This document shows, one piece after another, positions 1 to 64,000 of a DNA stretch of 64,000 nucleotides (positions within the stretch are counted from its first letter, which is position 1; every line of letters begins with the position of its first letter). The notes under the pieces are model-generated. The model was given only the letters and a program-made list of their open reading frames with translations. It ran no database searches and had not been told where the DNA came from. The position numbers were made by a program, and so were the translations under genes. Source of the stretch: Sphingomonas sp. NFR04 (lineage in GTDB: Bacteria; Pseudomonadota; Alphaproteobacteria; Sphingomonadales; Sphingomonadaceae); the NCBI RefSeq assembly GCF_900114095.1, contig NZ_FORV01000002.1, positions 62,001 through 126,000 on the forward strand. The letters are read 5' to 3'.

Positions 1-380
1 CGCTCATCAATGCCGCGGCCCTCGTGTTCGACGGCGGCGGTCACATCGATCTTGATCGTTAGGTGATCTTTGAGGAGCTTCTGAGCTTCCTCGCGAATGA
101 CCTTCTCGATCAGCTCGTTCAGCTTGGTCACGCCCGAGCCTTGCGGCACACGCCATTGCGTCAGCTTGCGGCCGACCTCGTCGCGGATGATGCTCTCGAT
201 GAAGGCACCACCCACGAAGCCCTTGTTCACGCGGGTCTCGACAACCTCCTTGAACAGCCCCCGGATCATCTCCCTAGGATCGACACCCACCTCGTTGACG
301 TAGGTGCGGATCGCCTGGAGCAGACGCTGGTTGCGCTTGCGATTGGCGGCATTCTTCTTGCGCACGGGCTTGTCCGTCAT
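1..380 (-). CDS. Hypothetical basic protein, 3' end outside window
   Basis: An open frame starts at ATG 380-378 and stays open to base 1, so about 126 residues are visible and the stop lies beyond the window. The N-terminus is very basic (MTDKPVRKKNAANRKRNQ) and the rest is amphipathic helical. Its ATG overlaps the stop of the preceding gene (ATGA at 377-380), which indicates translational coupling. I do not recognise the family; a nucleic-acid-binding role is only suggested by the basic N-terminus. Confidence 0.7.
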   Translation of the reverse strand, partial: MTDKPVRKKNAANRKRNQRLLQAIRTYVNEVGVDPREMIRGLFKEVVETRVNKGFVGGAFIESIIRDEVGRKLTQWRVPQGSGVTKLNELIEKVIREEAQKLLKDHLTIKIDVTAAVEHEGRGIDE

Positions 381-820
381 GCCGCCACCGCCAGGTCGAC
401 GCGAGCATTGGCATTCTGCGAGACGTGAATCAGGCCCGCGATGAAGTTCACCTCGCGCTGCGAGAAGCCGCCGACGCTGGTGCGCTCCTCACGATCCACG
501 CCGTCGACGGCCCAGCGCGCGGCGTTTTCGAGAAGGCTACGCGTCAGCTTATCGCCGGTCCGGCGGTTGTTGTAGACGAGCATGTAGAAGAGGCGTTCGG
601 TCTTCCCGCGCTTGCCGGCAACCCACGCGAAGAAGCGATGAGCGAGGCCCGGCCACATGACGCGCCGTTCGATCAGCGTTGCCGCGACCGTCGCGGCCAC
701 GTTACCGCGGAGCGCGCGCAGATCGAGCGCAAGCTCCATCATATCGGTACGCTGGGCAGCGCTGTAGAACTTGGCGCCGGGGTGAAAGGGGACGATTTTG
801 GGGAGGCGGGTGCCGCGCAT
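377..820 (-). CDS. Hypothetical protein, 147 aa
   Basis: The start is ATG 820-818 (MRGTRLPKIVPFHPG), sharing one base with the TGA of the upstream gene (TGATG). An in-frame extension further upstream would read back through that gene and is not needed. The protein is arginine- and alanine-rich, with a central helical stretch and the segment GKRGKTERLFYMLVYNNRR. No family is recognised. It ends in an ATGA overlap with the next gene. Confidence 0.7.
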   Translation of the reverse strand: MRGTRLPKIVPFHPGAKFYSAAQRTDMMELALDLRALRGNVAATVAATLIERRVMWPGLAHRFFAWVAGKRGKTERLFYMLVYNNRRTGDKLTRSLLENAARWAVDGVDREERTSVGGFSQREVNFIAGLIHVSQNANARVDLAVAA

Positions 821-1158
821 CAGTTGTGCTCCGGGTGCTTGCCGTGGATCGGTGCGTGACGGCACGCATCAATCATGCCCAGCATGATGAAGGCGCGACG
901 CTCGCCACCGACACGGTAGGAGAGATAGAAGGGGCGGGGGCCGATCGGGAAATCGTCGGCCCAATATGCGTCCTGATTGAACATCTGGGAGTTGTGCCAG
1001 GATGCGATGGACAGGCGTCGATCGCCCTTGCGGAAGAAGATGAGGTTGAAGCGACCGTGCAGCAGCACCGCATACAGCCAGATCAATGCCGCAAGTACGA
1101 GGAGCGTGGCGATCGCTGCGGTCGCCCCGACCCCGATCCAGTAGAACGCTTCGGTCAT
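820..1158 (-). CDS. Hypothetical membrane-anchored protein, 112 aa
   Basis: The start is ATG 1158-1156, in an ATGA overlap with the upstream stop. Residues of about 5-35 form one long hydrophobic segment (GVGATAAIATLLVLAALIW), followed by a soluble tail ending in a histidine-rich HAPIHGKHPEHN. This predicts a single-pass inner-membrane protein. The tail contains many aromatic and charged residues. No known family; it sits among small unknown genes at the end of the metabolic block. Confidence 0.65.
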   Translation of the reverse strand: MTEAFYWIGVGATAAIATLLVLAALIWLYAVLLHGRFNLIFFRKGDRRLSIASWHNSQMFNQDAYWADDFPIGPRPFYLSYRVGGERRAFIMLGMIDACRHAPIHGKHPEHN

Positions 1159-1778
1159 GCCGCTTCCTTCAGCGGCGGTAGGCCGAGCGACTGGTTGAGG
1201 TTCACGAGGGGCACTGCCGGCAGCTGCACCTTGGCGACCGCCTTGATGAACTGCTCTGCGATGGGCATCACCTCGGGCCATCGCTCGCGCAACTGACGAT
1301 CGGAGCGGATCTCAGACAGGATGCCCGTCACCTCTGCGCGACGAGTGTTGATTTCGTCGGCGATCCCCTCTTGGTAGAGGACGAACTCCATGACCTCGGC
1401 GCCAAACGCATCGTCAGCCTCGAAGCTCGCAAGAGGGTTGTCGCCGGTGTCGCTATAGGGCACGTAGAAGCCAGGCAGCTTCACCTCGGCCGGCTTTAGG
1501 CGATTAATAGCGTTGCCGGAGGCGTTCGAGTTTCGCCCCAGCGTTACGCGCGCGCCGGCGATGTTCAGCGGCAGCGTGTTGCGGAAGTATGTCGAACCTT
1601 TGTGCGTCTCGCTCATGAGCTTCAGGGCCGCCCGAACCTCGGCGGAATAGATGCGCTCGAATACGCGCCGCATCAGCGGTGCCTCGAGTTGGAAGAAGGC
1701 CAGCAGCTTGTCACGGAAGCCGTGCTTGAGCACCGCGTTCGTGATGTCGGCGCGGATGTCGTTGTTGATCGCGACCAT
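1155..1778 (-). CDS. Hypothetical phage protein, 207 aa (possibly Nmad5-like)
   Basis: The start is ATG 1778-1776, sharing a base with the preceding stop. The protein is soluble, with an N-terminal helix (MVAINNDIRADITNAVLKHG) followed by a segment of the type RRVFERIYSAEVRAAL and then a basic region. The layout vaguely resembles the phage nucleotide-modification-associated domain 5 family, but I cannot confirm this by eye. Function unknown. Confidence 0.65.
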   Translation of the reverse strand: MVAINNDIRADITNAVLKHGFRDKLLAFFQLEAPLMRRVFERIYSAEVRAALKLMSETHKGSTYFRNTLPLNIAGARVTLGRNSNASGNAINRLKPAEVKLPGFYVPYSDTGDNPLASFEADDAFGAEVMEFVLYQEGIADEINTRRAEVTGILSEIRSDRQLRERWPEVMPIAEQFIKAVAKVQLPAVPLVNLNQSLGLPPLKEAA

Positions 1779-2293
1779 CAGCCCCGCACCCCCTCGGGCC
1801 AGTAGGAGATCTCGGCCTCGCCCTCGCGCTGTTCCTGAGCGTCATCGGGGATCGCGCCGTGCGTCAGCAGCCAGTTGATGCGGTGGGCGGCGCCGTGCGC
1901 GGTGTTGTCGGTGTCAGACCAACCGCTGCCGAAGCACCACTCCCACACGGCACCTTCGTAGCGATATTCCTGACCGTCCTCGTCGACCGGGGACGGGACG
2001 AAAGCGCGATATGAATAGCTGATCCAGTTCTCGCCCGCGACGAAGTCGATGCCCGCGACGGGGCCGTGACCGACCGCGCATGCAGCGGTGCCACATTCGG
2101 CGCGGAAGGCCGGGTGGTGCCCCCTGCCGTGAAGTTCGTTGTCGACGAACAGCCGCATGCTGAAATCGGGATATGTGGCGGGCAGCTGCAGGAGATGGTC
2201 CGCCAGACGACGCAGATTCGCCTGCTGCTCGACGCTGATCGTGGTGACGAAATCCGTTTCGCCGGGCTCCTGGATGATGATCGGTTCGCTCAT
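1778..2293 (-). CDS. Hypothetical protein with CGTAAC motif, 171 aa
   Basis: ATG 2293-2291 is preceded by a clear ribosome binding site (GCGAGGAGCGAA). The reading frame can be extended upstream to a GTG inside the repeated intergenic palindrome, but that has no ribosome binding site. The motif CGTAACAVGH in the middle resembles the CGT-x-x-C-x-x-G motif of small phage proteins of unknown function. The C-terminal half is rich in W, Y and acidic residues. It is the first gene after the palindrome pair at 2325-2378. Confidence 0.7.
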   Translation of the reverse strand: MSEPIIIQEPGETDFVTTISVEQQANLRRLADHLLQLPATYPDFSMRLFVDNELHGRGHHPAFRAECGTAACAVGHGPVAGIDFVAGENWISYSYRAFVPSPVDEDGQEYRYEGAVWEWCFGSGWSDTDNTAHGAAHRINWLLTHGAIPDDAQEQREGEAEISYWPEGVRG

Positions 2294-2324
2294 TTCGCTC
2301 CTCGCGAGTCGTTGTTCGTTTGCG

Positions 2325-2378
2325 ATGTGTGTCACTTACCACAGGTCGCAGCGAGAGCAAGTGGCAAGCGACACACAC
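2325..2378 (-). promoter_or_regulatory. Inverted pair of the phage-wide intergenic palindrome
   Basis: Copy one (2325-2344) reads CTGTGGTAAGTGACACACAT on the minus strand. Copy two (2359-2378) is the same motif on the plus strand (AAGTGGCAAGCGACACACAC). The two can fold as a 16-bp stem with two G-U pairs in minus-strand RNA. The pair lies between the stop at 2385 and the ribosome binding site of the next gene. There is no U-tract, so an operator or processing signal is more likely than a terminator. Confidence 0.6.
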
Positions 2379-2384
2379 AATGCA

Positions 2385-3251
2385 TTAGGCGGCGAGCTTC
2401 ACCAGCTCGGCGGCGAGGGCTTGGTCGGCGATCACCAGATCGCGGGGCGCGGTGGGCGACGGCTGGACGAGTCCGGTGATCTTGAACAGCGCCGTCATCT
2501 GCTGCGCTTGGGCGCGGGCGGTGCCGGTGGAGAGGTTTTCGCCCTCGTAGGCGGCCACGAGCGACTTGCCGCTGATCATGCCATCGGCAACCAGGCGACG
2601 GACCGCGACCGAGGTGTACCGCGAGAGGCGCTTGCCGGCGGCGATCGACTGGATGAGGTTCTGCGCCTTCTCCTGCACCTTCTTCGCGGCACAGGCGTCG
2701 AGGTTAGCCTTGAGCGTGGCGGGGTCGATCGCGGCGATCGAGTGGAAGTCGCGGGCGGGGGCGGGGGCCGCTGCCGGCGTGGTATTCGCGGCGATCTTCG
2801 GCTTGCGTGCGCTCTTCTGCTTGGCGGGCTTGGTGACGCTCTCGGCCGCTTCGATCTCGGCGAGCAGGGCGTCAGCGTCGTTGGCGATGACCTCGCTCAC
2901 ATCACCGCTGGCAACCTGGGCGGTCGCGCTCTCACCATCTGCGGGAGCTTGGAAGCCGAACTCGTCCTCTTCGGCTTCTTCCGCCGCGGCGAGCATGTCC
3001 TCGATCTCTTCGTTACCGGTGGCGACGTCGATCACGACGCTGGAGGGGGTGACGTCGATCGTGACCTCCTCGACGTCCGCGAGGCTCATGATCTCGTTCG
3101 TTTCGTCCATCTCGGCCTGGATCGCGGCGAGCGCCGCATCGACAGGATCTTCGAGGTCGGTGGCGACCACGAGTGCCGTGGTCGCCTGGGTGTTGTCAGC
3201 CGCGTCGGCGGCGGGCTTGGGGCTGCTGTTGCGGTTGCGCTTGCGGCTCAT
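2385..3251 (-). CDS. Hypothetical acidic protein, 288 aa
   Basis: The start is ATG 3251-3249 with ribosome binding site GAGGAGATCGACG. The basic N-terminus (MSRKRNRN) is followed by about 140 residues rich in A, E, D and V, an alanine/proline/lysine linker, and a helical C-terminal domain of about 120 residues (DACAAKKVQEKAQNLIQSIA onward). The acidic middle looks like a flexible spacer or DNA mimic. No family is recognised. The first 56 bases overlap the end of the upstream gene. Confidence 0.65.
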   Translation of the reverse strand: MSRKRNRNSSPKPAADAADNTQATTALVVATDLEDPVDAALAAIQAEMDETNEIMSLADVEEVTIDVTPSSVVIDVATGNEEIEDMLAAAEEAEEDEFGFQAPADGESATAQVASGDVSEVIANDADALLAEIEAAESVTKPAKQKSARKPKIAANTTPAAAPAPARDFHSIAAIDPATLKANLDACAAKKVQEKAQNLIQSIAAGKRLSRYTSVAVRRLVADGMISGKSLVAAYEGENLSTGTARAQAQQMTALFKITGLVQPSPTAPRDLVIADQALAAELVKLAA

Positions 3252-3618
3252 CGTCGATCTCCTCGTGCTCGACGCTCGATTGCGTCGTTGCAACCGAGAT
3301 AACCGCATCGTCGGTGCCGGTCGGCTGGCTTCCTGCGACCGGCTCGACGGCAGCCGAAGCCCGCGCGAGCTCGTAGCGGGCCGAAGCGATGTCGGTGCGG
3401 AGCATCTTGAGGCCCGCGAGCTCGTTGACATCCTCGCGGCCGACGATCTCCGCCACGACCTTGTCGTCGAGTTCGGCGAGGCGTTCGACCTTGTCCTCTT
3501 CCGACCCTTCGCCCAGGTCCCAGGCCAACAGCGCGCCTTCGCGCTTGACGATGTTCTGGTCGCCGAGGAGGGCGACCGCGGTGAGCGAGAGTTCGCCCGC
3601 GGAATGCTTGAACTTCAT
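3196..3618 (-). CDS. Hypothetical protein, 140 aa
   Basis: ATG 3618-3616 (MKFKHSAGELSLTAVALLGD) follows an AAGG ribosome binding site. The charged, helical N-terminal two thirds are followed by a Q/P/R-rich tail (EPQAQPQQQPQARRRRG). The tail is encoded where this gene overlaps the next one by 56 bases in another frame, so its low complexity may be a by-product of dual coding. Function unknown. Confidence 0.6.
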   Translation of the reverse strand: MKFKHSAGELSLTAVALLGDQNIVKREGALLAWDLGEGSEEDKVERLAELDDKVVAEIVGREDVNELAGLKMLRTDIASARYELARASAAVEPVAGSQPTGTDDAVISVATTQSSVEHEEIDDEPQAQPQQQPQARRRRG

Positions 3619-3632
3619 TGCGTGATCCTTCT

Positions 3633-4196
3633 CTATTTGGACTGGGGGCCGGTGGGCAGATTGAACCAGTTGAGGCGGCGGCCGACGAAGAGGCACTGAG
3701 CGAGCACATCCACGTCGTATTCGGCTGCGTGGGCTTTCGCCCGGTCGTATGGGACGTCGCAGCACGTCGCGAGTTCTTGGAGCCGGGGCAGCTTGCCGTT
3801 GGCAGTTGCCCAGCGTCCCTTCATCATCGTGTCATAGGTCGCGGGCCAGGTCGTGCGCTGCCCAACGCGCTCCAGCTCCCGCTTTAGGAACGGGAAGTCG
3901 TACCCGTCGCCGTTGTGAGCGACCACCAACACCACCTCGGGGTGCTCGATGACGCCGCGGACCTGCGGCGCGATCACATCGAACGTCGGTTCGTTGGCGA
4001 GATCGTCGAGCCGAATGCCGTGAACCTTCTGGGCAGAGGCGTCGATCTTTCGCAGCGGGTTGCAGCGCCACACGAAGCCCTTCACGAGCTCTTCGGTGTC
4101 GAGGTCGTAGAGCCGGCAGCAGATTTCGATCAGGCGGTGCTCGGGCTCATTGAGGCCGGTGCCCTCGGTGTCGCAGACGTTGACCAGGCGGCGCAT
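3633..4196 (-). CDS. DnaQ-like 3'-5' exonuclease (DEDDh), 187 aa
   Basis: This is a stand-alone proofreading-type exonuclease. Visible motifs are DTEGTGL (ExoI, two metal-binding acids), HNGDGYDFPFL (ExoII) and HAAEYDVDVL (ExoIII with the DEDDh histidine). The length matches the epsilon-type catalytic domain without a clamp- or alpha-binding extension. The phage also encodes a DNA polymerase III alpha subunit (21572-24991), which in this family usually lacks its own exonuclease, so a proofreading partner role is a reasonable inference. It overlaps the preceding stop by one base. Confidence 0.88.
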   Translation of the reverse strand: MRRLVNVCDTEGTGLNEPEHRLIEICCRLYDLDTEELVKGFVWRCNPLRKIDASAQKVHGIRLDDLANEPTFDVIAPQVRGVIEHPEVVLVVAHNGDGYDFPFLKRELERVGQRTTWPATYDTMMKGRWATANGKLPRLQELATCCDVPYDRAKAHAAEYDVDVLAQCLFVGRRLNWFNLPTGPQSK

Positions 4197-4456
4197 CAGA
4201 CGCGCGCCCCGTCGACCGTAGCAAGCGAGATCTTGCCCACCTTGCGCACAGGAGTGCTGACCGGGCGAGCTAGTTCCACCTCGATGGTGTCGAGGGGGAA
4301 CGTCTCGCGCTGGGCGCCCTTGCCGTGATCGACCAGGACGGCGTGGATCGCCACGCAGTCCAGATCAGCCAAGCCGACGGAGGTGTCCTTCACCACCTGC
4401 GCGATTGCCTTCATGAGGGCGTCGCGTGACAGGGTGAGCTTGTGGGTCTTCGCCAT
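4196..4456 (-). CDS. Hypothetical protein, 86 aa
   Basis: The start is ATG 4456-4454 (MAKTHKLTLSRDALMKAIAQ), sharing a base with the stop of the small membrane gene upstream. It is a compact alpha/beta protein without cysteines or membrane segments. The frame continues upstream, but that region encodes other genes. No family is recognised. Confidence 0.65.
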   Translation of the reverse strand: MAKTHKLTLSRDALMKAIAQVVKDTSVGLADLDCVAIHAVLVDHGKGAQRETFPLDTIEVELARPVSTPVRKVGKISLATVDGARV

Positions 4457-4581
4457 CACCGCAGCACCGCCGCCGCGGCGCAGTATCCCGCCGCGAACGC
4501 AAGGTAGCCGACGATCGCATAGCCGGTGAGGTTGACCGCCGTTCGCGCCTTGACGCGCATTTTGCGGAGGCGCGCGATCAT
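4456..4581 (-). CDS. Small membrane protein, 41 aa
   Basis: A short open frame lies between two larger genes: ATG 4581-4579 overlaps the upstream TGA (ATGA) and its own TGA overlaps the next ATG. The basic N-terminus (MIARLRKMRVKAR) is followed by a hydrophobic stretch (TGYAIVGYLAFAAGYCAAAA), which predicts one transmembrane helix with the N-terminus inside. The exact fit between both neighbours supports a real gene. Function unknown. Confidence 0.6.
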   Translation of the reverse strand: MIARLRKMRVKARTAVNLTGYAIVGYLAFAAGYCAAAAVLR

Positions 4582-5240
4582 GCCGCTGCCCGATTGGCGA
4601 GGCCGAAGGTGGCTGCCACGAAGTCCGCCGCGGTCGCGATACGGTCGGCGCGGTCGGTGTTCTCGCGCAAGATGGTGCCGATCCGCGGCGCCATGTCCGC
4701 CAAGCTCTCATCGAAGAGCATGCCGCGCACCAGGAAATGGATATGCTCCTGGTAGGCGGCATTCATCGGCGGTTTGCCATCCATCGGCTCGAAGGTGATG
4801 GCCGGCGGGACCAGGATCACGAGATCGAAATGCTGAGCGGTGAGGCTGATGGCGCTCTCGACATACTGAACGCAGTCGTCGCGAACGCGAGGCGAGCCGG
4901 CCGCCGCCGAGGCATCGGCGAGGTAATAGGCGGCTGCATCGATCGGCGTTCGGTCGCACACGTAGCTCACCGGGCCGCCGTGCGCCTTGCTGAGCGCCGC
5001 GGACGCCTCGATCTGGCCCACCATGGCGTCCATGATGCGCCCCTGCATCACAGTGCCCGTGTTCAGGCGATTGTGTCGCTCCATGTCGAAGCCGTGAATT
5101 TCGGCAACAACGCCCGCCGAGCTGGACAAGAAGGGGACGTCGAAGAGCTTGGCGATGGCGCGGGCGAGGGTGGTCTTGCCCACGCGGTGAGCGCCAGCGA
5201 AGCCGATGCGCGTTCCGTTGAGGTGTGTGTTGTTCACCAT
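4578..5240 (-). CDS. P-loop NTPase, AAA_28 / nucleotide-kinase-like, 220 aa
   Basis: Walker A GAHRVGKTT lies near residue 16. The segment DRTPIDAAAYY is typical of AAA_28 and phage deoxynucleoside-kinase-like proteins, and DLVILVPP looks like the strand after it. ATG 5240-5238 has a good ribosome binding site (CTGGAGCGT). It sits among thyX, a Nudix gene and the ribonucleotide reductase genes, so phosphorylation of a nucleotide or sugar-nucleotide precursor is likely. The substrate cannot be read from the sequence. Confidence 0.72.
   Translation of the reverse strand: MVNNTHLNGTRIGFAGAHRVGKTTLARAIAKLFDVPFLSSSAGVVAEIHGFDMERHNRLNTGTVMQGRIMDAMVGQIEASAALSKAHGGPVSYVCDRTPIDAAAYYLADASAAAGSPRVRDDCVQYVESAISLTAQHFDLVILVPPAITFEPMDGKPPMNAAYQEHIHFLVRGMLFDESLADMAPRIGTILRENTDRADRIATAADFVAATFGLANRAAA
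5223..5239 (-). promoter_or_regulatory. Intergenic palindrome copy inside a coding start
   Basis: The minus strand reads TGGTGAACAACACACAC directly at the start codon of the P-loop gene, so the motif half GTGAACAACACACAC is translated. It is one of few copies not in a gap. It may be chance, or a binding site overlapping the translation start. Confidence 0.35.
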
Positions 5241-5249
5241 ACGCTCCAG

Positions 5250-5897
5250 TTAAAATGGGTGCCGGAGGACGAGGTCCGTCCAGGTTTCCAGCGTGATGTC
5301 GCCGGCCGCCGCGCCGAGAACGAGGGCCTGCGGCGCCGCCCATCGCGCGTTCTCGATCACGTCCTCGAACTTGGCAGGATCAATGCCCGGCAAAGCCTGG
5401 ACGTCGATAACGGCCACAAGGCCGACGTGCACCTTGTCAACATCGGACGCCGCCGAGCTGATCACCGCCGCCCAGTTGCACAAGCCCGCGCGCTGTTCGT
5501 CGGAAAGGCGCAGCAAGCTGATGCCGAGCTCTTCCTCGAGCTCGCGGATGCAGGCGGTCTGCATCGTAGCGCGAAGATCGATGACGCCATCTGCGTCATA
5601 GACCGCGTCGCTTCCGTCGACATGGCCCCCGAACCCGATCGACGCTTTCGCATGCAGCCGAGCGTCGCCTCCGCTGGCGCCGCGCTGATAGACCAGCACG
5701 TTCTTGCCATCACGGATCACGATGTAGGGGATCGGCTGAACGAAGTCGAAATCCACTTCCAGCTTCGGCCGCGGCCCGATCCACACCTCGCCTTCTGCGA
5801 AGATATGGCCCACGTCGTCCGGTTGGTGACTGATACCGAAGCCCAGATCACCAAGCGAAGCTGCACGGATCGCGATAATATGCGCGATCTTGGACAT
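5250..5897 (-). CDS. Nudix-type hydrolase, 215 aa
   Basis: The Nudix box is recognisable: a GFGGHVDG start, then a spacer and CIRELEEELGI, giving the REx2EExG core with an insertion in the first half. The N-terminal 70 residues precede the Nudix fold. The enzyme probably hydrolyses a nucleoside-diphosphate derivative, either clearing damaged dNTPs or adjusting pools during phage DNA synthesis. It overlaps the thyX stop by one base and precedes the P-loop kinase-like gene. Confidence 0.78.
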   Translation of the reverse strand: MSKIAHIIAIRAASLGDLGFGISHQPDDVGHIFAEGEVWIGPRPKLEVDFDFVQPIPYIVIRDGKNVLVYQRGASGGDARLHAKASIGFGGHVDGSDAVYDADGVIDLRATMQTACIRELEEELGISLLRLSDEQRAGLCNWAAVISSAASDVDKVHVGLVAVIDVQALPGIDPAKFEDVIENARWAAPQALVLGAAAGDITLETWTDLVLRHPF

Positions 5898-6793
5898 CAG
5901 AAGTTCCCCTTCTCGGCCATGATGCTGCTGATGCCGTCTTCGCCGACCATCGCAACGAAGTCCGAGAAGAACTGCGGCGCATGGGAGCGGGCGGACTCGA
6001 GGATCACCGGCGCCAGGCGACGGATTTCGAGGTCGGCAGGCTCAGCGCCGCGGATCGAAAGAATGTGGCGGAGCGAGCGAAGGTTGGCGGTGAAGATCAG
6101 TCGCGTCTCGGCGGCATTGGGAAGAAGCGACCGGGCTGCCTCGTTCGCGCGCTTCTTCAGCGACACGATGGCATTCTCCTTCGCGCCGGCGGCCTGCATT
6201 GCGCGCAGGCGGGCGACGAACTGCTCCTGCAGCGCGACATATTCACGCAGGGAGTTGTTGCACGAACGGCGGAAGATCGTGAGTTCGGGATCGGCCTCGA
6301 GTTCCTCGGGCGTCATGCCCTCCAGGTGGTAGGCGAGGAGCGGCGGCAAGACGAAGCGAATGTTCTTCGCATCGACATAGCGCTGGCTCTCTTGGCTGTA
6401 GGCGACTCCGACGCGGTGACGCAAAAGTTCGTGGGTCAGGGATCGCGAGACGCCGGAGATCAGGAAGCAAAGGCTGACATGCTCGTAGATCGAGCCGTGC
6501 CGCTGCTCCTTGATATTCAAATGATAGGCGGTCGAGTCGCGACCCTTCTCGAATGAATTGTAGCACTGGCGGCCAGCAAACTCGGCGATGTCATCACCGT
6601 TGCCGCCAAACTCGGCGTCGGGCACTGCGAAGGTGCGGCCCATGATTCCGCCGATGGGCGACGCGGCATTTGCGGCGGCATCTTCGACGTCGAGCTGGCT
6701 GACGGCGTCTTCCAGGCCAGAAAGACTGAAAACGGTTCCGGCGAACTTGGAAACGGCCGGATTGAATACGATTTTATCCATCGAAATGGGCAT
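5897..6793 (-). CDS. thyX: Flavin-dependent thymidylate synthase ThyX, 298 aa
   Basis: ThyX methylates dUMP to dTMP with FAD and methylene-tetrahydrofolate. The ThyX signature is present as RHRVGVAYSQESQRY (RHR followed by S, Q and RY), preceded by SIYEHVSLCFLISGVSRS. The length is within the family range. Start ATG 6793 (MPIS) or ATG 6781; neither has a strong ribosome binding site, which is unusual for this genome. It follows the palindrome at 6831-6850 and the terminator behind nrdB. Confidence 0.95.
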   Translation of the reverse strand: MPISMDKIVFNPAVSKFAGTVFSLSGLEDAVSQLDVEDAAANAASPIGGIMGRTFAVPDAEFGGNGDDIAEFAGRQCYNSFEKGRDSTAYHLNIKEQRHGSIYEHVSLCFLISGVSRSLTHELLRHRVGVAYSQESQRYVDAKNIRFVLPPLLAYHLEGMTPEELEADPELTIFRRSCNNSLREYVALQEQFVARLRAMQAAGAKENAIVSLKKRANEAARSLLPNAAETRLIFTANLRSLRHILSIRGAEPADLEIRRLAPVILESARSHAPQFFSDFVAMVGEDGISSIMAEKGNF

Positions 6794-6830
6794 GAGCTTG
6801 TTTGACCCCTATGCTCTCTACTTGCGACTC

Positions 6831-6850
6831 GTGTGTGTCACTGCGCACAA
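6831..6850 (-). promoter_or_regulatory. Intergenic palindrome copy before thyX
   Basis: The minus strand reads TTGTGCGCAGTGACACACAC. It is located 38 bases upstream of the thyX start and just behind the nrdB terminator, where a new promoter would be expected. No clear -10 box follows. Confidence 0.55.
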
Positions 6851-6881
6851 CCTCTGTAAGAAGCTTCGACAGGTAACGCAA

Positions 6882-6930
6882 ACAAAAATGTGTCGGGCAA
6901 CACGGTTTTCACCAGTGTTGCCCGACACAT
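6882..6930 (-). terminator. Rho-independent terminator after nrdB
   Basis: A perfect 16-bp stem (6888-6903 with 6915-6930) has an 11-base loop and is followed on the minus strand by TTTTTG. Each arm (ATGTGTCGGGCAACAC) also resembles the phage-wide palindrome half TGTGTC-n-CACAC. It lies 21 bases behind the nrdB stop. Confidence 0.85.
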
Positions 6931-6951
6931 GCAGGACGCAAATGATACGGT

Positions 6952-7905
6952 CTAGAACGCTTCGCCCCACTCGCCTTCGGTTGCTGCGCGGCTGTAAGCC
7001 GTGCCCTGCTGCTCGAAGAAATTGGCGTGCTCGACGCCCGAAGCCTGGGTGTCGAACCACGGCAGATACTTGGCGTCGTCGTAGATGGGGAGCTCGCCGA
7101 GCTGCCGGAGGCGGATGTTCGCGACGTTACGGATATGGGCCTTGAACTCGTCCTTGGCGACGCCCGGCATATCGCCGTGCTGGTGCACCAAGTCGATGAA
7201 GGCGTCCTCCATCCGCACCGATTCACGGCACGTCTCGATGTTCTTGCGGGACAGCCGCTCGCGGTCGATCTCACCAGCCTTCTCGCGCAGGTAGGTGTGA
7301 TAGAGCCACATGATGCCTTCGCAATGCAGGCTCTCGTCCCGGACCGACCAGCTGACGATCTGACCCATGCCCTTCATCAGGTTGTGTCGCGGCAGGTTGA
7401 GCAGCATCGCGAAGCTGGCGAAGAGCATCAGACCCTCGCCGAAGCCGGACACGCCTGCGAGCGACGCGGCCACCTCTTCGGGATTGTTCGGGTTGAAGCT
7501 GTGCATCCAGTCATGCTTCGCCTTCATCTCGGTGTAGTCGAGGAAGGCATGATACTCGCTCTCGGGCAGGCCGAGCGTGGTCATGAGGTGGCTGTAAGCG
7601 TCGATGTGCACCGTCTCCATGTTGGAGAAGGCGCTCAGCATCATCTGCACCTCGGTGGGCAGGAAGATGGTCTGGTAGAGCTTGTGGTAGCACTTGTGGA
7701 CGTCAATGTCGGCCTGGACGAACATGCGGAAGATCCACGTCAGCGTGTCGCGCAGTTTCGGATCCAGCTTGGCCCAGTCACGGACGTCCTGACCCATCGG
7801 CACCTCGGCCGCGAGCCAATGCACCTGCTGCTGTCGCTTCCAGAACTCATAGGCCTGCGGGTACTGGAACGGTCGGTATGCCTTGCTCGGGAGGATTAGG
7901 GACAT
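6952..7905 (-). CDS. nrdB: Ribonucleotide reductase class I beta subunit, 317 aa
   Basis: The small subunit carries the di-iron tyrosyl-radical site that activates NrdA. Visible ligand motifs are DPKLRDTLTW near the N-terminus, SNMETVHIDAYSH (the ExxH pair) and VRDESLHCEG (second ExxH pair). The length is slightly short of E. coli NrdB but normal for phage. ATG 7905-7903 (MSLILPSKAYRPF) is chosen because the upstream extension covers the small membrane gene. It is followed by a strong terminator. Confidence 0.94.
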   Translation of the reverse strand: MSLILPSKAYRPFQYPQAYEFWKRQQQVHWLAAEVPMGQDVRDWAKLDPKLRDTLTWIFRMFVQADIDVHKCYHKLYQTIFLPTEVQMMLSAFSNMETVHIDAYSHLMTTLGLPESEYHAFLDYTEMKAKHDWMHSFNPNNPEEVAASLAGVSGFGEGLMLFASFAMLLNLPRHNLMKGMGQIVSWSVRDESLHCEGIMWLYHTYLREKAGEIDRERLSRKNIETCRESVRMEDAFIDLVHQHGDMPGVAKDEFKAHIRNVANIRLRQLGELPIYDDAKYLPWFDTQASGVEHANFFEQQGTAYSRAATEGEWGEAF

Positions 7906-7906
7906 G

Positions 7907-8032
7907 TCAGTGGCTCCCCAGGTACTGGGCGAGCGAAACGCCGACATAGACGAACGTGCCGAGCGTCAGGACGCCGGCAATCCCGCATGCGACGAACGCC
8001 GCGGCCATGCCGAACTTGAAGGATTTGGGCAC
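7907..8032 (-). CDS. Small membrane protein, 41 aa
   Basis: GTG 8032-8030 is preceded by CAGGAGCAACA, a good ribosome binding site. The product begins with a short basic segment (PKSFKFG) and is otherwise a single hydrophobic helix (AAAFVACGIAGVLTLGTFVY). It ends one base before the nrdB start codon. Function unknown. It is one of several tiny single-pass proteins placed between metabolic genes in this phage. Confidence 0.6.
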   Translation of the reverse strand: MPKSFKFGMAAAFVACGIAGVLTLGTFVYVGVSLAQYLGSH

Positions 8033-8043
8033 TGTTGCTCCTG

Positions 8044-8673
8044 TTAGTTGATGGCGGCCCTGATCGGCCGCGCATTGTTGGGGTGGATGTATCGGATGGG
8101 GGCGAGGGTGCCGGCGGGCTTCGCCCAGTCCCAGACGAACCAGGCGTAGCTGTGCCGCGGCGAGCCCTTCGAACCTTCTATGAAGCGCGGGCGCTTGGTG
8201 ACGCACACCTTCATTGCGTATGCCGGGTGGCCTTCGAACAGATCGGGCCGGTCCTCGGAGCTCATATCCCACTCGTTGCGCAGGAACATGGCCACCGATC
8301 CGCCGCGGGGCCGCATCAGCTCCAGCGCCTTCCGCACGAACGCCTCCGCTAGATCAGCGAACGGCGGATTGGTGATGATCATATTGACCCCGCGGGGCGT
8401 CACGTCCGCACGCAGGAAGTCGATGCCGCCGCGCCCATAGCCGCGATCATGCAGATCGGTGCTGTAGACGCTGGCGGTGGTCACCTTGAGGAGCCGCTTG
8501 CTGATGTGGCCCTCGCCGCAAGCCGGCTCCCATATGACGCGCTTCGACAGGTCGACGAAGTGAGCGAGGCAGTCGACGTTCTCCGGCGGCGTGGGGTAAA
8601 AGTCCCCCTCGCGTCGCTCGTAGACCACCTGGCCCAGCATAGCGCCGTCCCGGTGCGCTGCCTCGCTCAGCAT
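8044..8673 (-). CDS. DNA adenine N6-methyltransferase-like protein, 209 aa
   Basis: The SAM-binding motif appears as EPACGEGHISKRL and the catalytic motif as NPPF (ITNPPFADLAEAF), the pattern of N6-adenine methyltransferases. An N-terminal YPTPPENVD segment is also typical of phage members. No target-recognition domain or restriction partner is visible, so it is an orphan methyltransferase, probably for protection against host restriction or for marking phage DNA. It overlaps the preceding stop by one base. Confidence 0.85.
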   Translation of the reverse strand: MLSEAAHRDGAMLGQVVYERREGDFYPTPPENVDCLAHFVDLSKRVIWEPACGEGHISKRLLKVTTASVYSTDLHDRGYGRGGIDFLRADVTPRGVNMIITNPPFADLAEAFVRKALELMRPRGGSVAMFLRNEWDMSSEDRPDLFEGHPAYAMKVCVTKRPRFIEGSKGSPRHSYAWFVWDWAKPAGTLAPIRYIHPNNARPIRAAIN

Positions 8674-8936
8674 CAGCTCTGCGCCGCCAGATCGGCGTTG
8701 AAGCGGTCGACGATCTTGAGGGCGTCGGTGCGGTTCGAGAGCGCAACGTGCATGCTGCGTTTGACGCCGCGCGAGCGCGCAGTCGGTTGCGGCGTGATGT
8801 GGGGATTGCTCACCGCGCCGGCCGCATCGACGATATCGAAGCTGTGATGATTGTGGTCACGGATCGACCAGGGGCCAGTGCCCGGCAGCTCGACGTGTCC
8901 CAACCCCTCGATGAGAGTTGCGGGCAGATCAGTCAT
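8673..8936 (-). CDS. Hypothetical protein, 87 aa
   Basis: ATG 8936-8934 follows an AGAGAGAGA ribosome binding region. The product (MTDLPATLIEGLGHVELPGTG) looks like a small beta-rich fold with HNHHSFDIVDAAG in the middle. This type of short protein with a terminal helix for residue counting or binding occurs in many phages. No function is assigned. It is the first gene after nrdA and starts the methyltransferase-nrdB block. Confidence 0.65.
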   Translation of the reverse strand: MTDLPATLIEGLGHVELPGTGPWSIRDHNHHSFDIVDAAGAVSNPHITPQPTARSRGVKRSMHVALSNRTDALKIVDRFNADLAAQS

Positions 8937-8954
8937 ATGATTCTCTCTCTGTTG

Positions 8955-8986
8955 GTGCGCGTGTGCGTTAAGACACACACGCGCAC
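8955..8986 (-). promoter_or_regulatory. Intergenic palindrome copy forming an 11-bp hairpin
   Basis: The core at 8961-8980 reads GTGTGTGTCTTAACGCACAC on the minus strand and is extended by perfect flanking pairing (8955-8965 with 8976-8986). It lies between the nrdA stop and the next gene. The U-tract needed for a terminator is missing, so an operator is more likely. Confidence 0.6.
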
Positions 8987-8997
8987 AGATCAAGCGT

Positions 8998-11031
8998 TTA
9001 CTGGCAGGACTCGCAGACCGGCTCGTCGATGTAGACGGGGCCGGCTGGCGCTGCCTCGATGTGGGCCTGCGGCATCTCGCCGGCCTGATTGCCGATCGCC
9101 ATCGCCTTCGAGGCGGACTTCGACCGGAGGTAGTAGAGGCTCTTCACGCCCTGCTCGTAGGCATAGCGATGGATCTCCACGAGGTCCTTCTTGTGCACCG
9201 TCGACGGCAGATAGATGTTCAGCGACTGCGACTGGCAGATGAACGGCGTCCGCATCGCGTGATGCTTCACCACCCAACGCTGGTCGATCTCGAAGGCGGT
9301 CTTGTAGTTCGCCTTCTCGAGACGGCAGAAGTAGGCGAGGTGCTGCACCGAGCCGTCATTGACGGTGATCGATGCCCACTGCGCCTCTACCCACTCTTGC
9401 TCGCTTTGCTCTTCGACGCCGCGGAACATGGGCTGCTCGCGCAGCAGCACCGCGACCGTCTTGTTGGCGGCTGCCAGGCTGTCACGCAGCTGGTGGTAGC
9501 GCCGACGCAGCTGGGCATCGAGGTACTTGTTCCGCACATTGAACGAGCCGGAAAGCGTCTTCTGGGTGTAGCTGTTCGCCGGGATCGGCTCGCCGCAGGC
9601 GCTGGCGCCGCCGCAGATGATCGAGATCGAAGCCGTGGGGGCGATCGAGAAGCGGTTCGTCAGGCGCCGCGGCTTGACGGACGGGTCGAGCTGGCGGGCG
9701 TCCGCGGAGTCAGGGTTCTCGCCGCGCTCGCGGACGAGCTGCTCATCGGCTTCGTCGGCCTCGGCCTTCATGAACTCCCAGAAGCTCATGTTCTCCTTCT
9801 CGGCCGCGACGCTCTCGAAGGGGATCTCCTTCGACTGGAGGTAGCTGTGGAAGCCCATCATGCCCAGGCCGACCGAGCGCTCGCGCATCGCCGAGTAGCG
9901 GGCTCGCTCGAAGCCCACCATGCCGGCGGTCTGCGCGATGAACTCGGTGAGCACGTTGTCGAGGAAGCGCAGGACGTTCAGCACGAGCTTCTTCTCGCCG
10001 CGCCACTGATCCCAGGTTTCCATGTTCATGGACGAGAGGCAGCACACCGCGGTGCGCCAGTTGCCGAGGTGATCCTCGCCGGTGGGCAGCGTGATCTCGG
10101 AGCACAGGTTGGACTGCACGACCTTCAGGCCGAGCACCTTTTGGATCTCGGGGAGCATGCTGTTCACACGGTCCGAGAAGACGATGTACGGCTCGCCCAG
10201 CTCAAGGCGCGCGGTCACCAGCTTGATGAACAGCGCACGGGCATCGACCGTCTTGATGACGGCGCCGGTCTTGGGGCTCTTCAGCTCCCAGACACGCTCT
10301 TCCTGCGTTTCGAGCCATACCTTGTCCATGAAGGCGTCGGGCACCATCACGCCGTGGTGGATGTTGTGCGCCTTGCGCCGCTGATCGCCGCCCTGGTGCC
10401 GGCGGATGTCGATGAACTCTTCGATCTCCGGGTGGGCGAGGTCGAGGTAGACGGCCGCCGAGCCGCGGCGCAGCGAGCCCTGGCTGATCGCCTCGGTCTG
10501 AGCGTCCTGCCAGCGGACGAACGGAACGATGCCGCTGGTGGTGCCGGTGATCGAGCCGCCAATGGGCTCGTCGATCGAGCGCACGTCGCCCCAGAACGTG
10601 CCGATGCCGCCGCCCATCGCCGCGAGCCAGATGTTCTCGTGCACGCCCTGGGCGATCGACGTCATGCTGTCGCCGATGCGGTTGAGGAAGCAGCTGATCG
10701 TCAGGCCGCGCTTGGTGCCGCTGTTCGAAAGGATCGGCGTTGCCGGCATGAAGTAGAGGCGCGAGATGGCGTCATACATGACCTGGGCGTGGCCGGTCTT
10801 CTCGCCGCGCACGACTTCATCGGAGTTGGCGCAGGCGACGCGGGCGAACAGATCCTGGTAGCTCTCGCCCGGCAGGAGGTAGCGGTCGCGCAGGGTCGCC
10901 TTGCCGAACTCGGTCAGCAGTGCGTCGCGGCTGTCGTCGATGGTGATCGACACGAGGGCGCTGGCCTCGGTCGGGTAATGGTAGACGCGAGTGGTCGCGC
11001 CCGGCGCTTGCGTGTCCGCAGCATCCGTCAT
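8998..11031 (-). CDS. nrdA: Ribonucleotide reductase class I alpha subunit, 677 aa
   Basis: This catalytic subunit reduces ribonucleoside diphosphates to deoxyribonucleotides. Typical segments are TPILSNSGTKRG, NLCSEITLP with the active-site cysteine, SSMNMETWDQW and PTASISIICG. The C-terminus ends in CESCQ, giving the cysteine pair that re-reduces the active site. ATG 11031-11029 has a TAGGAGT ribosome binding site, and the promoter at 11066-11099 lies in front. nrdB follows after three small genes. Confidence 0.95.
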   Translation of the reverse strand: MTDAADTQAPGATTRVYHYPTEASALVSITIDDSRDALLTEFGKATLRDRYLLPGESYQDLFARVACANSDEVVRGEKTGHAQVMYDAISRLYFMPATPILSNSGTKRGLTISCFLNRIGDSMTSIAQGVHENIWLAAMGGGIGTFWGDVRSIDEPIGGSITGTTSGIVPFVRWQDAQTEAISQGSLRRGSAAVYLDLAHPEIEEFIDIRRHQGGDQRRKAHNIHHGVMVPDAFMDKVWLETQEERVWELKSPKTGAVIKTVDARALFIKLVTARLELGEPYIVFSDRVNSMLPEIQKVLGLKVVQSNLCSEITLPTGEDHLGNWRTAVCCLSSMNMETWDQWRGEKKLVLNVLRFLDNVLTEFIAQTAGMVGFERARYSAMRERSVGLGMMGFHSYLQSKEIPFESVAAEKENMSFWEFMKAEADEADEQLVRERGENPDSADARQLDPSVKPRRLTNRFSIAPTASISIICGGASACGEPIPANSYTQKTLSGSFNVRNKYLDAQLRRRYHQLRDSLAAANKTVAVLLREQPMFRGVEEQSEQEWVEAQWASITVNDGSVQHLAYFCRLEKANYKTAFEIDQRWVVKHHAMRTPFICQSQSLNIYLPSTVHKKDLVEIHRYAYEQGVKSLYYLRSKSASKAMAIGNQAGEMPQAHIEAAPAGPVYIDEPVCESCQ

Positions 11032-11065
11032 GAAGGGGTTACTCCTAGGGTTGAACGTCGAGGGG

Positions 11066-11099
11066 ATTGTATCAGACGTGTGTGTGTCGGTCGACACAT
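11066..11099 (-). promoter_or_regulatory. nrdA promoter with overlapping palindrome
   Basis: The minus strand carries the palindrome ATGTGTCGACCGACACACAC (11080-11099) followed by an extended -10 element TGATACAAT (TACAAT at 11066-11071). A start about 7 bases further gives a leader of about 30 bases with a good ribosome binding site before nrdA. Confidence 0.72.
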
Positions 11100-11103
11100 T
11101 GCA

Positions 11104-11712
11104 TTAAGAAATAAGAGCCGCCATCATCCCCGCGAGCTGACGGAATTGTTCGCTGGCGATCGCCGCCTGCACGCCGGAGATGGCGTCGGCCTGGTGCTCC
11201 ATGTCCTTGAGGATGTAGCCGCCGCGGTGCTCGATCTCGAACTCGTTCTTCCGGGGACCGACTCCCCACTCGACCGGACTGTCCGTGCGTTCGGTGAGGG
11301 CCAGCGCCCAGCGCATGATGTCCTCCTTGTCGGCAGTCTTCGAGCCTACCGAAGCCATCTTCACCTCAGCCGGGCTGACCTCGATCAGCGGAATGGTGAG
11401 CGATGCGAGAATGCCGATCGCGATACCGAACGCGCTCGCTGCGTTCGCGCTCTGACCGCCAGACGGTACCTCAGCAGCACCAACCCTGATCTGGTGCTGT
11501 GCGATCACCTCGCGCAGCTTGACCGCGTGAGCGCGTGCGCGGTGCATCTTGTCGCTCGAACTGCGAACCTGCTTGTTCTTGGTCTTCTCGGTCTTGATGG
11601 TGCTCATCTCGAGGACGCGGATGATCTTCCGGGTCTCCGTGCACACCTCGCACACCGCATAGCCGGTGTGCGTGAGGCTGGGATCGATGCCCAGCATTCG
11701 AATGATTGTCAC
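11104..11712 (-). CDS. RuvC-like Holliday junction resolvase, 202 aa
   Basis: The RNase H-like fold motifs of RuvC are visible: GIDPSLTHTGYAV with the first acid, AAEVPSGGQSANAASAFG with the second, and HQADAISGVQAA with the last acid. The protein would cut four-way junctions left by recombination or replication before packaging. The start is GTG 11712-11710, overlapping the upstream stop as GTGA. It belongs to the recombination block with the Mre11/Rad50-like genes. Confidence 0.85.
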   Translation of the reverse strand: MTIIRMLGIDPSLTHTGYAVCEVCTETRKIIRVLEMSTIKTEKTKNKQVRSSSDKMHRARAHAVKLREVIAQHQIRVGAAEVPSGGQSANAASAFGIAIGILASLTIPLIEVSPAEVKMASVGSKTADKEDIMRWALALTERTDSPVEWGVGPRKNEFEIEHRGGYILKDMEHQADAISGVQAAIASEQFRQLAGMMAALIS

Positions 11713-11852
11713 TGCTTCCTCTTGAGCGCGAGGTGAGGGCAGCCGCCGGAATACAGGCGGCAGTTAAGCGGCGTCTTCGTCCCGCCGGCTGCGTGGTGCG
11801 TCTTGGCGGCCTCGACGATGCGTGCGGGTGCGCCGCAAGGGGCGCAGCTCAT
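11709..11852 (-). CDS. Small cysteine-rich protein, 47 aa
   Basis: A short frame fits exactly between two genes (TGATG overlap at its start, GTGA overlap at its end). It contains CAPC near the N-terminus and later NCRLYSGGCP, giving four cysteines that could bind zinc. The last residues are basic (LALKRKQ). It may be a DNA- or protein-binding accessory of the neighbouring resolvase; this is inference only. Confidence 0.55.
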   Translation of the reverse strand: MSCAPCGAPARIVEAAKTHHAAGGTKTPLNCRLYSGGCPHLALKRKQ

Positions 11853-12397
11853 CAGAACTGGCCCCATAGGGGGTTGGATTGATCGATGCTGTTCGTCACC
11901 TGCTCTTTCTTATCCTGCTGGGCGACCACAAAGCCCTCTGAGAGGATCTTGTGCATCGCCGCGTTCTTCTTGATCGCATCGACCACGGCTGCCTGGATGT
12001 CGGCGACCTTGGCGCCGTCCAGGTAACTCTCGACCCGCTCAGCCAGGTCGCCGAAGCAGTTGATGATGTCATCCCAGGCCAGCTCGATCCATTCGACCGG
12101 ACCCTTGTCGCAGACCCATTCGCCGTCGACCGGCATGACGAAGATGAGCCCGTCGCGTTTGCCGAGCCGGATCTCCTTCGCGTTGACGCGCGTACCGGTC
12201 GGCACGCTATGCCGGCGGTACCCCTTCTCCTTCACAGCGCACGCGCAGAGGATCGGGAGCTCGACAGGGTAGGGGCCGTGGACACTCGCCCGGGCGAAGG
12301 CCGCGGCCAGCTTGACCAAATCCTTCACCGTCGAGGTATTTGCGGCCTTGGAGATCATGTCGGCGGTCACCTGGACCGCCGGTGCTTTCTTGCTCAT
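11852..12397 (-). CDS. Hypothetical protein, 181 aa
   Basis: ATG 12397-12395 (MSKKAPAVQVTADMISKAAN) is 10 bases behind the Rad50-like gene. It is a soluble alpha/beta protein with a WIELAWDDIINCF segment and a lysine-rich C-terminus. No motif is recognised. Position between the Rad50-like and RuvC-like genes suggests a role in recombination, but nothing in the sequence proves it. Confidence 0.65.
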   Translation of the reverse strand: MSKKAPAVQVTADMISKAANTSTVKDLVKLAAAFARASVHGPYPVELPILCACAVKEKGYRRHSVPTGTRVNAKEIRLGKRDGLIFVMPVDGEWVCDKGPVEWIELAWDDIINCFGDLAERVESYLDGAKVADIQAAVVDAIKKNAAMHKILSEGFVVAQQDKKEQVTNSIDQSNPLWGQF

Positions 12398-12407
12398 TGT
12401 GCCTCGT

Positions 12408-14384
12408 TCAGATGATGCTGACGCTTGCCCGGCCGCCCGACTTCTCCACCTGGATCGTCTTGCGCGCGTAGGCCGCGATGTCGTTGTGGCTGATGACCAG
12501 GACAGTGCCGCGGTCGCGGGCCTTCTCTTCGAGCACGCCCATGAGGCGTTCGAGGCCGGCTGCGTCGAGTGCGTCGTCGATCTCGTCGCCCAACCAAAGC
12601 TCAAGGCTCTTGGTCGCCCGGGTTGCGACGAGATCCTGGAGCGCGAGCGCGCATGCGAGCCGCGCCTTGCGCTTCTCGCCGCCCGACAGGTTGTTGAAGC
12701 TCGGCGCGCTGCCCGGCTTCTCCACCGTCACCGAGAACTTCTCGACCAGCTGGCCCTTCTTCGTCTCGGAAAGCGTGGTCCAGAATGCATCGATCGCGCC
12801 GTCCGACAGGCTGCCGAGATAGTGTGCGGTCCGCTCGTTGAGGAAGGGCGTTGCCTCGTCCAAGCGATGGGCACGGACGCCGGCAGGCGCGAAGACGCCA
12901 GCAACAGCCTCGGCGTAACCAAGCTCTTCGGCCGCCTTCAGCAAAGACCCCTTGGACTTTTCGAGCTCGGCGGCGCGCGCGACGACCGTGTCGTCGGCAT
13001 CCTTCAGCATCTTGTTGAATGGGTTCTCGGCCGCAGCCTCATCCTTCCAACGCTTGCCGATGGTTTGGGCAGCGACGCGCAGGCGCTCGACTTCGGTTCG
13101 CGCCGCCTGGGCGATCTGAAGCTCGCGCTGCAGATTCTTCAGGCGAGCGCCCTCGGCTGACACGTCGGTCATGCTGGCGCGATGATCGTCCAGATCCTTC
13201 TGGGCGGCGGTGACCGCACGCTCGAATGCAGCGACCTTCGACTTGGCGGCGTCACGGTGAGCGATGCACTTGTCTCGGTCGGCCCTCTGCGCCTTGAGCT
13301 TGGTCTCGGCGTTGGCGATCGCGTCGGCGAGATGCTCCTCCTCCAGCGGACGACCGCAATCATCGCACGGCTGCCCCACGCCGTTCTTGGTCCGCTCCAG
13401 CGCCGCTTCCGCCGCGGAAACGGATCGATCAGCTGCCGCGGCAGTCGTTTCTTCGGACGCCAACCGGCGCTGGATTTGCGCAAGCGCCGACTGCGCCTGC
13501 GTAAGGTCGGCCGCGAGGTCACGCTCGCGCGCGACTTCGGACTGCACGGCTTCGATCTTCTCCTGCGCATCGACGATGTCTTCGCGGACCTTCTTCAGGC
13601 CATCATCGTCGAGCTCGGCCTTCGCCGTCTGGAACGCCTTCACAGCGGCGCCGGTCTGCGTCTTGAGCCCAGCGATCTTCGTGACCTGATCGGTGTCCCA
13701 TTGTGTCTTCTGGTCGTTCAGACGCTCTACAGACGCGAGCGCGTCGCGGTGACGCTCGGTTGCTCGGTCGAATGCGATTTGCGCTTGTGCGCGCGTCTCA
13801 GCGACCTTGCGCATGCGTTCGCGCGCGATCTCATACGCCCCGGCGAGCACGTCAACGCCGGCGGCCTGCTCCACGAGGAGCTTCAGCTGACGGTCCGTCA
13901 TGCGGGGGATGTCGGGCATCATTTCCTGCCCCGAGTAGACAGCGGCGTTGAACACTTCCTCGGAGCAGCCGAGCAAGCGCTCGATCGCCTTCTGGGTGAG
14001 GGCAGTGGTCCCCTTCGTCGCGTCAATCCATTCGCCGGTCGCGGCGTCATGGTGCGCGAGGTTGAGGCTATTCTTGCCCTTCGGGTGCTTCCGGTAGCGG
14101 GTGACCCGCCAGAAATCGCCGTCGTCATCGATGGTGATCGACACGAGGGCGCCCTTGCCGACGATGGTATTGACGATGTCGTCGCCCGAGACGCCGCGCG
14201 CCGTCGAGCCCCACAGGCACCAGCTGATCGCATCGCCGATGGAGCTCTTGCCAGATCCGTTGCTGTCGGCGCTGGTCTCGTCGTTGTTGATGCCCGAGAT
14301 GTGCGCCAGGCCGAGCGTGTCGAGGCTCAGCTTAGCCTCGCCGATCGCGAGCACGTTCTCGATCTGAACGTCGGTGAATTTCAT
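12408..14384 (-). CDS. Rad50/SbcC-like SMC-type ATPase, 658 aa
   Basis: This is the ATPase of a Mre11-Rad50-type nuclease (T4 gp46 equivalent). Walker A NGSGKSS is at residues 42-48, long alpha-helical arms follow, and a zinc hook CDDC (residues 340 and 343) sits between them. The ABC signature LSGGEK begins at about 566 and a Walker B-like WLGDEIDD follows. The protein is shorter than cellular Rad50, as usual for phages. It processes DNA ends for recombination-dependent replication. ATG 14384 overlaps the preceding stop. Confidence 0.92.
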   Translation of the reverse strand: MKFTDVQIENVLAIGEAKLSLDTLGLAHISGINNDETSADSNGSGKSSIGDAISWCLWGSTARGVSGDDIVNTIVGKGALVSITIDDDGDFWRVTRYRKHPKGKNSLNLAHHDAATGEWIDATKGTTALTQKAIERLLGCSEEVFNAAVYSGQEMMPDIPRMTDRQLKLLVEQAAGVDVLAGAYEIARERMRKVAETRAQAQIAFDRATERHRDALASVERLNDQKTQWDTDQVTKIAGLKTQTGAAVKAFQTAKAELDDDGLKKVREDIVDAQEKIEAVQSEVARERDLAADLTQAQSALAQIQRRLASEETTAAAADRSVSAAEAALERTKNGVGQPCDDCGRPLEEEHLADAIANAETKLKAQRADRDKCIAHRDAAKSKVAAFERAVTAAQKDLDDHRASMTDVSAEGARLKNLQRELQIAQAARTEVERLRVAAQTIGKRWKDEAAAENPFNKMLKDADDTVVARAAELEKSKGSLLKAAEELGYAEAVAGVFAPAGVRAHRLDEATPFLNERTAHYLGSLSDGAIDAFWTTLSETKKGQLVEKFSVTVEKPGSAPSFNNLSGGEKRKARLACALALQDLVATRATKSLELWLGDEIDDALDAAGLERLMGVLEEKARDRGTVLVISHNDIAAYARKTIQVEKSGGRASVSII

Positions 14385-14560
14385 CGCGTTTCCTTCTCGA
14401 TAAGGGAGGCTACCCGCTTCGTGATGCCTGGTTTGCCCTTCAGGCTTTGGAGGAGCGCCCTGCGGTTCCTGCGTGGGCTGGGATTGATGACCGGGCAGAA
14501 CTCCGGCTCCCAGGTGTGATGGTGGCTGCCGCCGCAGCACGGGCAGGGCGGAACCTCCAT
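14381..14560 (-). CDS. Small zinc-ribbon-like protein, 59 aa
   Basis: The gene is placed exactly between the Mre11-like and Rad50-like genes, with TGATG and ATGA overlaps. MEVPPCPCCGGSHHHTWEPE gives a C-x-CC, H, H and later C pattern that could bind one metal ion. The C-terminal half is basic. It may be a cofactor of the nuclease complex; that is inference from position. Confidence 0.6.
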   Translation of the reverse strand: MEVPPCPCCGGSHHHTWEPEFCPVINPSPRRNRRALLQSLKGKPGITKRVASLIEKETR

Positions 14561-15615
14561 CACTCAGCTCCGACCATGCGGGCTTCGCGCAGCACATCCA
14601 GCGCATCGACGGCGATCCGCTTCTTGGACAGCTTGCCGGCGTCCAGGTGCTTTGCGACGTAGGAGGCGACGGACACCTCGAGTGTGACATTCTTCGTGCC
14701 AGTCGACTGTCCACGCGTGACTTCGCGCTTCTTGGAGCTGTGATCCACCCAGGCGAGCGCTCCAGCCTGCTTCAGCGCTTCGCGAGCGCTGGTGAGGGTG
14801 TCAGCGTCAGCATCCTTGAGACGAAGGCGCACATAGTTGCCGTTGACCGCGTCGACATCGATCTCGGCGACATCGTCGATATTGACGAACTTCGGCGCCA
14901 GGCTTTCGTGAAACTCGACGCTGGTCGGGTCGACGATGAGGAAGCCGGCGAGGGTGCCGGGATCGCTCCAGGTCTGATGCGTCGTTGCACCGATCGAATA
15001 GACGCCGGGAGCCGGCTGCTGGTGGTGGTGGTAGTGCCCGATGAATACGCGGCGATAGCCCCACGCCTTCACCTCGGCCGGGTCGAGCCCGTGGTCGGGC
15101 AGGCCTTTGATGACGCCGTTCAGCGGCGCGTGAATGATGAGATCGCGCTCCGGGTCGGCACTGGCCTTGCAGACCTCCCGGAGCTCGTTCAGGTCCTCGA
15201 TCCAGGGGACCATCATCACCTGCTCATCGTCGGCGGTGTCGATCAGGGTGGAGTTGGTGACCGCGGTGAAGCCGTCGAGCTCGTCGAGCGCCTGCATGGC
15301 GTTGCCGAGCGCCGAGGCGTGCTTCCCCTTGAGATCGTGGTTGCCCGCGAGCGCCCAAACGGACACGCCCTTAGCGATGATCCGCTTGAAGCAGGCGATG
15401 ACGGGGTTCTGGACCTCGGGGTCGATCTTGCCGCGGACGTGGTAAAGATCGCCGCCGAGGAACAGATCCTTGCCTCCGGCCGCCAGCACCGCGTCAGCGC
15501 TACGCTCGAGTTCGCCCAGGATGATTGCCAGGCGGGTGTTCACGCCGTCCGCGTTGGTGGTAGCGAAAGCGGACCATTCGTGCGCGTGCTGGTCGCTGCT
15601 GAGGCCGTAGGGCAT
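14560..15615 (-). CDS. Mre11/SbcD-like nuclease, 351 aa
   Basis: The calcineurin-like phosphoesterase motifs are SSDQHAHEW, GGDLYHVRG, AGNHD, IIHAPL and GHYHHHQQ, in the order seen in Mre11/SbcD and T4 gp47. The first motif has DQH instead of DxH, which still supplies D and H. Together with the Rad50-like ATPase encoded immediately downstream it would form the end-processing nuclease. The C-terminal 100 residues are likely the partner-binding region. Confidence 0.9.
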   Translation of the reverse strand: MPYGLSSDQHAHEWSAFATTNADGVNTRLAIILGELERSADAVLAAGGKDLFLGGDLYHVRGKIDPEVQNPVIACFKRIIAKGVSVWALAGNHDLKGKHASALGNAMQALDELDGFTAVTNSTLIDTADDEQVMMVPWIEDLNELREVCKASADPERDLIIHAPLNGVIKGLPDHGLDPAEVKAWGYRRVFIGHYHHHQQPAPGVYSIGATTHQTWSDPGTLAGFLIVDPTSVEFHESLAPKFVNIDDVAEIDVDAVNGNYVRLRLKDADADTLTSAREALKQAGALAWVDHSSKKREVTRGQSTGTKNVTLEVSVASYVAKHLDAGKLSKKRIAVDALDVLREARMVGAE

Positions 15616-15627
15616 AGGATCCGATCC

Positions 15628-16125
15628 TTAATTCGCGAGAGTGTCGAGTGCGGCTTCGGCGCCTTCCACAGCGGCCAGCGCATCGGTGGCGTCGTTACGC
15701 GCGATGTAGGAGGCGTGCTTCAGCTGCTCCGCTGCCGCGCGGAGGCAGTCGGTGACCGAGGTATTGCCGCGCATGGCAAAGCCATCTGCCTCTCCGTTCA
15801 GGGCCGCAGCGCGGGCGTCCATTTCCTGCGCGAAATCGAACATGGCCTCGACGCTTTCCTCGGTTTCGTCGATCAAGCCCTCGAGCTCGGCGGCGGCTGC
15901 CTCATTCTGCTCGGCGGCCCAGGCGGCTTCCTTTGCCACAGCCTCTTCACGTTCCTGCTGAGCCTGCCGTTCCTTGATCGCAACGGCGAGAGCGGCGGCC
16001 ATCGGATGGCCGCTAGTCCGAACGAACTCGTTCGCCTGGTCGGCCGGCGTCGCGGCGGTCTTCGCTTCATCGTGGATGGCGCGGCACGCGCGTTCGGCGC
16101 GGGCGAAGCTCGAATGGTAGTTCAT
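15628..16125 (-). CDS. Hypothetical alanine-rich coiled-coil protein, 165 aa
   Basis: ATG 16125-16123 has ribosome binding site AAGGATTGCCC. The sequence is nearly all helical, with many A, E and Q residues (KERQAQQEREEAVAKEAAWA), consistent with a coiled coil. A palindrome copy at 16200-16219 lies 75 bases upstream inside the preceding gene. Function unknown. Confidence 0.6.
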   Translation of the reverse strand: MNYHSSFARAERACRAIHDEAKTAATPADQANEFVRTSGHPMAAALAVAIKERQAQQEREEAVAKEAAWAAEQNEAAAAELEGLIDETEESVEAMFDFAQEMDARAAALNGEADGFAMRGNTSVTDCLRAAAEQLKHASYIARNDATDALAAVEGAEAALDTLAN

Positions 16126-16134
16126 GGGCAATCC

Positions 16135-16374
16135 TTACTGCTGGGCGGCCGACTGGCGTTCGCGACGGGCGATCTCCCGCGCGTCGCTATGCGGGTCGAG
16201 TGTGTGTCGGTTGGCACGCGACATGCGACCGAAGGCACCGGCGGGGACGCGTGCGAGCGACTTTTGCAGGCGCGTGGGTGCCGCGAACTGCTCGTTGAGC
16301 TTCTTGCCGGCGAGCTTCGCCTTGTGCGCCTCGAGGCGCTCGGCTTTGGTGGCGTTGTGCGGGAGGCGAGCCAT
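16135..16374 (-). CDS. Hypothetical basic protein, 79 aa
   Basis: ATG 16374-16372 shares a base with the TGA of the small membrane gene. The product (MARLPHNATKAERLEAHKAK) is lysine- and arginine-rich and helical, with a C-terminal REIARRERQSAAQQ. No family is recognised. It may bind nucleic acid. Its 3' part contains a copy of the phage-wide palindrome. Confidence 0.6.
   Translation of the reverse strand: MARLPHNATKAERLEAHKAKLAGKKLNEQFAAPTRLQKSLARVPAGAFGRMSRANRHTLDPHSDAREIARRERQSAAQQ
16200..16219 (-). promoter_or_regulatory. Palindrome copy inside the 3' part of a gene
   Basis: The minus strand reads GCGTGCCAACCGACACACAC. It is a good match to the consensus, but it sits in the coding region of the 79-aa gene, 75 bases before the next start codon. 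It may serve the gene at 15628-16125. Confidence 0.45.
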
Positions 16375-16490
16375 CAGCGGCAGGCCTCCACGGTCTTGGC
16401 GATCGTGAGCGCGATCAGCCCCCAGATCCCCAGATTGAAGAGCGCCGCGACCGTAATCCACTGGCGCACACTCAGAACGTCGATATTCAT
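16374..16490 (-). CDS. Small membrane protein, 38 aa
   Basis: ATG 16490-16488 has ribosome binding site GAAAGGTCAGCA. The product has one hydrophobic helix (WITVAALFNLGIWGLIALTI) and short flanks. Its TGA overlaps the next ATG by one base. Too short to classify; it is the third tiny single-pass protein in the metabolic/recombination region. Confidence 0.6.
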   Translation of the reverse strand: MNIDVLSVRQWITVAALFNLGIWGLIALTIAKTVEACR

Positions 16491-16506
16491 TGCTGACCTT
16501 TCGTCG

Positions 16507-16526
16507 GTGTGTGTTGTTTAACACTC
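16507..16526 (-). promoter_or_regulatory. Intergenic palindrome copy
   Basis: The minus strand reads GAGTGTTAAACAACACACAC and includes the TAA stop of the upstream frame (16518). It lies 17 bases before the start of the 38-aa membrane gene. No -10 box is visible. Confidence 0.5.
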
Positions 16527-17024
16527 GACCTTGTTAGCGGTGCGTTTGCGCTTGCGCAAGCTGGGACCAAGAAATTTATTCGTGTAGCGCGTATACGGAA
16601 GCACCCGGTGCGCGCGGCCGCGATAGTCGGCCTTCGTGCGGTAAAGCTCGGCGTCATCGAAGTCATCGATCGGCGTCAGAAAGATCCGGCGCTGCTCCTC
16701 GACGACGACCATCACAACGGAGACGTTGTGCTGTGGCGCGCGGCGGAGCAGCTCTCGATCAACGCCGATGCCTGCTTCGCCTCTCTCGATCGCTTCGGCG
16801 ATTGACTTCGACCGGCCGCGCCAGATGTCACGCCCCTTCTGCTCCACGATCAGGAAGCGCGTCCCGCTGGGCGTCTCCATGATCTTGCCCTGCACCCTGG
16901 GCGCCACTTTCAGCAGCCCGATCCGCTTCATGCCCTGCGAGATAGGTCTCAGCATCTTCGACAGAGAGGCGTTGAAGGTAAATGGCGGTAATGCGGGTTT
17001 TTTCGTTGATGATGCGGGGGCCAT
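16518..17024 (-). CDS. Hypothetical protein, 168 aa or C-terminal part of a frameshifted gene
   Basis: The frame opens at ATG 17024 inside the upstream gene and overlaps it by 197 bases. From about MLRPISQGMKRIGLLKV onward it has strong G/C third positions and looks like genuine coding sequence. Before that the other frame looks more natural. There is no good ribosome binding site. It may be a separate gene with a late start, or the C-terminal half of the upstream protein reached by a +1/-2 shift near an A6 run. Function unknown. Confidence 0.5.
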   Translation of the reverse strand: MAPASSTKKPALPPFTFNASLSKMLRPISQGMKRIGLLKVAPRVQGKIMETPSGTRFLIVEQKGRDIWRGRSKSIAEAIERGEAGIGVDRELLRRAPQHNVSVVMVVVEEQRRIFLTPIDDFDDAELYRTKADYRGRAHRVLPYTRYTNKFLGPSLRKRKRTANKVEC

Positions 17025-17439
17025 AGTTCTGTCTCTGCCATTGCAGGAGCGCGCGCGCCGCTTCGTAGCTGGGCTTCTCCTGCATGAGGTGGTTCATGGA
17101 TGCGTGCACGGCGAGGATCTCGGCGATCGGGCCGGCGAAGAGAGCCTTGACGCGGCTGTAGCCGAACACCGTTTGCTTTTTGGCGTCGTAGAGGGCGATG
17201 ACCTGGTCAATGCGCAGGCGCTGGGTCCACGCGACGCCCACGCGCACGGTGTTGGCGAACCGATTGAGGCCGGTCTCGTCCTGGAAGGGGATGGCGGGCA
17301 CGAATATCGCGCAAGCCGTGCGGCGCTGCAGTTGGCACACGTCGTTGACCGCGCAGTGGTCGCACGGGAGCTTGCCGGCGCCGGACGTATAGGTATCGTC
17401 GGGGCGACGCTTCAGCTGTCGTGTGTCCGTGTCGATCAA
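16828..17439 (-). CDS. ASCH-like domain protein, 203 aa (C-terminus doubtful)
   Basis: The start is TTG 17439-17437 with ribosome binding site GGAG 7 bases upstream. An N-terminal cysteine cluster (LPCDHCAVNDVCQ, later C) precedes NTVRVGVAWTQRLRIDQVI, whose R-x-G-x-x-W-x-x-RL pattern resembles ASCH/PUA-type RNA-binding domains. The last 45 residues before the stop look like out-of-frame sequence, because the other frame is better coding there. It follows a terminator, so it needs its own promoter or read-through. Confidence 0.55.
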   Translation of the reverse strand: MIDTDTRQLKRRPDDTYTSGAGKLPCDHCAVNDVCQLQRRTACAIFVPAIPFQDETGLNRFANTVRVGVAWTQRLRIDQVIALYDAKKQTVFGYSRVKALFAGPIAEILAVHASMNHLMQEKPSYEAARALLQWQRQNYGPRIINEKTRITAIYLQRLSVEDAETYLAGHEADRAAESGAQGAGQDHGDAQRDALPDRGAEGA

Positions 17440-17452
17440 GTATCATCTCCAT

Positions 17453-17492
17453 AAAAGAGCGCTCGCAAAGTGGTTAGACCTTGCGAGCGCTC
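17453..17492 (-). terminator. Rho-independent terminator
   Basis: A perfect 12-bp stem (17457-17468 with 17481-17492) has a 12-base loop and is followed on the minus strand by TTTTAT. It lies 23 bases behind the stop of the 66-aa gene that ends the recA-like operon. Confidence 0.85.
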
Positions 17493-17515
17493 GCTTCTAC
17501 TTGGCTTGTGGTGGC

Positions 17516-17716
17516 TTACGCTGCTGCGTTCCAGCCGTTCACTACGTTGCGCTCCTCCGGGGCCAGCGACGCTCCCCACCCGGAGAAAATGAACTGCGGG
17601 TCGTCGCCGGTGATTTCACGAAATGCCTTCGCGACCGCGGCACGCATAGGAGCGTCCGAGCCCGGCGGAAGCTTCGACGCATCAACTTCCCCGATCTTGC
17701 AGCCCCAGACCTTCAT
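17516..17716 (-). CDS. Hypothetical protein, 66 aa
   Basis: The start overlaps the recA-like stop (ATGA at 17713-17716). The product begins MKVWGCKIGEVDASKLPPGS and contains an IFSGWGASL segment, a pattern I associate with short phage proteins of unknown function. It is the last gene before a strong terminator. Confidence 0.65.
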   Translation of the reverse strand: MKVWGCKIGEVDASKLPPGSDAPMRAAVAKAFREITGDDPQFIFSGWGASLAPEERNVVNGWNAAA

Positions 17717-18753
17717 GCTGCCGCGTCCTGCGCTTCGGCGATGTCGATCAGGATATCAAGGTTGGCCGGGTCCTCGTTCAGATGCTCGATGAAGGCCGCC
17801 TTGCCCTGGATCCGCTTGCTCTGCCAGGTGAACCAGGCGCCGCCCTGAATACCGAGCTCCGTCAGGTGTTCGGCGCCGATGTGGTCGATCATGGAGTCCA
17901 TGACGTCGATGTAGCCGGTGCCATCCTTGCGCCACTTGAACTCCCAGCTGGTCTTCTGGAACGGCTGGTAAGTCTTGTTCTTGATGGACTCGGCCTTGAT
18001 CTTTTGCGCGATGACCTCCTTGGTCTTCTTGTCGCGCTCCATCTCCCGGCCGAGGAACAGACGCAGCGATGCGTAGTAGGGCAGGGCCTCGCCGCCCACC
18101 GTGTACCGCGGATCGCCATAAGCGACGCCCGGCTTCATGCGCAGCTGATTGAGGAAGATCGCGAGGACGTTGTTCTCGGTCACGAACTGGTTGAACGCCG
18201 GGAGCTCCTGACTGGCCGCCATCGCGAGCGCCAGATTGTCCTTCATGTTCTGCCCATCGCCCTCCTTCTTGTCGCGTGCGAGCTTGGCGGCCGGCACCAT
18301 GCTTGCGAAAGAGTCGAACACCATCACGAGCGGCGCTTCGAACGGGATGATGTCGGCCTTGCGGATCGTCTCCATCCAATCGATCGACTGGTCGAGCGAA
18401 GCCTCGAAGGAGCGGGGGCGCTTGTAGTTCCAGATCCCCGGCGTGTCGTCGAGCCCAAGCCCCTTGGCGAGGTTGAGCATGAACGAACCTTCGTGATCTT
18501 TGAACCCTGCGGCGCCACCAGCCTTTTGAGCCTGCGCCATCACCGCGGTCGCCAGCTGCGTCTTACCGGCGCTCGGCGGCCCTGCGATCTCGACGATGCG
18601 ACCGGTCTTGATGCCGCCGCCGCGATACTTGCCAGATAATGCGCGATCGAGGTTGGGGACGCCGGTGGAGAGGAACAGGTCGTGGTCGGAAACTTCATCC
18701 GACGTCACGCCGCCCTTGTCGAGAGCTCCAGCCAACTTTGCTGCGATACTCAT
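17713..18753 (-). CDS. RecA/UvsX-like recombinase, 346 aa
   Basis: The RecA fold is visible with Walker A GPPSAGKTQL, the strand VMVFDSFASMVP (Walker B) and IFLNQLRMKPGVAYGDP (L1/L2-like DNA-binding region). The size matches phage RecA-type recombinases. It would promote strand exchange for replication restart and repair, together with the SSB-like protein, Mre11/Rad50-like pair and RuvC-like resolvase of this window. It overlaps the exonuclease stop by one base. Confidence 0.9.
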   Translation of the reverse strand: MSIAAKLAGALDKGGVTSDEVSDHDLFLSTGVPNLDRALSGKYRGGGIKTGRIVEIAGPPSAGKTQLATAVMAQAQKAGGAAGFKDHEGSFMLNLAKGLGLDDTPGIWNYKRPRSFEASLDQSIDWMETIRKADIIPFEAPLVMVFDSFASMVPAAKLARDKKEGDGQNMKDNLALAMAASQELPAFNQFVTENNVLAIFLNQLRMKPGVAYGDPRYTVGGEALPYYASLRLFLGREMERDKKTKEVIAQKIKAESIKNKTYQPFQKTSWEFKWRKDGTGYIDVMDSMIDHIGAEHLTELGIQGGAWFTWQSKRIQGKAAFIEHLNEDPANLDILIDIAEAQDAAA

Positions 18754-19736
18754 TACTTTCCGAACTCCTGTTCAAGCTGAATAAACGGGGAAATGAACTC
18801 GTCCATCTTCGAGAGCATGGACGTGAAGCCGAACTCGGCGCAGAACTTCTCGAAGGCTGCGCGGTCGACCTTGGCTTTGGTGCCGCGAATGTTGGTCGGG
18901 GCGGGGATATCCGGGTGACCCAGATCCATCATCTTCAGCGCGAACTCGAACCGGGCCTGAAGCTCGGTGTCATCGCGCAGCTTCTGGAACTTGGCCGGGA
19001 GCAGCTGCGGGTCGCCTTTCTTTGCCTTCGGCACAGTCTTGCCTGCTGCCAGCCACTTAGCGACGGCATCTTCTTGGCTGAGCCGCATAAAGCTGTGCAC
19101 GCAGTCGAACACCGAGAGGAGCTCCACCGCGCCCGCGTGACCGATGCCGGTGCGAGGCTTGACGTTGTCGCCGGTGTCGCCCTGCAGCGCCTTGGCGTGA
19201 ATGAACGCTTTTTGTGAGGCGAACTCGGTGAACTCGTGGAAGTTGGTCACCGTGACCTTGCGGTCGATCTTGTGATCGATCCAGGCGACGCCGCGCTCGA
19301 CGAGCTGGATCCAGTCCTGGTCGCCGGTGATTAGCGTCACCTGATCGCCGCGGGCCAACGCCTTGCGCGTCAGGATCGCCGCCATGTCGTCGGCTTCCAT
19401 GTTGCCGGCGACGAGCTGTGAAATGCCGAGGAGGTGAAGGCCGCGAAACATGTCGCGACGCTGGGCCTTGTAGCGCTCGCGCTCGGCCATCTTCTCGGCG
19501 GTGTCGGTACGAGTGCCCTTGTAGTCGGGGAACTCGCTGTAGCGCCATGAGCGGCCATCCCAGAGGATGATCGGCGTAGCGGCCAGGCGGGTGCGGAGGA
19601 TCTTCTGGATCGAGCGCAACATCCCGAAGATGGCGGTCGTCTCGCGTTCGCCTGCGTAGAGCTTGCCCTGCTTGCCGTTGCCGTGCTGCGCGGCGTGACC
19701 GACCGAGTTTCCGTCAATGTAGGTCCGGCGGATCAT
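18753..19736 (-). CDS. 5'-3' exonuclease, FEN/PolA N-terminal type, 327 aa
   Basis: The metal-binding segments of flap endonucleases are present: YIDGNSVGHAA, EADDMAAIL, ITGDQDWIQL and GDTGDNVK (helix-hairpin-helix start). The protein removes RNA primers or flaps during lagging-strand synthesis, a job done by the PolA N-terminal domain in bacteria. Here it is a stand-alone gene, consistent with the phage using a PolIII-type polymerase. ATG 19736 has ribosome binding site ACAGGAATACC. Confidence 0.9.
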   Translation of the reverse strand: MIRRTYIDGNSVGHAAQHGNGKQGKLYAGERETTAIFGMLRSIQKILRTRLAATPIILWDGRSWRYSEFPDYKGTRTDTAEKMAERERYKAQRRDMFRGLHLLGISQLVAGNMEADDMAAILTRKALARGDQVTLITGDQDWIQLVERGVAWIDHKIDRKVTVTNFHEFTEFASQKAFIHAKALQGDTGDNVKPRTGIGHAGAVELLSVFDCVHSFMRLSQEDAVAKWLAAGKTVPKAKKGDPQLLPAKFQKLRDDTELQARFEFALKMMDLGHPDIPAPTNIRGTKAKVDRAAFEKFCAEFGFTSMLSKMDEFISPFIQLEQEFGK

Positions 19737-19759
19737 GGTATTCCTGTCGGGTAGAGGGT

Positions 19760-19788
19760 GCGGGGGAGGGCAACGCGCGCTCCCCCGC
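19760..19788 (-). terminator. GC-rich hairpin between the SSB-like gene and exonuclease
   Basis: A 9-bp stem (19760-19768 with 19780-19788) of G and C only. No U-tract follows, so termination is uncertain; mRNA stabilisation or partial termination behind the highly expressed SSB-like gene is also possible. The rest of this 107-base gap shows nothing further. Confidence 0.4.
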
Positions 19789-19843
19789 CTTCAATCGGCG
19801 GCCTGGGCCGCCCGCCTGGAGCCGAAGCCCCAGGCACCTTCCG

Positions 19844-20878
19844 TCATTCGAGGCCGGCGAGGATGTCGTCGATGTCGTCCGAGTCCGCGGCGGCCGGTGC
19901 CGGCTTGGCGGCGGGCTTCGAGGCCGGCTTGGCGGCGGGCTTCGCCGGTTCCGGCTCGGCTTCGGGCTCTTCGTCGACGACCGACGCGATCGCGGCGTCG
20001 AGATCGGCATCTTCGAAGTCGGCGTCCTCGACTGCCGGCGCTTCTTCCTCGTCCTCGTCGAGCACTTCGGTCACCGCCGCGGCGTTGGTCTTGCTCGCGG
20101 CAGCGGTGCCGCCCGCGTTGGTCAGGCGAGCCTGCGACGTCGACGACGCGCTCGTGATCGCTGCGGCAACGGTGATGCCCGCCGCGCCATTGATCTTGCC
20201 GAGGAACTCGAGCGCCTTGCCTTCGAGATTTTCGAACTGCGAGGCGATCCAGGCGTCGAGGTCGATCGCCTTCTCGAGGATCTTCGGCGTGAGCTTCGCC
20301 TTCTTCGGGGTCACCGTGAACTGGTACTTGGTGTCCATGCCCGAGCCCGATTTCTCGCACTTGAAGACGTGGCCGTTGTCGAGGCTGGCGATGTCGTAGT
20401 CAGGGTCTTCGTCGGTCCACGCCTCGAACTGCGACAGAATGCCGTCGAACGCACCTTCGCTGACCTCGATCAGCACCGGCTCGTTCGGCGCCTGATCCTT
20501 GTCGTCGAGGATGAGGGCGCAGAAGATCTCGCGCGGGCTGGCGAGCATCTTGCGGTAGTGCTCCTTCGTTTCCGCGTCCGGCGCCTGGCGCATGGCGTCG
20601 AAGAGCATCTCCTTGATCGGGTCACGCTCGCCATAGGTGATGTCGCGGTCACCGATGCCGAAGAAGCTCTGGCCGTCGAACGACTTGAGGTAGGTCTTGC
20701 CATACTTGCGCGAGAAGTCGCCCGAGACGGTCGGCGTGCCCGAGGTGTCCGGCGCCGGCAGAATGCGGAACTTGGTCTCGCCGTTCTTGAACTTGTAGGG
20801 GCGGAGACCCTTGCTGCGGTTGGCTGCGATCGCCTGCCGCTTCTGCTGGATCCGCTCGCGTGCGGTGAGTGCGCCCAT
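19844..20878 (-). CDS. Single-stranded DNA-binding protein-like, 344 aa
   Basis: ATG 20878-20876 starts MGALTARERIQQKRQ. The N-terminal 230 residues include a region of type LRPYKFKNGETKFRILPAPD, as in phage gp32-like proteins. It is followed by a long low-complexity A/E/P/K linker and the acidic tip DSDDIDDILAGLE, the typical protein-interaction tail of SSBs. Position directly before the exonuclease and RecA-like genes fits. Assignment rests on architecture and context, not on a unique motif. Confidence 0.72.
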   Translation of the reverse strand: MGALTARERIQQKRQAIAANRSKGLRPYKFKNGETKFRILPAPDTSGTPTVSGDFSRKYGKTYLKSFDGQSFFGIGDRDITYGERDPIKEMLFDAMRQAPDAETKEHYRKMLASPREIFCALILDDKDQAPNEPVLIEVSEGAFDGILSQFEAWTDEDPDYDIASLDNGHVFKCEKSGSGMDTKYQFTVTPKKAKLTPKILEKAIDLDAWIASQFENLEGKALEFLGKINGAAGITVAAAITSASSTSQARLTNAGGTAAASKTNAAAVTEVLDEDEEEAPAVEDADFEDADLDAAIASVVDEEPEAEPEPAKPAAKPASKPAAKPAPAAADSDDIDDILAGLE

Positions 20879-20912
20879 AATTCCTAATGCTCCTGTGTTC
20901 ACTTCGAATAGA

Positions 20913-20946
20913 GTGTGTGTCGTTCATAACTCGCGCGAGACACACC
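20913..20946 (-). promoter_or_regulatory. Intergenic palindrome copy before the SSB-like gene
   Basis: The motif (20913-20932) reads GAGTTATGAACGACACACAC on the minus strand, and a matching half GTGTGTC lies at 20937-20945 for a longer inverted repeat. TCTATT just downstream is a weak -10 candidate. Confidence 0.5.
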
Positions 20947-20968
20947 TGTCGCGCGGCTTCGTGGTGGG

Positions 20969-21520
20969 TTATTCGGTTGCGTCAGCCTCCTGTCGCATGG
21001 GCCGCGCCCGGTTGTTGCGTTGAGAACGGCGCTGGTCGTAGCTGGAGGCTGCTTCGCGTGCGTTCTGGATTACGAGATTGGATTTCAGCTGCGCCTGGGT
21101 CAGGATGCCCAGGGACTTCAGCATCTCCTCGCGCGTCTTGAACGCGTAATAGGCGACCTTGCAGATGGCTTCGATCTCGTCGGCGTCCATCTTCTTGATC
21201 TGCCACTCGCGTGAGGACTTATCGAGCGCGACGGCGGCGGCCACCATGTCTGCGGTCACCCGCTCGGGCTTGGTGTTGGTCTGGGAGGCCTCCTCCTCGG
21301 CGGCCTCGCGCAGCTTGGCGCGGTGGGTCGTCGTGAGCTTGGCCTCGATCGCCTTCAGGGTGAGCGCTACCTTAGCCGCCTGCTTCTTGGCTCGGGAGTG
21401 CTGGATACCGTACCAGGCGGCGCGAGCGGTCTGGGTTCGCATCGCCTCGGAGATGTCGCCGATCTCGGCGTCGATCTCCTTGACGAACTCATCCACGTCG
21501 ATGAAATCTTCAAGCGTCAT
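20969..21520 (-). CDS. Hypothetical replication-region protein, 183 aa
   Basis: The start MTLEDFIDVDEFVKEIDAE is at 21520, with a GAAAGA ribosome binding site. The protein is mostly helical: a domain containing QTARAAWYGIQHSRAKKQAA, a lysine-rich stretch, and a segment AFKTREEMLKSLG near the C-terminus. Phages often carry a protein of this layout between the SSB and polymerase genes. A recombination-mediator role like UvsY is possible but not supported by a motif. Confidence 0.65.
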   Translation of the reverse strand: MTLEDFIDVDEFVKEIDAEIGDISEAMRTQTARAAWYGIQHSRAKKQAAKVALTLKAIEAKLTTTHRAKLREAAEEEASQTNTKPERVTADMVAAAVALDKSSREWQIKKMDADEIEAICKVAYYAFKTREEMLKSLGILTQAQLKSNLVIQNAREAASSYDQRRSQRNNRARPMRQEADATE

Positions 21521-21541
21521 GCTGTTCTTTCGCTGGGTGTG

Positions 21542-21561
21542 ATGTGTGTTGTAACGCACGC
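21542..21561 (-). promoter_or_regulatory. Intergenic palindrome copy
   Basis: The minus strand reads GCGTGCGTTACAACACACAT, 21 bases upstream of the 183-aa gene and 10 bases behind the polymerase stop. No -10 box is visible. Confidence 0.5.
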
Positions 21562-21571
21562 GCTCAGAAGG

Positions 21572-24500
21572 TCAACAAGAATTGTCGACCAGAGCGCGCA
21601 CTTCGGAGAAAACTTTCGTCAGCGCTTCCCGCTTGCTCGCATCGTGATAGATCTGCGTTGGCTTGAACCCAACGATAACCGTGGCATCGAGCTCGGCCGA
21701 GTAGGTCTTGCGGCCGACATGATCGGCAAGGCCCTTCAGGTCGGGGTAGAATGTCTTGATTGCCTGCGGCCCGAGGAGCACGATGACTGGCGGCTTCATC
21801 GCCGCGATTTCGCGGTAGAGGTAGGGCAGGGAGTCCGCCACTTCCTTGGCCGGCAGATCCCGCTCGCCCTTCTTCAGCGGCCGGCGAAGCACCCAGGTCC
21901 ACACGGCGTCGTCAAGCCGCATACCGGCATCGTGGAGGCTCGGCGCCACATAGTTCACATAGGAGAACTGGTGCTTGAGCTCCTCGTAGTCGTTGAACGG
22001 CGCGTCCAGGATGACCATGAATTTCGGCGCGCGGCCGAGCTCGCATGGCACCGCAGCCTCGCCCAGGTTCGCCATCATATCTTCGACCACCTGCACCACC
22101 GTGTCGGCGACGAGATCGTCGACCGGGATGTCGCGGGTCGCGACGACGCCCTGGTCGCTAATTGCCGGCATCAGCTCGATCTGGTCACGCTGACGGGACG
22201 GGTCAGTCGACTTGGCTTGACCGGGCACGATGCGCGCGAACGCGCCGACGCGATCGAGATGGTCGATGGCCTTGCTGTTCACCGCGCGGCTCGGCACGCG
22301 AGCCTTGAAGTCCTCCATGCTCACAAACCGGCCAGGGCCGAAGGTCTCGGTTGTGGTCACCTTGTTCTTGCGGCGCCCGGTGCTGCTCTCGACGACGACG
22401 GGGTTCGGGTCCGAGCGCGCGGCCATGATTGCACTGGCGCCCTTCTCGGACACGTTCTTCACCGCGGACAGGGGCGCGATGATGATGCAGTCGTTCAGCG
22501 GCTCGAACTGGCCCGTGGAAATGTTGACGTCGGGCGGGATGACCCGGATTTCGTCCTTGGCCGCCTGCTTCACGATGCTGGCGAGCTTGTCACTGTCCGC
22601 GATGCCCATGCTGGCGGTATAGAACTCGACCAGGTAGTGAGCCTTCAGGTAGGCGGCCTGATACGCGATCAGCGTGTATTCCACGGCGTGGCTGCGATTG
22701 AACGCGTAGCCGGCGAAACCTTCGATGTCCGTGAAAAGGCGATCGGCGTCCGTGTCCGGCATGCCCGAGGTGTCGACGGCGCCCTGCACGAACTTGTCGC
22801 GCTGCTGGGCCATCATCACCGGGTCCTTTTTGCCCATCGCCTTGCGGAGCACGTCGGCTTCGCCAGGCGTGAAGCCGCAGAGGACACGGGCGATCTGCAT
22901 CACCTGCTCCTGGTAGGCGATCACACCATAGGTGTCCTCGAGGATGGGCTTGAGGCTCGGCCACGGGTAGCTCACGGCCTCGGTCCCGGCGCGGCGCCGG
23001 ATGTATGCCTCGGTGATGCCCGCATCGAGCGGGCCGGGACGGTTCAGGGCGTTAAGCGCGACGAGATCCTCGAAGCTGAGCGAAGCAGTTTTCGCCATCT
23101 CCTTCAGCAGGCGCCGCACGGACCCGCCCTCGAACTGGAACACGCCGGCGGTCTTCGCGCCCGAGAAAATCGCGAGCGTTGCCTCGTCGTCCAGCGGCAG
23201 CTTGTTGATGTCGACGCGGACGTTCCGGCGCTGGAAGATGAGCTTGAGCGCCTGGTCGAACATGTCGAGCGTGGACAGGCCGAGCACGTCGAGCTTGATG
23301 AGCCCCTGCTCTTCGCTGACGCGCTTGTCCCAGTTGATCACGCGCGCGTCGCCGCGCTTCTCTACCACCGCGCGCTTGGTGAGCGGCTCGCCCGCGACAA
23401 CGACGCCGCCGGCGTGCGTGCCATAGGCTCGCATCTTGCCCTCGAGCTTCAGCGCCCGATCCCAGATGTGCGGGAACTGCTCCGCAAACACCTGGATCTC
23501 ATGCGTGGTTTCGAACGCGTCCTTCAGCCCGGCCGAAACGCCGTGGGTGTCGCCGATGAACTTCGTGGCGCCCAGCTGGTCCTGCGGGAGGCCATAGATG
23601 CGCGCGACGTCACGGATCGCACCGCGGGCGCCCATGGTGTTGTAGTTCACGATGCCCGCGACGTTCTCCGCACCATACCGGTCTGCCAGGTAGGCGATCA
23701 CCTCTTCGCGGCGCGTGGACATGAAGTCGAGGTCGGCGTCGGGGAGATCGAGACGATCGGGGTTGATGAAGCGCTCGAACAGCAGCTTGAACCGGATCGG
23801 GTCCACGTCGGTGATGCCGACGAGATAGGCGACCAGGCTGCCGCCCACGGAGCCGCGGCCCGGGCCGACATAAATGCCCTTGCTCTTCGACCAGCGAACG
23901 AGATCGGACACCAGCAGGAAGTACGGCGCAAAGCCGAGGCGCCGAAGCGTGTCGAGCTCGAACTGGAGGCGCGGCAGGTATTCCGCCTTGAGCTCCGCCG
24001 GGCTCGGCTGGTGCGCGAAGATGGGCGCGGTGAAGCGATCGCTCCAGCCTTCCTTGCATAGGCGCTTGAGCTCTTCGTCAGGATCGTTGGCGAGTGACGG
24101 CAGCGATGGGTCGAGCTTCGCCCATTTGTACTCGGCCAGCTCCACCAGACGCTCGGTGTTCATCAGCCCGCGCTTGAACTCGGCGCCCCAGTTGCGGCCA
24201 TAGCGGTCGGCGACCGCGTTGCTGGCGCGCACTGTGGCGGCGGCCAGCTCCTTTACCGTGTGCGGCTGGTACCGCGGGACCGGCTGGAGGTAGTCGCTGT
24301 AGGGGCGACGATCGGCGATGCCCGCGTTGCAGCTATAAGCGTCGTCGTCGTGATCGAGCCAGAACGCCGGCTGCACCACCAGCGGCTCCCACTCGGGCAT
24401 GGCGCTGAAACAGCCGTTCAACTTCGCCCAGTCGATCACGCGGTGGTTCTGTCGCGAGAAGTAGGGCGTGTCGCTCGGCACAAGCTCGTAGAAGCGCGCT

Positions 24501-24991
24501 ACGAAGCGAACGCGCTGCGCGAGGTCAGACATCGCTTTGAGCATGTCGTCGCGCTGTGCGACGCTCTCAAGGTCACCGGTGCTTATGACGAGACAGTCAT
24601 CGTCTAGCGTCGACGCGAGATCGTCCCAGGTGACCCGCGGGACGAAGTAGAAGCGGTCAGCGTCGAACCCGCGGGTAAGCAGGCGGTAGAGCGACCGCAT
24701 GCCCTCGTCGTTGGTGGGGTAGAGCTTGAGGAAGCATGCTGTCTCGCGCTCGCTTTTGTCGCGGCCAGCGTCCTCCTCCATGATCACGCGGACGCGCACG
24801 CCGGCGAGGAGCCGCTTGTCGAGCTTGCCCAGCTTCTTCGTCGCCTCCACCACGGAGGAGATCGTCATAGTGTCGCAGATGCCAACGACGTCAGCGCCCG
24901 CCTTCTCGGCCACGGCCGGCAGATCGTCGATGCCCAGGATGGACTCGCCAAGGGAGAAGTCGGTGCGCACACCGAGCAGGGGGTGGATCAT
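21572..24991 (-). CDS. dnaE: DNA polymerase III alpha subunit with C-terminal UDG-like fold, 1139 aa
   Basis: This is the family C replicative polymerase. A degenerate PHP domain lies at the N-terminus (RTDFS instead of HSxYS). Polymerase motifs include YVGPGRGSVGGSLVAYL, PDADLDF with catalytic aspartates, THAGGVV, RPGPLDAG and AFNRSHAVEYTLIAYQA. After about residue 985 the usual OB/C-terminal region is replaced by 154 residues resembling the uracil-DNA-glycosylase superfamily (MVILDAPF; PPVIVLLGPQAIKTF; GFKPTQIYHD). ATG 24991 overlaps the preceding stop. Proofreading probably comes from the separate DnaQ-like gene. Confidence 0.93.
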   Translation of the reverse strand: MIHPLLGVRTDFSLGESILGIDDLPAVAEKAGADVVGICDTMTISSVVEATKKLGKLDKRLLAGVRVRVIMEEDAGRDKSERETACFLKLYPTNDEGMRSLYRLLTRGFDADRFYFVPRVTWDDLASTLDDDCLVISTGDLESVAQRDDMLKAMSDLAQRVRFVARFYELVPSDTPYFSRQNHRVIDWAKLNGCFSAMPEWEPLVVQPAFWLDHDDDAYSCNAGIADRRPYSDYLQPVPRYQPHTVKELAAATVRASNAVADRYGRNWGAEFKRGLMNTERLVELAEYKWAKLDPSLPSLANDPDEELKRLCKEGWSDRFTAPIFAHQPSPAELKAEYLPRLQFELDTLRRLGFAPYFLLVSDLVRWSKSKGIYVGPGRGSVGGSLVAYLVGITDVDPIRFKLLFERFINPDRLDLPDADLDFMSTRREEVIAYLADRYGAENVAGIVNYNTMGARGAIRDVARIYGLPQDQLGATKFIGDTHGVSAGLKDAFETTHEIQVFAEQFPHIWDRALKLEGKMRAYGTHAGGVVVAGEPLTKRAVVEKRGDARVINWDKRVSEEQGLIKLDVLGLSTLDMFDQALKLIFQRRNVRVDINKLPLDDEATLAIFSGAKTAGVFQFEGGSVRRLLKEMAKTASLSFEDLVALNALNRPGPLDAGITEAYIRRRAGTEAVSYPWPSLKPILEDTYGVIAYQEQVMQIARVLCGFTPGEADVLRKAMGKKDPVMMAQQRDKFVQGAVDTSGMPDTDADRLFTDIEGFAGYAFNRSHAVEYTLIAYQAAYLKAHYLVEFYTASMGIADSDKLASIVKQAAKDEIRVIPPDVNISTGQFEPLNDCIIIAPLSAVKNVSEKGASAIMAARSDPNPVVVESSTGRRKNKVTTTETFGPGRFVSMEDFKARVPSRAVNSKAIDHLDRVGAFARIVPGQAKSTDPSRQRDQIELMPAISDQGVVATRDIPVDDLVADTVVQVVEDMMANLGEAAVPCELGRAPKFMVILDAPFNDYEELKHQFSYVNYVAPSLHDAGMRLDDAVWTWVLRRPLKKGERDLPAKEVADSLPYLYREIAAMKPPVIVLLGPQAIKTFYPDLKGLADHVGRKTYSAELDATVIVGFKPTQIYHDASKREALTKVFSEVRALVDNSC

Positions 24992-25545
24992 TTCAGCTCC
25001 AAGGTTGCACCGTTGCGCTGCACGCGCTTGCACACGGTGAGAATAGAAACGGTCGCGTAGGTGCTGCGCTGCGCGTTCTGAGCGCTGAGCGAGAAGCTTT
25101 GCGCGATGCACGCGGTCAATTCGCGCATCGTGTGCGGTCGCTCTCGCAGCGCGCTGATGACGGCCGCCATGATGCGGTTCACGCCGGCCACGACTTCGAT
25201 ATGCGCGTGCCGCGGGTCGATGCGATTACGAACCATTTTGTCGATTGTGGAATGCGCTCGCAGATCCAGGTGCGTCTTGAGCGCCATCACGCCTTCTTCG
25301 TCCGGCATCGGGGCGGGCGGGGTTGGCTCGGGCTTCTTGCGAGCAGCTGCCTTCTCGGCGCGCGTCTTCCAAGCCTCACTCATTTTCTTACCCGTGCCGT
25401 CGCTGAAGCGATCAAGCAGGCGCATCATCTGCGGCCGACGCTTGTCTACCATAGTGGCACAGTCGGCGTGCGCCGCGCACGCGGTGCAGTTCGGCGAGCC
25501 CGCGTCGAACGCGAGCGAGGAGCCGAAGCAACCAGGGGCGGGCAT
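24988..25545 (-). CDS. Cysteine-rich HTH-like protein, 185 aa
   Basis: ATG 25545 lies at the end of a palindrome copy, whose AAGGTG can act as ribosome binding site. The N-terminus (PGCFGSSLAFD, then CTACAAHADC) holds four cysteines in a pattern common in small phage proteins and could bind a metal. The middle is lysine/proline-rich. The C-terminal 90 residues (MRELTACIAQSFSLSAQNAQ) look like a helix-turn-helix. It overlaps the polymerase start by four bases. Function unknown, possibly regulatory. Confidence 0.6.
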   Translation of the reverse strand: MPAPGCFGSSLAFDAGSPNCTACAAHADCATMVDKRRPQMMRLLDRFSDGTGKKMSEAWKTRAEKAAARKKPEPTPPAPMPDEEGVMALKTHLDLRAHSTIDKMVRNRIDPRHAHIEVVAGVNRIMAAVISALRERPHTMRELTACIAQSFSLSAQNAQRSTYATVSILTVCKRVQRNGATLELK

Positions 25546-25563
25546 GTGTGTCACCTTGCACGG
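25544..25563 (-). promoter_or_regulatory. Intergenic palindrome copy merging with a start codon
   Basis: The minus strand reads CCGTGCAAGGTGACACACAT; the last bases are part of the ATG of the 185-aa gene, and AAGGTG within it is the only ribosome binding site. Binding of a protein here would block translation or transcription start. Confidence 0.5.
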
Positions 25564-25572
25564 ATCCAGATC

Positions 25573-25600
25573 AAAAAGGTGGGCGACATTCCTGTCGCCC
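25573..25600 (-). terminator. Rho-independent terminator after the CobS-like gene
   Basis: An 8-bp stem GGGCGACA/TGTCGCCC (25581-25588 with 25593-25600) has a 4-base loop, followed on the minus strand by ACCTTTTT. It lies 41 bases behind the stop at 25642. Confidence 0.7.
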
Positions 25601-25641
25601 GAGGTGAGGAGCCGAAGGTGAGCGCCTTCGACGGGAGTTGC

Positions 25642-26883
25642 TTATCCGAAGATGCGTTGCGCGGTCTGACGCACGGCCTCGGCCTGCGTGGAGTCCAGGC
25701 GATTTGCGTAGGCGAGCTCGATGCCCTTGCGGAACGCGCCGCCCTTGATCATGCCGATCATGGTCGCGCGGATCGATTCACGCGGTGAGATCGGGAGCGA
25801 CAGTTCGCCATTGCCGTACATCTGGCGGATGCGGCTGGCGAAATCGACCATCTTCTCCGCGACGTCCTGGCTGACGCCGACGCGCTGCTTCAGGATTTCG
25901 ATTTCCGTCTTCGTCTCGGGATAGTGGACCTGGATGGTCACGCCAAAGCGTGAGTAGGCGGCGGCGTTGCCGATCTTGGTGCCGCTGTAGAGACCGGTAT
26001 CGTCGCCCGAGCCGTTGGTGTTGCCCGTCGCGATGAAGCGGAAATTCGGGTGCGGCTTGACCAGACGCTGATGGGGAGGGGCCTCCTTGATGTAGAGCGG
26101 CTTGCCCTCGAGGATCGGCTGATAGACCGCGATCACGGCGGGGTGCGCGAAGTCGTATTCGTCGGCGACATATACCCAGCCGCGCATCATGGCCTCGGCG
26201 AGGGGGCCGTAATCGAACTCGGTGCCCCCGTTGCGGACGACCATCTGCCCGATGATGTGCGCCTCTTCGGTGGTGTCGGTGTGCTGGACACGGACCCAGG
26301 GACGATGGAGGCGGGCGCAAATCTGCTCGACCAGCGACGTCTTGCCGGTGCCGTGCATCCCCCAGGCGAGCAGCGGGAAGTTGAGCTGCACGGCCATCAC
26401 GGCATCCTTGAGCTCTTCGGCGCGGAAGACGTAGCTGTCGTCGATCGCCGGCACCGCCTCGGCATCGGAGACGTCCAGGTTTTGCATCACGTCGATCTGG
26501 ATGGGGTCACCCTGCGACGCGCCGCGCTTGGGCGGCGAGCGAAGCTCGTCGGTCAGCGGCATGTCGAACACCTCGAACATGGGCTTCTTGACGGTCGTGC
26601 CCGGCTGGGTGAACGGGAGAACCTTGGCCGCCATCTTCTGGCTGGCCTCGTCCTGGGCGCGACGCTCAGCGGCCCGCCGGGCGGCGGCCTCTTCGAACGT
26701 TTTGCTTTTGGTCGGCGCTTCGGGGTAGTCCGCCTTGTACTTCTGCTCCGTGACGCCAGGATGGGCGTTCGCGAGATGCTTGGGGATGAAGTGCTCGGCC
26801 GATCCGCAGATCTGGCAGAGGACCTTATCGCCGGCTGCGTCGTAATAGCCTTCAGGCTGCTTGAGTGCGGTCGCGGTGCTCAT
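25642..26883 (-). CDS. cobS: CobS-like MoxR-family AAA+ ATPase with zinc finger, 413 aa
   Basis: Walker A GMHGTGKTS (175-183) and Walker B VYVADEYDF (acids about 241-242) are followed by FIATGNTNG (sensor 1) and a C-terminal SPRESIRA segment; this is the CobS/MoxR pattern. The N-terminus has a Ros/MucR-like zinc finger (C23, C26, H36, H41, then YKADYPEAP). CobS with CobT forms the chelatase ATPase in cobalamin synthesis. In phages the pair occurs without the CobN partner, so a general remodelling role is more likely. Ribosome binding site GAGGAG. Confidence 0.87.
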   Translation of the reverse strand: MSTATALKQPEGYYDAAGDKVLCQICGSAEHFIPKHLANAHPGVTEQKYKADYPEAPTKSKTFEEAAARRAAERRAQDEASQKMAAKVLPFTQPGTTVKKPMFEVFDMPLTDELRSPPKRGASQGDPIQIDVMQNLDVSDAEAVPAIDDSYVFRAEELKDAVMAVQLNFPLLAWGMHGTGKTSLVEQICARLHRPWVRVQHTDTTEEAHIIGQMVVRNGGTEFDYGPLAEAMMRGWVYVADEYDFAHPAVIAVYQPILEGKPLYIKEAPPHQRLVKPHPNFRFIATGNTNGSGDDTGLYSGTKIGNAAAYSRFGVTIQVHYPETKTEIEILKQRVGVSQDVAEKMVDFASRIRQMYGNGELSLPISPRESIRATMIGMIKGGAFRKGIELAYANRLDSTQAEAVRQTAQRIFG

Positions 26884-26915
26884 TTCTCACTCCTCAGTGC
26901 GCTTTTGCGCTTTCG

Positions 26916-26977
26916 ATGTGTGTCAGTTACCACACGCACAAACCAATTCAAGCGGGAATGTGTGTGGCAGTTCGCAT
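26916..26977 (-). promoter_or_regulatory. Two tandem palindrome copies before the CobS-like gene
   Basis: Copy one (26916-26935) reads GTGTGGTAACTGACACACAT and copy two (26958-26977) ATGCGAACTGCCACACACAT, both on the minus strand and in the same orientation, 42 bases apart. They fill the gap between the CobT-like stop and the CobS-like ribosome binding site. No -10 box is visible. Confidence 0.6.
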
Positions 26978-26981
26978 TGGA

Positions 26982-28415
26982 TCAGCCGACAATGAAGCGC
27001 TTTAGCAGCGCCAGCAGCTGCCGGGGCATCTCGTTGACATCGTTGATGACGATGGCGTTGCTGTAATAGGCGGTGGGGCCTGCATGCTGAATGCCCACGC
27101 CTACCAGGTCGATGCCCGAGGCCTCGATCGCCTTCACCACCTGGCGGGACTGCCGGGCATAGGCGCCATAGTCTTCCGCGCTGCGGGCTTCAAAGACCAG
27201 GCTGCCCGGCTCGCCGTCGGTCATGCAGATGAGGATCTTGCGGCGCTCCTTACGCTGCAGAAGGCGACGGGCTGCGAACTCAAGGCCACAACCTTCCGGC
27301 GTGTAACCCATGTTGTACCCGCATGCGCCGGTTTGGCCGCGTGAGTTGTGAACATGCCCGAAACGCCGCATCACCGGGATCGTCCAACGCTCCTCGAACG
27401 CCTTGAACTTCGGCATCACGATCGGGAACATGCGGTGAATCTTCGCAACCTCGTCCGCGGCGCGCACCTCCTGCAGGTAGCCATGTTCGCGGACGCGCGG
27501 ATCCTCCGTTTTGTCGGTAAAGCCCAGGCACTCGAACGCGATGCCGAGTTTCGCGAGGACCGAACCAAGCGCGTATGAGGCCTCCGTGGCAAGCACGGTG
27601 CGGGCGCCGTTCATTGACCCGGAGCAGTCGATCAACAGCGACAAGGCGGTGTCGAGGCTCTCCGCCTCCTGCCGGCGCGTGAATACACGGTCGTCATTCG
27701 CCATGATGCGGTGCAGGTTCGGCCCATGCAGCCGGCCGGAACGCATGCCCGGCACGCGCTTGACCTGGCTACGGGCGGCGATCAGCCGGCGGAGATCCTT
27801 CTGCAGCGGCCCCGTCGCCGATGCGACCTTCTGATCGATACCTTCGAGGCTCACCTGATCGGGAATGGCGATGTCGACCATGGCGTCAAAGTCTCGCGTG
27901 AAGACGCGGAACTCTTCGCCAGCGGCATCCTCGATCTGCTTGCGGATGAACTCCTGCATCAAGGCGTCCATGTCCTTGATCTGAGAGGCGTCAACCTCGA
28001 TGATCTTGTCGTCTTCCTCCTCGCGCTCGCTTTCAAAGTCGCCGCCGTGGTTCGTGTTGCTGACGTCCGGCCTGCGCGAGCCTGCGTCGACCGGGATGCT
28101 GCCGAACGGGAAATCCTCGAGGTCTTCGTCCTGCTCGTCCTCGGCGTCTTCCTCGTCGGTGTCGCTGGGGCGGCGGCGCGGGCCGTCCTCGTCGTTATCG
28201 AGGTCGGTGTCGAAGTCGATTTCGGCGCCATCGTCCTGGTAGTCCCAGTTCTCGAGCATGCTCTCGAGCCACTTGGCGTCTTCAACATAGCTGCGGAACT
28301 CAGGATCGCCGGCGACGTAGCGGTTCATCGCCGCGACGTGTTCGGGCGGCCAGAAGGTTTCGTCGGGACCACACTCGTCGATGAGGTCCATCGCTTCGTT
28401 GACGGAGAGCTTCAT
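26982..28415 (-). CDS. cobT: CobT-like von Willebrand A domain protein, 477 aa
   Basis: The VWA metal-ion site is DCSGS (about 263-267) within SLLIDCSGSMNG, preceded by SGRLHGPNLHRIMA as in CobT. A long acidic region (about residues 60-140) and a helical domain precede it. The C-terminal CMTDGEPG supplies a further MIDAS acid. It matches the C-terminal half of CobT; the N-terminal half is the upstream gene. It likely links the AAA ATPase to a substrate. ATG 28415 is preferred over TTG 28421 because of a GGA ribosome binding site. Confidence 0.85.
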   Translation of the reverse strand: MKLSVNEAMDLIDECGPDETFWPPEHVAAMNRYVAGDPEFRSYVEDAKWLESMLENWDYQDDGAEIDFDTDLDNDEDGPRRRPSDTDEEDAEDEQDEDLEDFPFGSIPVDAGSRRPDVSNTNHGGDFESEREEEDDKIIEVDASQIKDMDALMQEFIRKQIEDAAGEEFRVFTRDFDAMVDIAIPDQVSLEGIDQKVASATGPLQKDLRRLIAARSQVKRVPGMRSGRLHGPNLHRIMANDDRVFTRRQEAESLDTALSLLIDCSGSMNGARTVLATEASYALGSVLAKLGIAFECLGFTDKTEDPRVREHGYLQEVRAADEVAKIHRMFPIVMPKFKAFEERWTIPVMRRFGHVHNSRGQTGACGYNMGYTPEGCGLEFAARRLLQRKERRKILICMTDGEPGSLVFEARSAEDYGAYARQSRQVVKAIEASGIDLVGVGIQHAGPTAYYSNAIVINDVNEMPRQLLALLKRFIVG

Positions 28416-28417
28416 AA

Positions 28418-29710
28418 TCAATTCCGCGATCCCTTCATCAGCTGCCCCAGGCGGCGGCGTGCATTGCGCAGCATGCCCGAAACTTCACTTTCCGACTTGC
28501 TCATCTCCTTCGAGATTTCACTCACCGACATCTTGCGTTGCTTATACAGAAATAGAGCTTTGCGTTCAGTGGGATCTAGTTGCTTCAGCGCGTCCGTGAT
28601 CGAGAGACCGCTTTTCCCGCTGCCCGGGCGATCGCCTTCATCTTGGTCATCGGCGTCCCCATCATCTGCTTCTCCGGCGCTAACTTCCGAGTCGTCATCG
28701 GCGGCATCGCGGTCGTCTTCCCCGCTTTCGCCCTCGCCATGGTCGTCCGACGAACCGTCGCCTTCATCGTCCCCGCCGGTGCCCGCGCAGCTATCGGCGT
28801 CATCGCCATCTTCACCGTCGCTCTGACCTTCGCCGTCTCCGTGACCCTCTGCGTCGCCTTCGTCCTCGGCGCTTTCGTTCTGCCCCTGGTCGTCGGAGGC
28901 ATCTTCTGCATCCGGGGTGTCGTCGGCGTCTTCATCCGAGGTGTCGTCCGAGGTGTCGTCGGCGTCTTCGTCTGCGGGATCGGGCGACGACGGTGCCGGC
29001 GGAGGCGGCGCCTTCTCTTCGCCCTTCTCGGGCTCGGGCTCGGGCTTGGGCTCGCGCTTGGGCGGCTTCATCGCCTCCAGCATCGCCTCGACGATCTCTT
29101 CGACGTCGTCGAAGGTCTCCATCGCCTTGAGGCGCCGGGAGAGATCGGGCAGGCGGCTTAGCAGCGGCATGAAGTGCGGCCAAAGCTTGTGAGCGTCCAT
29201 ATGCTCCTGAAAAGCCTTCTGACCGGCCAGCGCGCGCATTGCGGCCACCATGACCCCGCCGAGCGCCTGGCCGGCATCGCCAGAGGCAAGCGCCTTCTCG
29301 ATCGCGGGATGGATCATGGTCGGGATGAACTGCTCGTACATCCGCTCGAGATTCTCTTTGGTGCCCGGCAGATCGCGCGGGAGAAGCTTCTCAAGCCGGA
29401 TGTCCTCCACGATATTGATGAGCGCTGCGGCCTTTGCCGTCCGGCCGGCCTTCGTCGCGCGAGCGAACGGGGTATAGAAGATGTGGCCGACCTCATGGTC
29501 GAGGTAACCGTGGATCGCCGCGAGCAGCTCGTCCGACGCGTTGTCGTTCAACTCGGGCAGCACCAGCTTGAGCGCCTTGTTGCCCTTGGTAGCGACATAG
29601 GGCTGGTGGCCGCGGAATTGTACCGCGATGCCGTCCCGCGTGAGGAGCCGAACGGTCTTCGCCAGCGAGTCGCGATGCGACACTGCCTTCAACGCTCCCG
29701 GTGCGCTCAT
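28418..29710 (-). CDS. CobT N-terminal-like protein with HExxH and sigma-4-like HTH, 430 aa
   Basis: The first 230 residues resemble the CobT N-terminal / VWA-associated region and include DHEVGHIFYTPF, an HExxH metallopeptidase-type motif. A very acidic linker of about 140 residues rich in D, E, G and S follows. The last 63 residues (LDPTERKALFLYKQRKMSVS and on, with ISKEMSKSESEVSGMLRNAR) look like sigma-70 region 4, a helix-turn-helix. ATG 29710 has ribosome binding site GGAGGAGC. The split from the VWA half and the added HTH are unusual. Confidence 0.75.
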   Translation of the reverse strand: MSAPGALKAVSHRDSLAKTVRLLTRDGIAVQFRGHQPYVATKGNKALKLVLPELNDNASDELLAAIHGYLDHEVGHIFYTPFARATKAGRTAKAAALINIVEDIRLEKLLPRDLPGTKENLERMYEQFIPTMIHPAIEKALASGDAGQALGGVMVAAMRALAGQKAFQEHMDAHKLWPHFMPLLSRLPDLSRRLKAMETFDDVEEIVEAMLEAMKPPKREPKPEPEPEKGEEKAPPPPAPSSPDPADEDADDTSDDTSDEDADDTPDAEDASDDQGQNESAEDEGDAEGHGDGEGQSDGEDGDDADSCAGTGGDDEGDGSSDDHGEGESGEDDRDAADDDSEVSAGEADDGDADDQDEGDRPGSGKSGLSITDALKQLDPTERKALFLYKQRKMSVSEISKEMSKSESEVSGMLRNARRRLGQLMKGSRN

Positions 29711-29724
29711 CGTTGCTCCTCCAT

Positions 29725-29744
29725 GTGTGTGTTGCTCTGCATAC
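29725..29744 (-). promoter_or_regulatory. Intergenic palindrome copy before the CobT-like genes
   Basis: The minus strand reads GTATGCAGAGCAACACACAC, ending just before the GGAGG ribosome binding site of the 430-aa gene. It follows the terminator of the regulator gene. Confidence 0.5.
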
Positions 29745-29753
29745 GATCGCGAT

Positions 29754-29793
29754 AAAGAAAGAGCGCGAAGCAGTCTAGTGGCTTCGCGCTCTT
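29754..29793 (-). terminator. Rho-independent terminator after the regulator gene
   Basis: A 13-bp stem (29759-29771 with 29781-29793) has a 9-base loop and is followed on the minus strand by CTTTATC. The plus strand is also T-rich after the stem, so it could act in both directions. Confidence 0.8.
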
Positions 29794-29848
29794 CTTTTGT
29801 GTCATGCTTTGGCAGCGAGCTCTTCAGCGACACCGCTTGCGATCGGTG

Positions 29849-30424
29849 TCAGAGCTTCGCCAGGAACTCGTCGAGCGCCTTCCGCTGTACCGGCGTAAGA
29901 CCCGCCGGGTGGTGGTTGCGGATCGCCTCGACGATCGGCACTTCGCCCAGGCTCATCCAGCGACGCGACGGATTACGATCGGTCACAACGTCACGCAGCA
30001 CATTCACGACATTCTGCGGCAGGCTGTCGAGCTCGGCGCCGGCCAGCGCCTCCAGGTCGGTCGCTACGAAGCTGTCGCTACCCTTCGCCTTGGGGGCGGC
30101 CCGGGCGCCAGAGAGCATGCGCGCCCAGTCGATTTCGGGGTGCCGCTGCTCGAGCACAGCCATGATGAAATCGCCAGCGTTGAGCTTGAGAACGCGAGCA
30201 ATGTCCGGGGCACGATCGATGGGAATGGGCACGCGGCCGGCGGCCATGTGCGACAGCACCACGGCCGTCTTGTAGTTCAACAGCTTTGCGACGGCGCGCT
30301 GGTTCCACTGCTTCTCACGCTCGACCTGATTAAGGCCGTCCGCGAGCATTTTGGTAGCACGGGTGTGCTGAAAGGGGTAATCACCCTCCGCTGCGTTCAG
30401 ATTGATTGCCGTCGTTACTGCCAT
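29849..30424 (-). CDS. XRE-like helix-turn-helix regulator, 191 aa
   Basis: Residues of about 38-83 (NQRAVAKLLNYKTAVVLSHM, then RAPDIARVLKL) resemble a Cro/CI-type helix-turn-helix. The rest has no known domain and could mediate dimerisation. ATG 30424 has ribosome binding site GAGGAGGC. It is monocistronic, with a terminator behind and a palindrome-rich leader of 256 bases in front, the typical setting of an autoregulated phage regulator. It is the best candidate in this window for a protein binding the phage-wide palindrome, but that is inference. Confidence 0.68.
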   Translation of the reverse strand: MAVTTAINLNAAEGDYPFQHTRATKMLADGLNQVEREKQWNQRAVAKLLNYKTAVVLSHMAAGRVPIPIDRAPDIARVLKLNAGDFIMAVLEQRHPEIDWARMLSGARAAPKAKGSDSFVATDLEALAGAELDSLPQNVVNVLRDVVTDRNPSRRWMSLGEVPIVEAIRNHHPAGLTPVQRKALDEFLAKL

Positions 30425-30680
30425 CTTATTTGCCTCCTCGTTGCTGCGTCGCTCGCTGCCTGACGCTGGTGTTAACACACACTTGGTTAGCGACACTGCA
30501 CACGTTGTCAACAGTGTTACTCTCGCTAACAGGGCATTTCGTCAGAACGAAAACAGAACATACTGGCTCAGTCACCTCCATTCGCTTGGAAAGCTTCGAA
30601 GCCACGAAATATGTGTCGACATGCACACCAACATGAACGGCATGTTAACGCCTACCATTTCGGGTATGTTTCGGACGGCA
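30425..30680 (-). promoter_or_regulatory. Regulator leader with nested palindromes
   Basis: This 256-base gap holds no convincing gene. It contains a perfect 8-bp inverted repeat GTTAGCGA/TCGCTAAC (30486-30493 and 30523-30530) enclosing a second imperfect palindrome around CACACGTTGTCAACAG, a TTGACA -35-like box inside it on the minus strand, a plus-oriented half motif GTGTTAACACACAC (near 30465), and a palindrome copy GTGTGCATGTCGACACAT (30611-30628). The layout suggests one or more operators controlling the HTH gene. Confidence 0.6.
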
Positions 30681-31769
30681 CTACGCGTAAGGGTTCCGCA
30701 ATTTGATCTTGATCCCCAGTGCCTTCGAATACGGCAATGCTCGATCAATAGCTTTCCTTACGATCTCACCCGCAACCTCGGCCGGATCCTTCCCCCGCGG
30801 CAAGAAGCCGATGCGGACTGCGAAGCCGTAGCGCACCAGTTTTTCAGCGGCTTTGACGGCGCCAGTCAGCGCCGCGCGCTCGCCGTCCCAAAGGATGGTG
30901 ATGATCTTGAGCCCTGCCGCCTTTAGCTCCATCAGCGCCTGCAGCTGCGTCGGCATGCCAGGCTCAGCGTCCAAGGTGAGATTCTTGCCGAATGAGCCGA
31001 TGGCCCCGATCCCGCGCCAGTTGCGATCGCCGTCTATTGCAGCCTGGATTGCCCAAACGTCGGGCGCGCCTTCCCCCATCACGGCGTGCGCCCAGCCCTC
31101 CACCTTCGCGCGATGGCCGTTATAGAGGTACCTTGCCGTGGAGCTCAGGCGAGCGGGGAAGAGATACTTTGGATCCGCTTTTCCCGTGACATCGCGGCCC
31201 TGGAATGTGACCAGTTGCCCGCCGAGATCCCGGATGGGGATGATCACACGGCCGGAAAACACCTTGCGCCGGTCATTGCCGTCCTCGTCCTTATAGAAGA
31301 ACGCTCCATCGTGACACATCCTTAGCTCGAACGCCGTCTGGATGGCGGCCGAGAAGCCGCGGTCGTTCAGGTAGGGAATGCCCGCGGCGCCGGCGGCCAC
31401 ACTCATCGGGAGCTTGAGTGCGCCCGACAATGCGGGGGTTACCTGCTTCCGCACGCGCTGCTTGGGCCGCCAGCCGCCGCCCTTTGCGATCTCGTCAAAC
31501 TTCGCGCCAATCGCCTTGTTGTCCTCTGTCGCCAGGTGAGCGGCGGCGAAAGTCCACAGGTTGAATTTCGTGTCGCAAGAGCCGTGGAAGCAGTTGCCGT
31601 AGCCCGAGTCTACTCCCAGGTAGACCTTCCAGCTGGACCCGCCGCACTTGGGGCACTCGCGAATGTTGAACTGGCGCCCGCGGCTGCCAGATGTCTGGCG
31701 ATATTCGATCCCCTCATATTCAAGGAAGTCTTCCGGCGTGACGTTCTGGTAGCCGCTATCGCCGTTCAT
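30681..31769 (-). CDS. DnaG-like DNA primase, 362 aa
   Basis: An N-terminal zinc ribbon (CPKCGGSSWKVYLG, then CFHGSC) is followed by a primase catalytic core: a RKVFSGRVIIPIRDLGGQLV segment and a TOPRIM-like VMGEGAPDVWAIQAA, then TILWDGERAAL. The helicase-binding C-terminus is short. It lays RNA primers for lagging-strand synthesis and is encoded directly after the helicase (one-base overlap). ATG 31769 is chosen for that overlap. Confidence 0.85.
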   Translation of the reverse strand: MNGDSGYQNVTPEDFLEYEGIEYRQTSGSRGRQFNIRECPKCGGSSWKVYLGVDSGYGNCFHGSCDTKFNLWTFAAAHLATEDNKAIGAKFDEIAKGGGWRPKQRVRKQVTPALSGALKLPMSVAAGAAGIPYLNDRGFSAAIQTAFELRMCHDGAFFYKDEDGNDRRKVFSGRVIIPIRDLGGQLVTFQGRDVTGKADPKYLFPARLSSTARYLYNGHRAKVEGWAHAVMGEGAPDVWAIQAAIDGDRNWRGIGAIGSFGKNLTLDAEPGMPTQLQALMELKAAGLKIITILWDGERAALTGAVKAAEKLVRYGFAVRIGFLPRGKDPAEVAGEIVRKAIDRALPYSKALGIKIKLRNPYA

Positions 31770-33097
31770 CAGTCGAAGCCCATGAACTCGGTGAGGAACC
31801 GCATGCACTTCAGGTCCTGCTTGAACCGCATCCGCACACCGCTCTCGGCGTTTCGCATTTCGGAGAAGTAGAGAACCACCTCACCGTTCGCGCGCTCGTC
31901 GACCGACTGGTTGATGGTGATCAGCACGTCGGCCGTGCGGACCACTTCGTAATCGTCGGCCGCGTCAGTGCCGTCCGAGACGTTTCGCTGCGCCTTCTGA
32001 GTGCCGGTGCGGTTGGTCTGGTAGCCGGTGATGACCGCGGCGTTGAAGGTGGTCCCCATCGCGCGCAAGTCCTGACCGACTTCGGCCAAGCCGAACCGCT
32101 TGTCCTGGTACTGCTGCTCCGGCCTCATGATGCCCAGGTAGTCGACGACGATCAGGTCATAGTCCTGGCCGTTCGCCTGCTTCTTCTTCAGGATGCGGAC
32201 GAGCTCAGAGACCTTGAGCGTGCGGATCGGGAACGCCTGGACGTCGAAGACGCCGAGGCCGGGCTTCTTCTCCCATGCCTCGAGCGCGGCATCGACTTCG
32301 GCCTGGCGCTGGACCAGCTCCTTGAAGGCCACACCAGAGACGTTCGCGTCGCTGCGATCCTCGATGATGTCCTCAGAGACTTCGCAGCTGGCATAGAAGA
32401 CGCGGAAGCCCGCCTCGGCCGCCTTGAGCGCGAAGGTGATCATCGAGGCGGTCTTGCCCGACTTCGGCGGCCCCATGAGGATATTCAGCTCCTTGCGACC
32501 CCAGCCGCGGTGCGGCGTCAGCTGGTTGTCGAGCTCGGGGAAGCCGGTGGTGATGCCGCCGTTCGTGTAGCCGCCTGCTGCTGCCTGCGCGCGCCGCTGC
32601 TGACGGTTCGCGCGCCCCGACGTGAAGGTGCGCGCCACCTGCGCGTCCGTCGCGCCGACCTGCTTCGCCTCCTCAATTGCGGCGAGCCCCTTGAAGATCT
32701 TGGTCTGATCTTGGCTATCCAGCGCGTCAGCGAGGCCCATTGTGGCGTTCTCGAGCGCGGCGTGGCGGGCGAAATCGGCGATGGTGTCGATCACGAACTG
32801 TCGGTCGGCCAGCGGATCGCGGTGCAGCACGCCGAGAAGCCGCTTCACCTCATCGAAGTCGGCGATCTTCACCTTCTTCGCAGCGACGAGGCGCTTCATC
32901 ACCTGCACATAGGTCTGCAGGGTGGGGCAGTGGCCGTATTTCTCCAGGTAGATCTTCTGGATCGCGACGATCGCGGCGAGGGACTCGTTCTCGAAATACT
33001 CGGGCAGCACCAGGCCGCCGACCGATTGCACGAACACGTTGTCGCGCAGATAGTGGGCAGCAAGCTGCTCCTGAAAGGCTTGATCGAACTGAGACAT
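31769..33097 (-). CDS. DnaB-like replicative helicase, 442 aa
   Basis: The RecA-type motor has Walker A GPPKSGKTA and Walker B LIVVDYLGIM, then ITGYQTNRTG. An N-terminal helical domain of about 150 residues resembles the DnaB collar. Length is close to DnaB. It unwinds the phage fork together with the primase encoded next. ATG 33097 has ribosome binding site AGAGGG right behind a palindrome copy; an in-frame GTG inside that motif is a less likely start. Confidence 0.87.
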   Translation of the reverse strand: MSQFDQAFQEQLAAHYLRDNVFVQSVGGLVLPEYFENESLAAIVAIQKIYLEKYGHCPTLQTYVQVMKRLVAAKKVKIADFDEVKRLLGVLHRDPLADRQFVIDTIADFARHAALENATMGLADALDSQDQTKIFKGLAAIEEAKQVGATDAQVARTFTSGRANRQQRRAQAAAGGYTNGGITTGFPELDNQLTPHRGWGRKELNILMGPPKSGKTASMITFALKAAEAGFRVFYASCEVSEDIIEDRSDANVSGVAFKELVQRQAEVDAALEAWEKKPGLGVFDVQAFPIRTLKVSELVRILKKKQANGQDYDLIVVDYLGIMRPEQQYQDKRFGLAEVGQDLRAMGTTFNAAVITGYQTNRTGTQKAQRNVSDGTDAADDYEVVRTADVLITINQSVDERANGEVVLYFSEMRNAESGVRMRFKQDLKCMRFLTEFMGFD

Positions 33098-33107
33098 GAA
33101 CCCTCTG

Positions 33108-33127
33108 GTGTGTGTCACTTCGCATAC
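33108..33127 (-). promoter_or_regulatory. Intergenic palindrome copy before the helicase
   Basis: The minus strand reads GTATGCGAAGTGACACACAC and is directly followed by the AGAGGG ribosome binding site. Upstream, TTGACG is 17 bases before TATGCG, so here the left arm of the motif may itself be a weak -10 box. Confidence 0.5.
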
Positions 33128-33168
33128 GCTGCAGGGTGCGATGCGTCAATGCGGTTTGCAGCCGCGGA

Positions 33169-33963
33169 TCAATTAGCGATGAGGCGGGCGCGCTCGACTT
33201 GATGCTTGCCGAAAAAGGCGAGGGCGTCATCCACGGGCAGCTGGGGCGTGCGGTAGACGACGTTGGCGAGACCGGTCGCCTTATCTGCGCGCTGCTGGAT
33301 CTGTTCTATCAGCCAGGCGCGATAGGCGTCCTGGGCGGGCAGCCCGGCGTAGTTTTCCACCTTGAACATAGGGTGCTGCGCGGTGAAAAGCCGGCTCTCG
33401 CTCAGCTTCTCCCATTCTTCGACCACCAGGGCGCCGAGCTTGGGGGAATAGAGCTGCGCGGGCTGGGGCAAGCGGGTCCACATCGTGTCGATCGCCACTT
33501 GGTTCGCCAGCCGGACGAACTGGTCATAGGGCATGCCGAGCGCGTCACAGGTGAGCATCGCGTTCCACATGCCGGTGATGTGCTTGGCATCGCGGTCCCA
33601 GATCTCCTCCACCGTGTACTGGACCGGAGCCACGCCGATCAGCGCGGACCCCAGGCGCTTCCCCTGTGAGGCGGACTGCCGGGCGCGCTCGCGAGTGAAG
33701 CGACGCGCTGCGATCTTGAAGGACCGATAATAGTGGTGCGCGAAGAGCAGGAAGCTGTGGCCCGGCGATAGCCGGCGATAGTCCCACCACTTCGTCCCGT
33801 AGACCGCCGCGACGTCCTTGATGTGCCGCTTGGGCACATGCGCCGCGATCAGGCCCTCGATCCTGGCGGCCGGCAGGTTCGTTCCGAAGAACGCGCCCTG
33901 CACGGCCGCCATAAGGACGGCGTCGTCAGCGTGATCCTGTGCTGAGAAGACGCCGAGGGTCAT
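33169..33963 (-). CDS. Hypothetical protein, 264 aa
   Basis: ATG 33963 overlaps the phoH-like stop (ATGA). The sequence has an N-terminal helical segment, the motif KWWDYRRLSPGHSFLLFAHH, a basic patch KIAARRFTRERARQ and a C-terminal helical region. No cysteine clusters or P-loop. I do not recognise the family. It is the last gene before the helicase block. Confidence 0.65.
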   Translation of the reverse strand: MTLGVFSAQDHADDAVLMAAVQGAFFGTNLPAARIEGLIAAHVPKRHIKDVAAVYGTKWWDYRRLSPGHSFLLFAHHYYRSFKIAARRFTRERARQSASQGKRLGSALIGVAPVQYTVEEIWDRDAKHITGMWNAMLTCDALGMPYDQFVRLANQVAIDTMWTRLPQPAQLYSPKLGALVVEEWEKLSESRLFTAQHPMFKVENYAGLPAQDAYRAWLIEQIQQRADKATGLANVVYRTPQLPVDDALAFFGKHQVERARLIAN

Positions 33964-34778
33964 GCGTTGCCGAGCGGCTGGGCGGAGTAGTTGAAGAAGT
34001 CAGGCACGGGGTTGGTGACCGGAGCGTCGCGCTCGCGCGGCTCATCGGCGTAGCCGAGGCACACTTCCTTCGCGATGCCCGAGCGCACGATGTCATCGAT
34101 CCCGAAGCGCACATAGCCGAACTGCGGGTGGCTCTTGAAGCGCTTGACCGCGTCAGCGAGGCCGGAAGGGCCGGTGATGTCCGTCTGCTTCAGGTCGCCG
34201 TCGACGATCATCGACGTGCCTTCACCGATGCGGGACAGGAACATCTTCATCTGCTTGGGCGTGGTGTTCTGCGCCTCGTCCAGCAGCACCGTGCAGTTCG
34301 AGAAGGTTCGACCGCGCAGCATGCCCAGCGGGGCGATCTCGATCCGGCCCGTCTTGAGGAGGTACTCGACGAAGCTGGTTCCCAGGCGCTCGTTCAGAAT
34401 GTCGATGACTGGCTGCGCCCAGGGGAGGACCTTGTCTTCGAGCTCGCCCGGGAAGAAGCCGAGCTCTTCGCCGGCGCCGACTGCGGGGCGGGTCAGGACG
34501 AAACGATGCTCGTTGTCCTCGATCAGACGGTCGGCCGCGGTCGCAGTGGGAACGAACGTCTTGCCGGTGCCGAACTCGCCCTCAACGAAGGTGATCGGGT
34601 AGACGTTGACGGCGTTGGCAAGCGAGGCTTGAGCGTCGGTCAGTGGTGCCCAGGCCTTGCGCTTGAAGGGGGCACGGGGAACTTGGAGGCTGTCACCGGG
34701 AAGCTCGTTGCGCGGCGCACGCTGCTGTTTGCTGTTGCGGCGCGCTTGCTTCCCGGTGTTACGGGCCTGCTTGGTCAT
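33960..34778 (-). CDS. phoH: PhoH-like P-loop ATPase, 272 aa
   Basis: Walker A EGEFGTGKT and the downstream TVLLDEAQNTTPKQMKMFLS and IVDGDLKQTD are the PhoH signature. PhoH-like genes are frequent in phages; the biochemical role is an RNA-linked ATPase/helicase, and in phages it is unproven. The basic N-terminal 50 residues may bind nucleic acid. ATG 34778 has ribosome binding site TAGGAGT behind a palindrome copy. Confidence 0.88.
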   Translation of the reverse strand: MTKQARNTGKQARRNSKQQRAPRNELPGDSLQVPRAPFKRKAWAPLTDAQASLANAVNVYPITFVEGEFGTGKTFVPTATAADRLIEDNEHRFVLTRPAVGAGEELGFFPGELEDKVLPWAQPVIDILNERLGTSFVEYLLKTGRIEIAPLGMLRGRTFSNCTVLLDEAQNTTPKQMKMFLSRIGEGTSMIVDGDLKQTDITGPSGLADAVKRFKSHPQFGYVRFGIDDIVRSGIAKEVCLGYADEPRERDAPVTNPVPDFFNYSAQPLGNA

Positions 34779-34805
34779 TAGTCACTCCTAACGCTGTGCG
34801 TTGAC

Positions 34806-34825
34806 GTGTGCGTTCTTGCACACAC
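34806..34825 (-). promoter_or_regulatory. Intergenic palindrome copy before phoH
   Basis: The minus strand reads GTGTGTGCAAGAACGCACAC, a nearly perfect dyad. A TAGAAT hexamer ends one base before it, so here the motif would lie across the transcription start instead of upstream of the -10 box. Confidence 0.55.
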
Positions 34826-34871
34826 ATTCTACACGACGCAAGAAGTTTCGTCGCGGCTTAATCGCCGCGCG

Positions 34872-35354
34872 TTATGCCAGCTCGAAATGCGGGCTGTCGG
34901 TCTCGCCCTTTTCCCGCGGCCGGCCGTTCTGGTTCCAGTCGGCGCCCCAGCGGAGCGAGACCCTCTCGAGCTTGGCTGCCTCAAGCACCAGCTTGGCCAG
35001 GGCGTCGAACCGCTTCAGGTTGTTCCAGTCGACGGGGTAGGGGATCAGATCCACCGCGTGCCCGAAGCCGTCCTTCTGTTTGCGGTGCTTGCTGTTCAGC
35101 GGATCGCTGAGCCAGGTGACCTTCGGCAGTCCCGGCGCCGCATGCACCGCCGGGACGCCCTTGGCGGCGCACTGGGCCGCAGTACGACCCTTGCCGTAGT
35201 TGATATAGCACTGCTGATCGGTGCGCACGCCCTCGATTACCTTGAAGTCCAGGTCGGCGGTTGCCATCAGAGCAGCGCGCGTCACCACGCGCACGATATC
35301 GGGATGAACACCCTTCAGATGGGCAAGGGATTCACTGCCCAGACGGATTGCCAT
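34872..35354 (-). CDS. Endolysin, M15-type peptidase, 160 aa
   Basis: The metal-binding pattern of L-alanyl-D-glutamate / D-Ala-D-Ala peptidases is present: SKHRKQKDGFGHAVDLIP (HxxGxAxD type) and the C-terminal SPHFEL. An N-terminal VIEGVRTDQQ segment fits the family. Length is like the T5 endolysin. It cleaves peptidoglycan cross-bridge peptides at the end of infection. No signal peptide, so a holin is needed; holin candidates are immediately upstream. Confidence 0.88.
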   Translation of the reverse strand: MAIRLGSESLAHLKGVHPDIVRVVTRAALMATADLDFKVIEGVRTDQQCYINYGKGRTAAQCAAKGVPAVHAAPGLPKVTWLSDPLNSKHRKQKDGFGHAVDLIPYPVDWNNLKRFDALAKLVLEAAKLERVSLRWGADWNQNGRPREKGETDSPHFELA

Positions 35355-35363
35355 TGCTCTCTC

Positions 35364-35465
35364 CTACTGTGTGTTTCGTACCGCATAGGCCGCGGTCGCG
35401 GGTTTGGTTGGGACGGTTTGCGAGGGGCGGCTCAGCCAGAGCGCGAGCGCGGCAAACCCCCTCAC
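35364..35465 (-). CDS. Possible tiny protein, 33 aa
   Basis: GTG 35465-35463 overlaps the holin-candidate stop as GTGA, the coupling used elsewhere in this genome, and the frame stops at TAG 35366-35364. The product begins with a hydrophobic MRGFAALALWLS and has a P/T/A-rich tail. It could be a lysis accessory, but it may also be chance. The C-terminal codons lie in a palindrome copy. Confidence 0.3.
   Translation of the reverse strand: MRGFAALALWLSRPSQTVPTKPATAAYAVRNTQ
35369..35388 (-). promoter_or_regulatory. Intergenic palindrome copy before the endolysin
   Basis: The minus strand reads CTATGCGGTACGAAACACAC, followed at once by the AGTAGGAGAGAG ribosome binding site. No separate -10 box. 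Confidence 0.45.
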
Positions 35466-35845
35466 TTCAAGCCGTCCTTGTCGGCGTCGGCGTCGCCCAC
35501 GCTCTTGCCGAAGGTGGGCAGGAACATGCGCGCGAAGTAGCTGGCGACCTTGATCGGGCTATCCGCGAACTGCCGGCTGGTCTTGAGCACGCCGGCAAGG
35601 ACGTTCTCGCAAACGACCGCAGCCACGCCAGCCAGGAACAGGGTCGCGTAGAAGTTCCAGTGCAGATCCTGCAGAAACCCCCAGCCTACAACGGCGCCTG
35701 CGCCACCATAGACGCAGCCGGCCAGCAGCGAGGTCCAGCGGCGCTTCACGTCGCTGACCATGGACTGCAGCAGGATCAGGATCGCTCCGCCCGTGAACAG
35801 CCAGATGTGCTGGATGAGCGTTGCCTTCTCGTTCTCAATCGGCAC
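35462..35845 (-). CDS. Holin candidate, 127 aa
   Basis: GTG 35845 is the start (PIENEKATLIQHIWL). Three hydrophobic segments are visible: HIWLFTGGAILILLQSM, LAGCVYGGAGAVVGWGF and FYATLFLAGVAAVVCENVL, followed by a charged C-terminus with DADADKDGLK. Size, topology and position next to the endolysin fit a phage holin (LydA-like layout). No family-specific motif, so the call is by context. Confidence 0.68.
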   Translation of the reverse strand: MPIENEKATLIQHIWLFTGGAILILLQSMVSDVKRRWTSLLAGCVYGGAGAVVGWGFLQDLHWNFYATLFLAGVAAVVCENVLAGVLKTSRQFADSPIKVASYFARMFLPTFGKSVGDADADKDGLK

Positions 35846-36203
35846 TTCGGTTCCCTTCGCCCCACAGATACTTGTCGACGGGACCGACCTCCTTGCTCAG
35901 CGTGACCGCGACGAAGATGTGCGCGAGTGTGAACAGGATGCCGGCGACTGCGTGAATGAAGAAGAAGCGCTGCCCGTAGGGGGTAGCGATGCTCCAGTCG
36001 TTGCGAATGCCGAACTCGACCAGGACGCCGGTCAGGTACAGCGATAGGCAGGTACTGGCGGTGACCCAGGCGTAGAGCACCGCATTGCGCTTGCCTCGGA
36101 AGTAGTCGGGCACTTTGAAGCGCCAGTGCTTCCCGGAGCCGACCGCCACGATACCCGAGATGATCGCGAGGATCGACATGACGAGCGTGAAGCCCACAAT
36201 CAT
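35835..36203 (-). CDS. Membrane protein of the lysis region, 122 aa
   Basis: Three transmembrane segments are predicted: GFTLVMSILAIISGIVAV, VLYAWVTASTCLSLYLTGVL and FFFIHAVAGILFTLAHIFVA. The start ATG 36203 overlaps the preceding stop. It could be a second holin or antiholin paired with the next gene, which overlaps it by 11 bases. Confidence 0.6.
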   Translation of the reverse strand: MIVGFTLVMSILAIISGIVAVGSGKHWRFKVPDYFRGKRNAVLYAWVTASTCLSLYLTGVLVEFGIRNDWSIATPYGQRFFFIHAVAGILFTLAHIFVAVTLSKEVGPVDKYLWGEGNRSAD

Positions 36204-36382
36204 GCGGCGCGCTCGCTGGGGCTGTGAAAGCCTACCGGGCTTGTCGGTTTGTGTTCAGCCTGCACATCGACGGGCTGATCGCTCTCATATTCGATGGCGA
36301 TTGCCATCTTCCGGCGGCGGGCGCGAAGGAAAAGCCAGACGGCAACCCCCAGCGCGAGCAAGCCAATGCTCATCCAATTCAT
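36200..36382 (-). CDS. Small single-pass membrane protein, 60 aa
   Basis: ATG 36382 has ribosome binding site GCGAGGAAGCGC. One hydrophobic helix (MSIGLLALGVAVWLFL) is followed by a basic RARRRK and a soluble tail. The orientation is N-out or short N-terminus with cytoplasmic tail. It starts the lysis operon behind a palindrome copy. A spanin-like or holin-regulator role is possible but unproven. Confidence 0.6.
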   Translation of the reverse strand: MNWMSIGLLALGVAVWLFLRARRRKMAIAIEYESDQPVDVQAEHKPTSPVGFHSPSERAA

Positions 36383-36396
36383 GCGCTTCCTCGCGT

Positions 36397-36416
36397 GTGC
36401 GTGTCAGTTGGCACAT
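36397..36416 (-). promoter_or_regulatory. Intergenic palindrome copy at the lysis block
   Basis: The minus strand reads ATGTGCCAACTGACACGCAC, 14 bases before the 60-aa gene and overlapping its ribosome binding region on one side. The 54 bases upstream to the next gene show nothing else. Confidence 0.5.
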
Positions 36417-36450
36417 ACTAACATGAACGCGAAGAAGCGGCAATGAAGGC

Positions 36451-36774
36451 TTAGGTGGCGGGCTGCTCCACCAGCGTCTTGGACAGCTCCTCGATCTGCT
36501 GTGCGATCGGGAGCGCGTCGTAGCGCAGGATGGTGCTGACCCGCTCCAGCCGGGTGTAGGTGTCCCGGTCGATCGTAGGCATCGAGGCGCTGATCGACTG
36601 TACGACAGAGTTGATCATCGCGGGCGTGAGGATGTCGGCGAGCGTGCCGAAAGACTTGAGCTTGGCAATCCGCGCAGCTTCCTTCTCCTGCTGGGCAGCG
36701 CGGGCTTGCTTCTCCTGCAGCGCCTGAAGTGTAGCGAGCTCCTCCGCCGTCAGCGTGTCTTGTTCCATAACCAT
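36451..36774 (-). CDS. Hypothetical coiled-coil protein, 107 aa
   Basis: ATG 36774 (or 36768) has ribosome binding site GGAGAAG. The first 45 residues are a Q/E/A/K-rich helix (ATLQALQEKQARAAQQEKEA), likely a coiled coil; the rest is a helical domain without motif. It follows the tail-fibre gene and may be a fibre-assembly accessory or a lysis-region protein. Confidence 0.6.
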   Translation of the reverse strand: MVMEQDTLTAEELATLQALQEKQARAAQQEKEAARIAKLKSFGTLADILTPAMINSVVQSISASMPTIDRDTYTRLERVSTILRYDALPIAQQIEELSKTLVEQPAT

Positions 36775-36783
36775 GTCTTCTCC

Positions 36784-36939
36784 TTAGCTTTGATCGTTCG
36801 TTTCTTCCGACGAAGGGAACGGTGAGGGCACCATCTCGAAGGAGTGCCCCTCCTGCGCGTTCATGAGCAAGTCCTCCGGGGACTCCGCGTAGACCCGCTT
36901 CACTTCCACGCCGTTCTCTTTTACTGCATACCAGGGCAT
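36784..36939 (-). CDS. Hypothetical protein, 51 aa
   Basis: ATG 36939 follows AGAGGTAGGA directly behind the tail-fibre stop, and the TAA is 10 bases before the next start. The product (MPWYAVKENGVEVKRVYAES) has a small beta-hairpin look with an acidic C-terminus. Fits the tight spacing of this operon. Function unknown. Confidence 0.55.
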   Translation of the reverse strand: MPWYAVKENGVEVKRVYAESPEDLLMNAQEGHSFEMVPSPFPSSEETNDQS

Positions 36940-36941
36940 TC

Positions 36942-39900
36942 CTACCTCTTCACTTCTTCTGCCATGAGCTGGACATAGCTGACGTCGAAAAACGCCGCGG
37001 CCGAGGTCGAGTTTGTTTTCGTCACCTCAAACTCGAGCCACATCGTCGTTGTGCCCGGCAGCGGTGCGGTGAGTGCCCAGAACGTGTATGGGGTGCGCTT
37101 GTAGGGATCGACAGGGATGGTCCTGCTGATGGGGAACACCTCGCCATTGGACTGCCTGAGCATGAGCCTGGCGTTGCAGCCGCCGGTCCCCTGCGTATCC
37201 TGGGAAAGGATTGCCTCGAACTGGGCATCGACCCGCATGCGGCCGCCAGTGTACCCGAAGGTGATGGCTTCCGAGTTAGTTCTCGTCACCGTGAACTGGG
37301 GGCCGCTCGCCGTGGCGCGGAACCCGAGTTGCACTGTGCTCACAGCGTTCGAGATCGAGCTATTGGCCATCGCTCGCGTATTGACGGACCCGGTGACGAA
37401 CAAGTCCCCGCTGATCAACACGTCACCGACGATGTCGACGCCAGCGCGACCGTTCGCATCCGCGCGGATCATCAGCTGAGCGCGGTTATTCCCCGCAACC
37501 GCAACGACTTCCCAGAAGGCAGCGGTGCGACCGTTCAGGTTCGAAACCGCGCTCTCCGTAGTGGTGACGCGCGCGGTCAGGTTGCCGGTGCTGTCGAGCG
37601 CCTTCTTACCCTTTATTTCGCCGTCCGTAGCCGGTCGAACGACGCACCGGTGCCAGTAGGTGTCGCTCGAAGACCCATCAAACCCGAAGGCCTCCCAGCC
37701 GCCCATTGCATGAAGCGACAAATTGGTCTGCGCGGAATTGTAGACCAGAACACTCCAGGTTCGACGATTATACCCAGGACCTGAATACGTAAAATCGTTG
37801 ATGTCGGGTGTATTACCAAAGCCAATTTTATAATTCTCGCGGTACCAGAAGTCGATGTAAATTCCCGACCCCTGCCAATTGCCCTCGAACTGCTCAACCT
37901 CTGCCTCGATGACATACCAGCCCGCGGGGATATTTTCGAGATCCTGCTTCAGGCCGATGTTACTGTTACCGACGCGGTGCATGTAGACTGGCACCGTACC
38001 ATTGCGCCCGGGGTTTGTGGTCGACGGAGTAACGGTCGACCCGTTACCTCCTCCCCACGGGTTCCAGCCTGTTGGAGCAGAGCCGGTGAAAGGTGCAGTG
38101 AACCGCGCGTTTTTGTTCATTGCGATATCAGACGACGCTTCAATGACGGCGGTTCGCGACGCCAAGGCGCCGGTGTCGCTGACGCGCGCCGTTTCTTCGG
38201 ACTGGATCCTCGCCAGCAGCTGGCTGCCCTGCGAGCCGTCGAGCTGCGCCTCCGTTTTGGTGATCCGGTCGCCCAACGCGCTGTCCTGCGCGGCCCTGGT
38301 CGTCTCTTCGGTCACGATGCGAGCAATCGCCTGGCTGGAGACCTCCAACGCGCGCCCTGCCTTCACTTCCGCATCGCTCGCGACACGGATGGAGCAGCGG
38401 TGCCAGGTTAGGTCCTTATCGTCAGACCCGAACCCAGTATAGTTGGTCATCAGGTGGAAGTTGCCGTCAGCGTCGGCATCCTTGTGAACCAGCAGGCTCC
38501 AACGGCGGTTGCCGAGTTGAGTGGCGCTGGCGACATCCGCGTTGTCGGGTGCCGTGTCGAAGGTCAGGTTCCAACGGCCGGAGATAGACACGCCGGCGCC
38601 CCGCCAGCTGCCGCTGTTCAGATCAACATCCGCTTCGATGACATACCAGCCCGCACCCTTGAGGGTCGCGAGGGACTGATACACGCCGGAATTGATGTTG
38701 CCGGAGGACGTCTGTCGCAAAGCCCAGGTCTGCGATACGCGATCTTCGGTTACCCGGGAGATCGTATGCACGTCGCCCCAGAACTGCCACCCTGTCGGAA
38801 TTTCCTGGCCATCAGGCCAGATCTCGAAGAATGCGTTGGCGTTCAGCGCGCCAGTAGCCGCGCCATTAGACGACTCCACCACGCTTACCCGATTTGCCAA
38901 GGCATCGTCGGCCGTCGCGCGCGCGGTCTCTTCAATGATGATGCGTGCCTTCAGCGCGCTGTCCTGATCGCCCTTGAGCTGAGCTTCAGTGGTCGAAAGC
39001 CGATCGCTCAGCGCCACGTTGTCGCGCGCGCGGACAAGCGCCTCGTCGGTCACCGCAGCTTCGGCCCGGTCTGCGATGGTCTTGGCGCTGACGATGGAGG
39101 TCGTGAGCGTACCCTCGGCACCCTTGGCCCGTTCGACCTCCGCGGTCAGGTCGCTCCGCACCTTCTCCGCCTCGGCGCGCGCGGCGTCGACAGCCTGGTC
39201 GATCTCTGCCTTCACCTTCAGGAACTGATCGCGCGCGGCAACGACGTTACCCGTCGCGTCCTTGACGGCGTCGGCGATGTCTTCTGCCGGCACGCCGCCG
39301 ACGCTCGTTCCCGGCGGGGCGCCGACCGTCGCATTGTTGGCGGGCTTGCCTGGTCCGTTCACACCGTCCCAGTCAGCGAGCTTGGAGGCTCGATCGATGA
39401 TTGCGGCGTCGAGATCCGCCTGCGCCGCATTCATGGTGGCGAACGCGGCCTGAAATTCCGCGGGCTCCACGGGGGTGTCTTGCGTGAAGTCGTTCCACTT
39501 GGGCTCGAGCCCAGCGAGGTACGCGCGCAGCGCGACGTTCGCGCCGTTGGCCGCGTCGATGTAGGTGTCCACGCCGCCGAGCTGGAGCGCCTTTGCGCGC
39601 GAGGCGTTTAATGAAGCGGTCAGCTGGTTGTAGAGCAGCAGCACCTGCGGCTTCTCTGCGCGCGACAGTACCCGGTCGCTCGTGACGCCCAGTAGGTCGA
39701 GAATGACCTGGCTGGCGTCTACGCCGTGGATGGTGCCTGTGATGTCGCCATTGAACGAGATCTTGTCGACCGGGCGGTAGCGCAGCGTTTGCGCAGCCAT
39801 CCAGTCAGAGAAGATGAAGCCGCCCGGCGCGACATCGTCATCTACCTTGCGGTAGCCGCGGACCTTGAAGCTGTAGAACTTGTCGGCGGCCACCCCAGGC

Positions 39901-39959
39901 AGGATGATCGAGCGCTTGCTCGAGGGTACGAAAACAGAAGTCTCGGGGAGCGTCGTCAT
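36942..39959 (-). CDS. Tail-tip fibre with duplicated domain, 1005 aa
   Basis: The N-terminal 200 residues probably attach to the tail tip. Coiled-coil stretches (about 225-370 and 540-610) separate two related domains at about 375-538 and 617-787; both contain PTGW, GWYVIEA, a WxGxG turn, a GN-RRW/NRRTW strand and YWHRC/TWHRC near the end, as in carbohydrate-binding jelly rolls. Around 810-870 lies a J C-terminal (DUF1983-like) segment, FWEVVAVAGNNRAQLMIRAD. Probably receptor-binding. ATG 39959 is predicted leaderless. Confidence 0.75.
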   Translation of the reverse strand: MTTLPETSVFVPSSKRSIILPGVAADKFYSFKVRGYRKVDDDVAPGGFIFSDWMAAQTLRYRPVDKISFNGDITGTIHGVDASQVILDLLGVTSDRVLSRAEKPQVLLLYNQLTASLNASRAKALQLGGVDTYIDAANGANVALRAYLAGLEPKWNDFTQDTPVEPAEFQAAFATMNAAQADLDAAIIDRASKLADWDGVNGPGKPANNATVGAPPGTSVGGVPAEDIADAVKDATGNVVAARDQFLKVKAEIDQAVDAARAEAEKVRSDLTAEVERAKGAEGTLTTSIVSAKTIADRAEAAVTDEALVRARDNVALSDRLSTTEAQLKGDQDSALKARIIIEETARATADDALANRVSVVESSNGAATGALNANAFFEIWPDGQEIPTGWQFWGDVHTISRVTEDRVSQTWALRQTSSGNINSGVYQSLATLKGAGWYVIEADVDLNSGSWRGAGVSISGRWNLTFDTAPDNADVASATQLGNRRWSLLVHKDADADGNFHLMTNYTGFGSDDKDLTWHRCSIRVASDAEVKAGRALEVSSQAIARIVTEETTRAAQDSALGDRITKTEAQLDGSQGSQLLARIQSEETARVSDTGALASRTAVIEASSDIAMNKNARFTAPFTGSAPTGWNPWGGGNGSTVTPSTTNPGRNGTVPVYMHRVGNSNIGLKQDLENIPAGWYVIEAEVEQFEGNWQGSGIYIDFWYRENYKIGFGNTPDINDFTYSGPGYNRRTWSVLVYNSAQTNLSLHAMGGWEAFGFDGSSSDTYWHRCVVRPATDGEIKGKKALDSTGNLTARVTTTESAVSNLNGRTAAFWEVVAVAGNNRAQLMIRADANGRAGVDIVGDVLISGDLFVTGSVNTRAMANSSISNAVSTVQLGFRATASGPQFTVTRTNSEAITFGYTGGRMRVDAQFEAILSQDTQGTGGCNARLMLRQSNGEVFPISRTIPVDPYKRTPYTFWALTAPLPGTTTMWLEFEVTKTNSTSAAAFFDVSYVQLMAEEVKR

Positions 39960-39965
39960 GCGGGG

Positions 39966-40017
39966 AGTATATACGTGTGTCGTCACACACGCAATAAAGG
40001 CGTGCGCGACAACACAC
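39966..40017 (-). promoter_or_regulatory. Leaderless promoter of the tail fibre with inverted palindrome pair
   Basis: The minus strand has TTGCGT (39989-39994), 17 bases, then TATACT (39966-39971) and CCCCGC directly before the ATG at 39959. The palindrome (39974-39992) fills the spacer. A second copy in opposite orientation (40002-40017) lies behind the hub stop, and both can pair as a stem with G-U pairs. Confidence 0.75.
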
Positions 40018-40019
40018 TG

Positions 40020-43000
40020 TTAGGCGGTTTCTGCGCTCCAAGCCACCTCGAAGCCATCGATCGAAGCGTCCTTGCCCTTCCACTCCCACTCGAAGCTGAT
40101 GTCGGCGGAGCCATCGCTGTTGATGACATGCTCGACATCGCCGGCGGACGTAATCGGCGCCATGATTGCGCTCCCGTCCCGGTTGTTGCCTTTGGTCGGA
40201 TCGGTCGGCGCGTACGGACTCACGGCGATAGAGAACTTCTTCTCCACCCACTCGGAAAGGCTCGAATCACTGGTGGAACGGACCTGAGCCACATAATTCC
40301 CCGTGTCGAGGCCCGAGATCGTGAGCGACCGCTCGACGTGCTCGCCAAGACTGGTCCAGGTCTGCGCGGTCGCGCGCCGATAACGCGCCTCGTAGGCTTG
40401 GACCCCGGTCATATCGGCTGGCTCATCCCACGCCATCTCAGCGACGCCAACGACAGCAAAGTTCGTCGGCGTCACCGCGACGTTTCGAGGACCGTCCAGC
40501 GCGGCATAGAGAACTGCCACCGTCCCCTTCACAGAGGGCGCGGACGCGAATGGAGCGCGATCGCCGCGGGTGTTATAGGCCACCACCTTGAACTCGGGCA
40601 CATCGCCCTCATTCACCGCGACCATCAACTCGTTCGAGTTCACCGCAGAACCGGCCGAGCGGAAGGCTGAGCCGTTAATGCTGACGTAGACGTCGGCGCC
40701 CGCATAATTGCGAATGTTGATCGGGTTCCAGTGCACGCGCGCCGTGATGGTTTTGCGATTGGCTGCGACCAGGCGCTCGTAGTCGAACAGGAGCATTGAG
40801 ACATGCGGGACCTGACGGTCGGTGACCACCGTCACCGGGATCGGGATCTCGACTTCAGCCGGCCCATAGACGCCTTCGTGATATTCGACGAAGGTCAGTC
40901 GGCGCTTCTCGATGCCCGACCCGCTGATCCCGGTGAGGGTGTATGGCTTCCGAACCTGCTCGATCTTGCCAAAGATGAAGTTCGCCCCCTCGGCGGGCGC
41001 TTGTGGGAGATCGGCGACGAGCTCGACCACATTGGTCTCAGCCGGGCCGCTCGTGGTGACGTCATACTGCAGGACGACGTCCGTCGCCCACAGGTTCACC
41101 TGCGTGCCTGGGAACATCAGCGGCGGCTTCACGGCCAACGTGATCGTGTGATAGGGATTTCCGTCCCGAAGCTGCACGATCTCGTAGTCCTGGCCGTCCA
41201 TGATGAGACGCTTGGCCTTGGTCGCCTCGACACTATCGCCGGTCACCAGAAGCTTCTGCCCTACGATGCTGTAGATCGCGTTCTGGCCGGTGTGGATGGC
41301 GTCGAAGTGGACGATGGTCGAGTAGCGGGCACCTGCCTCGATCTGCACGTTCTGGTCGAGCACGAGCTTCCGCGTTGTGCTGCCCGCGAACAGACGGCCG
41401 CTGTTCGCCCAGGCCATCATGTCGTGCTGGATCAGCGCGACGTCGCCCAGCAGCACGTTGATGGAGTCCATGGCCGTGTCGAACGTCAGCGTGCGGATCA
41501 GCAGCCGGTTCTGGTAGATGGCGCGCCACAGCTCCTTCGTGGCCTGGGTCACGTTGTCGATGCCGGGGAACGACACCTGCGCCACGCGCGAGATCTCGTT
41601 GAAGGTCACCGCCTTGGGGTCGACGTACCGGATCGTCTTCTGCTTGTTGCGGTCGTTGCGGTCGTAATAGGTGATCTCGTATTCGTTCGACCGGTCGGCC
41701 ATGGACATGTAGCTCAGCTCGAGCGAACCCTTGAGGATGTTCGCCTGAGTAAAGCTGGCGACCGGCTCGCGTGGCTTATCGACTGCGACGCTGATCTTGG
41801 TGCCGAATGGGATGGGTGCTGCGTGGCCGATCCGCCAGACCGCGCGCAGCGCATCGCTGAGATTTGAGTTGGTGTCGAACACGCCGTTGAAGGTGATATT
41901 GTTCGCCGCGCAGTATTCAGCGAACTCAATGATCCGCGGCCAGTCGATGCGCCTGGTCGGAACGCCGGCGCCTCGCTCGATGCCGGCCAGGATGTCGACA
42001 CCGCACCACGCGGGGTTGTTCGTCCACGCCTTCTCGGTCGGATTGCCCTCGATGTCATAGAGCTGAACGCGACTGCCCTTCACGCGCGCGGTGACGGTCG
42101 GGATGGCGCTCAGCTGCTCGTTGAGCTTGATCTTCAAGGCCAGGTATGCGGTGCCGCGCATCGCCACTGGATCCACCGTGATCTCCGCGACGTCGGTCAG
42201 ATAAACCTCGTCCAGCTTGTACTGATCGGTGGAGGTGGCGTTCGTTCGCCGGATGCGGGTCTGATAGAAGCCATGCGCCAGCTGCGCGGACTCGAAGGAG
42301 CGGCGGATCTGGCGAGTGCGGCTGTCGGTGACCGTTTGTGAGAACGTGGCTACGCTGGGGTATGCCACAAGCCGCGTGATCTGTGCGCCCGGCGCCGCTC
42401 GCACCTCGTAGTCGCCACGCGGCAGCGCGACGTCATACTGGCCGGAGACGTAGGGCGTGATGTCGGTGTCGCCGGCAATGCTGCCGTCCCCACTGGCGTC
42501 GAAGATGTACCCGGGCGAAGCGACGGCGTTCAAGGGCACGGTGACCCACTCGTCGGTCCCGGCCTTGCGATACTGGACGGCGCCGGTGCTCTGCGAAACC
42601 TCCGAGGTCTTGGTTTGCGAGTGGGCGATGAAGCGCAGGATGTCCTTCAGCTGCACGCCATCGCGGTCGATGTCGATATAGTCGTAGGAGCCGTTCTGCC
42701 ACTCGACCGGCTGGTAGTTGCCCAGCGGCTCGCGAGTAACCGGATCGACCTGCCGCGCCTCCATCTGGAAGGTGACAGAGCGATTGCTATAATCGCCCTT
42801 CTTGCTGTCGATGTTCACCAGGCCCTGCGAGAAGGCCACATCCCATCGGATCTTGTCGACCGCGGAGGTGGTATAGTGCTCGACCCAACCCGTATCGATC
42901 TTCTGGGACTTGTTGCTCTGGACCGTCGAGCCGTCAAACCAGGGGTGCGCCGCCTCATTCAGCGTGCCCTTGCTCACATAGTATTCGACGTCCGTGAACG

Positions 43001-43643
43001 AGCTGATCGGCTGCTCATTGAGCTCGATGCCTTCCACGCTCTCCACTTCCCCGTCGTTGAGCACGACGCGCATGTAGAGGTACTGATCGTCCCCCACATT
43101 CTTAGTGAAGCAGTCGGCCAGGTTGCCCGCCGTGCGGAACTCGCCGTAGATGACAGGGTAGGGGATGTTCTCCGTTGCGGAGTTCTTCGCGCCGTCGATG
43201 CCGTAGGATCGGCTGTCGTCGTTATCCGCCTTTTTCGGAGCCTTGGGCGCCAGTAGGAACGCGCTGGCCAGGCCGAGGCCGATCGCGATGCCGATCGATG
43301 CGATCTGGCCGATACCGGGGATGAACTGGACGGCGATCATCGCGACCTGCATCAGCACGCGCAGCACCGACTTGAACCCGTCGCCGCCCTGGGGGACGAG
43401 CACGAGACCCAACTGGTCGCCGCGTGAGAGCTTGTGGCCGAGTTTGTCGGCCGGCTGGATCTCCTCCCCATTGAGGAAGACCATCCACTCGCACTCTTCG
43501 GGCAGGCCTTCGAGATAGTCGGAAAGCGTCGCAGACTTGCGCCAGGCAAGCTCGTGCTTCTCGACGGTCTCGGGCTCGAAGGCGTTGTAGAGCACGCTGA
43601 GGTGCACGACGTTCTTCTGGCGCGGCGGCTTAACCATAGACAT
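40020..43643 (-). CDS. Tail tip hub protein, lambda J-like, 1207 aa
   Basis: The central tail-tip protein shapes the tail end and holds the fibre. An N-terminal segment has a ubiquitin-like region (FLNGEEIQPADKLGHKLSRG) followed by a glycine/alanine-rich hydrophobic stretch (IGQIASIGIAIGLGLASAFL), as in lambda I/J proteins. The middle resembles J (IPYPVIYGEFRTAGNLADCF), and fibronectin type III-like modules occur near the C-terminus. The C-terminal fibre part of J is encoded by the separate next gene. Start ATG 43643 or 43637. Confidence 0.87.
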   Translation of the reverse strand: MSMVKPPRQKNVVHLSVLYNAFEPETVEKHELAWRKSATLSDYLEGLPEECEWMVFLNGEEIQPADKLGHKLSRGDQLGLVLVPQGGDGFKSVLRVLMQVAMIAVQFIPGIGQIASIGIAIGLGLASAFLLAPKAPKKADNDDSRSYGIDGAKNSATENIPYPVIYGEFRTAGNLADCFTKNVGDDQYLYMRVVLNDGEVESVEGIELNEQPISSFTDVEYYVSKGTLNEAAHPWFDGSTVQSNKSQKIDTGWVEHYTTSAVDKIRWDVAFSQGLVNIDSKKGDYSNRSVTFQMEARQVDPVTREPLGNYQPVEWQNGSYDYIDIDRDGVQLKDILRFIAHSQTKTSEVSQSTGAVQYRKAGTDEWVTVPLNAVASPGYIFDASGDGSIAGDTDITPYVSGQYDVALPRGDYEVRAAPGAQITRLVAYPSVATFSQTVTDSRTRQIRRSFESAQLAHGFYQTRIRRTNATSTDQYKLDEVYLTDVAEITVDPVAMRGTAYLALKIKLNEQLSAIPTVTARVKGSRVQLYDIEGNPTEKAWTNNPAWCGVDILAGIERGAGVPTRRIDWPRIIEFAEYCAANNITFNGVFDTNSNLSDALRAVWRIGHAAPIPFGTKISVAVDKPREPVASFTQANILKGSLELSYMSMADRSNEYEITYYDRNDRNKQKTIRYVDPKAVTFNEISRVAQVSFPGIDNVTQATKELWRAIYQNRLLIRTLTFDTAMDSINVLLGDVALIQHDMMAWANSGRLFAGSTTRKLVLDQNVQIEAGARYSTIVHFDAIHTGQNAIYSIVGQKLLVTGDSVEATKAKRLIMDGQDYEIVQLRDGNPYHTITLAVKPPLMFPGTQVNLWATDVVLQYDVTTSGPAETNVVELVADLPQAPAEGANFIFGKIEQVRKPYTLTGISGSGIEKRRLTFVEYHEGVYGPAEVEIPIPVTVVTDRQVPHVSMLLFDYERLVAANRKTITARVHWNPINIRNYAGADVYVSINGSAFRSAGSAVNSNELMVAVNEGDVPEFKVVAYNTRGDRAPFASAPSVKGTVAVLYAALDGPRNVAVTPTNFAVVGVAEMAWDEPADMTGVQAYEARYRRATAQTWTSLGEHVERSLTISGLDTGNYVAQVRSTSDSSLSEWVEKKFSIAVSPYAPTDPTKGNNRDGSAIMAPITSAGDVEHVINSDGSADISFEWEWKGKDASIDGFEVAWSAETA

Positions 43644-44013
43644 AGGCTCCCAGCGGCTTGATGAGGGGGTCGCTGAGCCGGTCGGTAGTCACGCCAGTCG
43701 CGCCGGTGGTGTGGAGGTAGCGATCGCGCGCGATCGTGTAGCCGACATGGGCACCGAGCCCCTCGACGCGTAGCGTGACGAGCGAGTTGACGGTACCGAG
43801 CGGCACGCGCCTCCAGCGTCCCTTTTCGCGATCGATCAGGCTCTCGACCTCCTCGAGACTGCCGGGCGACACGAAGTCGGGGAGCTCGACGCCGTTACGA
43901 CGGAACATCTCCTTGGCCAGGCCGTAGCAATCGAAAGTGCCCGGCCCGCGTGCGCCGCGCTCGAAGGGGAGCCCGAGGAGGTCGAAATAGTGGGGAACGA
44001 CTTCAGCGATCAT
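43630..44013 (-). CDS. NlpC/P60-type tail tip peptidase, lambda K-like, 127 aa
   Basis: FDCYGLAKEMFRRNGVELPD contains the catalytic cysteine of NlpC/P60 enzymes, and GAHVGYTIARDRYLHTTGATG holds the histidine. In lambda-like phages this domain sits in gpK at the tail tip and cuts peptidoglycan during DNA entry. ATG 44013 (MIAEVVPHYFDLLGLPF) is 6 bases behind a -10 box, with no Shine-Dalgarno, and is predicted leaderless. Confidence 0.85.
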   Translation of the reverse strand: MIAEVVPHYFDLLGLPFERGARGPGTFDCYGLAKEMFRRNGVELPDFVSPGSLEEVESLIDREKGRWRRVPLGTVNSLVTLRVEGLGAHVGYTIARDRYLHTTGATGVTTDRLSDPLIKPLGAYVYG

Positions 44014-44019
44014 TCCCAG

Positions 44020-44050
44020 ATTGTAGCATATGTGTGTTCCAGTCACCACA
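44020..44050 (-). promoter_or_regulatory. Leaderless promoter of the NlpC/P60 gene with palindrome
   Basis: The palindrome (44031-44050) reads TGTGGTGACTGGAACACACA on the minus strand. The extended -10 TGCTACAAT (TACAAT at 44020-44025) ends 6 bases before the ATG at 44013, so transcription would begin at or next to the A of ATG. Confidence 0.75.
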
Positions 44051-44692
44051 TTACAAGTTCATGCGAACCAGGCCTGTGAGCGCCCGAAAGTTGAGCAGGT
44101 TGCCCTTGACCGCGCACCCCCTAGGCCCGTCGCGGGTATAGTCGCAAACTGTCTCGGCGCCGGTGTATCCGCAGCCGTAGCCCCGGAAGCGCCATGCGCA
44201 GCTCGTCTTCGACTGCCGATGCTTGGGAAAGGCGATGTTGAGAAGGTTCTCGGCGCCGAGGGTGAAGCTGACCGCGTAATCCTTCACGCTGGAGGTGACG
44301 ATCTGGAACCTCTCCTCGAACTCGACAGGGCGATCCAGCCGCGCTGTGTTGAGCACGATCATGACCGCCTCGGAGAAGATGCCGCCGGCCATCTCTTCCA
44401 TGCGACGCTGAATGAAGCCGGTCTGATCCTGCGCCTCGATGGAGACCGAGGGAGCCTCATTCTGTTTCTGGTCGACATTGAGGCTGAAATTGCCCGCCAG
44501 GAACACGCGCGGCTTTCCGTCGCCATCCACCCCGAACACGATGTTCTCAGGGTTGCGGGCGATGCGGATGGTGTCGACCGTCTGCCGCGTGTTCGGATTG
44601 ACGATGTTGACCTCGAGGAGAATGACCCAGGCCGTGTCAGACGAAACCTTGTTCTTGTCGATCACGCTCGCGACGGAAAGCTGGCGGCCCAA
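44051..44692 (-). CDS. Minor tail protein, lambda L-like, 213 aa
   Basis: The C-terminal region CAWRFRGYGCGYTGAETVC, followed by one more cysteine, matches the four-cysteine (iron-sulfur in lambda gpL) pattern of minor tail protein L. The N-terminal domain is beta-rich. It assembles the tail tip. The start is TTG 44692, with GAGG 7 bases upstream inside the end of the preceding gene; no ATG fits better. Confidence 0.83.
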   Translation of the reverse strand: MGRQLSVASVIDKNKVSSDTAWVILLEVNIVNPNTRQTVDTIRIARNPENIVFGVDGDGKPRVFLAGNFSLNVDQKQNEAPSVSIEAQDQTGFIQRRMEEMAGGIFSEAVMIVLNTARLDRPVEFEERFQIVTSSVKDYAVSFTLGAENLLNIAFPKHRQSKTSCAWRFRGYGCGYTGAETVCDYTRDGPRGCAVKGNLLNFRALTGLVRMNL

Positions 44693-44694
44693 AA

Positions 44695-45054
44695 CTATAC
44701 CTCAGTCATCTTGATGGTGATGTCCCACATGCGATTGCGGCCGACACCCACATACTTCGTCTTCACCTCGTCGAACCGAACCTGGTGAAAGGTTCCATGC
44801 AGATAGTCGAAGTAGGTGAACGGAAGGCTTCGTGTGTGTGCGGCTTCGAACGCCATTATGGTCTGATAATCGGCGTGAGGCAATGCGATAAATCCGGTCG
44901 TGAACGTGATCCGCCGCGCGCGGGTGAACCGCGGACGACGGAACTCGTAACCGCCTTCGGTGTCGCTCTTGACGGTGTTATCCTCCAGGACACGATCGAA
45001 GAGCGACGGGCTCTCGCCGCGCGAAAGGACCGGTTGGGTAGGGAACTGCGCCAT
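44695..45054 (-). CDS. Minor tail protein, lambda M-like (DUF2460/DUF1833-like), 119 aa
   Basis: A short beta-rich protein (FRRPRFTRARRITFTTGFIA; LPFTYFDYLHGTFHQVRF) encoded between tape measure and L-like protein, exactly the place of lambda gpM. ATG 45054 shares two bases with the preceding stop codon (TAATG). It belongs to the tail tip complex. Confidence 0.75.
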   Translation of the reverse strand: MAQFPTQPVLSRGESPSLFDRVLEDNTVKSDTEGGYEFRRPRFTRARRITFTTGFIALPHADYQTIMAFEAAHTRSLPFTYFDYLHGTFHQVRFDEVKTKYVGVGRNRMWDITIKMTEV

Positions 45055-48000
45055 TACTGCCTCACTGCCGCGACCGCGTTGCGCAGCCGCCCATCTTTGC
45101 CCATGGCCTCCAGGACCACATCGACGATCATGTCCCGGCCGTTGAACCGGGTGTCACCCTGTTCAGCGTCGACTTCATGGCCGCTGTTGTTGATGACGTT
45201 GACCTCGACCTTCGCCGGGTGGCCGCCGCCGTAGCCCGTCTTGCCGAGGAGCCGCTGCTGCTCGCGGGTCAGCACCACCTCGTCGTCCAGGCCGATCATC
45301 GGAACCTCACCCGACTTCAGCTGACGGCCGCCGATCCAGCCGCCGCCGTGATACTTCTTGGCGTTGGCGAACACGTCAGCAGGGACGTGTGCGCTTGCCG
45401 ACGCGGCGCCGATGACGCCGCCAGTGTGTGCGGTGCCCACCAGAACGCTGCCGATGCCACCCAGAACGCCCTTCAGGGGGCCGCCGAGCGGGATGCCGTT
45501 GCCGATGCCCGGACCCATATCGAACGTGGGCTGGTCGCCAGGCATGATGTTGCTCCCGCCCGAACCGTAGCCGATCTGTGCGCCCGAGTTGACCTTGCCG
45601 GTCGTAGAGAAGCCGCCGCCGAGCTGCCCCTTCAGGAACGTGCCCATCGACACCTTCTCGCCGGCAGCATTGTTCGCCATGCCGATTGCCGACAGGATCG
45701 AGTATGCGATCATCGCCTGGAGGATCACCTGCAGGATCTTCTTCAGGATGTCGCCAACCAGGTCGCCGAAGTTGGTGTTCGCCTCCGTCATGCCCTGGAC
45801 GATTGAACCGAGCGCCTGGGCCATGGACTGCTGGATGCCCTGGCCGAGGCTCGCCCACTGGCGCGCCTGCTGGATGAGCGCACCTTCGGCCGCGCGCTCG
45901 TTGCGCGCTTCAGCTGCGGCCTTCCACGACAGAAAAGCCTGCTCGGCGCGCTGCTTCTCCGCCGCGCTCATTTGGGCGTTGTTGCGCACCGCCTCAAGCA
46001 GGACCTGCTGACGCGTCATCTCACGGCTGAAGTTCGCCTCGCGCTGCTGGTCCTCGTTCATGAGGCTGATGCGAATCTCTTCGGCGGTATCCTCCCAGCC
46101 CTTGACGGTGTGCGCGGCATCAGCGCGCTCGATTGCCGCCACGATCTCGTCGATCTTCTGCTTGGCGTTCTCGAGTTCTTGGCCCGAGAGCCCGATCAGC
46201 TTGTCAGCGAAACGCGAGCGGATCTGCGCCAGCCGTTGGTCGGCCTCCATCGTCCCGCGGTTGAACGAGGTCCAGAACTCGTTGCCCTCGGTGGTAGCCT
46301 GCGCGAGATCGCCAGCGAGGCCGTCCATGACCTTCTTCACGTCCTGTTGCTTGGCCGTATCGTCGATCGCCGAGGCCATGTCGCGCAGCTGCTGGATCTG
46401 CTGCGGGGTGAGGCCGAGATGGTCTGGGCTCGCTGCCAGCTGCGCATTGAACTTTGCAAGCTCGCCCTTGCCGTCCGTGAGACGGTCGTTGAGCTGCGCC
46501 AGGCGGCCGGCCATGGAAACGATGCGGCTTTCGAAGGCGTCCTCCTGGGCATTCGCCTTGCGCGCATGAGCGAGCGCGTCCGTCGCCGTGGCAGCGCGGC
46601 GGATGCGGCTGATCTGCTCTTCGGTGGCACCGGCGTACTTGCCGCCGGCCAGCTCTGCGTTGAACTTGGCCAGGGCCGGACCGCTGCCGTTCATGCGCGC
46701 GGCCGCGGCCGCAGCTGCACCGTCAGCGGAAACAGCGGCGCGCTCCCACTTCGAAAGACCCTTGGCGCCGTTGCCGGCCAACTGACCCAAGGCCTGGGCG
46801 CCCTGAGCGACCTTCGCCTGGCCCTCTTGGACCAGCTCACGAGCCTTGTTGACGGTCGCGATCAGCGGGTCCAGCTCCCACTGCGCCTTACCCGACGAGC
46901 GCGCTCGCGCCAGGTCGGTTCGGGCCTTGGCCAGCGTCTGCTGGTCCATCGCGAGCTTCGCTCGGTCAAACGCGGCGGTTCGCGCCTGCATCTTGGCGAG
47001 GGCGCCCTTGTCGCCCTTTTCCAGATCGGCCTGCAGCTTGTCCATGTCTTGGCCGTACTGCTCGCCCATGCGATTCAGGACGTTGGTGCGGTTCGAGATC
47101 AGGCCGTCCCACCGCTTGTTGGACTCGTCCATCGCCAGCTGCGGCTGCGACTGCTTGATCTGACCCGCAAGCTTCGCGTCTTCAGCCTGAAGCTCAGCGC
47201 GGCGCTTGGCGCGCGCGTCGTTCCCGCGCACGTTGAGGCCCGTATCCCACCAGTGCTCGCCCTTCTCGACGGAGATCCCGAGGAGGGGGTTCTGGGCCTC
47301 GTTCTCCTTCATCTCGCGCGCGATGCGCTCACGCCGGGCAACCAGGGTCTGCATGTCGGATAGATTGCCCAAACCCTGGCGCAGTCGCTCAGCGGCGGCA
47401 GCGGCACGATCTGCCTGCGTCTCAAAGACGCCGGCCGCCTGGGCGGCCTGATAGAGGGCGACGCCAATCATCACCGCCGGGTGGAGGGCGAGAGTCATGG
47501 CGCCCTGCAGCGCGCGGGTAGCACCGCTGGCGAGCGTGGCTGCCGTGGCCATGGCACGCTTGCCGAGGGTGTTTGCGGTCTCGGCAAGCGTCAGGCGCTC
47601 GGTTGCAGCCGTCTCGGCAGCCATGGCTGCGGCCAGCTGAAGCTCCAGCTGGATCTGCTTTTCCTTCTGCACGAGAATGGCGAAGCCGCTGCGCTGGGCA
47701 GTCTGCGATGCAGCATTGGTGCCCGCGGTAGCGAAGCCCTCGCGCTCGATAGCCGCGGCCAGCTCGGCTTCGACCGCGACCAGGCGCTGCTTGAGCGAGA
47801 TCTCCTGCGCCGTCTGGGCGCGACGCTGGGACGCTTGGGTCGCCACCTCAGCCTCAACCTGCATCAGCGCCTGCTCAGCGAGCGTGCGCGCCCTCACCGC
47901 CTGGGTAAGCTCCGCCTCGACGACTGCCTGCTGGCGAACGAGCGTGCCCAGTTGGCGCGAGCGGTCAGCTCGAGTGAGGGAGCTGTTGTTCGCAACCGCG

Positions 48001-49634
48001 TCCGCCTGTGCGCGCGCAACATTGACGCGCTCGATCGCCGCGATCTCTTCCGCGGCGGCGAGCTGCGCTTGCGCGCGGGCCTGCTGGATCGCCGGGTTAT
48101 TGCCGATGTTCTTCAAGGCTGCGGCGTTGGCCTTCTCCGTAGCAGCGTCCAGCTGCACCTGAAGCGCGGTAACGCGGTTCCGTGCATCGCTGACGGCCTT
48201 GGCTGCCGAAGAAGCGGCGGCACGGTCTGCAGCCGTAGCCACCGCCTGATTTGCGGCCTTCAGCTCGGACAGTGCGGCGATCTCGGCGCGGATCTTCCCG
48301 ATCTGACGTTCACGCTCCGCGGTGGTGGTGCGGATCGCGTTGATCATCGTTCGTTCTTGCTCGGCGACCGCGCGGTTGCGAGCCACCTCCATCCCCATGC
48401 GGTTGCGCTCCAGGACCCACAGGTTCTGGGTGGTGACGTTGCCGCGGAGCACCTGACCATAGGCGGCGGCCTCGGTGCGGGCTGCGGCAATGGAAACACT
48501 GAGGGCGCGGAGGGACGCGACGGCTTCCTGTGCGCCGGTCAAGATCCAGGCACCAAAGCGCTTCGCGGTCAGCGCGGCGATACCGATCGCGATGGCCTTG
48601 ATGCCGGCGCCGATCTCATTGCGGAACTCTACGGCGACCCGGATCGCGCCCGCGATCGAGGAGGCGATCGAATTGACGGCGCCGCCGAGACCTGCAGCGA
48701 GCTGACGCCCCTCGGACCCTTTGAGCAGGTCGTTCAGATCCTTCAGGCCCTTGACGCTGGTCGCAAACAGGCCGCCCTTTTCGTCCAGCCCGGTGAAAGC
48801 CGTCGAAAGGGACATGATGTTGGTGCGGAGCTCGGCCAGCTGGCCGGTCATCGTCGCCGCGAGCTTGCCGCCAGCGCCCGTATAGACGCGCTGCATTTCC
48901 GCGAACATCAGCGCCAGAGCGGGGCCGGCGCGCACGGTGCCGGTCGCAACCTCCTTGGACAGCTGTGCGACCGTCTTGCCCATCGAGCGAGCCATCAGGC
49001 TCATAGCGTTCGGGACGGCCTCACCCAGCTGCTGCCGGAGCTCTTCCATCGACACGACACCCTTGCCCGCCATCTGTTGGATGGCGATCGAGGCGCGGTG
49101 CATGGTATCGGAGGTGCCGCCGAACGAAGCCACCGCGTCAGCGAGAGCCTGGAGCGAGCCGTCCCGCGGATCGAGCTTCGCTGAGCGGAACTTCACGAAC
49201 GCGTCGGTCAGATCGTCGACCGCGAAGCCGGTCTTTCGGGCCATGTCGAACAGCTCGGAGAGGTTCTCCTTGGCCTCGGTGGCCTTCCCCAGCGCCGTCG
49301 TCTGGTTCGACAGGCCCTTCATCAGCACGGTCAGGCGTTCGACTTTGGCCGACTGCTGCAGCAATGCGCCGACCCAGCCCACGGCGAGGTCGCGCACATT
49401 GAGGAGCGCGAGGCGCATGTTGCCGAGGATCAGAACGTAGTCGCGCAGCTTCTGCAGCGGCGTCGACATCGCGCTGCCCGCGCGGTCAAAGGTGTCGGTG
49501 AATTTGCGGACGGAGGATGACGACTTGTCGACGTTGCCGCCGAAGGTGCGCATCTGCGCGCCGGCCTGAGCCAGGCGACCTGAATACCGACCGGTATCAA
49601 GATCCAGAACTAGACTAAGCCGGCGCGTTGCCAC
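45054..49634 (-). CDS. Tail tape measure protein, 1526 aa
   Basis: The tape measure sets tail length and passes through the tail tube. Near residue 170-260 lies the tape-measure N-terminal domain (MAGKGVVSMEELRQQLGEAV; MARSMGKTVAQLS). Long alpha-helical repeats rich in A, Q, E and K follow, with a hydrophobic segment around MTLALHPAVMIGVALYQ. The C-terminal region holds KILQVILQAMIAYSILSAIG. The start is GTG 49634 with ribosome binding site GAGGAA. Length suggests a tail of well over 200 nm by the usual 1.5 A per residue rule. Confidence 0.93.
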   Translation of the reverse strand: MATRRLSLVLDLDTGRYSGRLAQAGAQMRTFGGNVDKSSSSVRKFTDTFDRAGSAMSTPLQKLRDYVLILGNMRLALLNVRDLAVGWVGALLQQSAKVERLTVLMKGLSNQTTALGKATEAKENLSELFDMARKTGFAVDDLTDAFVKFRSAKLDPRDGSLQALADAVASFGGTSDTMHRASIAIQQMAGKGVVSMEELRQQLGEAVPNAMSLMARSMGKTVAQLSKEVATGTVRAGPALALMFAEMQRVYTGAGGKLAATMTGQLAELRTNIMSLSTAFTGLDEKGGLFATSVKGLKDLNDLLKGSEGRQLAAGLGGAVNSIASSIAGAIRVAVEFRNEIGAGIKAIAIGIAALTAKRFGAWILTGAQEAVASLRALSVSIAAARTEAAAYGQVLRGNVTTQNLWVLERNRMGMEVARNRAVAEQERTMINAIRTTTAERERQIGKIRAEIAALSELKAANQAVATAADRAAASSAAKAVSDARNRVTALQVQLDAATEKANAAALKNIGNNPAIQQARAQAQLAAAEEIAAIERVNVARAQADAVANNSSLTRADRSRQLGTLVRQQAVVEAELTQAVRARTLAEQALMQVEAEVATQASQRRAQTAQEISLKQRLVAVEAELAAAIEREGFATAGTNAASQTAQRSGFAILVQKEKQIQLELQLAAAMAAETAATERLTLAETANTLGKRAMATAATLASGATRALQGAMTLALHPAVMIGVALYQAAQAAGVFETQADRAAAAAERLRQGLGNLSDMQTLVARRERIAREMKENEAQNPLLGISVEKGEHWWDTGLNVRGNDARAKRRAELQAEDAKLAGQIKQSQPQLAMDESNKRWDGLISNRTNVLNRMGEQYGQDMDKLQADLEKGDKGALAKMQARTAAFDRAKLAMDQQTLAKARTDLARARSSGKAQWELDPLIATVNKARELVQEGQAKVAQGAQALGQLAGNGAKGLSKWERAAVSADGAAAAAAARMNGSGPALAKFNAELAGGKYAGATEEQISRIRRAATATDALAHARKANAQEDAFESRIVSMAGRLAQLNDRLTDGKGELAKFNAQLAASPDHLGLTPQQIQQLRDMASAIDDTAKQQDVKKVMDGLAGDLAQATTEGNEFWTSFNRGTMEADQRLAQIRSRFADKLIGLSGQELENAKQKIDEIVAAIERADAAHTVKGWEDTAEEIRISLMNEDQQREANFSREMTRQQVLLEAVRNNAQMSAAEKQRAEQAFLSWKAAAEARNERAAEGALIQQARQWASLGQGIQQSMAQALGSIVQGMTEANTNFGDLVGDILKKILQVILQAMIAYSILSAIGMANNAAGEKVSMGTFLKGQLGGGFSTTGKVNSGAQIGYGSGGSNIMPGDQPTFDMGPGIGNGIPLGGPLKGVLGGIGSVLVGTAHTGGVIGAASASAHVPADVFANAKKYHGGGWIGGRQLKSGEVPMIGLDDEVVLTREQQRLLGKTGYGGGHPAKVEVNVINNSGHEVDAEQGDTRFNGRDMIVDVVLEAMGKDGRLRNAVAAVRQ

Positions 49635-49650
49635 TTCCTCATCCTCTCGT

Positions 49651-49670
49651 GTGTGTGTTGGTTAGGACTT
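49651..49670 (-). promoter_or_regulatory. Palindrome-like copy before the tape measure gene
   Basis: The minus strand reads AAGTCCTAACCAACACACAC, including the stop codon of the GT frame. It matches only the right half of the consensus well. Confidence 0.35.
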
Positions 49671-50356
49671 GCCGGAGGCAAAGCGATCCCGCAGCTCGTC
49701 GAACTTGGCCTCATCGAACTTCTTCTCGACCACCACCGGGCTATCGAGCTCCAGTCGGAGCGACTCCACCAGTGCCGTGACGGGCTCTTTGCTCTGCGCC
49801 GCGGCGGTGATCAGGAGTCGAAAGGTTCGCTGGTCGCGCTCGGCACGGATGCGATCGATCTGGCGATTGTACGACCAGAAGGTGCGAAGCGGGAGCTTCA
49901 AGACTTCCCGGTAGCTCATGCCGTATTCAGCGGAGACACGAGCTACGAAGAACGGGAAGTCGATCTGCTTTAGCTCTGCTCCGCCACCTCGTTTCCCACC
50001 GTGACGCCTTCACCGGCGTCGGGCGAGGACACTTCGTTGATCTTGGAGCTCATATCGTTGAGCCAGCCGAAGATCGTGAAGAGCGAGGGGGTGGGGAGCT
50101 CGCCGACCGGCAGCGTCGGAAAGAACTCCTGGATGCTGTCTCGGATCATCGAGACGACTTCGACCATGTCCTGGTCGCCGATCGCTTCGGCGTCGGCCAC
50201 CATCTGCTGCTGCTTCATCGCTCGCTTCTGCTGCTCGATGAAGCCGTCGACGTCGAGCACCTTCATGTAATGAGACGTGCCCTTGTGCTTCACTGCGATG
50301 TCGGAGACGTCGTGCTCGAGGTCGTCCAGGTTCAGGATTTTCGGTTCGTTGCCCAT
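49662..50356 (-). CDS. Tail assembly chaperone fusion GT by -1 frameshift, 231 aa
   Basis: Codons 1-122 are those of the G-like protein; at the heptamer 49991-49997 the ribosome can slip back one base, giving 109 more residues (RGGGAELKQIDFPFFVARVS and on) up to the stop at 49662. The extension frame is open across the junction and contains the typical basic helical T part. In lambda-like phages the G/GT ratio controls tail assembly around the tape measure encoded next. The ATG at 49919 is internal and not needed. Confidence 0.83.
49970..50356 (-). CDS. Tail assembly chaperone G-like, 128 aa
   Basis: Zero-frame product of the chaperone gene. It begins MGNEPKILNLDDLEHDVSDI and has a long helical middle with KRAMKQQQMVADAEAIGDQD and an acidic C-terminus. 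It binds the tape measure during assembly and is absent from the virion in lambda. It is encoded between the tail tube and tape measure genes, the conserved position. Confidence 0.82.
   Translation of the reverse strand: MGNEPKILNLDDLEHDVSDIAVKHKGTSHYMKVLDVDGFIEQQKRAMKQQQMVADAEAIGDQDMVEVVSMIRDSIQEFFPTLPVGELPTPSLFTIFGWLNDMSSKINEVSSPDAGEGVTVGNEVAEQS
49991..49997 (-). promoter_or_regulatory. -1 ribosomal frameshift heptamer GGGAAAC
   Basis: The minus strand reads GTG GGA AAC in the G frame; the heptamer G-GGA-AAC fits X-XXY-YYZ, allowing both tRNAs to re-pair on GGG AAA. It is placed 18 bases before the zero-frame stop, like the lambda G-T site GGGAAAG. Confidence 0.82.
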
Positions 50357-50385
50357 GGTAACTCTTGCTGCTGTGTGGAGGGTGA

Positions 50386-50408
50386 GGGGAGGGGCACTGC
50401 CCCTCCCC
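50386..50408 (-). terminator. Strong hairpin behind the tail tube gene
   Basis: A 10-bp stem GGGGAGGGGC/GCCCCTCCCC with a 3-base loop, 8 bases behind the tube stop. No U-tract follows. It probably protects the 3' end of the abundant tube mRNA or gives partial termination before the chaperone gene. Confidence 0.5.
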
Positions 50409-50415
50409 AGGCTGG

Positions 50416-50931
50416 TCAGGCGGCCGCCGGGTCGCCCATGGTGAAGAGCTCACCGGTGGTCAGATCGACGAAGCCCTCGAACTCGACGGCGAAGACCTTC
50501 TGGTCGTCGTGCTTGAAGGCGAACGAGAAATCGCCCTTCACCGAGGCCAGGCTGATCGTGACGTCCTTGCTCTTGTCGTTGGCCGCGCGGGCGAACGGGT
50601 GCAGGACGAGCTCGCCGGCCTGGGCGCGCAGCGAGGTGCCGACCGCCGACTTGATCACGAGCTTCTTGGAGGCGCCGGTGCCGATCAGGGTCGATCCGGG
50701 AACGCAGGCGGCGAGCTTGGTGAGGTCGCTCTCGGCCATCGGGAACTTCACCTTGACGGAGCGGCCCTTGATGACGTTGTCCACGACCGTGTCGCCGTAC
50801 TGATCGACGGTGATCGGCGTCACCTCGGTGCCGAACTCCACTTCGACGCCGCCCTTGGTCAGGCCGAGGTCGGTGCCCTTATAGGTGCCCGTGCAGGGAC
50901 CCATTTCCAGATTGTCGAAATCGCTTGCCAT
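50416..50931 (-). CDS. Major tail tube protein, 171 aa
   Basis: ATG 50931 has ribosome binding site GGAG (TTTGGAGCATGCA). Beta-rich sequence with CTGTYKGTDLGLTKGGVEV at the N-terminus and a regular pattern of short strands (KKLVIKSAVGTSLRAQAG; FSFAFKHDDQKVFAVEFEGF) as in siphovirus tube proteins. It is encoded before the G/GT chaperones, with its own strong promoter and a hairpin behind, as expected for the most abundant tail protein. Confidence 0.8.
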   Translation of the reverse strand: MASDFDNLEMGPCTGTYKGTDLGLTKGGVEVEFGTEVTPITVDQYGDTVVDNVIKGRSVKVKFPMAESDLTKLAACVPGSTLIGTGASKKLVIKSAVGTSLRAQAGELVLHPFARAANDKSKDVTISLASVKGDFSFAFKHDDQKVFAVEFEGFVDLTTGELFTMGDPAAA

Positions 50932-50960
50932 TGCATGCTCCAAAATGAATATCGTGAAGC

Positions 50961-50992
50961 ATCATACCATAAGTGTGTGTCACTTGCCACAC
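50961..50992 (-). promoter_or_regulatory. Tail tube promoter with palindrome
   Basis: The palindrome (50973-50992) reads GTGTGGCAAGTGACACACAC on the minus strand, the best consensus copy. It is followed by extended -10 TGGTATGAT (TATGAT at 50961-50966), identical to that of the major capsid gene. The leader is about 24 bases with a Shine-Dalgarno. Confidence 0.78.
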
Positions 50993-50999
50993 GCTTGGA

Positions 51000-51383
51000 T
51001 TATACGAGAGCGAAGCCCAATCGAAAGCGGACGCTCGTCTCGATGTCGTCGGCTTCGCCGCGCGGGTAGCTGATCGGCCTGGTCATCGGTCGACACCAGA
51101 CCACTTTGACACCGTCGCCCTCAACGCGTTCGAGCGTCAGCGCCTTGGCGACCCTCTCCGCAACGGCAAATCCCTCAAGCGGATCGGGGTTACGAACGAC
51201 CGCCTGAATCTGCGACGAGAAGAAGCCACCAAGCCCCTCATCGATTTCGTGGCCGGATAGCGGATCAATCAGCATGACGCCGCGCGGGACGTCTGCGGGC
51301 AGCGTGCCGACGAACAGGTCCACGCCAGACTGCGCGATGCCAGCTGCCTCGATGAACGTTGCGAGATAGATCAGGTGCTTCAC
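51000..51383 (-). CDS. Tail terminator-like protein, 127 aa
   Basis: GTG 51383 overlaps the preceding stop (GTGA). A small alpha/beta protein (VDLFVGTLPADVPRGVMLID; PISYPRGEADDIETSVRFRL) in the position where siphoviruses encode the tail terminator that caps the tube and joins it to the head. Assignment is by size, position and the typical PLxGFAVAERVAKAL helix. Confidence 0.65.
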   Translation of the reverse strand: MKHLIYLATFIEAAGIAQSGVDLFVGTLPADVPRGVMLIDPLSGHEIDEGLGGFFSSQIQAVVRNPDPLEGFAVAERVAKALTLERVEGDGVKVVWCRPMTRPISYPRGEADDIETSVRFRLGFALV

Positions 51384-51847
51384 AGATTCATCAATCCTTC
51401 TACCAGTTCGTCGAGGATCTCGTCGAACTCATGATCATGCTCGGCCAGCGCTCGCTCCAGGAAGAGCGGCCCGACCTTGTTCTTGGGGCTCATCATCATC
51501 TTGGCGCGCGATGCCGGCCCCAGTTTCCAGTCGAAGCTCTCGTGCAGCCACACAGCGTAGAGGTCGACATTCACCCCGCCTACCATCCCGCCGATCTCGA
51601 TCGTCGTCTCGATGCGGCCGCCGGCGCCGTACTGCTCGCGAATGCGGTGCGACTTCTCCAACTCGTGACCAGGCGCCTCGCCGCGGCGCGAGCCCTTCCA
51701 GTCCACGGGTGAGTTGGCGATCGACTGCTCCATCACAACCTTGGTCACCTGGCGCATATGCCGCAGCCCGCGTTTGCTGGTGGTTGCTCCCTCCCGCGCG
51801 AAGTGTGCGCCGAGCTCCGTTGCGCCGGTGCCCTTGAAGTAGAGCAT
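51380..51847 (-). CDS. HK97 gp10-like tail completion protein, 155 aa
   Basis: ATG 51847 shares a base with the upstream stop. Helical N-terminus (TKVVMEQSIANSPVDWKGSR), a central beta region and a C-terminal helix with HDHEFDEILDELVEGLMNL, the layout of HK97 gp10 family proteins involved in head-tail joining. Assigned by layout and position. Confidence 0.65.
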   Translation of the reverse strand: MLYFKGTGATELGAHFAREGATTSKRGLRHMRQVTKVVMEQSIANSPVDWKGSRRGEAPGHELEKSHRIREQYGAGGRIETTIEIGGMVGGVNVDLYAVWLHESFDWKLGPASRAKMMMSPKNKVGPLFLERALAEHDHEFDEILDELVEGLMNL

Positions 51848-52197
51848 CAGAGGTCTGCCCTGATGTGGCAATCGAGCTCGAGGTGATCCAGGCGCCCCAT
51901 GACGTCCGCACGCGGTTGGACGATCGACACCTCCAGCGTATAGCCGTAGACCCGCAGCAGATCCCCGCACTTCACATCGAACTGCTTGCCCGCAAGGATT
52001 TTGGCGGTCGCCTCGTGCTGCTCAGCTGCGCCGCGGGACGCGGAGCTGTCCGCGCGGACGCTAGTGTGTGCGCTGGTGTCCTTCAGGTCCACGACCGATA
52101 TGGCGATCGGCTGCGGCGCGAAGAAGCTTTCCTTGCCGGTGATGGAGCGCTTGGCGGCTTTCTTCAGCCATTCCGCCCGTGCGTTGGGAACGAACAT
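51847..52197 (-). CDS. Head closure-type protein, 116 aa
   Basis: ATG 52197 starts MFVPNARAEWLKKAAKRSI. A small beta-rich protein with LAGKQFDVKCGDLLRVYGYT and VSIVQPRADVM, encoded between a connector-region gene and the gp10-like gene. This is the usual place of the head-closure (stopper) protein. No diagnostic motif is visible. Confidence 0.55.
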   Translation of the reverse strand: MFVPNARAEWLKKAAKRSITGKESFFAPQPIAISVVDLKDTSAHTSVRADSSASRGAAEQHEATAKILAGKQFDVKCGDLLRVYGYTLEVSIVQPRADVMGRLDHLELDCHIRADL

Positions 52198-52206
52198 TGT
52201 CGGGTC

Positions 52207-52959
52207 CTATGGCTTGATGGTGAGGGTTGCCTGGCTCGAGGGGTGAAAAACCTCGGCCTTGATGTCGTAGTAGAGCGGGCGGTCATCGTCGGCGGAGACA
52301 ATCCGCACCTGCTCGCCGAACCATCGGTAGCTTGCGTCCGGGTGCGTGATCGTGACCGCATCCCATCCGAACTCGGCAACGCTGTCCATGTAGACCTCGT
52401 TGTAGATATTCAGGAGATGCTGCCGATAAACGTCGCGCATGTGCTTGGTCGACTTGAAGCTGCGGCCAGCGCGATCGACGAAGCGGAACGCTGGCGCCTG
52501 ACTGTCTTCGATCATCACAGCTGCCGTGGCGGATGACGGCGTATGGCGGCCCGAGCGCACGTACAGATCCACTCGCAGGGCATTCGTCTGGTTGTGCTGA
52601 GCCATCGCCATCACGTCGCGGTCGACCTGCGCGGCGATGATGCGCGCGGTGTAGAGCGCCGCGCTGAAGATGAAGTCTGCGAAGCGATCGGGGATCGTGC
52701 GCTGCTTCGCTTCGAGATCGGTCATAGCGCGCTCGTGCGCAGCGATAGCGATCGTTTGCGTGTCATCGTTCAGCTGCGCTTGCTCTGCGCTCACAAACGC
52801 TCGCGCAGCGTCTAGCGCGGTATGAAACGCATCGCTGCGCAAGCTCTCGTCGGTTGCCCCGCGCCGGAACACCACTTCGGCCTGGCCGACGAGCTGGGCG
52901 GTGAAGCCTTGGTACCGCTGCACCGCGCGCTCTGCCATTTCGCTGATCGCGTAGATCAC
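52207..52959 (-). CDS. Structural protein of the head-tail region, 250 aa
   Basis: GTG 52959 overlaps the preceding stop (GTGA); an ATG at 52938 is also possible. N-terminal helices (EMAERAVQRYQGFTAQLVGQ) are followed by a domain with ASYRWFGEQVRIVSADDDRP. The protein lies in the head-completion gene block, but I do not recognise a family. Confidence 0.62.
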   Translation of the reverse strand: MIYAISEMAERAVQRYQGFTAQLVGQAEVVFRRGATDESLRSDAFHTALDAARAFVSAEQAQLNDDTQTIAIAAHERAMTDLEAKQRTIPDRFADFIFSAALYTARIIAAQVDRDVMAMAQHNQTNALRVDLYVRSGRHTPSSATAAVMIEDSQAPAFRFVDRAGRSFKSTKHMRDVYRQHLLNIYNEVYMDSVAEFGWDAVTITHPDASYRWFGEQVRIVSADDDRPLYYDIKAEVFHPSSQATLTIKP

Positions 52960-53786
52960 GCCCGCAGCACCCCGAACTGCAGAACGACATAGCGCTTCAG
53001 TTCCTCGAACGCCTGCCGGCTGACCGGCAGGTTCAAGTAGGGCTTCGAGCTGAAGAAGATCGAACTCTCGCCGATCGTTTCCGAGATGACGCCGTCCTGG
53101 CGCTTTTTGCCGACCGCATCGCCGCCAAGCAGGACGTTGGCCTCCATCAGCTGCGCGCGCTTCACCGCCCGGCGGAACTGGTCGGGCAGCGCGTCGAACT
53201 GCTCGACCGTGAGCGATCGCAAACGGAGCCGCCGGGTGGTGTCGAATGGTTCGTCGGCCCCGGTGCCATAGGCGGCATAGCTCGACGCGTGGGTCATCGG
53301 GTCGATGTGGCTGATCTTGAAGATCATGCGCGCGATCCTCTCGAATGCCTCCGCAAGCGCCCCCTGGCGCATCGTGAGGCTGGAGGTTACGTCCCATCCG
53401 TCCAGCGTGGGGCCGAAGCTGCTGCGGACCGACAGCGCCTCTGCGTAGCTCATGAAGCTGTTGACCATGACGACGAGCGGGCGGGAGGCGACCAGCACGA
53501 AGAAGTCGCGCGCCTCGACGGGGCCATCGGCCGTCTTGAAGGACACGACAATCTCCCGCCCGGCGCTGGGGATGTCCGCGGCGAGCGTCAGGTGTTCAGC
53601 TTCGATGCGGAACGCAGCTGCATCAGCGCCGGCCACGAACGACGAAACTGGACCCGCCGCGATGGGCAGGCCTCGATCGTCATAGAGTGCCCACTCGGCA
53701 GCGGTTGCCGCGATCGCCTGCCCGGCATCGTCGAGCGCAGGGATGGCGAAGGTCGCGGCACGGCCGCTGGTGCAGCTGCTCTGCAT
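52956..53786 (-). CDS. Structural protein of the head-tail region, 276 aa
   Basis: ATG 53786 shares a base with the upstream stop. The N-terminal 100 residues look like an Ig-like beta domain (FAIPALDDAGQAIAATAAEW). The C-terminal half is alpha-helical, with SYAEALSVRSSFG and DQFRRAVKRAQLMEANVLLG, as in head-tail adaptors. The fusion of a beta domain with an adaptor-like part is plausible for a decorated connector protein; no family match by eye. Confidence 0.6.
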   Translation of the reverse strand: MQSSCTSGRAATFAIPALDDAGQAIAATAAEWALYDDRGLPIAAGPVSSFVAGADAAAFRIEAEHLTLAADIPSAGREIVVSFKTADGPVEARDFFVLVASRPLVVMVNSFMSYAEALSVRSSFGPTLDGWDVTSSLTMRQGALAEAFERIARMIFKISHIDPMTHASSYAAYGTGADEPFDTTRRLRLRSLTVEQFDALPDQFRRAVKRAQLMEANVLLGGDAVGKKRQDGVISETIGESSIFFSSKPYLNLPVSRQAFEELKRYVVLQFGVLRA

Positions 53787-54304
53787 CAGAGGACCGCCTG
53801 CGCGGCCTGAGCCTTGAGGATCTCCTCGACCAACTCGCGGATGCCGCGGCCATTGACGCCGAGCGGCTTGCCGATCTCCCGCAGCCCCTTGATGCCGTCA
53901 TTGCCGCCGATCGCCTCCAGCTCGGCGCGAGTGTAGATCACGAAATCAGCGTCCAGCTCGGTCGCCTTGGCCTGAGCGGCTTCCAGGGCCACCTTCTCCT
54001 CGGCCTTGCGCGCGGCCTCGGCCTCGATCAGCGCCGCGCGGTCGATCTCGTCGGTGCGCTTCACGATGTCCAGGGTCTTCGCCTGCTCGACGACGGTGAT
54101 GGGGGAATGATGCATACGCAGCGCGAGCATGGCAGGGCCGATCTGTTCGCCGGTCTCGGCGTCGACCACCTTCACGCTGGAGGCGATACGGTTGATCTGA
54201 CGAGCGTCGAGATCCTCGACCGACACGCCGTTCTGGAACTGCGCCTTGAAACCGAAGTTGCCGGTGAAATTTTCCCAGCCGGCGCTGGTGATACGTACCT
54301 TCAT
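53786..54304 (-). CDS. Structural accessory protein behind capsid, 172 aa
   Basis: ATG 54304 has ribosome binding site GGAGAG. A short N-terminal beta region (MKVRITSAGWENFTGNFGFK) is followed by an A/E/K-rich helix and a C-terminal SAP/HeH-like small helical segment (GIKGLREIGKPLGVNGRGIR). Such proteins are frequent after the major capsid gene. It is separated from capsid by a terminator and a palindrome copy. Confidence 0.62.
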   Translation of the reverse strand: MKVRITSAGWENFTGNFGFKAQFQNGVSVEDLDARQINRIASSVKVVDAETGEQIGPAMLALRMHHSPITVVEQAKTLDIVKRTDEIDRAALIEAEAARKAEEKVALEAAQAKATELDADFVIYTRAELEAIGGNDGIKGLREIGKPLGVNGRGIRELVEEILKAQAAQAVL

Positions 54305-54312
54305 GGAACTCT

Positions 54313-54348
54313 CCAAACAAAAGAGGGCCGGGACATGCCCGACCCTCT
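54313..54348 (-). terminator. Rho-independent terminator after major capsid
   Basis: An 11-bp stem (54322-54332 with 54338-54348, one G-U pair) has a 5-base loop and is followed by TTTTGTTT on the minus strand. It lies 46 bases behind the capsid stop, between a palindrome copy and the next gene. Confidence 0.83.
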
Positions 54349-54359
54349 CCCAGGGCAAC

Positions 54360-54386
54360 AGAATATGTGTGTGCCACATCGCACAC
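54360..54386 (-). promoter_or_regulatory. Palindrome copy followed by a weak -10 box and a terminator
   Basis: The palindrome (54367-54386) reads GTGTGCGATGTGGCACACAC on the minus strand, then TATTCT (54360-54365). A transcript starting here would run into the terminator at 54313-54348 before reaching the next gene. Confidence 0.5.
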
Positions 54387-54393
54387 ACAAGAA

Positions 54394-55296
54394 TCAAATG
54401 TTGGTGATGCCCTTCAGACGGGCCAGCGAGCGGGTCGACTTGAGTGCGGTGCCGCAATACCACTTCATGCGGTACCGCTCGACGTCCTTGTTCTGCACCG
54501 TGCCGATCGACTGGACCCGGAAGCCCGCGGTCGGCCCGCCGAAGATGCCGTGCATGCCATCCGCCTCGTTGAAGCGCACCGCATAGATCGAGCAGCTCTT
54601 GCTCTTGGTGCCGTGCAGCTCGTCGCCGGGGAGGAAGTCGTTGATGATGATCGGCGTCCGGCGATAGGCGGGAACGCTGATGCCCGTGCCGGGGAGCGTG
54701 ACGTCGTTCGGCGTGGTGCCGCCCAGGTTGCGCAGCATGGCGAGGATCGCGTCGTGCGTACCGCCGCGCATCACCAGCGCGTCGGCGCCCAGCGGAACCA
54801 TGCGGAGCAGCTGGTCGAGACGCTCGAACGTCAGTGCTTCGCCGTCGCCCGAGGTCGGCAGCACCTGGTTGTCGGCGCAGAGCTCGGAGATGCCGTCGAA
54901 CGACTTGGGGTCGGTGCCCGAATTGCCGGTCGCCAGGGTGCGCTGGAACTTGCGCGCCATGCCCTTCGCCTTCGCCGCGATCTGGGTCGCGGTCTGGTCG
55001 TTGGTGTCCGACATGGTCTCGTCGAGGAAGTTGTCGATGTCGACGTCGCCGATCAGGATGCGCAGCTTCGCCACGACCTCGTCGAACTCGGCGCCGCCCT
55101 CGGGGACGGTGTCGTACGGGTCGAGGAACTCGCCCTCGCTCAGCGTCTTCTCGCGATTATACATGTAGGCCTTGCCCACGACGCGCTTGAACGGCAGCAT
55201 CGCGAACATGGCGTCATTGTCGATGATCTCTTCGATCACGCCCTGCTCCAGGACGTTGTTCGAGAGCTTCTCAGCTTCGACACGAAGCAACGGCAT
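54394..55296 (-). CDS. Major capsid protein, HK97-fold, 300 aa
   Basis: ATG 55296 has ribosome binding site TAGGAGAG. N-terminal helix MPLLRVEAEKLSNNVLEQGV, an E-loop-like region (YNREKTLSEGEFLDPYDTVP), a spine-helix region and C-terminal beta segments (GISVPAYRRTPIIINDFLPG) are as expected for a HK97-fold coat protein of about 300 residues. It follows the scaffold gene and has a strong promoter in front and a terminator behind. Confidence 0.83.
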   Translation of the reverse strand: MPLLRVEAEKLSNNVLEQGVIEEIIDNDAMFAMLPFKRVVGKAYMYNREKTLSEGEFLDPYDTVPEGGAEFDEVVAKLRILIGDVDIDNFLDETMSDTNDQTATQIAAKAKGMARKFQRTLATGNSGTDPKSFDGISELCADNQVLPTSGDGEALTFERLDQLLRMVPLGADALVMRGGTHDAILAMLRNLGGTTPNDVTLPGTGISVPAYRRTPIIINDFLPGDELHGTKSKSCSIYAVRFNEADGMHGIFGGPTAGFRVQSIGTVQNKDVERYRMKWYCGTALKSTRSLARLKGITNI

Positions 55297-55334
55297 TGAT
55301 CTCTCCTAAAACTTCGAAATTCTTTTCGGTGCCC

Positions 55335-55379
55335 ATCATACCAAATGCCGACTGTGTGTGCAAGCACACACAGTCGGCA
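55335..55379 (-). promoter_or_regulatory. Major capsid promoter under a perfect 16-bp palindrome
   Basis: The palindrome arms (55346-55361 and 55364-55379) pair perfectly around AA. On the minus strand TTGCAC (55358-55363) at its centre is a -35 box, followed after 17 bases by extended -10 TGGTATGAT (TATGAT at 55335-55340). The leader is about 32 bases. A protein bound to the palindrome would cover the -35 box. Confidence 0.78.
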
Positions 55380-55386
55380 GGCGTGG

Positions 55387-56151
55387 TTATCGAGCTTCGC
55401 GGAGCGCCTTCAGGCCCATCGAAAGCTTCGTGTGGCGATCGACCGGCTTGTCGCCGCTCTTGCCTTCCATCGTGCGCGATCCCGCACCGGGCGTGATCTT
55501 GCTCTTCAGGAACGTGTCCTTGTCCGGCTCGCCGTCGACCACCTTCTTCATCGCATCATCGAACGAAAGCGGCTTGCCCTTGGCGTCCATCACCATCGCG
55601 CGACCGGCGGCACCCTTGGGCTTGTCGTAGACCACCGGCACGCGGTTCTCGATCTCGACATAGTCACCGTACAGGCGCTCCGCCTTGGCGGGCGTGAGGA
55701 TGGTCTCGGCGGCGAAGAACTTGCTGGTCGCAAACGCAACCTGGCGCCGCGCGAGAGCGGCGTCTGCGATCGCCTGAGCATGCTCCGTACGGAGGTTGTC
55801 GCGCTCGGCCTGCGCCGCAGTCAGTTGAGCCTGATGCTCTTCGTTCTGCAGTTCACGCAGGCGCTCGAAGTTGCCTTCCGCGCGGGCGCGCTCTGCCTCG
55901 GCGTCTCGTGCCGCACGGTCGAGCTCGGCGACCCGGGTCGCGTTGGCCCGGGCAGCCTCGGGATCGATGCCCTCGAAGCGAGCGGCGGCGGTGCGCGCCT
56001 CTGCGAGCTCGGCGCGAACACGCTCCAGCTCGGCGGCGGCTTCATCGCCTGCATTCCCACCGGCGGGGCGGCGGGCTGCTTCGGCAGCAGCAGCTTCGGC
56101 GGCCTCCCGAGCAGCCGCTTCTGCGGCCAGGCGCTGTTCTTCTTCGTCCAT
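55387..56151 (-). CDS. Scaffolding protein, 254 aa
   Basis: The N-terminal half is an A/E/R-rich coiled coil (QRLAAEAAAREAAEAAAAEA), then a central domain with FFAAETILTPAKAERLYGDY and a basic C-terminus (KPVDRHTKLSMGLKALREAR) that would bind the coat protein. This is the standard layout of phage scaffolds encoded directly before the capsid gene. ATG 56151 is 26 bases behind a palindrome copy. Confidence 0.8.
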   Translation of the reverse strand: MDEEEQRLAAEAAAREAAEAAAAEAARRPAGGNAGDEAAAELERVRAELAEARTAAARFEGIDPEAARANATRVAELDRAARDAEAERARAEGNFERLRELQNEEHQAQLTAAQAERDNLRTEHAQAIADAALARRQVAFATSKFFAAETILTPAKAERLYGDYVEIENRVPVVYDKPKGAAGRAMVMDAKGKPLSFDDAMKKVVDGEPDKDTFLKSKITPGAGSRTMEGKSGDKPVDRHTKLSMGLKALREAR

Positions 56152-56176
56152 GAATACTCTCTATTTGCTCTGTGAA

Positions 56177-56196
56177 GTGTGTACCATAACACACAT
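56177..56196 (-). promoter_or_regulatory. Intergenic palindrome copy before the scaffold gene
   Basis: The minus strand reads ATGTGTGTTATGGTACACAC. It sits between the spike terminator and the scaffold ribosome binding site. No convincing -10 box follows. Confidence 0.55.
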
Positions 56197-56247
56197 GCCG
56201 TTTTGTTGGAAGGCTGTGCGCTGACATGGCTCGTCCGCGCGCGCTCC

Positions 56248-56294
56248 AAAAAGAAGGCTCGCGATGCCTGGAGCTACCCAAACATCGCGAGCCT
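56248..56294 (-). terminator. Rho-independent terminator after the spike gene
   Basis: A perfect 12-bp stem (56255-56266 with 56283-56294) has a 16-base loop and is followed by TCTTTTT on the minus strand. It ends the terminase-portal-spike transcript before the scaffold gene. Confidence 0.85.
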
Positions 56295-56319
56295 CAGTCG
56301 AAACGGATGTGTTACGCTA

Positions 56320-59300
56320 TCAGACGAGCGGCAGGCGGGATTCCACCCGCGCCCACCAGTCCCGAAGGCTCAGGATGTCGAAGAGGCCGGCCGCGCACCC
56401 CGCGGCGAGCCGCTGCACGAGCTGGTTGAAGTTGTCGTCGTTCTGGGCGGGTCCGTAATGCATATAGCACACCAGGTCTTTACCACCGTCGATTGCGTCC
56501 AGGACCTCGGCGTAGGCCTTGTCGACAAGATTGGTGCTACCGCCTGCTGCCGTGGTGTCGTCGAACGATGCGGCCGGGCAGCGAATGGCGAAGTAGGGGT
56601 CAAGGCCGTAGCCAGTGTAAACGCCATTGCCGCTGCCGGCCGAGCCCATGCGCCCGAACTTATAGCCCGCGCCAAGAAGCGCGTCCTCCATCTTGCCGAT
56701 TTGGAAGGCAGCGTCCTTGAGGTGGAAGTTGGCAAGGCCGCCGGTGATCGCCGGCACATTGCCCGACATGGTAACGGTTCCGGTGGCGCCTTCGACGTCG
56801 ACCGACAGAATGGTAAGTCCATCCGGCACGCCCAAAGCGAACATCGTCATGCCAGGCACGAGGTAGGTCGTGTCCACGTTCGTGAGCTGCGCCGTGCCAC
56901 TGGCGGTGTAGGTCACCCCCCTGCGCGAGGCTGAGAAGTAGCACGTTCGCGAAGCCCCGGCCGGGATTGCCCGGTCGAAAACCAGGTCGACCTGCGACCG
57001 CCCGTTGCGCTTCATCTGAAGCAGAACAGGGTTGCCCGAGGCGCCCGTGTTCTTCACAACCATGCCGGCGGCGATACCTTGGTTTACAATGGTGTTCGCC
57101 AACGTGATCGTGCTCGTCCCGTTCGGCGTCAACGCGATCGCGTGATTGGGCGCGCCGCCGCCGCCCCAATACGTCCCCGCGCCGAACGACCAACAGAACA
57201 GCTTTGCGTCGTCAGCGTTCGAGAAACCACCCGCGATTGCGCGGTCGCGCAGGGCGTTCAGTTGCTCGACGGCCGCAGCTGGCGAGGTGAACATCGTGAA
57301 GGACTCGTCAGCGGGGCCGCTGTCGAGACTCCACGTCCACCCATAGTCGTTCCTGAGCGACAGAGCCTGGGCGGCGGTTAGATTCGTGGCGCCGTTGGTG
57401 CTCAACACGTCCTGGCAGAGGAAGCCGGTGCCCACGAACGGGTAGGGCATTCCAGCTGCGATGCCCGCGGCCTTCATAGCCGGCGCCGCCTTAGTGATCT
57501 GGCCGACGTTGCCGTCATCGAAAGTCAGGACGATCGCAGGCTTGATCCGCTGCGGGCGGATCAGCGCATCCACCTTCACCGAAGCGTTTTTGTTGCCAAG
57601 GTTCTGCAGCTGAAGCGCAAGCTGCTTCGTGCCAGCCCCTGCGTCCGTCAGCTTTGCGCCAGTCCATGAGCCGCCAGCGCGCAAGCGCGAAGCTTTGAAG
57701 GTCAGCCATCGCTTGCCACGATTGTACGGGTAAAAGTCGGTATTGGGCGCGAGGCCAGAGGCGGGGTCGAACGACGGGATGTAGGTCTGCCCGTTGGTCG
57801 TGAGGCGCAAGACGGCAGCATACAGGGAGGTGTTGTACACATCCATGCCGACATCGATGCAAACGCCGATCAGGTCCCAGCTGGCGGGATCATCGTTCGC
57901 GCCGATGCTCGGGGTCGTGAGCGACGGAAGGTTGACGCCCAGCATGTTGACCTGCACCGCGCCGGTGCCCTGCACGACAGGCCCAACGACCTGCATCGAT
58001 GCGCCGCTGCTCACGGTGCGGGAGCCGAGCGTATCGAAGCCGTCGAGCAGCGTGTACGGCGTCATGGTCGCGACCGGCGTGGTGGGAACGAACGCACCAA
58101 TGCTGGCAGCCGCGCCCTTGGTGGCATACCGCGCGATATAGTCTGCCTTCCGTGCCGCGATGTCTGTCAGGCCGCTATTGCCCGACCCAGTGGGATACGG
58201 GTTCGCGAAGATCGCCTGGTGATCGGTGAAGGCTTTCATGTTGGCCAGGTTGCCCTGGTTGGTGAGCTTCGCGGCCCCTGTGATGGTGGCCGTGATCGGC
58301 CCCGCGCAGACGTTCCCCGTCACGACGAGATCGCCATACACCCCAGTGACATTGATCGCCGGGATCGAGCCCGCAAGAGTCGGGTCGATCAGGTCGAGCG
58401 CGCTCGGATCGTTGATGGCCGTGTTGTTGCGAACGTAGATGTTCACGCCGACCGCGCCTGCGACATTGCCGCTCGAGTCCTTCACCACCATCGCGATGCT
58501 GTTGGCGTTCGACGTCTGGAAGCAGTTATTCTCGATGTAGATGTTCTGGTAGGTCGGTCCGGTAGCGTTCCACGGCCCAGCGAACACGCCGTGCAGGCCG
58601 GCATAGCCGCCGTCTCCACCATTGCCGCGGATGATCATGTTGCCACGCACGATCAGATCGCCGAGCACCGGCCCCGTCGTCGTGGTGGTCGAGAGGGTGT
58701 TGATCTGCACGAAATCGGGGTGCGCCTGGCTGCCGGCCGGCGTCAGCTTGTCGATCACAAGGTTGTTCGTGACGGTGACGCTGCCCGCGTTCGTGAACTG
58801 CATCCCATCCTCACCCATGTTGATGAAGGTGTTCGCGTCGACGAGAATGTTGTTCGACTGCGTGCCGTTCACGCCCATGGCAATGTTCGTCGCGAGGTTC
58901 TTGAACGTGTTATTGCGGATCGTCACATTCTGAACGGCACCGTTCTTGAGGATACCGTAGCTGTAGGTGGACGAGTCATCCACCTCGAAGCGGTTATTCT
59001 CGACGATGTAGTTGTCGCCGGTGAAACGGACGCACTCGACGCCGGGTCCTGAGAGCAGGCTCGTCCAGCGCAGGCCGCGGAGCGCGAAGCCTCCCGCGAT
59101 GAAGAAGTTGCTGATCGTCGCCTTGTAGACGTTGTCAGCCGTGAGCACGGCATGGTTGCTCCCGGAGAACGTGCCGGTGGGCGCAGCGATCCTGGGTCCG
59201 GTCGTCCCCTGCGAAGCGTAGTTGCCATTGCGAAGGATGACCGTCTCGCCATAGGCCGCACCATGCGCCGCAAGCTCTGCCGCAGTTGCTACGTGGCGAG

Positions 59301-60501
59301 CGTTGCTGACCGTGACCACGCTGGCCGTCACGGCCCAGCCGGCGCCATCCGATACGCGCAGGCTGTACGAGGCCGCGAGCGCCGGGGGAGCAGCGCCTGC
59401 GGTGCCTGCGAGCACGAGCTTATTGTTGACGATGGTGAAGAGGCCGCCCGCGTCACCCCCGACGATCGCCGGCGTGCCCGAGCCGGAATACCCCAGGTCG
59501 AAAGCACCCATCCCGCGGCGGGTATTCGCGCCCAGCGGAACCGTGAGGGTCGCATCGTCGTCATTGAGGATCGTGCCAGCGCTGGTGACGGTGCCGATAC
59601 CAGGCACGAAGACGGTGATGATGAAGTTTTCGTTCGGCTCGACCTTCATGTCGCCGATCACCTTCACGGTGACAGTCTTGACGCTCTCGTTGGCAGCGAA
59701 AAGATCGGCGCCGGTCACCTGCACGACATCATCGGCGCTGATCGGGTTGGTGGCGCCGGGCGTCACTGCCCAGGTGAAGGGTGCAGGGCCAACAAAGCCA
59801 TCGCGCTTGAGCGTGACGGTGTAGACGAACGATGTCGTGCCGCTGTTGCCTTCGGGCAGCTCGATCGGATCCGAAATCGAAAGCGTCGGATTTGCCGGGA
59901 TCGGCGGAACGACCTCGAGCGAGCCGAGCACGACGCCGGTCAGGTCGCTGCTCGCAAGCAGCTCGCCCTTCTTGTTGCGGCCGATCGTTTGATAGCCGAT
60001 CCGATAGCCACGATCTTCGCGCGAGAAGCGGTAATCGGTGACGTCGGGATAGCTGATGACGGTATAGCCGTCGGTACCCGCCCGCACCCACCGGCCGCCG
60101 GCACGAACGCCGCCGGTGATATTCGCGTCGATAGCCGAAACGAGATCGCCGACGCGGGGGCTCGAGGGAGCGGTTAGCGTGGGCTTCGACGAGGCGACCG
60201 GAAGCGAAGCCGCCGTGATGGTGATCTTCAGTTCCGTCTGCTGCCGCGGCGTCTGCGCATCAGGGTTCCATTCCTCGACAATGATCGAGAACTTCTTCAC
60301 CTGGTCCGGCAGAACCTCGAGGCGGTTGACCTTGAGCTCGGTACCGACGAGCTTCACTCGACTGCCAGCGCTATCGATCAGCCTCAGCTTCCCGCCGGCG
60401 CTGACGTTCTGGATGGTGCCGATGGGCGTATCGGGGGCCGCCCCTTCGGCGATGGTGGCGGCGCTGAGCACGAGCGGCACCAAGGGCGCGATAAAGCTCA
60501 C
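56320..60501 (-). CDS. Multidomain spike: Calx-beta, beta-helix, deacetylase-like, 1393 aa
   Basis: GTG 60501 overlaps the portal stop (GTGA). Residues 204-316 form a Calx-beta domain (LPEGNSGTTSF; EPNENFIITVFV; ILNDDD). About 415-720 is a right-handed beta-helix with repeated N-x-x-x-x-NN/N-T-F turns (VTIRNNTFKNLATNIAMG). The C-terminus resembles polysaccharide deacetylases: TFDDG at 993-997. The second NodB motif HSxxH is not visible (WTWSLDSGP instead), so catalysis is doubtful. Probably a polysaccharide-binding or degrading spike, although its place in the head module is odd. Confidence 0.72.
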   Translation of the reverse strand: MSFIAPLVPLVLSAATIAEGAAPDTPIGTIQNVSAGGKLRLIDSAGSRVKLVGTELKVNRLEVLPDQVKKFSIIVEEWNPDAQTPRQQTELKITITAASLPVASSKPTLTAPSSPRVGDLVSAIDANITGGVRAGGRWVRAGTDGYTVISYPDVTDYRFSREDRGYRIGYQTIGRNKKGELLASSDLTGVVLGSLEVVPPIPANPTLSISDPIELPEGNSGTTSFVYTVTLKRDGFVGPAPFTWAVTPGATNPISADDVVQVTGADLFAANESVKTVTVKVIGDMKVEPNENFIITVFVPGIGTVTSAGTILNDDDATLTVPLGANTRRGMGAFDLGYSGSGTPAIVGGDAGGLFTIVNNKLVLAGTAGAAPPALAASYSLRVSDGAGWAVTASVVTVSNARHVATAAELAAHGAAYGETVILRNGNYASQGTTGPRIAAPTGTFSGSNHAVLTADNVYKATISNFFIAGGFALRGLRWTSLLSGPGVECVRFTGDNYIVENNRFEVDDSSTYSYGILKNGAVQNVTIRNNTFKNLATNIAMGVNGTQSNNILVDANTFINMGEDGMQFTNAGSVTVTNNLVIDKLTPAGSQAHPDFVQINTLSTTTTTGPVLGDLIVRGNMIIRGNGGDGGYAGLHGVFAGPWNATGPTYQNIYIENNCFQTSNANSIAMVVKDSSGNVAGAVGVNIYVRNNTAINDPSALDLIDPTLAGSIPAINVTGVYGDLVVTGNVCAGPITATITGAAKLTNQGNLANMKAFTDHQAIFANPYPTGSGNSGLTDIAARKADYIARYATKGAAASIGAFVPTTPVATMTPYTLLDGFDTLGSRTVSSGASMQVVGPVVQGTGAVQVNMLGVNLPSLTTPSIGANDDPASWDLIGVCIDVGMDVYNTSLYAAVLRLTTNGQTYIPSFDPASGLAPNTDFYPYNRGKRWLTFKASRLRAGGSWTGAKLTDAGAGTKQLALQLQNLGNKNASVKVDALIRPQRIKPAIVLTFDDGNVGQITKAAPAMKAAGIAAGMPYPFVGTGFLCQDVLSTNGATNLTAAQALSLRNDYGWTWSLDSGPADESFTMFTSPAAAVEQLNALRDRAIAGGFSNADDAKLFCWSFGAGTYWGGGGAPNHAIALTPNGTSTITLANTIVNQGIAAGMVVKNTGASGNPVLLQMKRNGRSQVDLVFDRAIPAGASRTCYFSASRRGVTYTASGTAQLTNVDTTYLVPGMTMFALGVPDGLTILSVDVEGATGTVTMSGNVPAITGGLANFHLKDAAFQIGKMEDALLGAGYKFGRMGSAGSGNGVYTGYGLDPYFAIRCPAASFDDTTAAGGSTNLVDKAYAEVLDAIDGGKDLVCYMHYGPAQNDDNFNQLVQRLAAGCAAGLFDILSLRDWWARVESRLPLV

Positions 60502-62138
60502 TTATTCAATTCCTTCTCCTTGTCGGGCGCCTTCACGGACCCTTGATTGTTTTCGCCCTGGCTGTTTCGCTTGCCGGGGACGCGGCCCTTTCCGAGGGTT
60601 GGCTGGGCAGAGAGTGCAGACGCGGCATCGATCACGGGCTCTTCGAGCCAGTCGTTCTCGATGTCGTCTTGGATCTCCTTGAGATCTGCTTCCGAAGCTT
60701 GCGGGAACATCTTCTCGGACAGCCGCGCCATCTGCTTGCGGCGGAGCTTCTTCGGAGCGTTCATCACGGAGAGACGCTGCGCATTGTCCATTTCGTCGGC
60801 GAGGTTGCGCACGTCGAATGTCTGCGGGTAGCTGACGAGCTCCTCGGTATCCTGGAGCTCCTCGACATCGCCGGACCAGGCGTTCACCAGGCGCACCAGG
60901 TTGTGCTCGACGTTCTGAAGCGACCGCGCCTTCGCGGCGAGCATCGCGTTGATCTTCTCGAAATCGTAGGCCTTGGCGACGCCGCTGGAATTGTCGATGC
61001 CGGTGGCGTTGTCTTCCTTCGTCCGTTCGCCGGCCATGCCGATCGAGTGATAGATCTCGCCGACGATCTTGGTGACGGCCTTGAGGATCAGCTCGGGCTG
61101 GCTGACGTCAGGCGAGATGTACGTGGGGGCGGCGCCACCCTCGGCGTTGTAGCCGAACACGCGCTTGGTCCCCATGACCTGCATGTTCGACATCTGATCC
61201 TGGTCGATATCGCTGTCGTCACCGGCGCCGCCCTCGGTGGGCAGCATGCCCTGAAACGGGATTGCCAGCTGCGAGAAGGTCTGATCCGTGACGATCACGT
61301 CGAGACAGGACAGGTAATTCGCGACCGTCCGGTCCATATAGGCAACGTCTTCGACCAGCCCGTCGACCTTGTAGAGCTCGTCCGAGGTGATGTGGTCGGC
61401 GGGGAAGATCGGGACGATGCCCAGGCCGTGCTCACGCACGGACGCCAGATCGAGCTCTGCGGTGCGCTCACGCCCCTTCTTCGCGACCTTGATGACCGCG
61501 GTGAAATCCTTGGTCCAAAGCCGGAACTGCTCGGTCACATCGCCGGAGGAGGTGAGGGGGTTCGCGTCGTCGCGCGCGAACTCGCCGTTCATGAACCATT
61601 CGAGCTCGCCGTCTTCATCGAAGGCGTAGTCGTAGGCCTGCATCGGCTTGATGAAGTATGCGTAGATGCGCCCCTTGGCGGCCTTGCGGTCAGCTTCGGT
61701 GACGACATCTGCGGGGATCGAATTGTCGACCACGACCCAGAGCCGACCGAAGGTGCTCGACCACTTCGCGATCGATTCCATCAGGTCGCAGATGGGGCGC
61801 TTCAGCAGCGTGGCTGCGCCCCAGAACTCCTTGACCGCCGGCGGCAGCTCTTCGCTCCGCGCGATCGCGCCCTTGAAGACGTACTTGTTGACGAGGCCGA
61901 CGACCTCCTTGGAGTGCGGGAAGCGATATGCGCGCTTCTTGCGCTCCGCGAACTCCTTGCGGCCCTCCTTTGGGTAGGTGAAGAGGTTCTTCTCGATCCA
62001 CGAGCGGCCGCCGCGGTAGCACGCTTCCAGGAAACGCCAGTGGTCGAGGTTTTCCTTGAACTCGGGGTGCCGGCGATCGATCAGCTTCAAGAGCTGCTCG
62101 GACGATGCTGCTTTCAGCGCGGAGAGATCGACAGACAT
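60498..62138 (-). CDS. Portal protein, 546 aa
   Basis: The portal is the dodecameric DNA gate at the head vertex. N-terminal ASSEQLLKLIDRRHPEF, a central AYDYAFDEDGELEWFM region and long C-terminal helices (FEKINAMLAAKARSLQNVEH) agree with siphovirus portals of this size; position directly behind the large terminase supports it. ATG 62138 lies 6 bases from a -10 box without Shine-Dalgarno, so the transcript is predicted leaderless. An in-frame extension through the palindrome is rejected. Confidence 0.85.
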   Translation of the reverse strand: MSVDLSALKAASSEQLLKLIDRRHPEFKENLDHWRFLEACYRGGRSWIEKNLFTYPKEGRKEFAERKKRAYRFPHSKEVVGLVNKYVFKGAIARSEELPPAVKEFWGAATLLKRPICDLMESIAKWSSTFGRLWVVVDNSIPADVVTEADRKAAKGRIYAYFIKPMQAYDYAFDEDGELEWFMNGEFARDDANPLTSSGDVTEQFRLWTKDFTAVIKVAKKGRERTAELDLASVREHGLGIVPIFPADHITSDELYKVDGLVEDVAYMDRTVANYLSCLDVIVTDQTFSQLAIPFQGMLPTEGGAGDDSDIDQDQMSNMQVMGTKRVFGYNAEGGAAPTYISPDVSQPELILKAVTKIVGEIYHSIGMAGERTKEDNATGIDNSSGVAKAYDFEKINAMLAAKARSLQNVEHNLVRLVNAWSGDVEELQDTEELVSYPQTFDVRNLADEMDNAQRLSVMNAPKKLRRKQMARLSEKMFPQASEADLKEIQDDIENDWLEEPVIDAASALSAQPTLGKGRVPGKRNSQGENNQGSVKAPDKEKELNK

Positions 62139-62144
62139 CGCGCC

Positions 62145-62179
62145 AGTATATCTGAAACTGTGTGTGTTGTCACCCACAC
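62145..62179 (-). promoter_or_regulatory. Leaderless portal promoter with palindrome
   Basis: The palindrome (62160-62179) reads GTGTGGGTGACAACACACAC on the minus strand. GTGACA inside it (62168-62173) is 17 bases before TATACT (62145-62150), and only GGCGCG separates TATACT from ATG 62138. Confidence 0.78.
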
Positions 62180-62186
62180 GCTACGG

Positions 62187-63446
62187 TCAATAGGACCAGC
62201 CCACGAGCTTGGAGAAGCGGTTCCCGAACAGGTAGTGGATCGGGTAGCCAAGCGCGTCGCACATGTGCTCGACACCCTGGCTCTTATCCACCTGGGGCGT
62301 GCCAGCCTTGTAGATCGTCTGGTTGAGGCTCTCGATCAGGTGCCGGCACTTCTCGTCGATGAACAGTCGACCTTCGCCCTCGGCATTTGAGAACATGCCA
62401 TTGACGGTCGCGACACGATCCGAGACCAGCGGGTGCTTCTTCTTGTAGATGATTTTCCTGAAGCCGCGCGATCGGAAGACGTCCAGGTCGGACTCGCCTC
62501 GCGAAGAGTTTCGGTTGGCGCCGGCCGGGTCGGGATAGAGCGTCATCTGCGCCTTGTGGCGGAAATATCGACGCTCCAGCTCGTCGCATACCTCCGGCAC
62601 GTTGGAGCTGGGCAGCTTAATTTCATCGACGACCCAGACCTGGCCGCTGGGCTGCCGCTGCATGATCACGGTCGACATTGGATCGACGTTGAAGTCCTGC
62701 CCCAGGATGATCGGCAGCGCGGGGTTGAAGGGGTAGCGGCCGACATGCTTCTTCTGATCGAACGCGTAATAGACGCGGCCGGACATGCTCTCGAAGCTGG
62801 CCTCGAACTCCTGGCGGAACGTTTTCGGATCCAGGTTCTCTCGCGCGTGCCGGATTTCGCTCGGCGGGAAGAACGGCGACATGATCGTCGGGAACTGCCA
62901 CGAAATCCACTGGCCGCTCCGCTGGTTCTTGCGGATCTGACCCTTGGCATAGAGCTCGTAGAAGTGGTTGTAGCTCTTCGGAGTGCCGATGATGAGCGCA
63001 CGACCCTTGGTGGTCGTCAGCGTCGGATAGAGCACCTTCTCCCAGACGTCAGGGCGGAAGTCCTGCATCTCGTCGCAGATGCAGAAGTGCAGCGCGCGGC
63101 CGCGGAGCGTGTCGGGGCGGTCCGCCCCCTTGAGCTGGATGACGGTGCCGTTGATCAGCCGGACCTCAAGGCGGGTCTCGTGCTTCTTGGCGATCCAGGA
63201 CTGCGGAAGAGCCTCGATCAGCTCATCCCACATGATCTCGCGGGCCATCGAGAAGGTCGGCGCCACATACCAGATGGTGCGGCGGCCGGCACCCTTCGCG
63301 GCGCGGATCAGCTCGATGCGAGAGAGGTGGGTCTTCCCAAACCGGCGGCCGGCGACCAGGATGCGGAAACGCGCGGCATGCCGAAACACCGCGGCTTGGC
63401 CGTGGTGCAGCTTAAGGTCGATCTTCGGGAGGGGAAAATAGGTCAC
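62187..63446 (-). CDS. Terminase large subunit, 419 aa
   Basis: Packaging motor with Walker A AGRRFGKT (residues 32-39), Walker B CICDE (122-126) and coupling segment IIGTPKSYNHF. The nuclease domain shows ILGQDFNVDP, LYPDPAGANRNS and HMCDALGYPIHYLF, supplying the three acids. The start is GTG 63446 (VTYFPLPKIDL), 2 bases after the small-subunit stop; the longer frame upstream lies over the small subunit in another frame and is not coding. Confidence 0.93.
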   Translation of the reverse strand: MTYFPLPKIDLKLHHGQAAVFRHAARFRILVAGRRFGKTHLSRIELIRAAKGAGRRTIWYVAPTFSMAREIMWDELIEALPQSWIAKKHETRLEVRLINGTVIQLKGADRPDTLRGRALHFCICDEMQDFRPDVWEKVLYPTLTTTKGRALIIGTPKSYNHFYELYAKGQIRKNQRSGQWISWQFPTIMSPFFPPSEIRHARENLDPKTFRQEFEASFESMSGRVYYAFDQKKHVGRYPFNPALPIILGQDFNVDPMSTVIMQRQPSGQVWVVDEIKLPSSNVPEVCDELERRYFRHKAQMTLYPDPAGANRNSSRGESDLDVFRSRGFRKIIYKKKHPLVSDRVATVNGMFSNAEGEGRLFIDEKCRHLIESLNQTIYKAGTPQVDKSQGVEHMCDALGYPIHYLFGNRFSKLVGWSY

Positions 63447-63448
63447 GA

Positions 63449-64000
63449 TCAGTCGTCGAGACTGTCGTCGCTGCCCTCTTCGTCTTCGTCCTCGAGGCCT
63501 TCCAGGTAGCTGGCCTCGTTGCCTTCGCGGATCGCGTCCAGCTCGCTCTCGCTGTACTCGCCGACATTCAGATCCGGCAGCGACGCGCCTTCGCCGAGGA
63601 GATCCTCGATCTGCAGGATGTCCCAGCTCTCGACGCGAGCTTTCTGGATAACCGCCATCGCATTCTTCAGCGTCAGCACGTCGGCATTGGCAGTCGCTAC
63701 CGAGCCGTTGTTCTTCCCGGCGTTGATCACCTTGGACATCACCATCTTGGCGATGGCGTCGGTCCATTTGGCATAATTGTCGCGGGTCTCCGTCGCCTGC
63801 TGAACCTGGCGCTCGCGCTCGGCGCGGGCCACGTCCTCGACCTCGGTCGTAACTTCGGCCAGGCGGGAGCCCTTCGTGATCCCACGAGCATGCAGACCCT
63901 GCTGGATCGCTTGCTTCGACACGCCGAACTGCTCAGCGAGATCACGAAGGTTCTTCTCGCCGCGCTCGTAGAGCGTCACGATCGTGGCCCAGTCCGAGGG
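63449..64000 (-). CDS. Terminase small subunit-like protein, 5' end outside window
   Basis: The frame is open to the window end (SDWATIVTLYERGEKNLRDL), so the start lies beyond base 64000; a GTG at 63979 is probably internal. LRDLAEQFGVSKQAIQQGLH is a helix-turn-helix as in small terminases that bind the packaging site. The C-terminus is very acidic (EGLEDEDEEGSDDSLDD), which may contact the large subunit encoded next. Confidence 0.8.
   Translation of the reverse strand, partial: PSDWATIVTLYERGEKNLRDLAEQFGVSKQAIQQGLHARGITKGSRLAEVTTEVEDVARAERERQVQQATETRDNYAKWTDAIAKMVMSKVINAGKNNGSVATANADVLTLKNAMAVIQKARVESWDILQIEDLLGEGASLPDLNVGEYSESELDAIREGNEASYLEGLEDEDEEGSDDSLDD

Follow-up and report, generated by a model that had tools for sequence, protein, structure and literature searches.

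Dispersed palindromes as probable operators of a phage-encoded repressor in a Sphingomonas prophage related to SSU5-type phages

The prophage and its dispersed palindrome

The window analysed here is a stretch of 64,000 nt from Sphingomonas sp. NFR04; it is the middle part of a 109.5 kb prophage. The prophage sits within an 856 kb contig and is integrated in tRNA-Glu: the 3' end of tRNA-Glu recurs as a 40-bp repeat at both borders, and an integrase gene adjoins the repeat. Judged by its proteins, the prophage is related to SSU5-type phages and phage-plasmids. The portal is 41-46% identical, and the DnaE-like polymerase 35-41% identical, to those of SSU5, Cyrano, and Klebsiella, Pseudomonas and Rhizobium phages; CobT-like and CobS-like matches are also found. 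A portal search of 298 genomes of the host's own family gave one positive, namely the genome of the window itself.

A palindrome of 20-22 bp recurs throughout the element. The copies in the window are listed below with the candidate repressor gene. "Operator" denotes a prediction from sequence, PWM is the position weight matrix score, and counts of relatives refer to a site upstream of the orthologous gene.

2325..2346, minus strand: operator site; PWM 25.5
2357..2378, plus strand: second operator site in the gap of the 2325 site, inverted; PWM 25.0
5223..5244, minus strand: operator site over predicted gene start; PWM 27.2
6831..6852, minus strand: operator site; PWM 21.5
8959..8980, plus strand: operator site; PWM 23.0
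11080..11101, minus strand: operator site; PWM 21.8
16200..16221, minus strand: operator site inside doubtful ORF; PWM 26.1
16507..16528, minus strand: operator site; PWM 28.9
20913..20934, minus strand: operator site upstream of single-strand-binding protein gene (19844-20902, by PHROG); PWM 21.5; 5/12 relatives
21542..21563, minus strand: operator site; PWM 24.8
25544..25565, minus strand: operator site; PWM 20.3
26916..26937, minus strand: operator site upstream of CobS-like ATPase gene; PWM 28.8; 12/13 relatives (orthologue)
26960..26981, minus strand: operator site; PWM 21.7
29725..29746, minus strand: operator site between repressor and CobT-like genes; PWM 25.5
29849..30424, minus strand: predicted repressor of the prophage (191 aa, HTH of Cro/C1 type) and candidate binder of every site; homologues in 25/31 genomes; HTH model
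30609..30630, minus strand: operator site upstream of repressor gene, 108 bp from longest-ORF start 30511, putative autoregulation; PWM 18.3
33108..33129, minus strand: operator site upstream of DnaB-like helicase gene; PWM 29.5; 8/13 relatives
34804..34825, plus strand: operator site upstream of PhoH-like gene; PWM 19.9; 10/12 relatives
35369..35390, minus strand: operator site; PWM 22.1
36397..36418, minus strand: operator site; PWM 23.1
39973..39994, minus strand: operator site; PWM 20.4
40000..40017, minus strand: weak operator-like site adjoining the 39973 site; loose pattern only, PWM below 8
44032..44053, minus strand: operator site; PWM 19.7
49651..49672, minus strand: operator site upstream of tape-measure gene; PWM 22.8; 7/13 relatives
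50973..50994, minus strand: operator site upstream of Ig-domain/tail gene; PWM 28.4; 10/12 relatives
54367..54388, minus strand: operator site; PWM 24.6; 6/13 relatives
55354..55375, minus strand: operator site upstream of major head protein gene; PWM 18.3; 10/13 relatives
56177..56198, minus strand: operator site; PWM 21.5
62160..62181, minus strand: operator site upstream of portal gene; PWM 27.1; 12/13 relatives

The dyad is recovered without any seed. In de novo dyad counts, TGTG-N8-CACA occurs in 21 of 69 intergenic gaps (0.4 expected); it is absent among the six top dyads listed for coding sequence and among the five listed for the host flank, a weak control as it comprises two sequences only. 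The initial annotation had listed about 28 copies. A PWM trained on those sites scores 27 of the 28 positions at or above the threshold of 15; the remaining copy, given at 40002, scores below 8 and is matched only by a looser pattern at 40000-40017. Because the matrix was built from these positions, sites outside the window serve as the independent test. The whole prophage contains about 46 copies scoring at least 15 (27 in the window and 19 in the remaining 45.5 kb), and the 52.5 kb of host flanks contain none. The loose pattern has 19 matches in the whole 4.77 Mb genome, 18 of them within the element; its reversed control has none.

Equal density in coding sequence, which had been named as evidence against a regulatory repeat, is not seen. 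Forty of the 46 sites are intergenic, three lie over a predicted gene start, one over a gene end, and two inside predicted ORFs (the doubtful gene call at window position 16200, and C16:134802 with a score of 15.9). The similar sites are many, almost all intergenic and limited to the phage, as is characteristic of dispersed operators.

The candidate repressor and its relatives

A single regulator acting on the whole phage had been predicted, and the 29849-30424 protein was named for a binding test. It is still the best candidate binder. The AF2 model has a helical HTH domain (HTH pLDDT ~90), and the domain is assigned to the Cro/C1 type (HTH_3/XRE, lambda-repressor-like). Foldseek finds the lambda CI N-domain (1lmb) at TMt 0.67 but E ~0.2, with lambda CI and C-protein chains listed; none of its matches reaches E 0.001. 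The protein matches phrog_8 (E 3e-4) but falls under the Pfam cut-off. In the family, 6/15 members match Pfam HTH_3 at E<=0.01 and 13/15 match phrog_8. The Cyrano homologue is CYRAN_45 (35% identity over the HTH), and both genes are found near a cobT-like gene. CYRAN_45 is listed as a "putative repressor", and its level in the lysogen exceeds the prophage median 10-fold, according to PMC9928086.

Thirty-one SSU5-type genomes, the element included, were subjected to unbiased motif discovery with three Markov nulls per genome. The element's own PWM has almost no matches in distant relatives; these carry dispersed palindromes of other sequences, visible only by de novo discovery. There are 22-56 sites per genome. 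A repressor homologue is present in 25 of the 31 genomes, and a dispersed palindrome rises above shuffled controls in all 25; several of these are near-duplicates, so there are fewer than 25 independent cases. Xenorhabdus is moderate (467 vs 255 for the null) and Morganella barely passes (576 vs 439 at most, with an AT-rich null). Among the six genomes without a homologue, four are near their nulls, one partial contig (G316) is borderline and weakly positive (201 vs 129), and SSU5 has sites. ANB28 scores slightly above its nulls (205 vs 183). SSU5 has 33 sites, 31 of them intergenic, and is without a stretch of about 4 kb that in Cyrano holds CYRAN_45. The predicted DNA-binding repressor is phage-encoded and co-occurs with the dispersed sites across genomes, which supports the prediction of one regulator. 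In 24/25 genomes the repressor gene has a site 29-236 bp upstream; in Cyrano no site is close upstream, the nearest being at 1367 bp.

The initial annotation had also made conservation in relatives a test of the repeat, and site positions are indeed shared. In the nearest relative, whose portal is 80% identical, the motif is that of the element, and 29 of the 31 comparable positions are shared (29 shared, 2 in the element only, 6 in the relative only, 53 in neither; p 2e-15). The repressor recognition regions of the two are nearly equal (KTAVVLSHMAAGR / KTSVVLSHMALGR); those of the 23 other aligned homologues differ. For 12 distant relatives with other motif sequences, positions agree with odds ratios of 3.6-22 (p<0.05 in 10/12); agreement is weaker for genes with a gap of at least 20 bp in both genomes (p<0.05 in 2/12).

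Covariation of repressor and site is suggestive at most. Across 15 representative genomes, one of 133 repressor columns, adjacent to the conserved Gly of the HTH, varies with the base at -4 (information 0.86); in 8/9 other proteins used as controls, however, some column reaches 0.8-1.0, and it is these nine proteins that limit the reading. By eye, an acidic residue after the HTH glycine goes with C at -4 and a basic one with A in 18/25 genomes; two Thr genomes split one each way, and five (the element, Ca. Sphingomonas, G315, Xenorhabdus and Morganella) are left out. The Mantel test does not single out the repressor, as DnaB performs equally. Motif distance correlates with repressor distance at 0.57 (0.24 given portal, p 0.013) and with DnaB distance at 0.58 (0.28 given portal, p 0.012) in 22 of the 25 genomes; Morganella was dropped by choice and two genomes for a missing orthologue.

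Mode of action and alternatives

The repeats are very probably the dispersed operators of a phage-encoded, autoregulated prophage (immunity) repressor, the 29849-30424 HTH protein. In the lysogen, the repressor would bind the dyad, probably as a dimer, and keep structural, packaging and replication genes silent across the prophage, through a block to initiation, to elongation or to both. It would also bind in front of its own gene. Related phages would use homologous repressors with other operator sequences, the operator sequence then corresponding to immunity type.

Lysogen expression of Cyrano can be compared with this proposal. CYRAN_45 is one of 14 genes whose level exceeds the prophage median at least 5-fold (PMC9928086). 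A site directly upstream is found for 1/14 of these expressed genes vs 24/109 others (p 0.17), or for 2/14 with another PWM (p 0.36-0.39); for genes with gaps of at least 20 bp only, the counts are 2/9 vs 25/72 (p 0.37). At operon level, 2/14 expressed genes vs 53/109 others have a site (p 0.013; 0.04-0.05 with the other PWM).

It is possible, if doubtful, that the sites are strict stoperators like those of Cluster A mycobacteriophages, so that the gap-bound repressor would chiefly obstruct RNA polymerase during elongation. Such a likeness had been noted at the outset, and part of it stands: the sites are many and dispersed, and 38 of 46 share the orientation of the downstream gene, as had been claimed for most copies (4 are opposite and 4 ambiguous). 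In long runs of genes that point the same way, most gaps carry a site. Sites had been said to occupy nearly every gap above about 25 bases; 23 of the 28 window gaps of at least 25 bp hold one. The three gaps named as empty are so, and in the gene calls used here 14384-14560 and 49919-49970 are empty as well. The distance from site to start codon is variable (median 43, IQR 27-68), and a terminator-like hairpin lies between some sites and the start codon (seen by eye, uncounted).

However, the sites are palindromic, whereas true stoperators are asymmetric (PMC6550527), and promoter-like sequence directed toward the gene is enriched over sites in three of four groups. Sigma-70-like promoters, counted at >=9 of 12 matches and set against a mirrored control, number 47 vs 19, 73 vs 24 and 17 vs 0; the enterobacterial group has merely 28 vs 21. 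A fixed -10 position was considered and rejected: the peak at +7 comes partly from the motif's own TA and is modestly above the mirror, so enrichment is claimed and not a fixed architecture. Given the palindromic sites and the promoter enrichment, the sites are no less likely to act as ordinary operators than as strict stoperators.

A broader scheme would join the two modes, and is speculative and rather improbable. SSU5-type phages would share one repressor family whose operator half-site consists of two tandem 4-bp units (TAAG-TAAG, TCAG-TCAG, TGTG-TGTG). The 22-56 sites per genome would serve both as promoter operator and as roadblock. Repressors on many sites might also bridge the prophage so that it forms a silenced domain, and the half-site letters would read as an immunity code that a few residues of the recognition helix determine.

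The sites might instead be bound by an S24 (LexA/CI-type) repressor encoded outside the window (C16:45744-46457). The Peptidase_S24 domain is common in LexA/CI-type repressors; this protein passes the Pfam Peptidase_S24 cut-off, is encoded by the element with palindromes of its own, and could be the master switch. It is judged unlikely as the binder: its gene is preceded by two different palindromes (GCGGTC..GACCGC type, 45663 and 45705), with three more dyads in the rest of the 165.5 kb, and the scan finds no GTGT-type site of score >=8 in front of it. Across genomes, dispersed sites accompany the 29849-type HTH gene, the family that the survey covered.

Activator sites, or promoter elements for middle or late transcription by a phage regulator, are very unlikely. 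The sites do precede lytic genes and have promoter-like sequence around them. SSU5, however, which was isolated as a plaque-forming phage, is without the gene; lytic growth would then not require the protein, as expected of a repressor rather than an activator. The Cyrano homologue, moreover, is one of the 14 Cyrano genes with raised expression in the lysogen (at least 5-fold over the prophage median; PMC9928086).

Prophages are frequent targets of host regulators and palindromes can form hairpins, but action by a global regulator or nucleoid protein of the host, or by hairpins at the RNA level, is extremely improbable here: 18/19 genomic matches of the loose pattern lie in the element, the motif sequence differs by phage type, and dyad mismatches show no G-U excess (401 G-U vs 490 A-C; 348 vs 355 without the two GTGT-type genomes).

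Known dispersed operators and significance

Dispersed repressor operators are known elsewhere (P1 C1, mycobacteriophage stoperators, SPbeta MrpR), and the SSU5-type version would be a variant. P1 C1 is alike in that one repressor has many operators scattered over the genome of a temperate phage or phage-plasmid; there are 22 operator sites in P1 with a 17-bp asymmetric consensus (PMC8546580), whereas the SSU5-type set has 20-22 bp palindromes of unrelated sequence, 22-56 per genome. Cluster A (L5) stoperators are 13-bp, asymmetric, and block elongation (PMC6550527). They too are numerous, are mostly in one orientation, and have a motif that diverges with the repressor; the repressor-deleted lytic relative D29 (PMC6550527) is comparable to SSU5. 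In contrast, the sites here are 20-22 bp dyads in promoter-like context, in SSU5-type phages of Proteobacteria. The SPbeta element SPBRE likewise came to light in silico as an intergenic repeat, and was later shown to be where the master repressor binds (PMC10516654). MrpR folds like a tyrosine recombinase and recognises a 15-bp motif at some ten promoters (PMC10516654); the protein here is instead predicted to be a small Cro/C1-type HTH protein, its AF2 model having a helical HTH domain and not that fold. Cyrano is alike in having a homologous protein encoded near a cobT-like gene, but its operators are of TAAGTAAGT/ACTTACTTA type; operators are not mentioned for Cyrano in the consulted passages of PMC9928086. 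A literature search found no description of such repressor operators, or of whole-genome lysogeny control, in SSU5-type phages.

SSU5-type phages and phage-plasmids are found in many Proteobacteria. If the proposal is true, a repressor family with matching operators (gene in 25/31 genomes) would explain how these prophages are silenced, and immunity groups could be predicted from sequence. It would also account for the capacity of SSU5 for lytic life, and the family would provide a natural series of repressor-operator pairs for recognition studies.

Palindromic repeat of the Sphingomonas prophage

The window is bases 62001-126000 of contig C16 (855,747 bases; NZ_FORV01000002.1) in a genome of 4.77 Mb, and is the middle part of a prophage of ~109.5 kb. 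The element is bounded at C16:26707 and C16:136215 by identical 40-bp repeats of the 3' end of tRNA-Glu (coordinates without the C16 prefix are those of the window). Its portal is 41-46% and its DnaE-like polymerase 35-41% identical to those of SSU5, Cyrano, and Klebsiella, Pseudomonas and Rhizobium phages. In the literature SSU5 and Cyrano count as phage-plasmids (PMC11652158, PMC9928086), whereas the Sphingomonas sp. NFR04 copy is integrated. Among the relatives found, a contig of Candidatus Sphingomonas excrementigallinarum is closest, with 80% portal identity; a sphingomonad is the likely host of the window's prophage.

Genes in and beside the prophage
C16:134924-136084, tyrosine integrase gene adjoining the tRNA-Glu repeat
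C16:25307-26542, second, different tyrosine integrase immediately outside attL, which suggests that another element may have integrated beside the prophage
C16:32966-33613, Fic/Doc-family gene within the prophage, possibly an addiction or modification protein
36512-36592 (+), tRNA-Trp (CCA) gene within the phage
56320-60501, protein of 1393 aa without a PHROG match

The initial annotation listed 28 copies of a palindrome. A PWM built from them recovers 27 at a score of at least 15 and leaves one below; at the same threshold there are 19 additional sites in the remainder of the element and none in 52.5 kb of host flank. Read in gene direction, the consensus is approximately GCGTGTGnnAAnTGACACACAC; its downstream half is the better conserved one. 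An unseeded dyad count finds TGTG-N8-CACA in 21 of the 69 intergenic gaps, where 0.4 would be expected; it does not appear in the list of top dyads for either coding sequence or host flank. A loose-pattern search of the whole genome places 18 of 19 matches within the element. Forty of the 46 sites are intergenic, three lie across a gene start, one across a gene end and two in predicted ORFs; gap and start coordinates are approximate, since gene calls were made by a simple script. Most copies were said to share one orientation relative to the downstream gene, and this holds for 38 of the 46 (four opposite, four ambiguous).

Predicted operators in SSU5-type relatives

Of 30 records screened, 21 were kept as whole or nearly whole and nine, including short fragments, were left out. 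The screen also took in 22 of 24 named-host loci; 21 of these 22 genomes have a homologue (E<=1e-6) of the candidate repressor (29849-30424, minus strand), and prophage contigs of nine were kept. Counts hold for the resulting 31 genomes, window's element included. The X66 sequence stops 445 bases short of its end, G312 and G316 are represented by contigs of 57-58 kb, and some genomes are near-duplicates (RHEph10/Y2_11/N1_10; X66/V1VFA-S; identical HTH in G300/Roseospira).

Palindrome discovery was unbiased and used intergenic sequence, with Markov nulls as control; each motif was then scanned across whole genomes. Each of the 25 genomes that have the repressor gene carries 22-56 sites, mostly intergenic: 38/38 in X66, 42/42 in V1VFA-S and G305, 50/56 in G301, 41/47 in Phyllobacterium, 50/55 in Ca. 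Sphingomonas and 46/50 in the element. Their discovery scores are 467-1333 (nulls 82-439), the weakest being Morganella (576 vs null <=439) and Xenorhabdus (467 vs 255). Among the six genomes without the gene, ANB28, G317, G306 and G310 score near their own nulls and the partial contig G316 somewhat over (201 vs 129). A clear motif was obtained for SSU5, with 31 of its 33 sites intergenic. Another palindrome, AAACA-N3-TGTTT, is also dispersed: it has 13, 11 and 13 intergenic and 1, 0 and 1 coding copies in SSU5, Cyrano and pJN2-26, often ~20 bp ahead of a start codon.

Predicted operator types (centred consensus)
TAAGTAAGT/ACTTACTTA: X66, V1VFA-S, SSU5, Ancylobacter; similar in Cyrano, pJN2-26, G303, G308
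TAAGTCAGT/ACTGACTTA: G312; similar in G301, Faunimonas, Magnetospirillum
TAAATCAAT/ATTGATTTA: RHEph10, N1_10, Phyllobacterium; similar in Y2_11, G300, Roseospira
TAACTAA..TTAGTTA: G305
GTGTGTGT..ACACACAC (GTGT-type): element, Ca. Sphingomonas

A repeated 4-bp unit is apparent in many half-sites, and the G315 palindrome has a shorter spacing.

Conservation in relatives, by which the initial annotation proposed to judge the repeat, is borne out. Orthologues in the element and Ca. Sphingomonas have a site in both in 29 cases, in the element only in 2, in the relative only in 6 and in neither in 53 (p 2e-15; p 0.003 for genes with a gap of at least 20 bp in both). Against 12 more distant phages, which have other motif sequences, odds ratios range from 3.6 to 22, with p<0.05 in 10/12; restricted to gaps of at least 20 bp in both genomes the tables are small, and 2/12 are significant. 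Site positions are most constant before the CobS-like gene (12/13), portal (12/13), terminase-small-subunit-like gene (11/12), C16:130169 gene (12/12; read by eye as a helicase), major head gene (10/13) and PhoH-like gene (10/12). The repressor ORF has a site 29-236 bp upstream in 24 of 25 genomes; the exception is Cyrano, where the nearest is at 1367 bp.

Candidate repressor

The HTH of the 29849-30424 protein is modelled at pLDDT ~90. Foldseek lists Stl-complex, lambda CI N-domain and C-protein chains; because no match reaches E<=0.001 and lambda CI lies at E ~0.2-0.5 (TM to target 0.6-0.7), these matches give fold class only. PHROG 8 (transcriptional regulator) is matched by 13 of 15 family members. 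The recognition region KT.VVLSHMA.GR occurs, among the 25 genomes, only in the two GTGT-type phages; at its Val position the other 23 repressors have Asn (22) or Gln (1). Coevolution tests support this repressor as the predicted binder but do not single it out. In Morganella the repressor match (G326:C34:24123-24470) holds one TGA, and an open ORF (24066-24449) spans the HTH.

Outside the window but within the element, C16:45744-46457 is an S24/LexA-type repressor gene on the strand opposite to its neighbours, with two palindromes of a different type (GCGGTC..GACCGC) immediately upstream. It may be a separate local switch, possibly a second immunity switch.

Mode of action and known systems

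Promoter occlusion is favoured as the action at the predicted operators, because sigma-70-like placements (at least 9/12 matches) toward the gene exceed the mirrored control (47 vs 19, 73 vs 24, 17 vs 0; 28 vs 21 in the enterobacterial group). There is room for roadblock action, since site-to-start distances vary and terminator-like hairpins were seen by eye between some sites and start codons. That the palindromes form an RNA hairpin is unlikely, as G-U pairs are no more frequent than A-C (401 vs 490; 348 vs 355 without GTGT-type genomes).

Published Cyrano lysogen expression was used to compare 14 expressed genes with 109 others. A site lies directly upstream of 1/14 and 24/109, respectively (p 0.17, or 0.36-0.39 when the SSU5 PWM is used and 0.37 when only genes with gaps are compared); at operon level the counts are 2/14 and 53/109 (p 0.013, or 0.04-0.05 by the SSU5 PWM). 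The direction is right and the power weak. The Cyrano homologue, CYRAN_45, is reported as a 'putative repressor' whose expression in the lysogen is 10-fold over the prophage median; ciprofloxacin induces Cyrano 39-fold (PMC9928086).

A search confined to open-access papers found no account of such dispersed sites, or of this repressor's operators, for SSU5-type phages. Dispersed repressor operators are known from P1 (22 sites; PMC8546580), Cluster A mycobacteriophages (up to 30; PMC6550527) and SPbeta (PMC10516654). A Cyrano segment of ~4 kb that includes the integrase CYRAN_44, CYRAN_45 and CYRAN_46 is missing from SSU5, and tblastn finds no repressor remnant there. In this respect SSU5 parallels D29, a phage made lytic by deletion of its repressor (PMC6550527).
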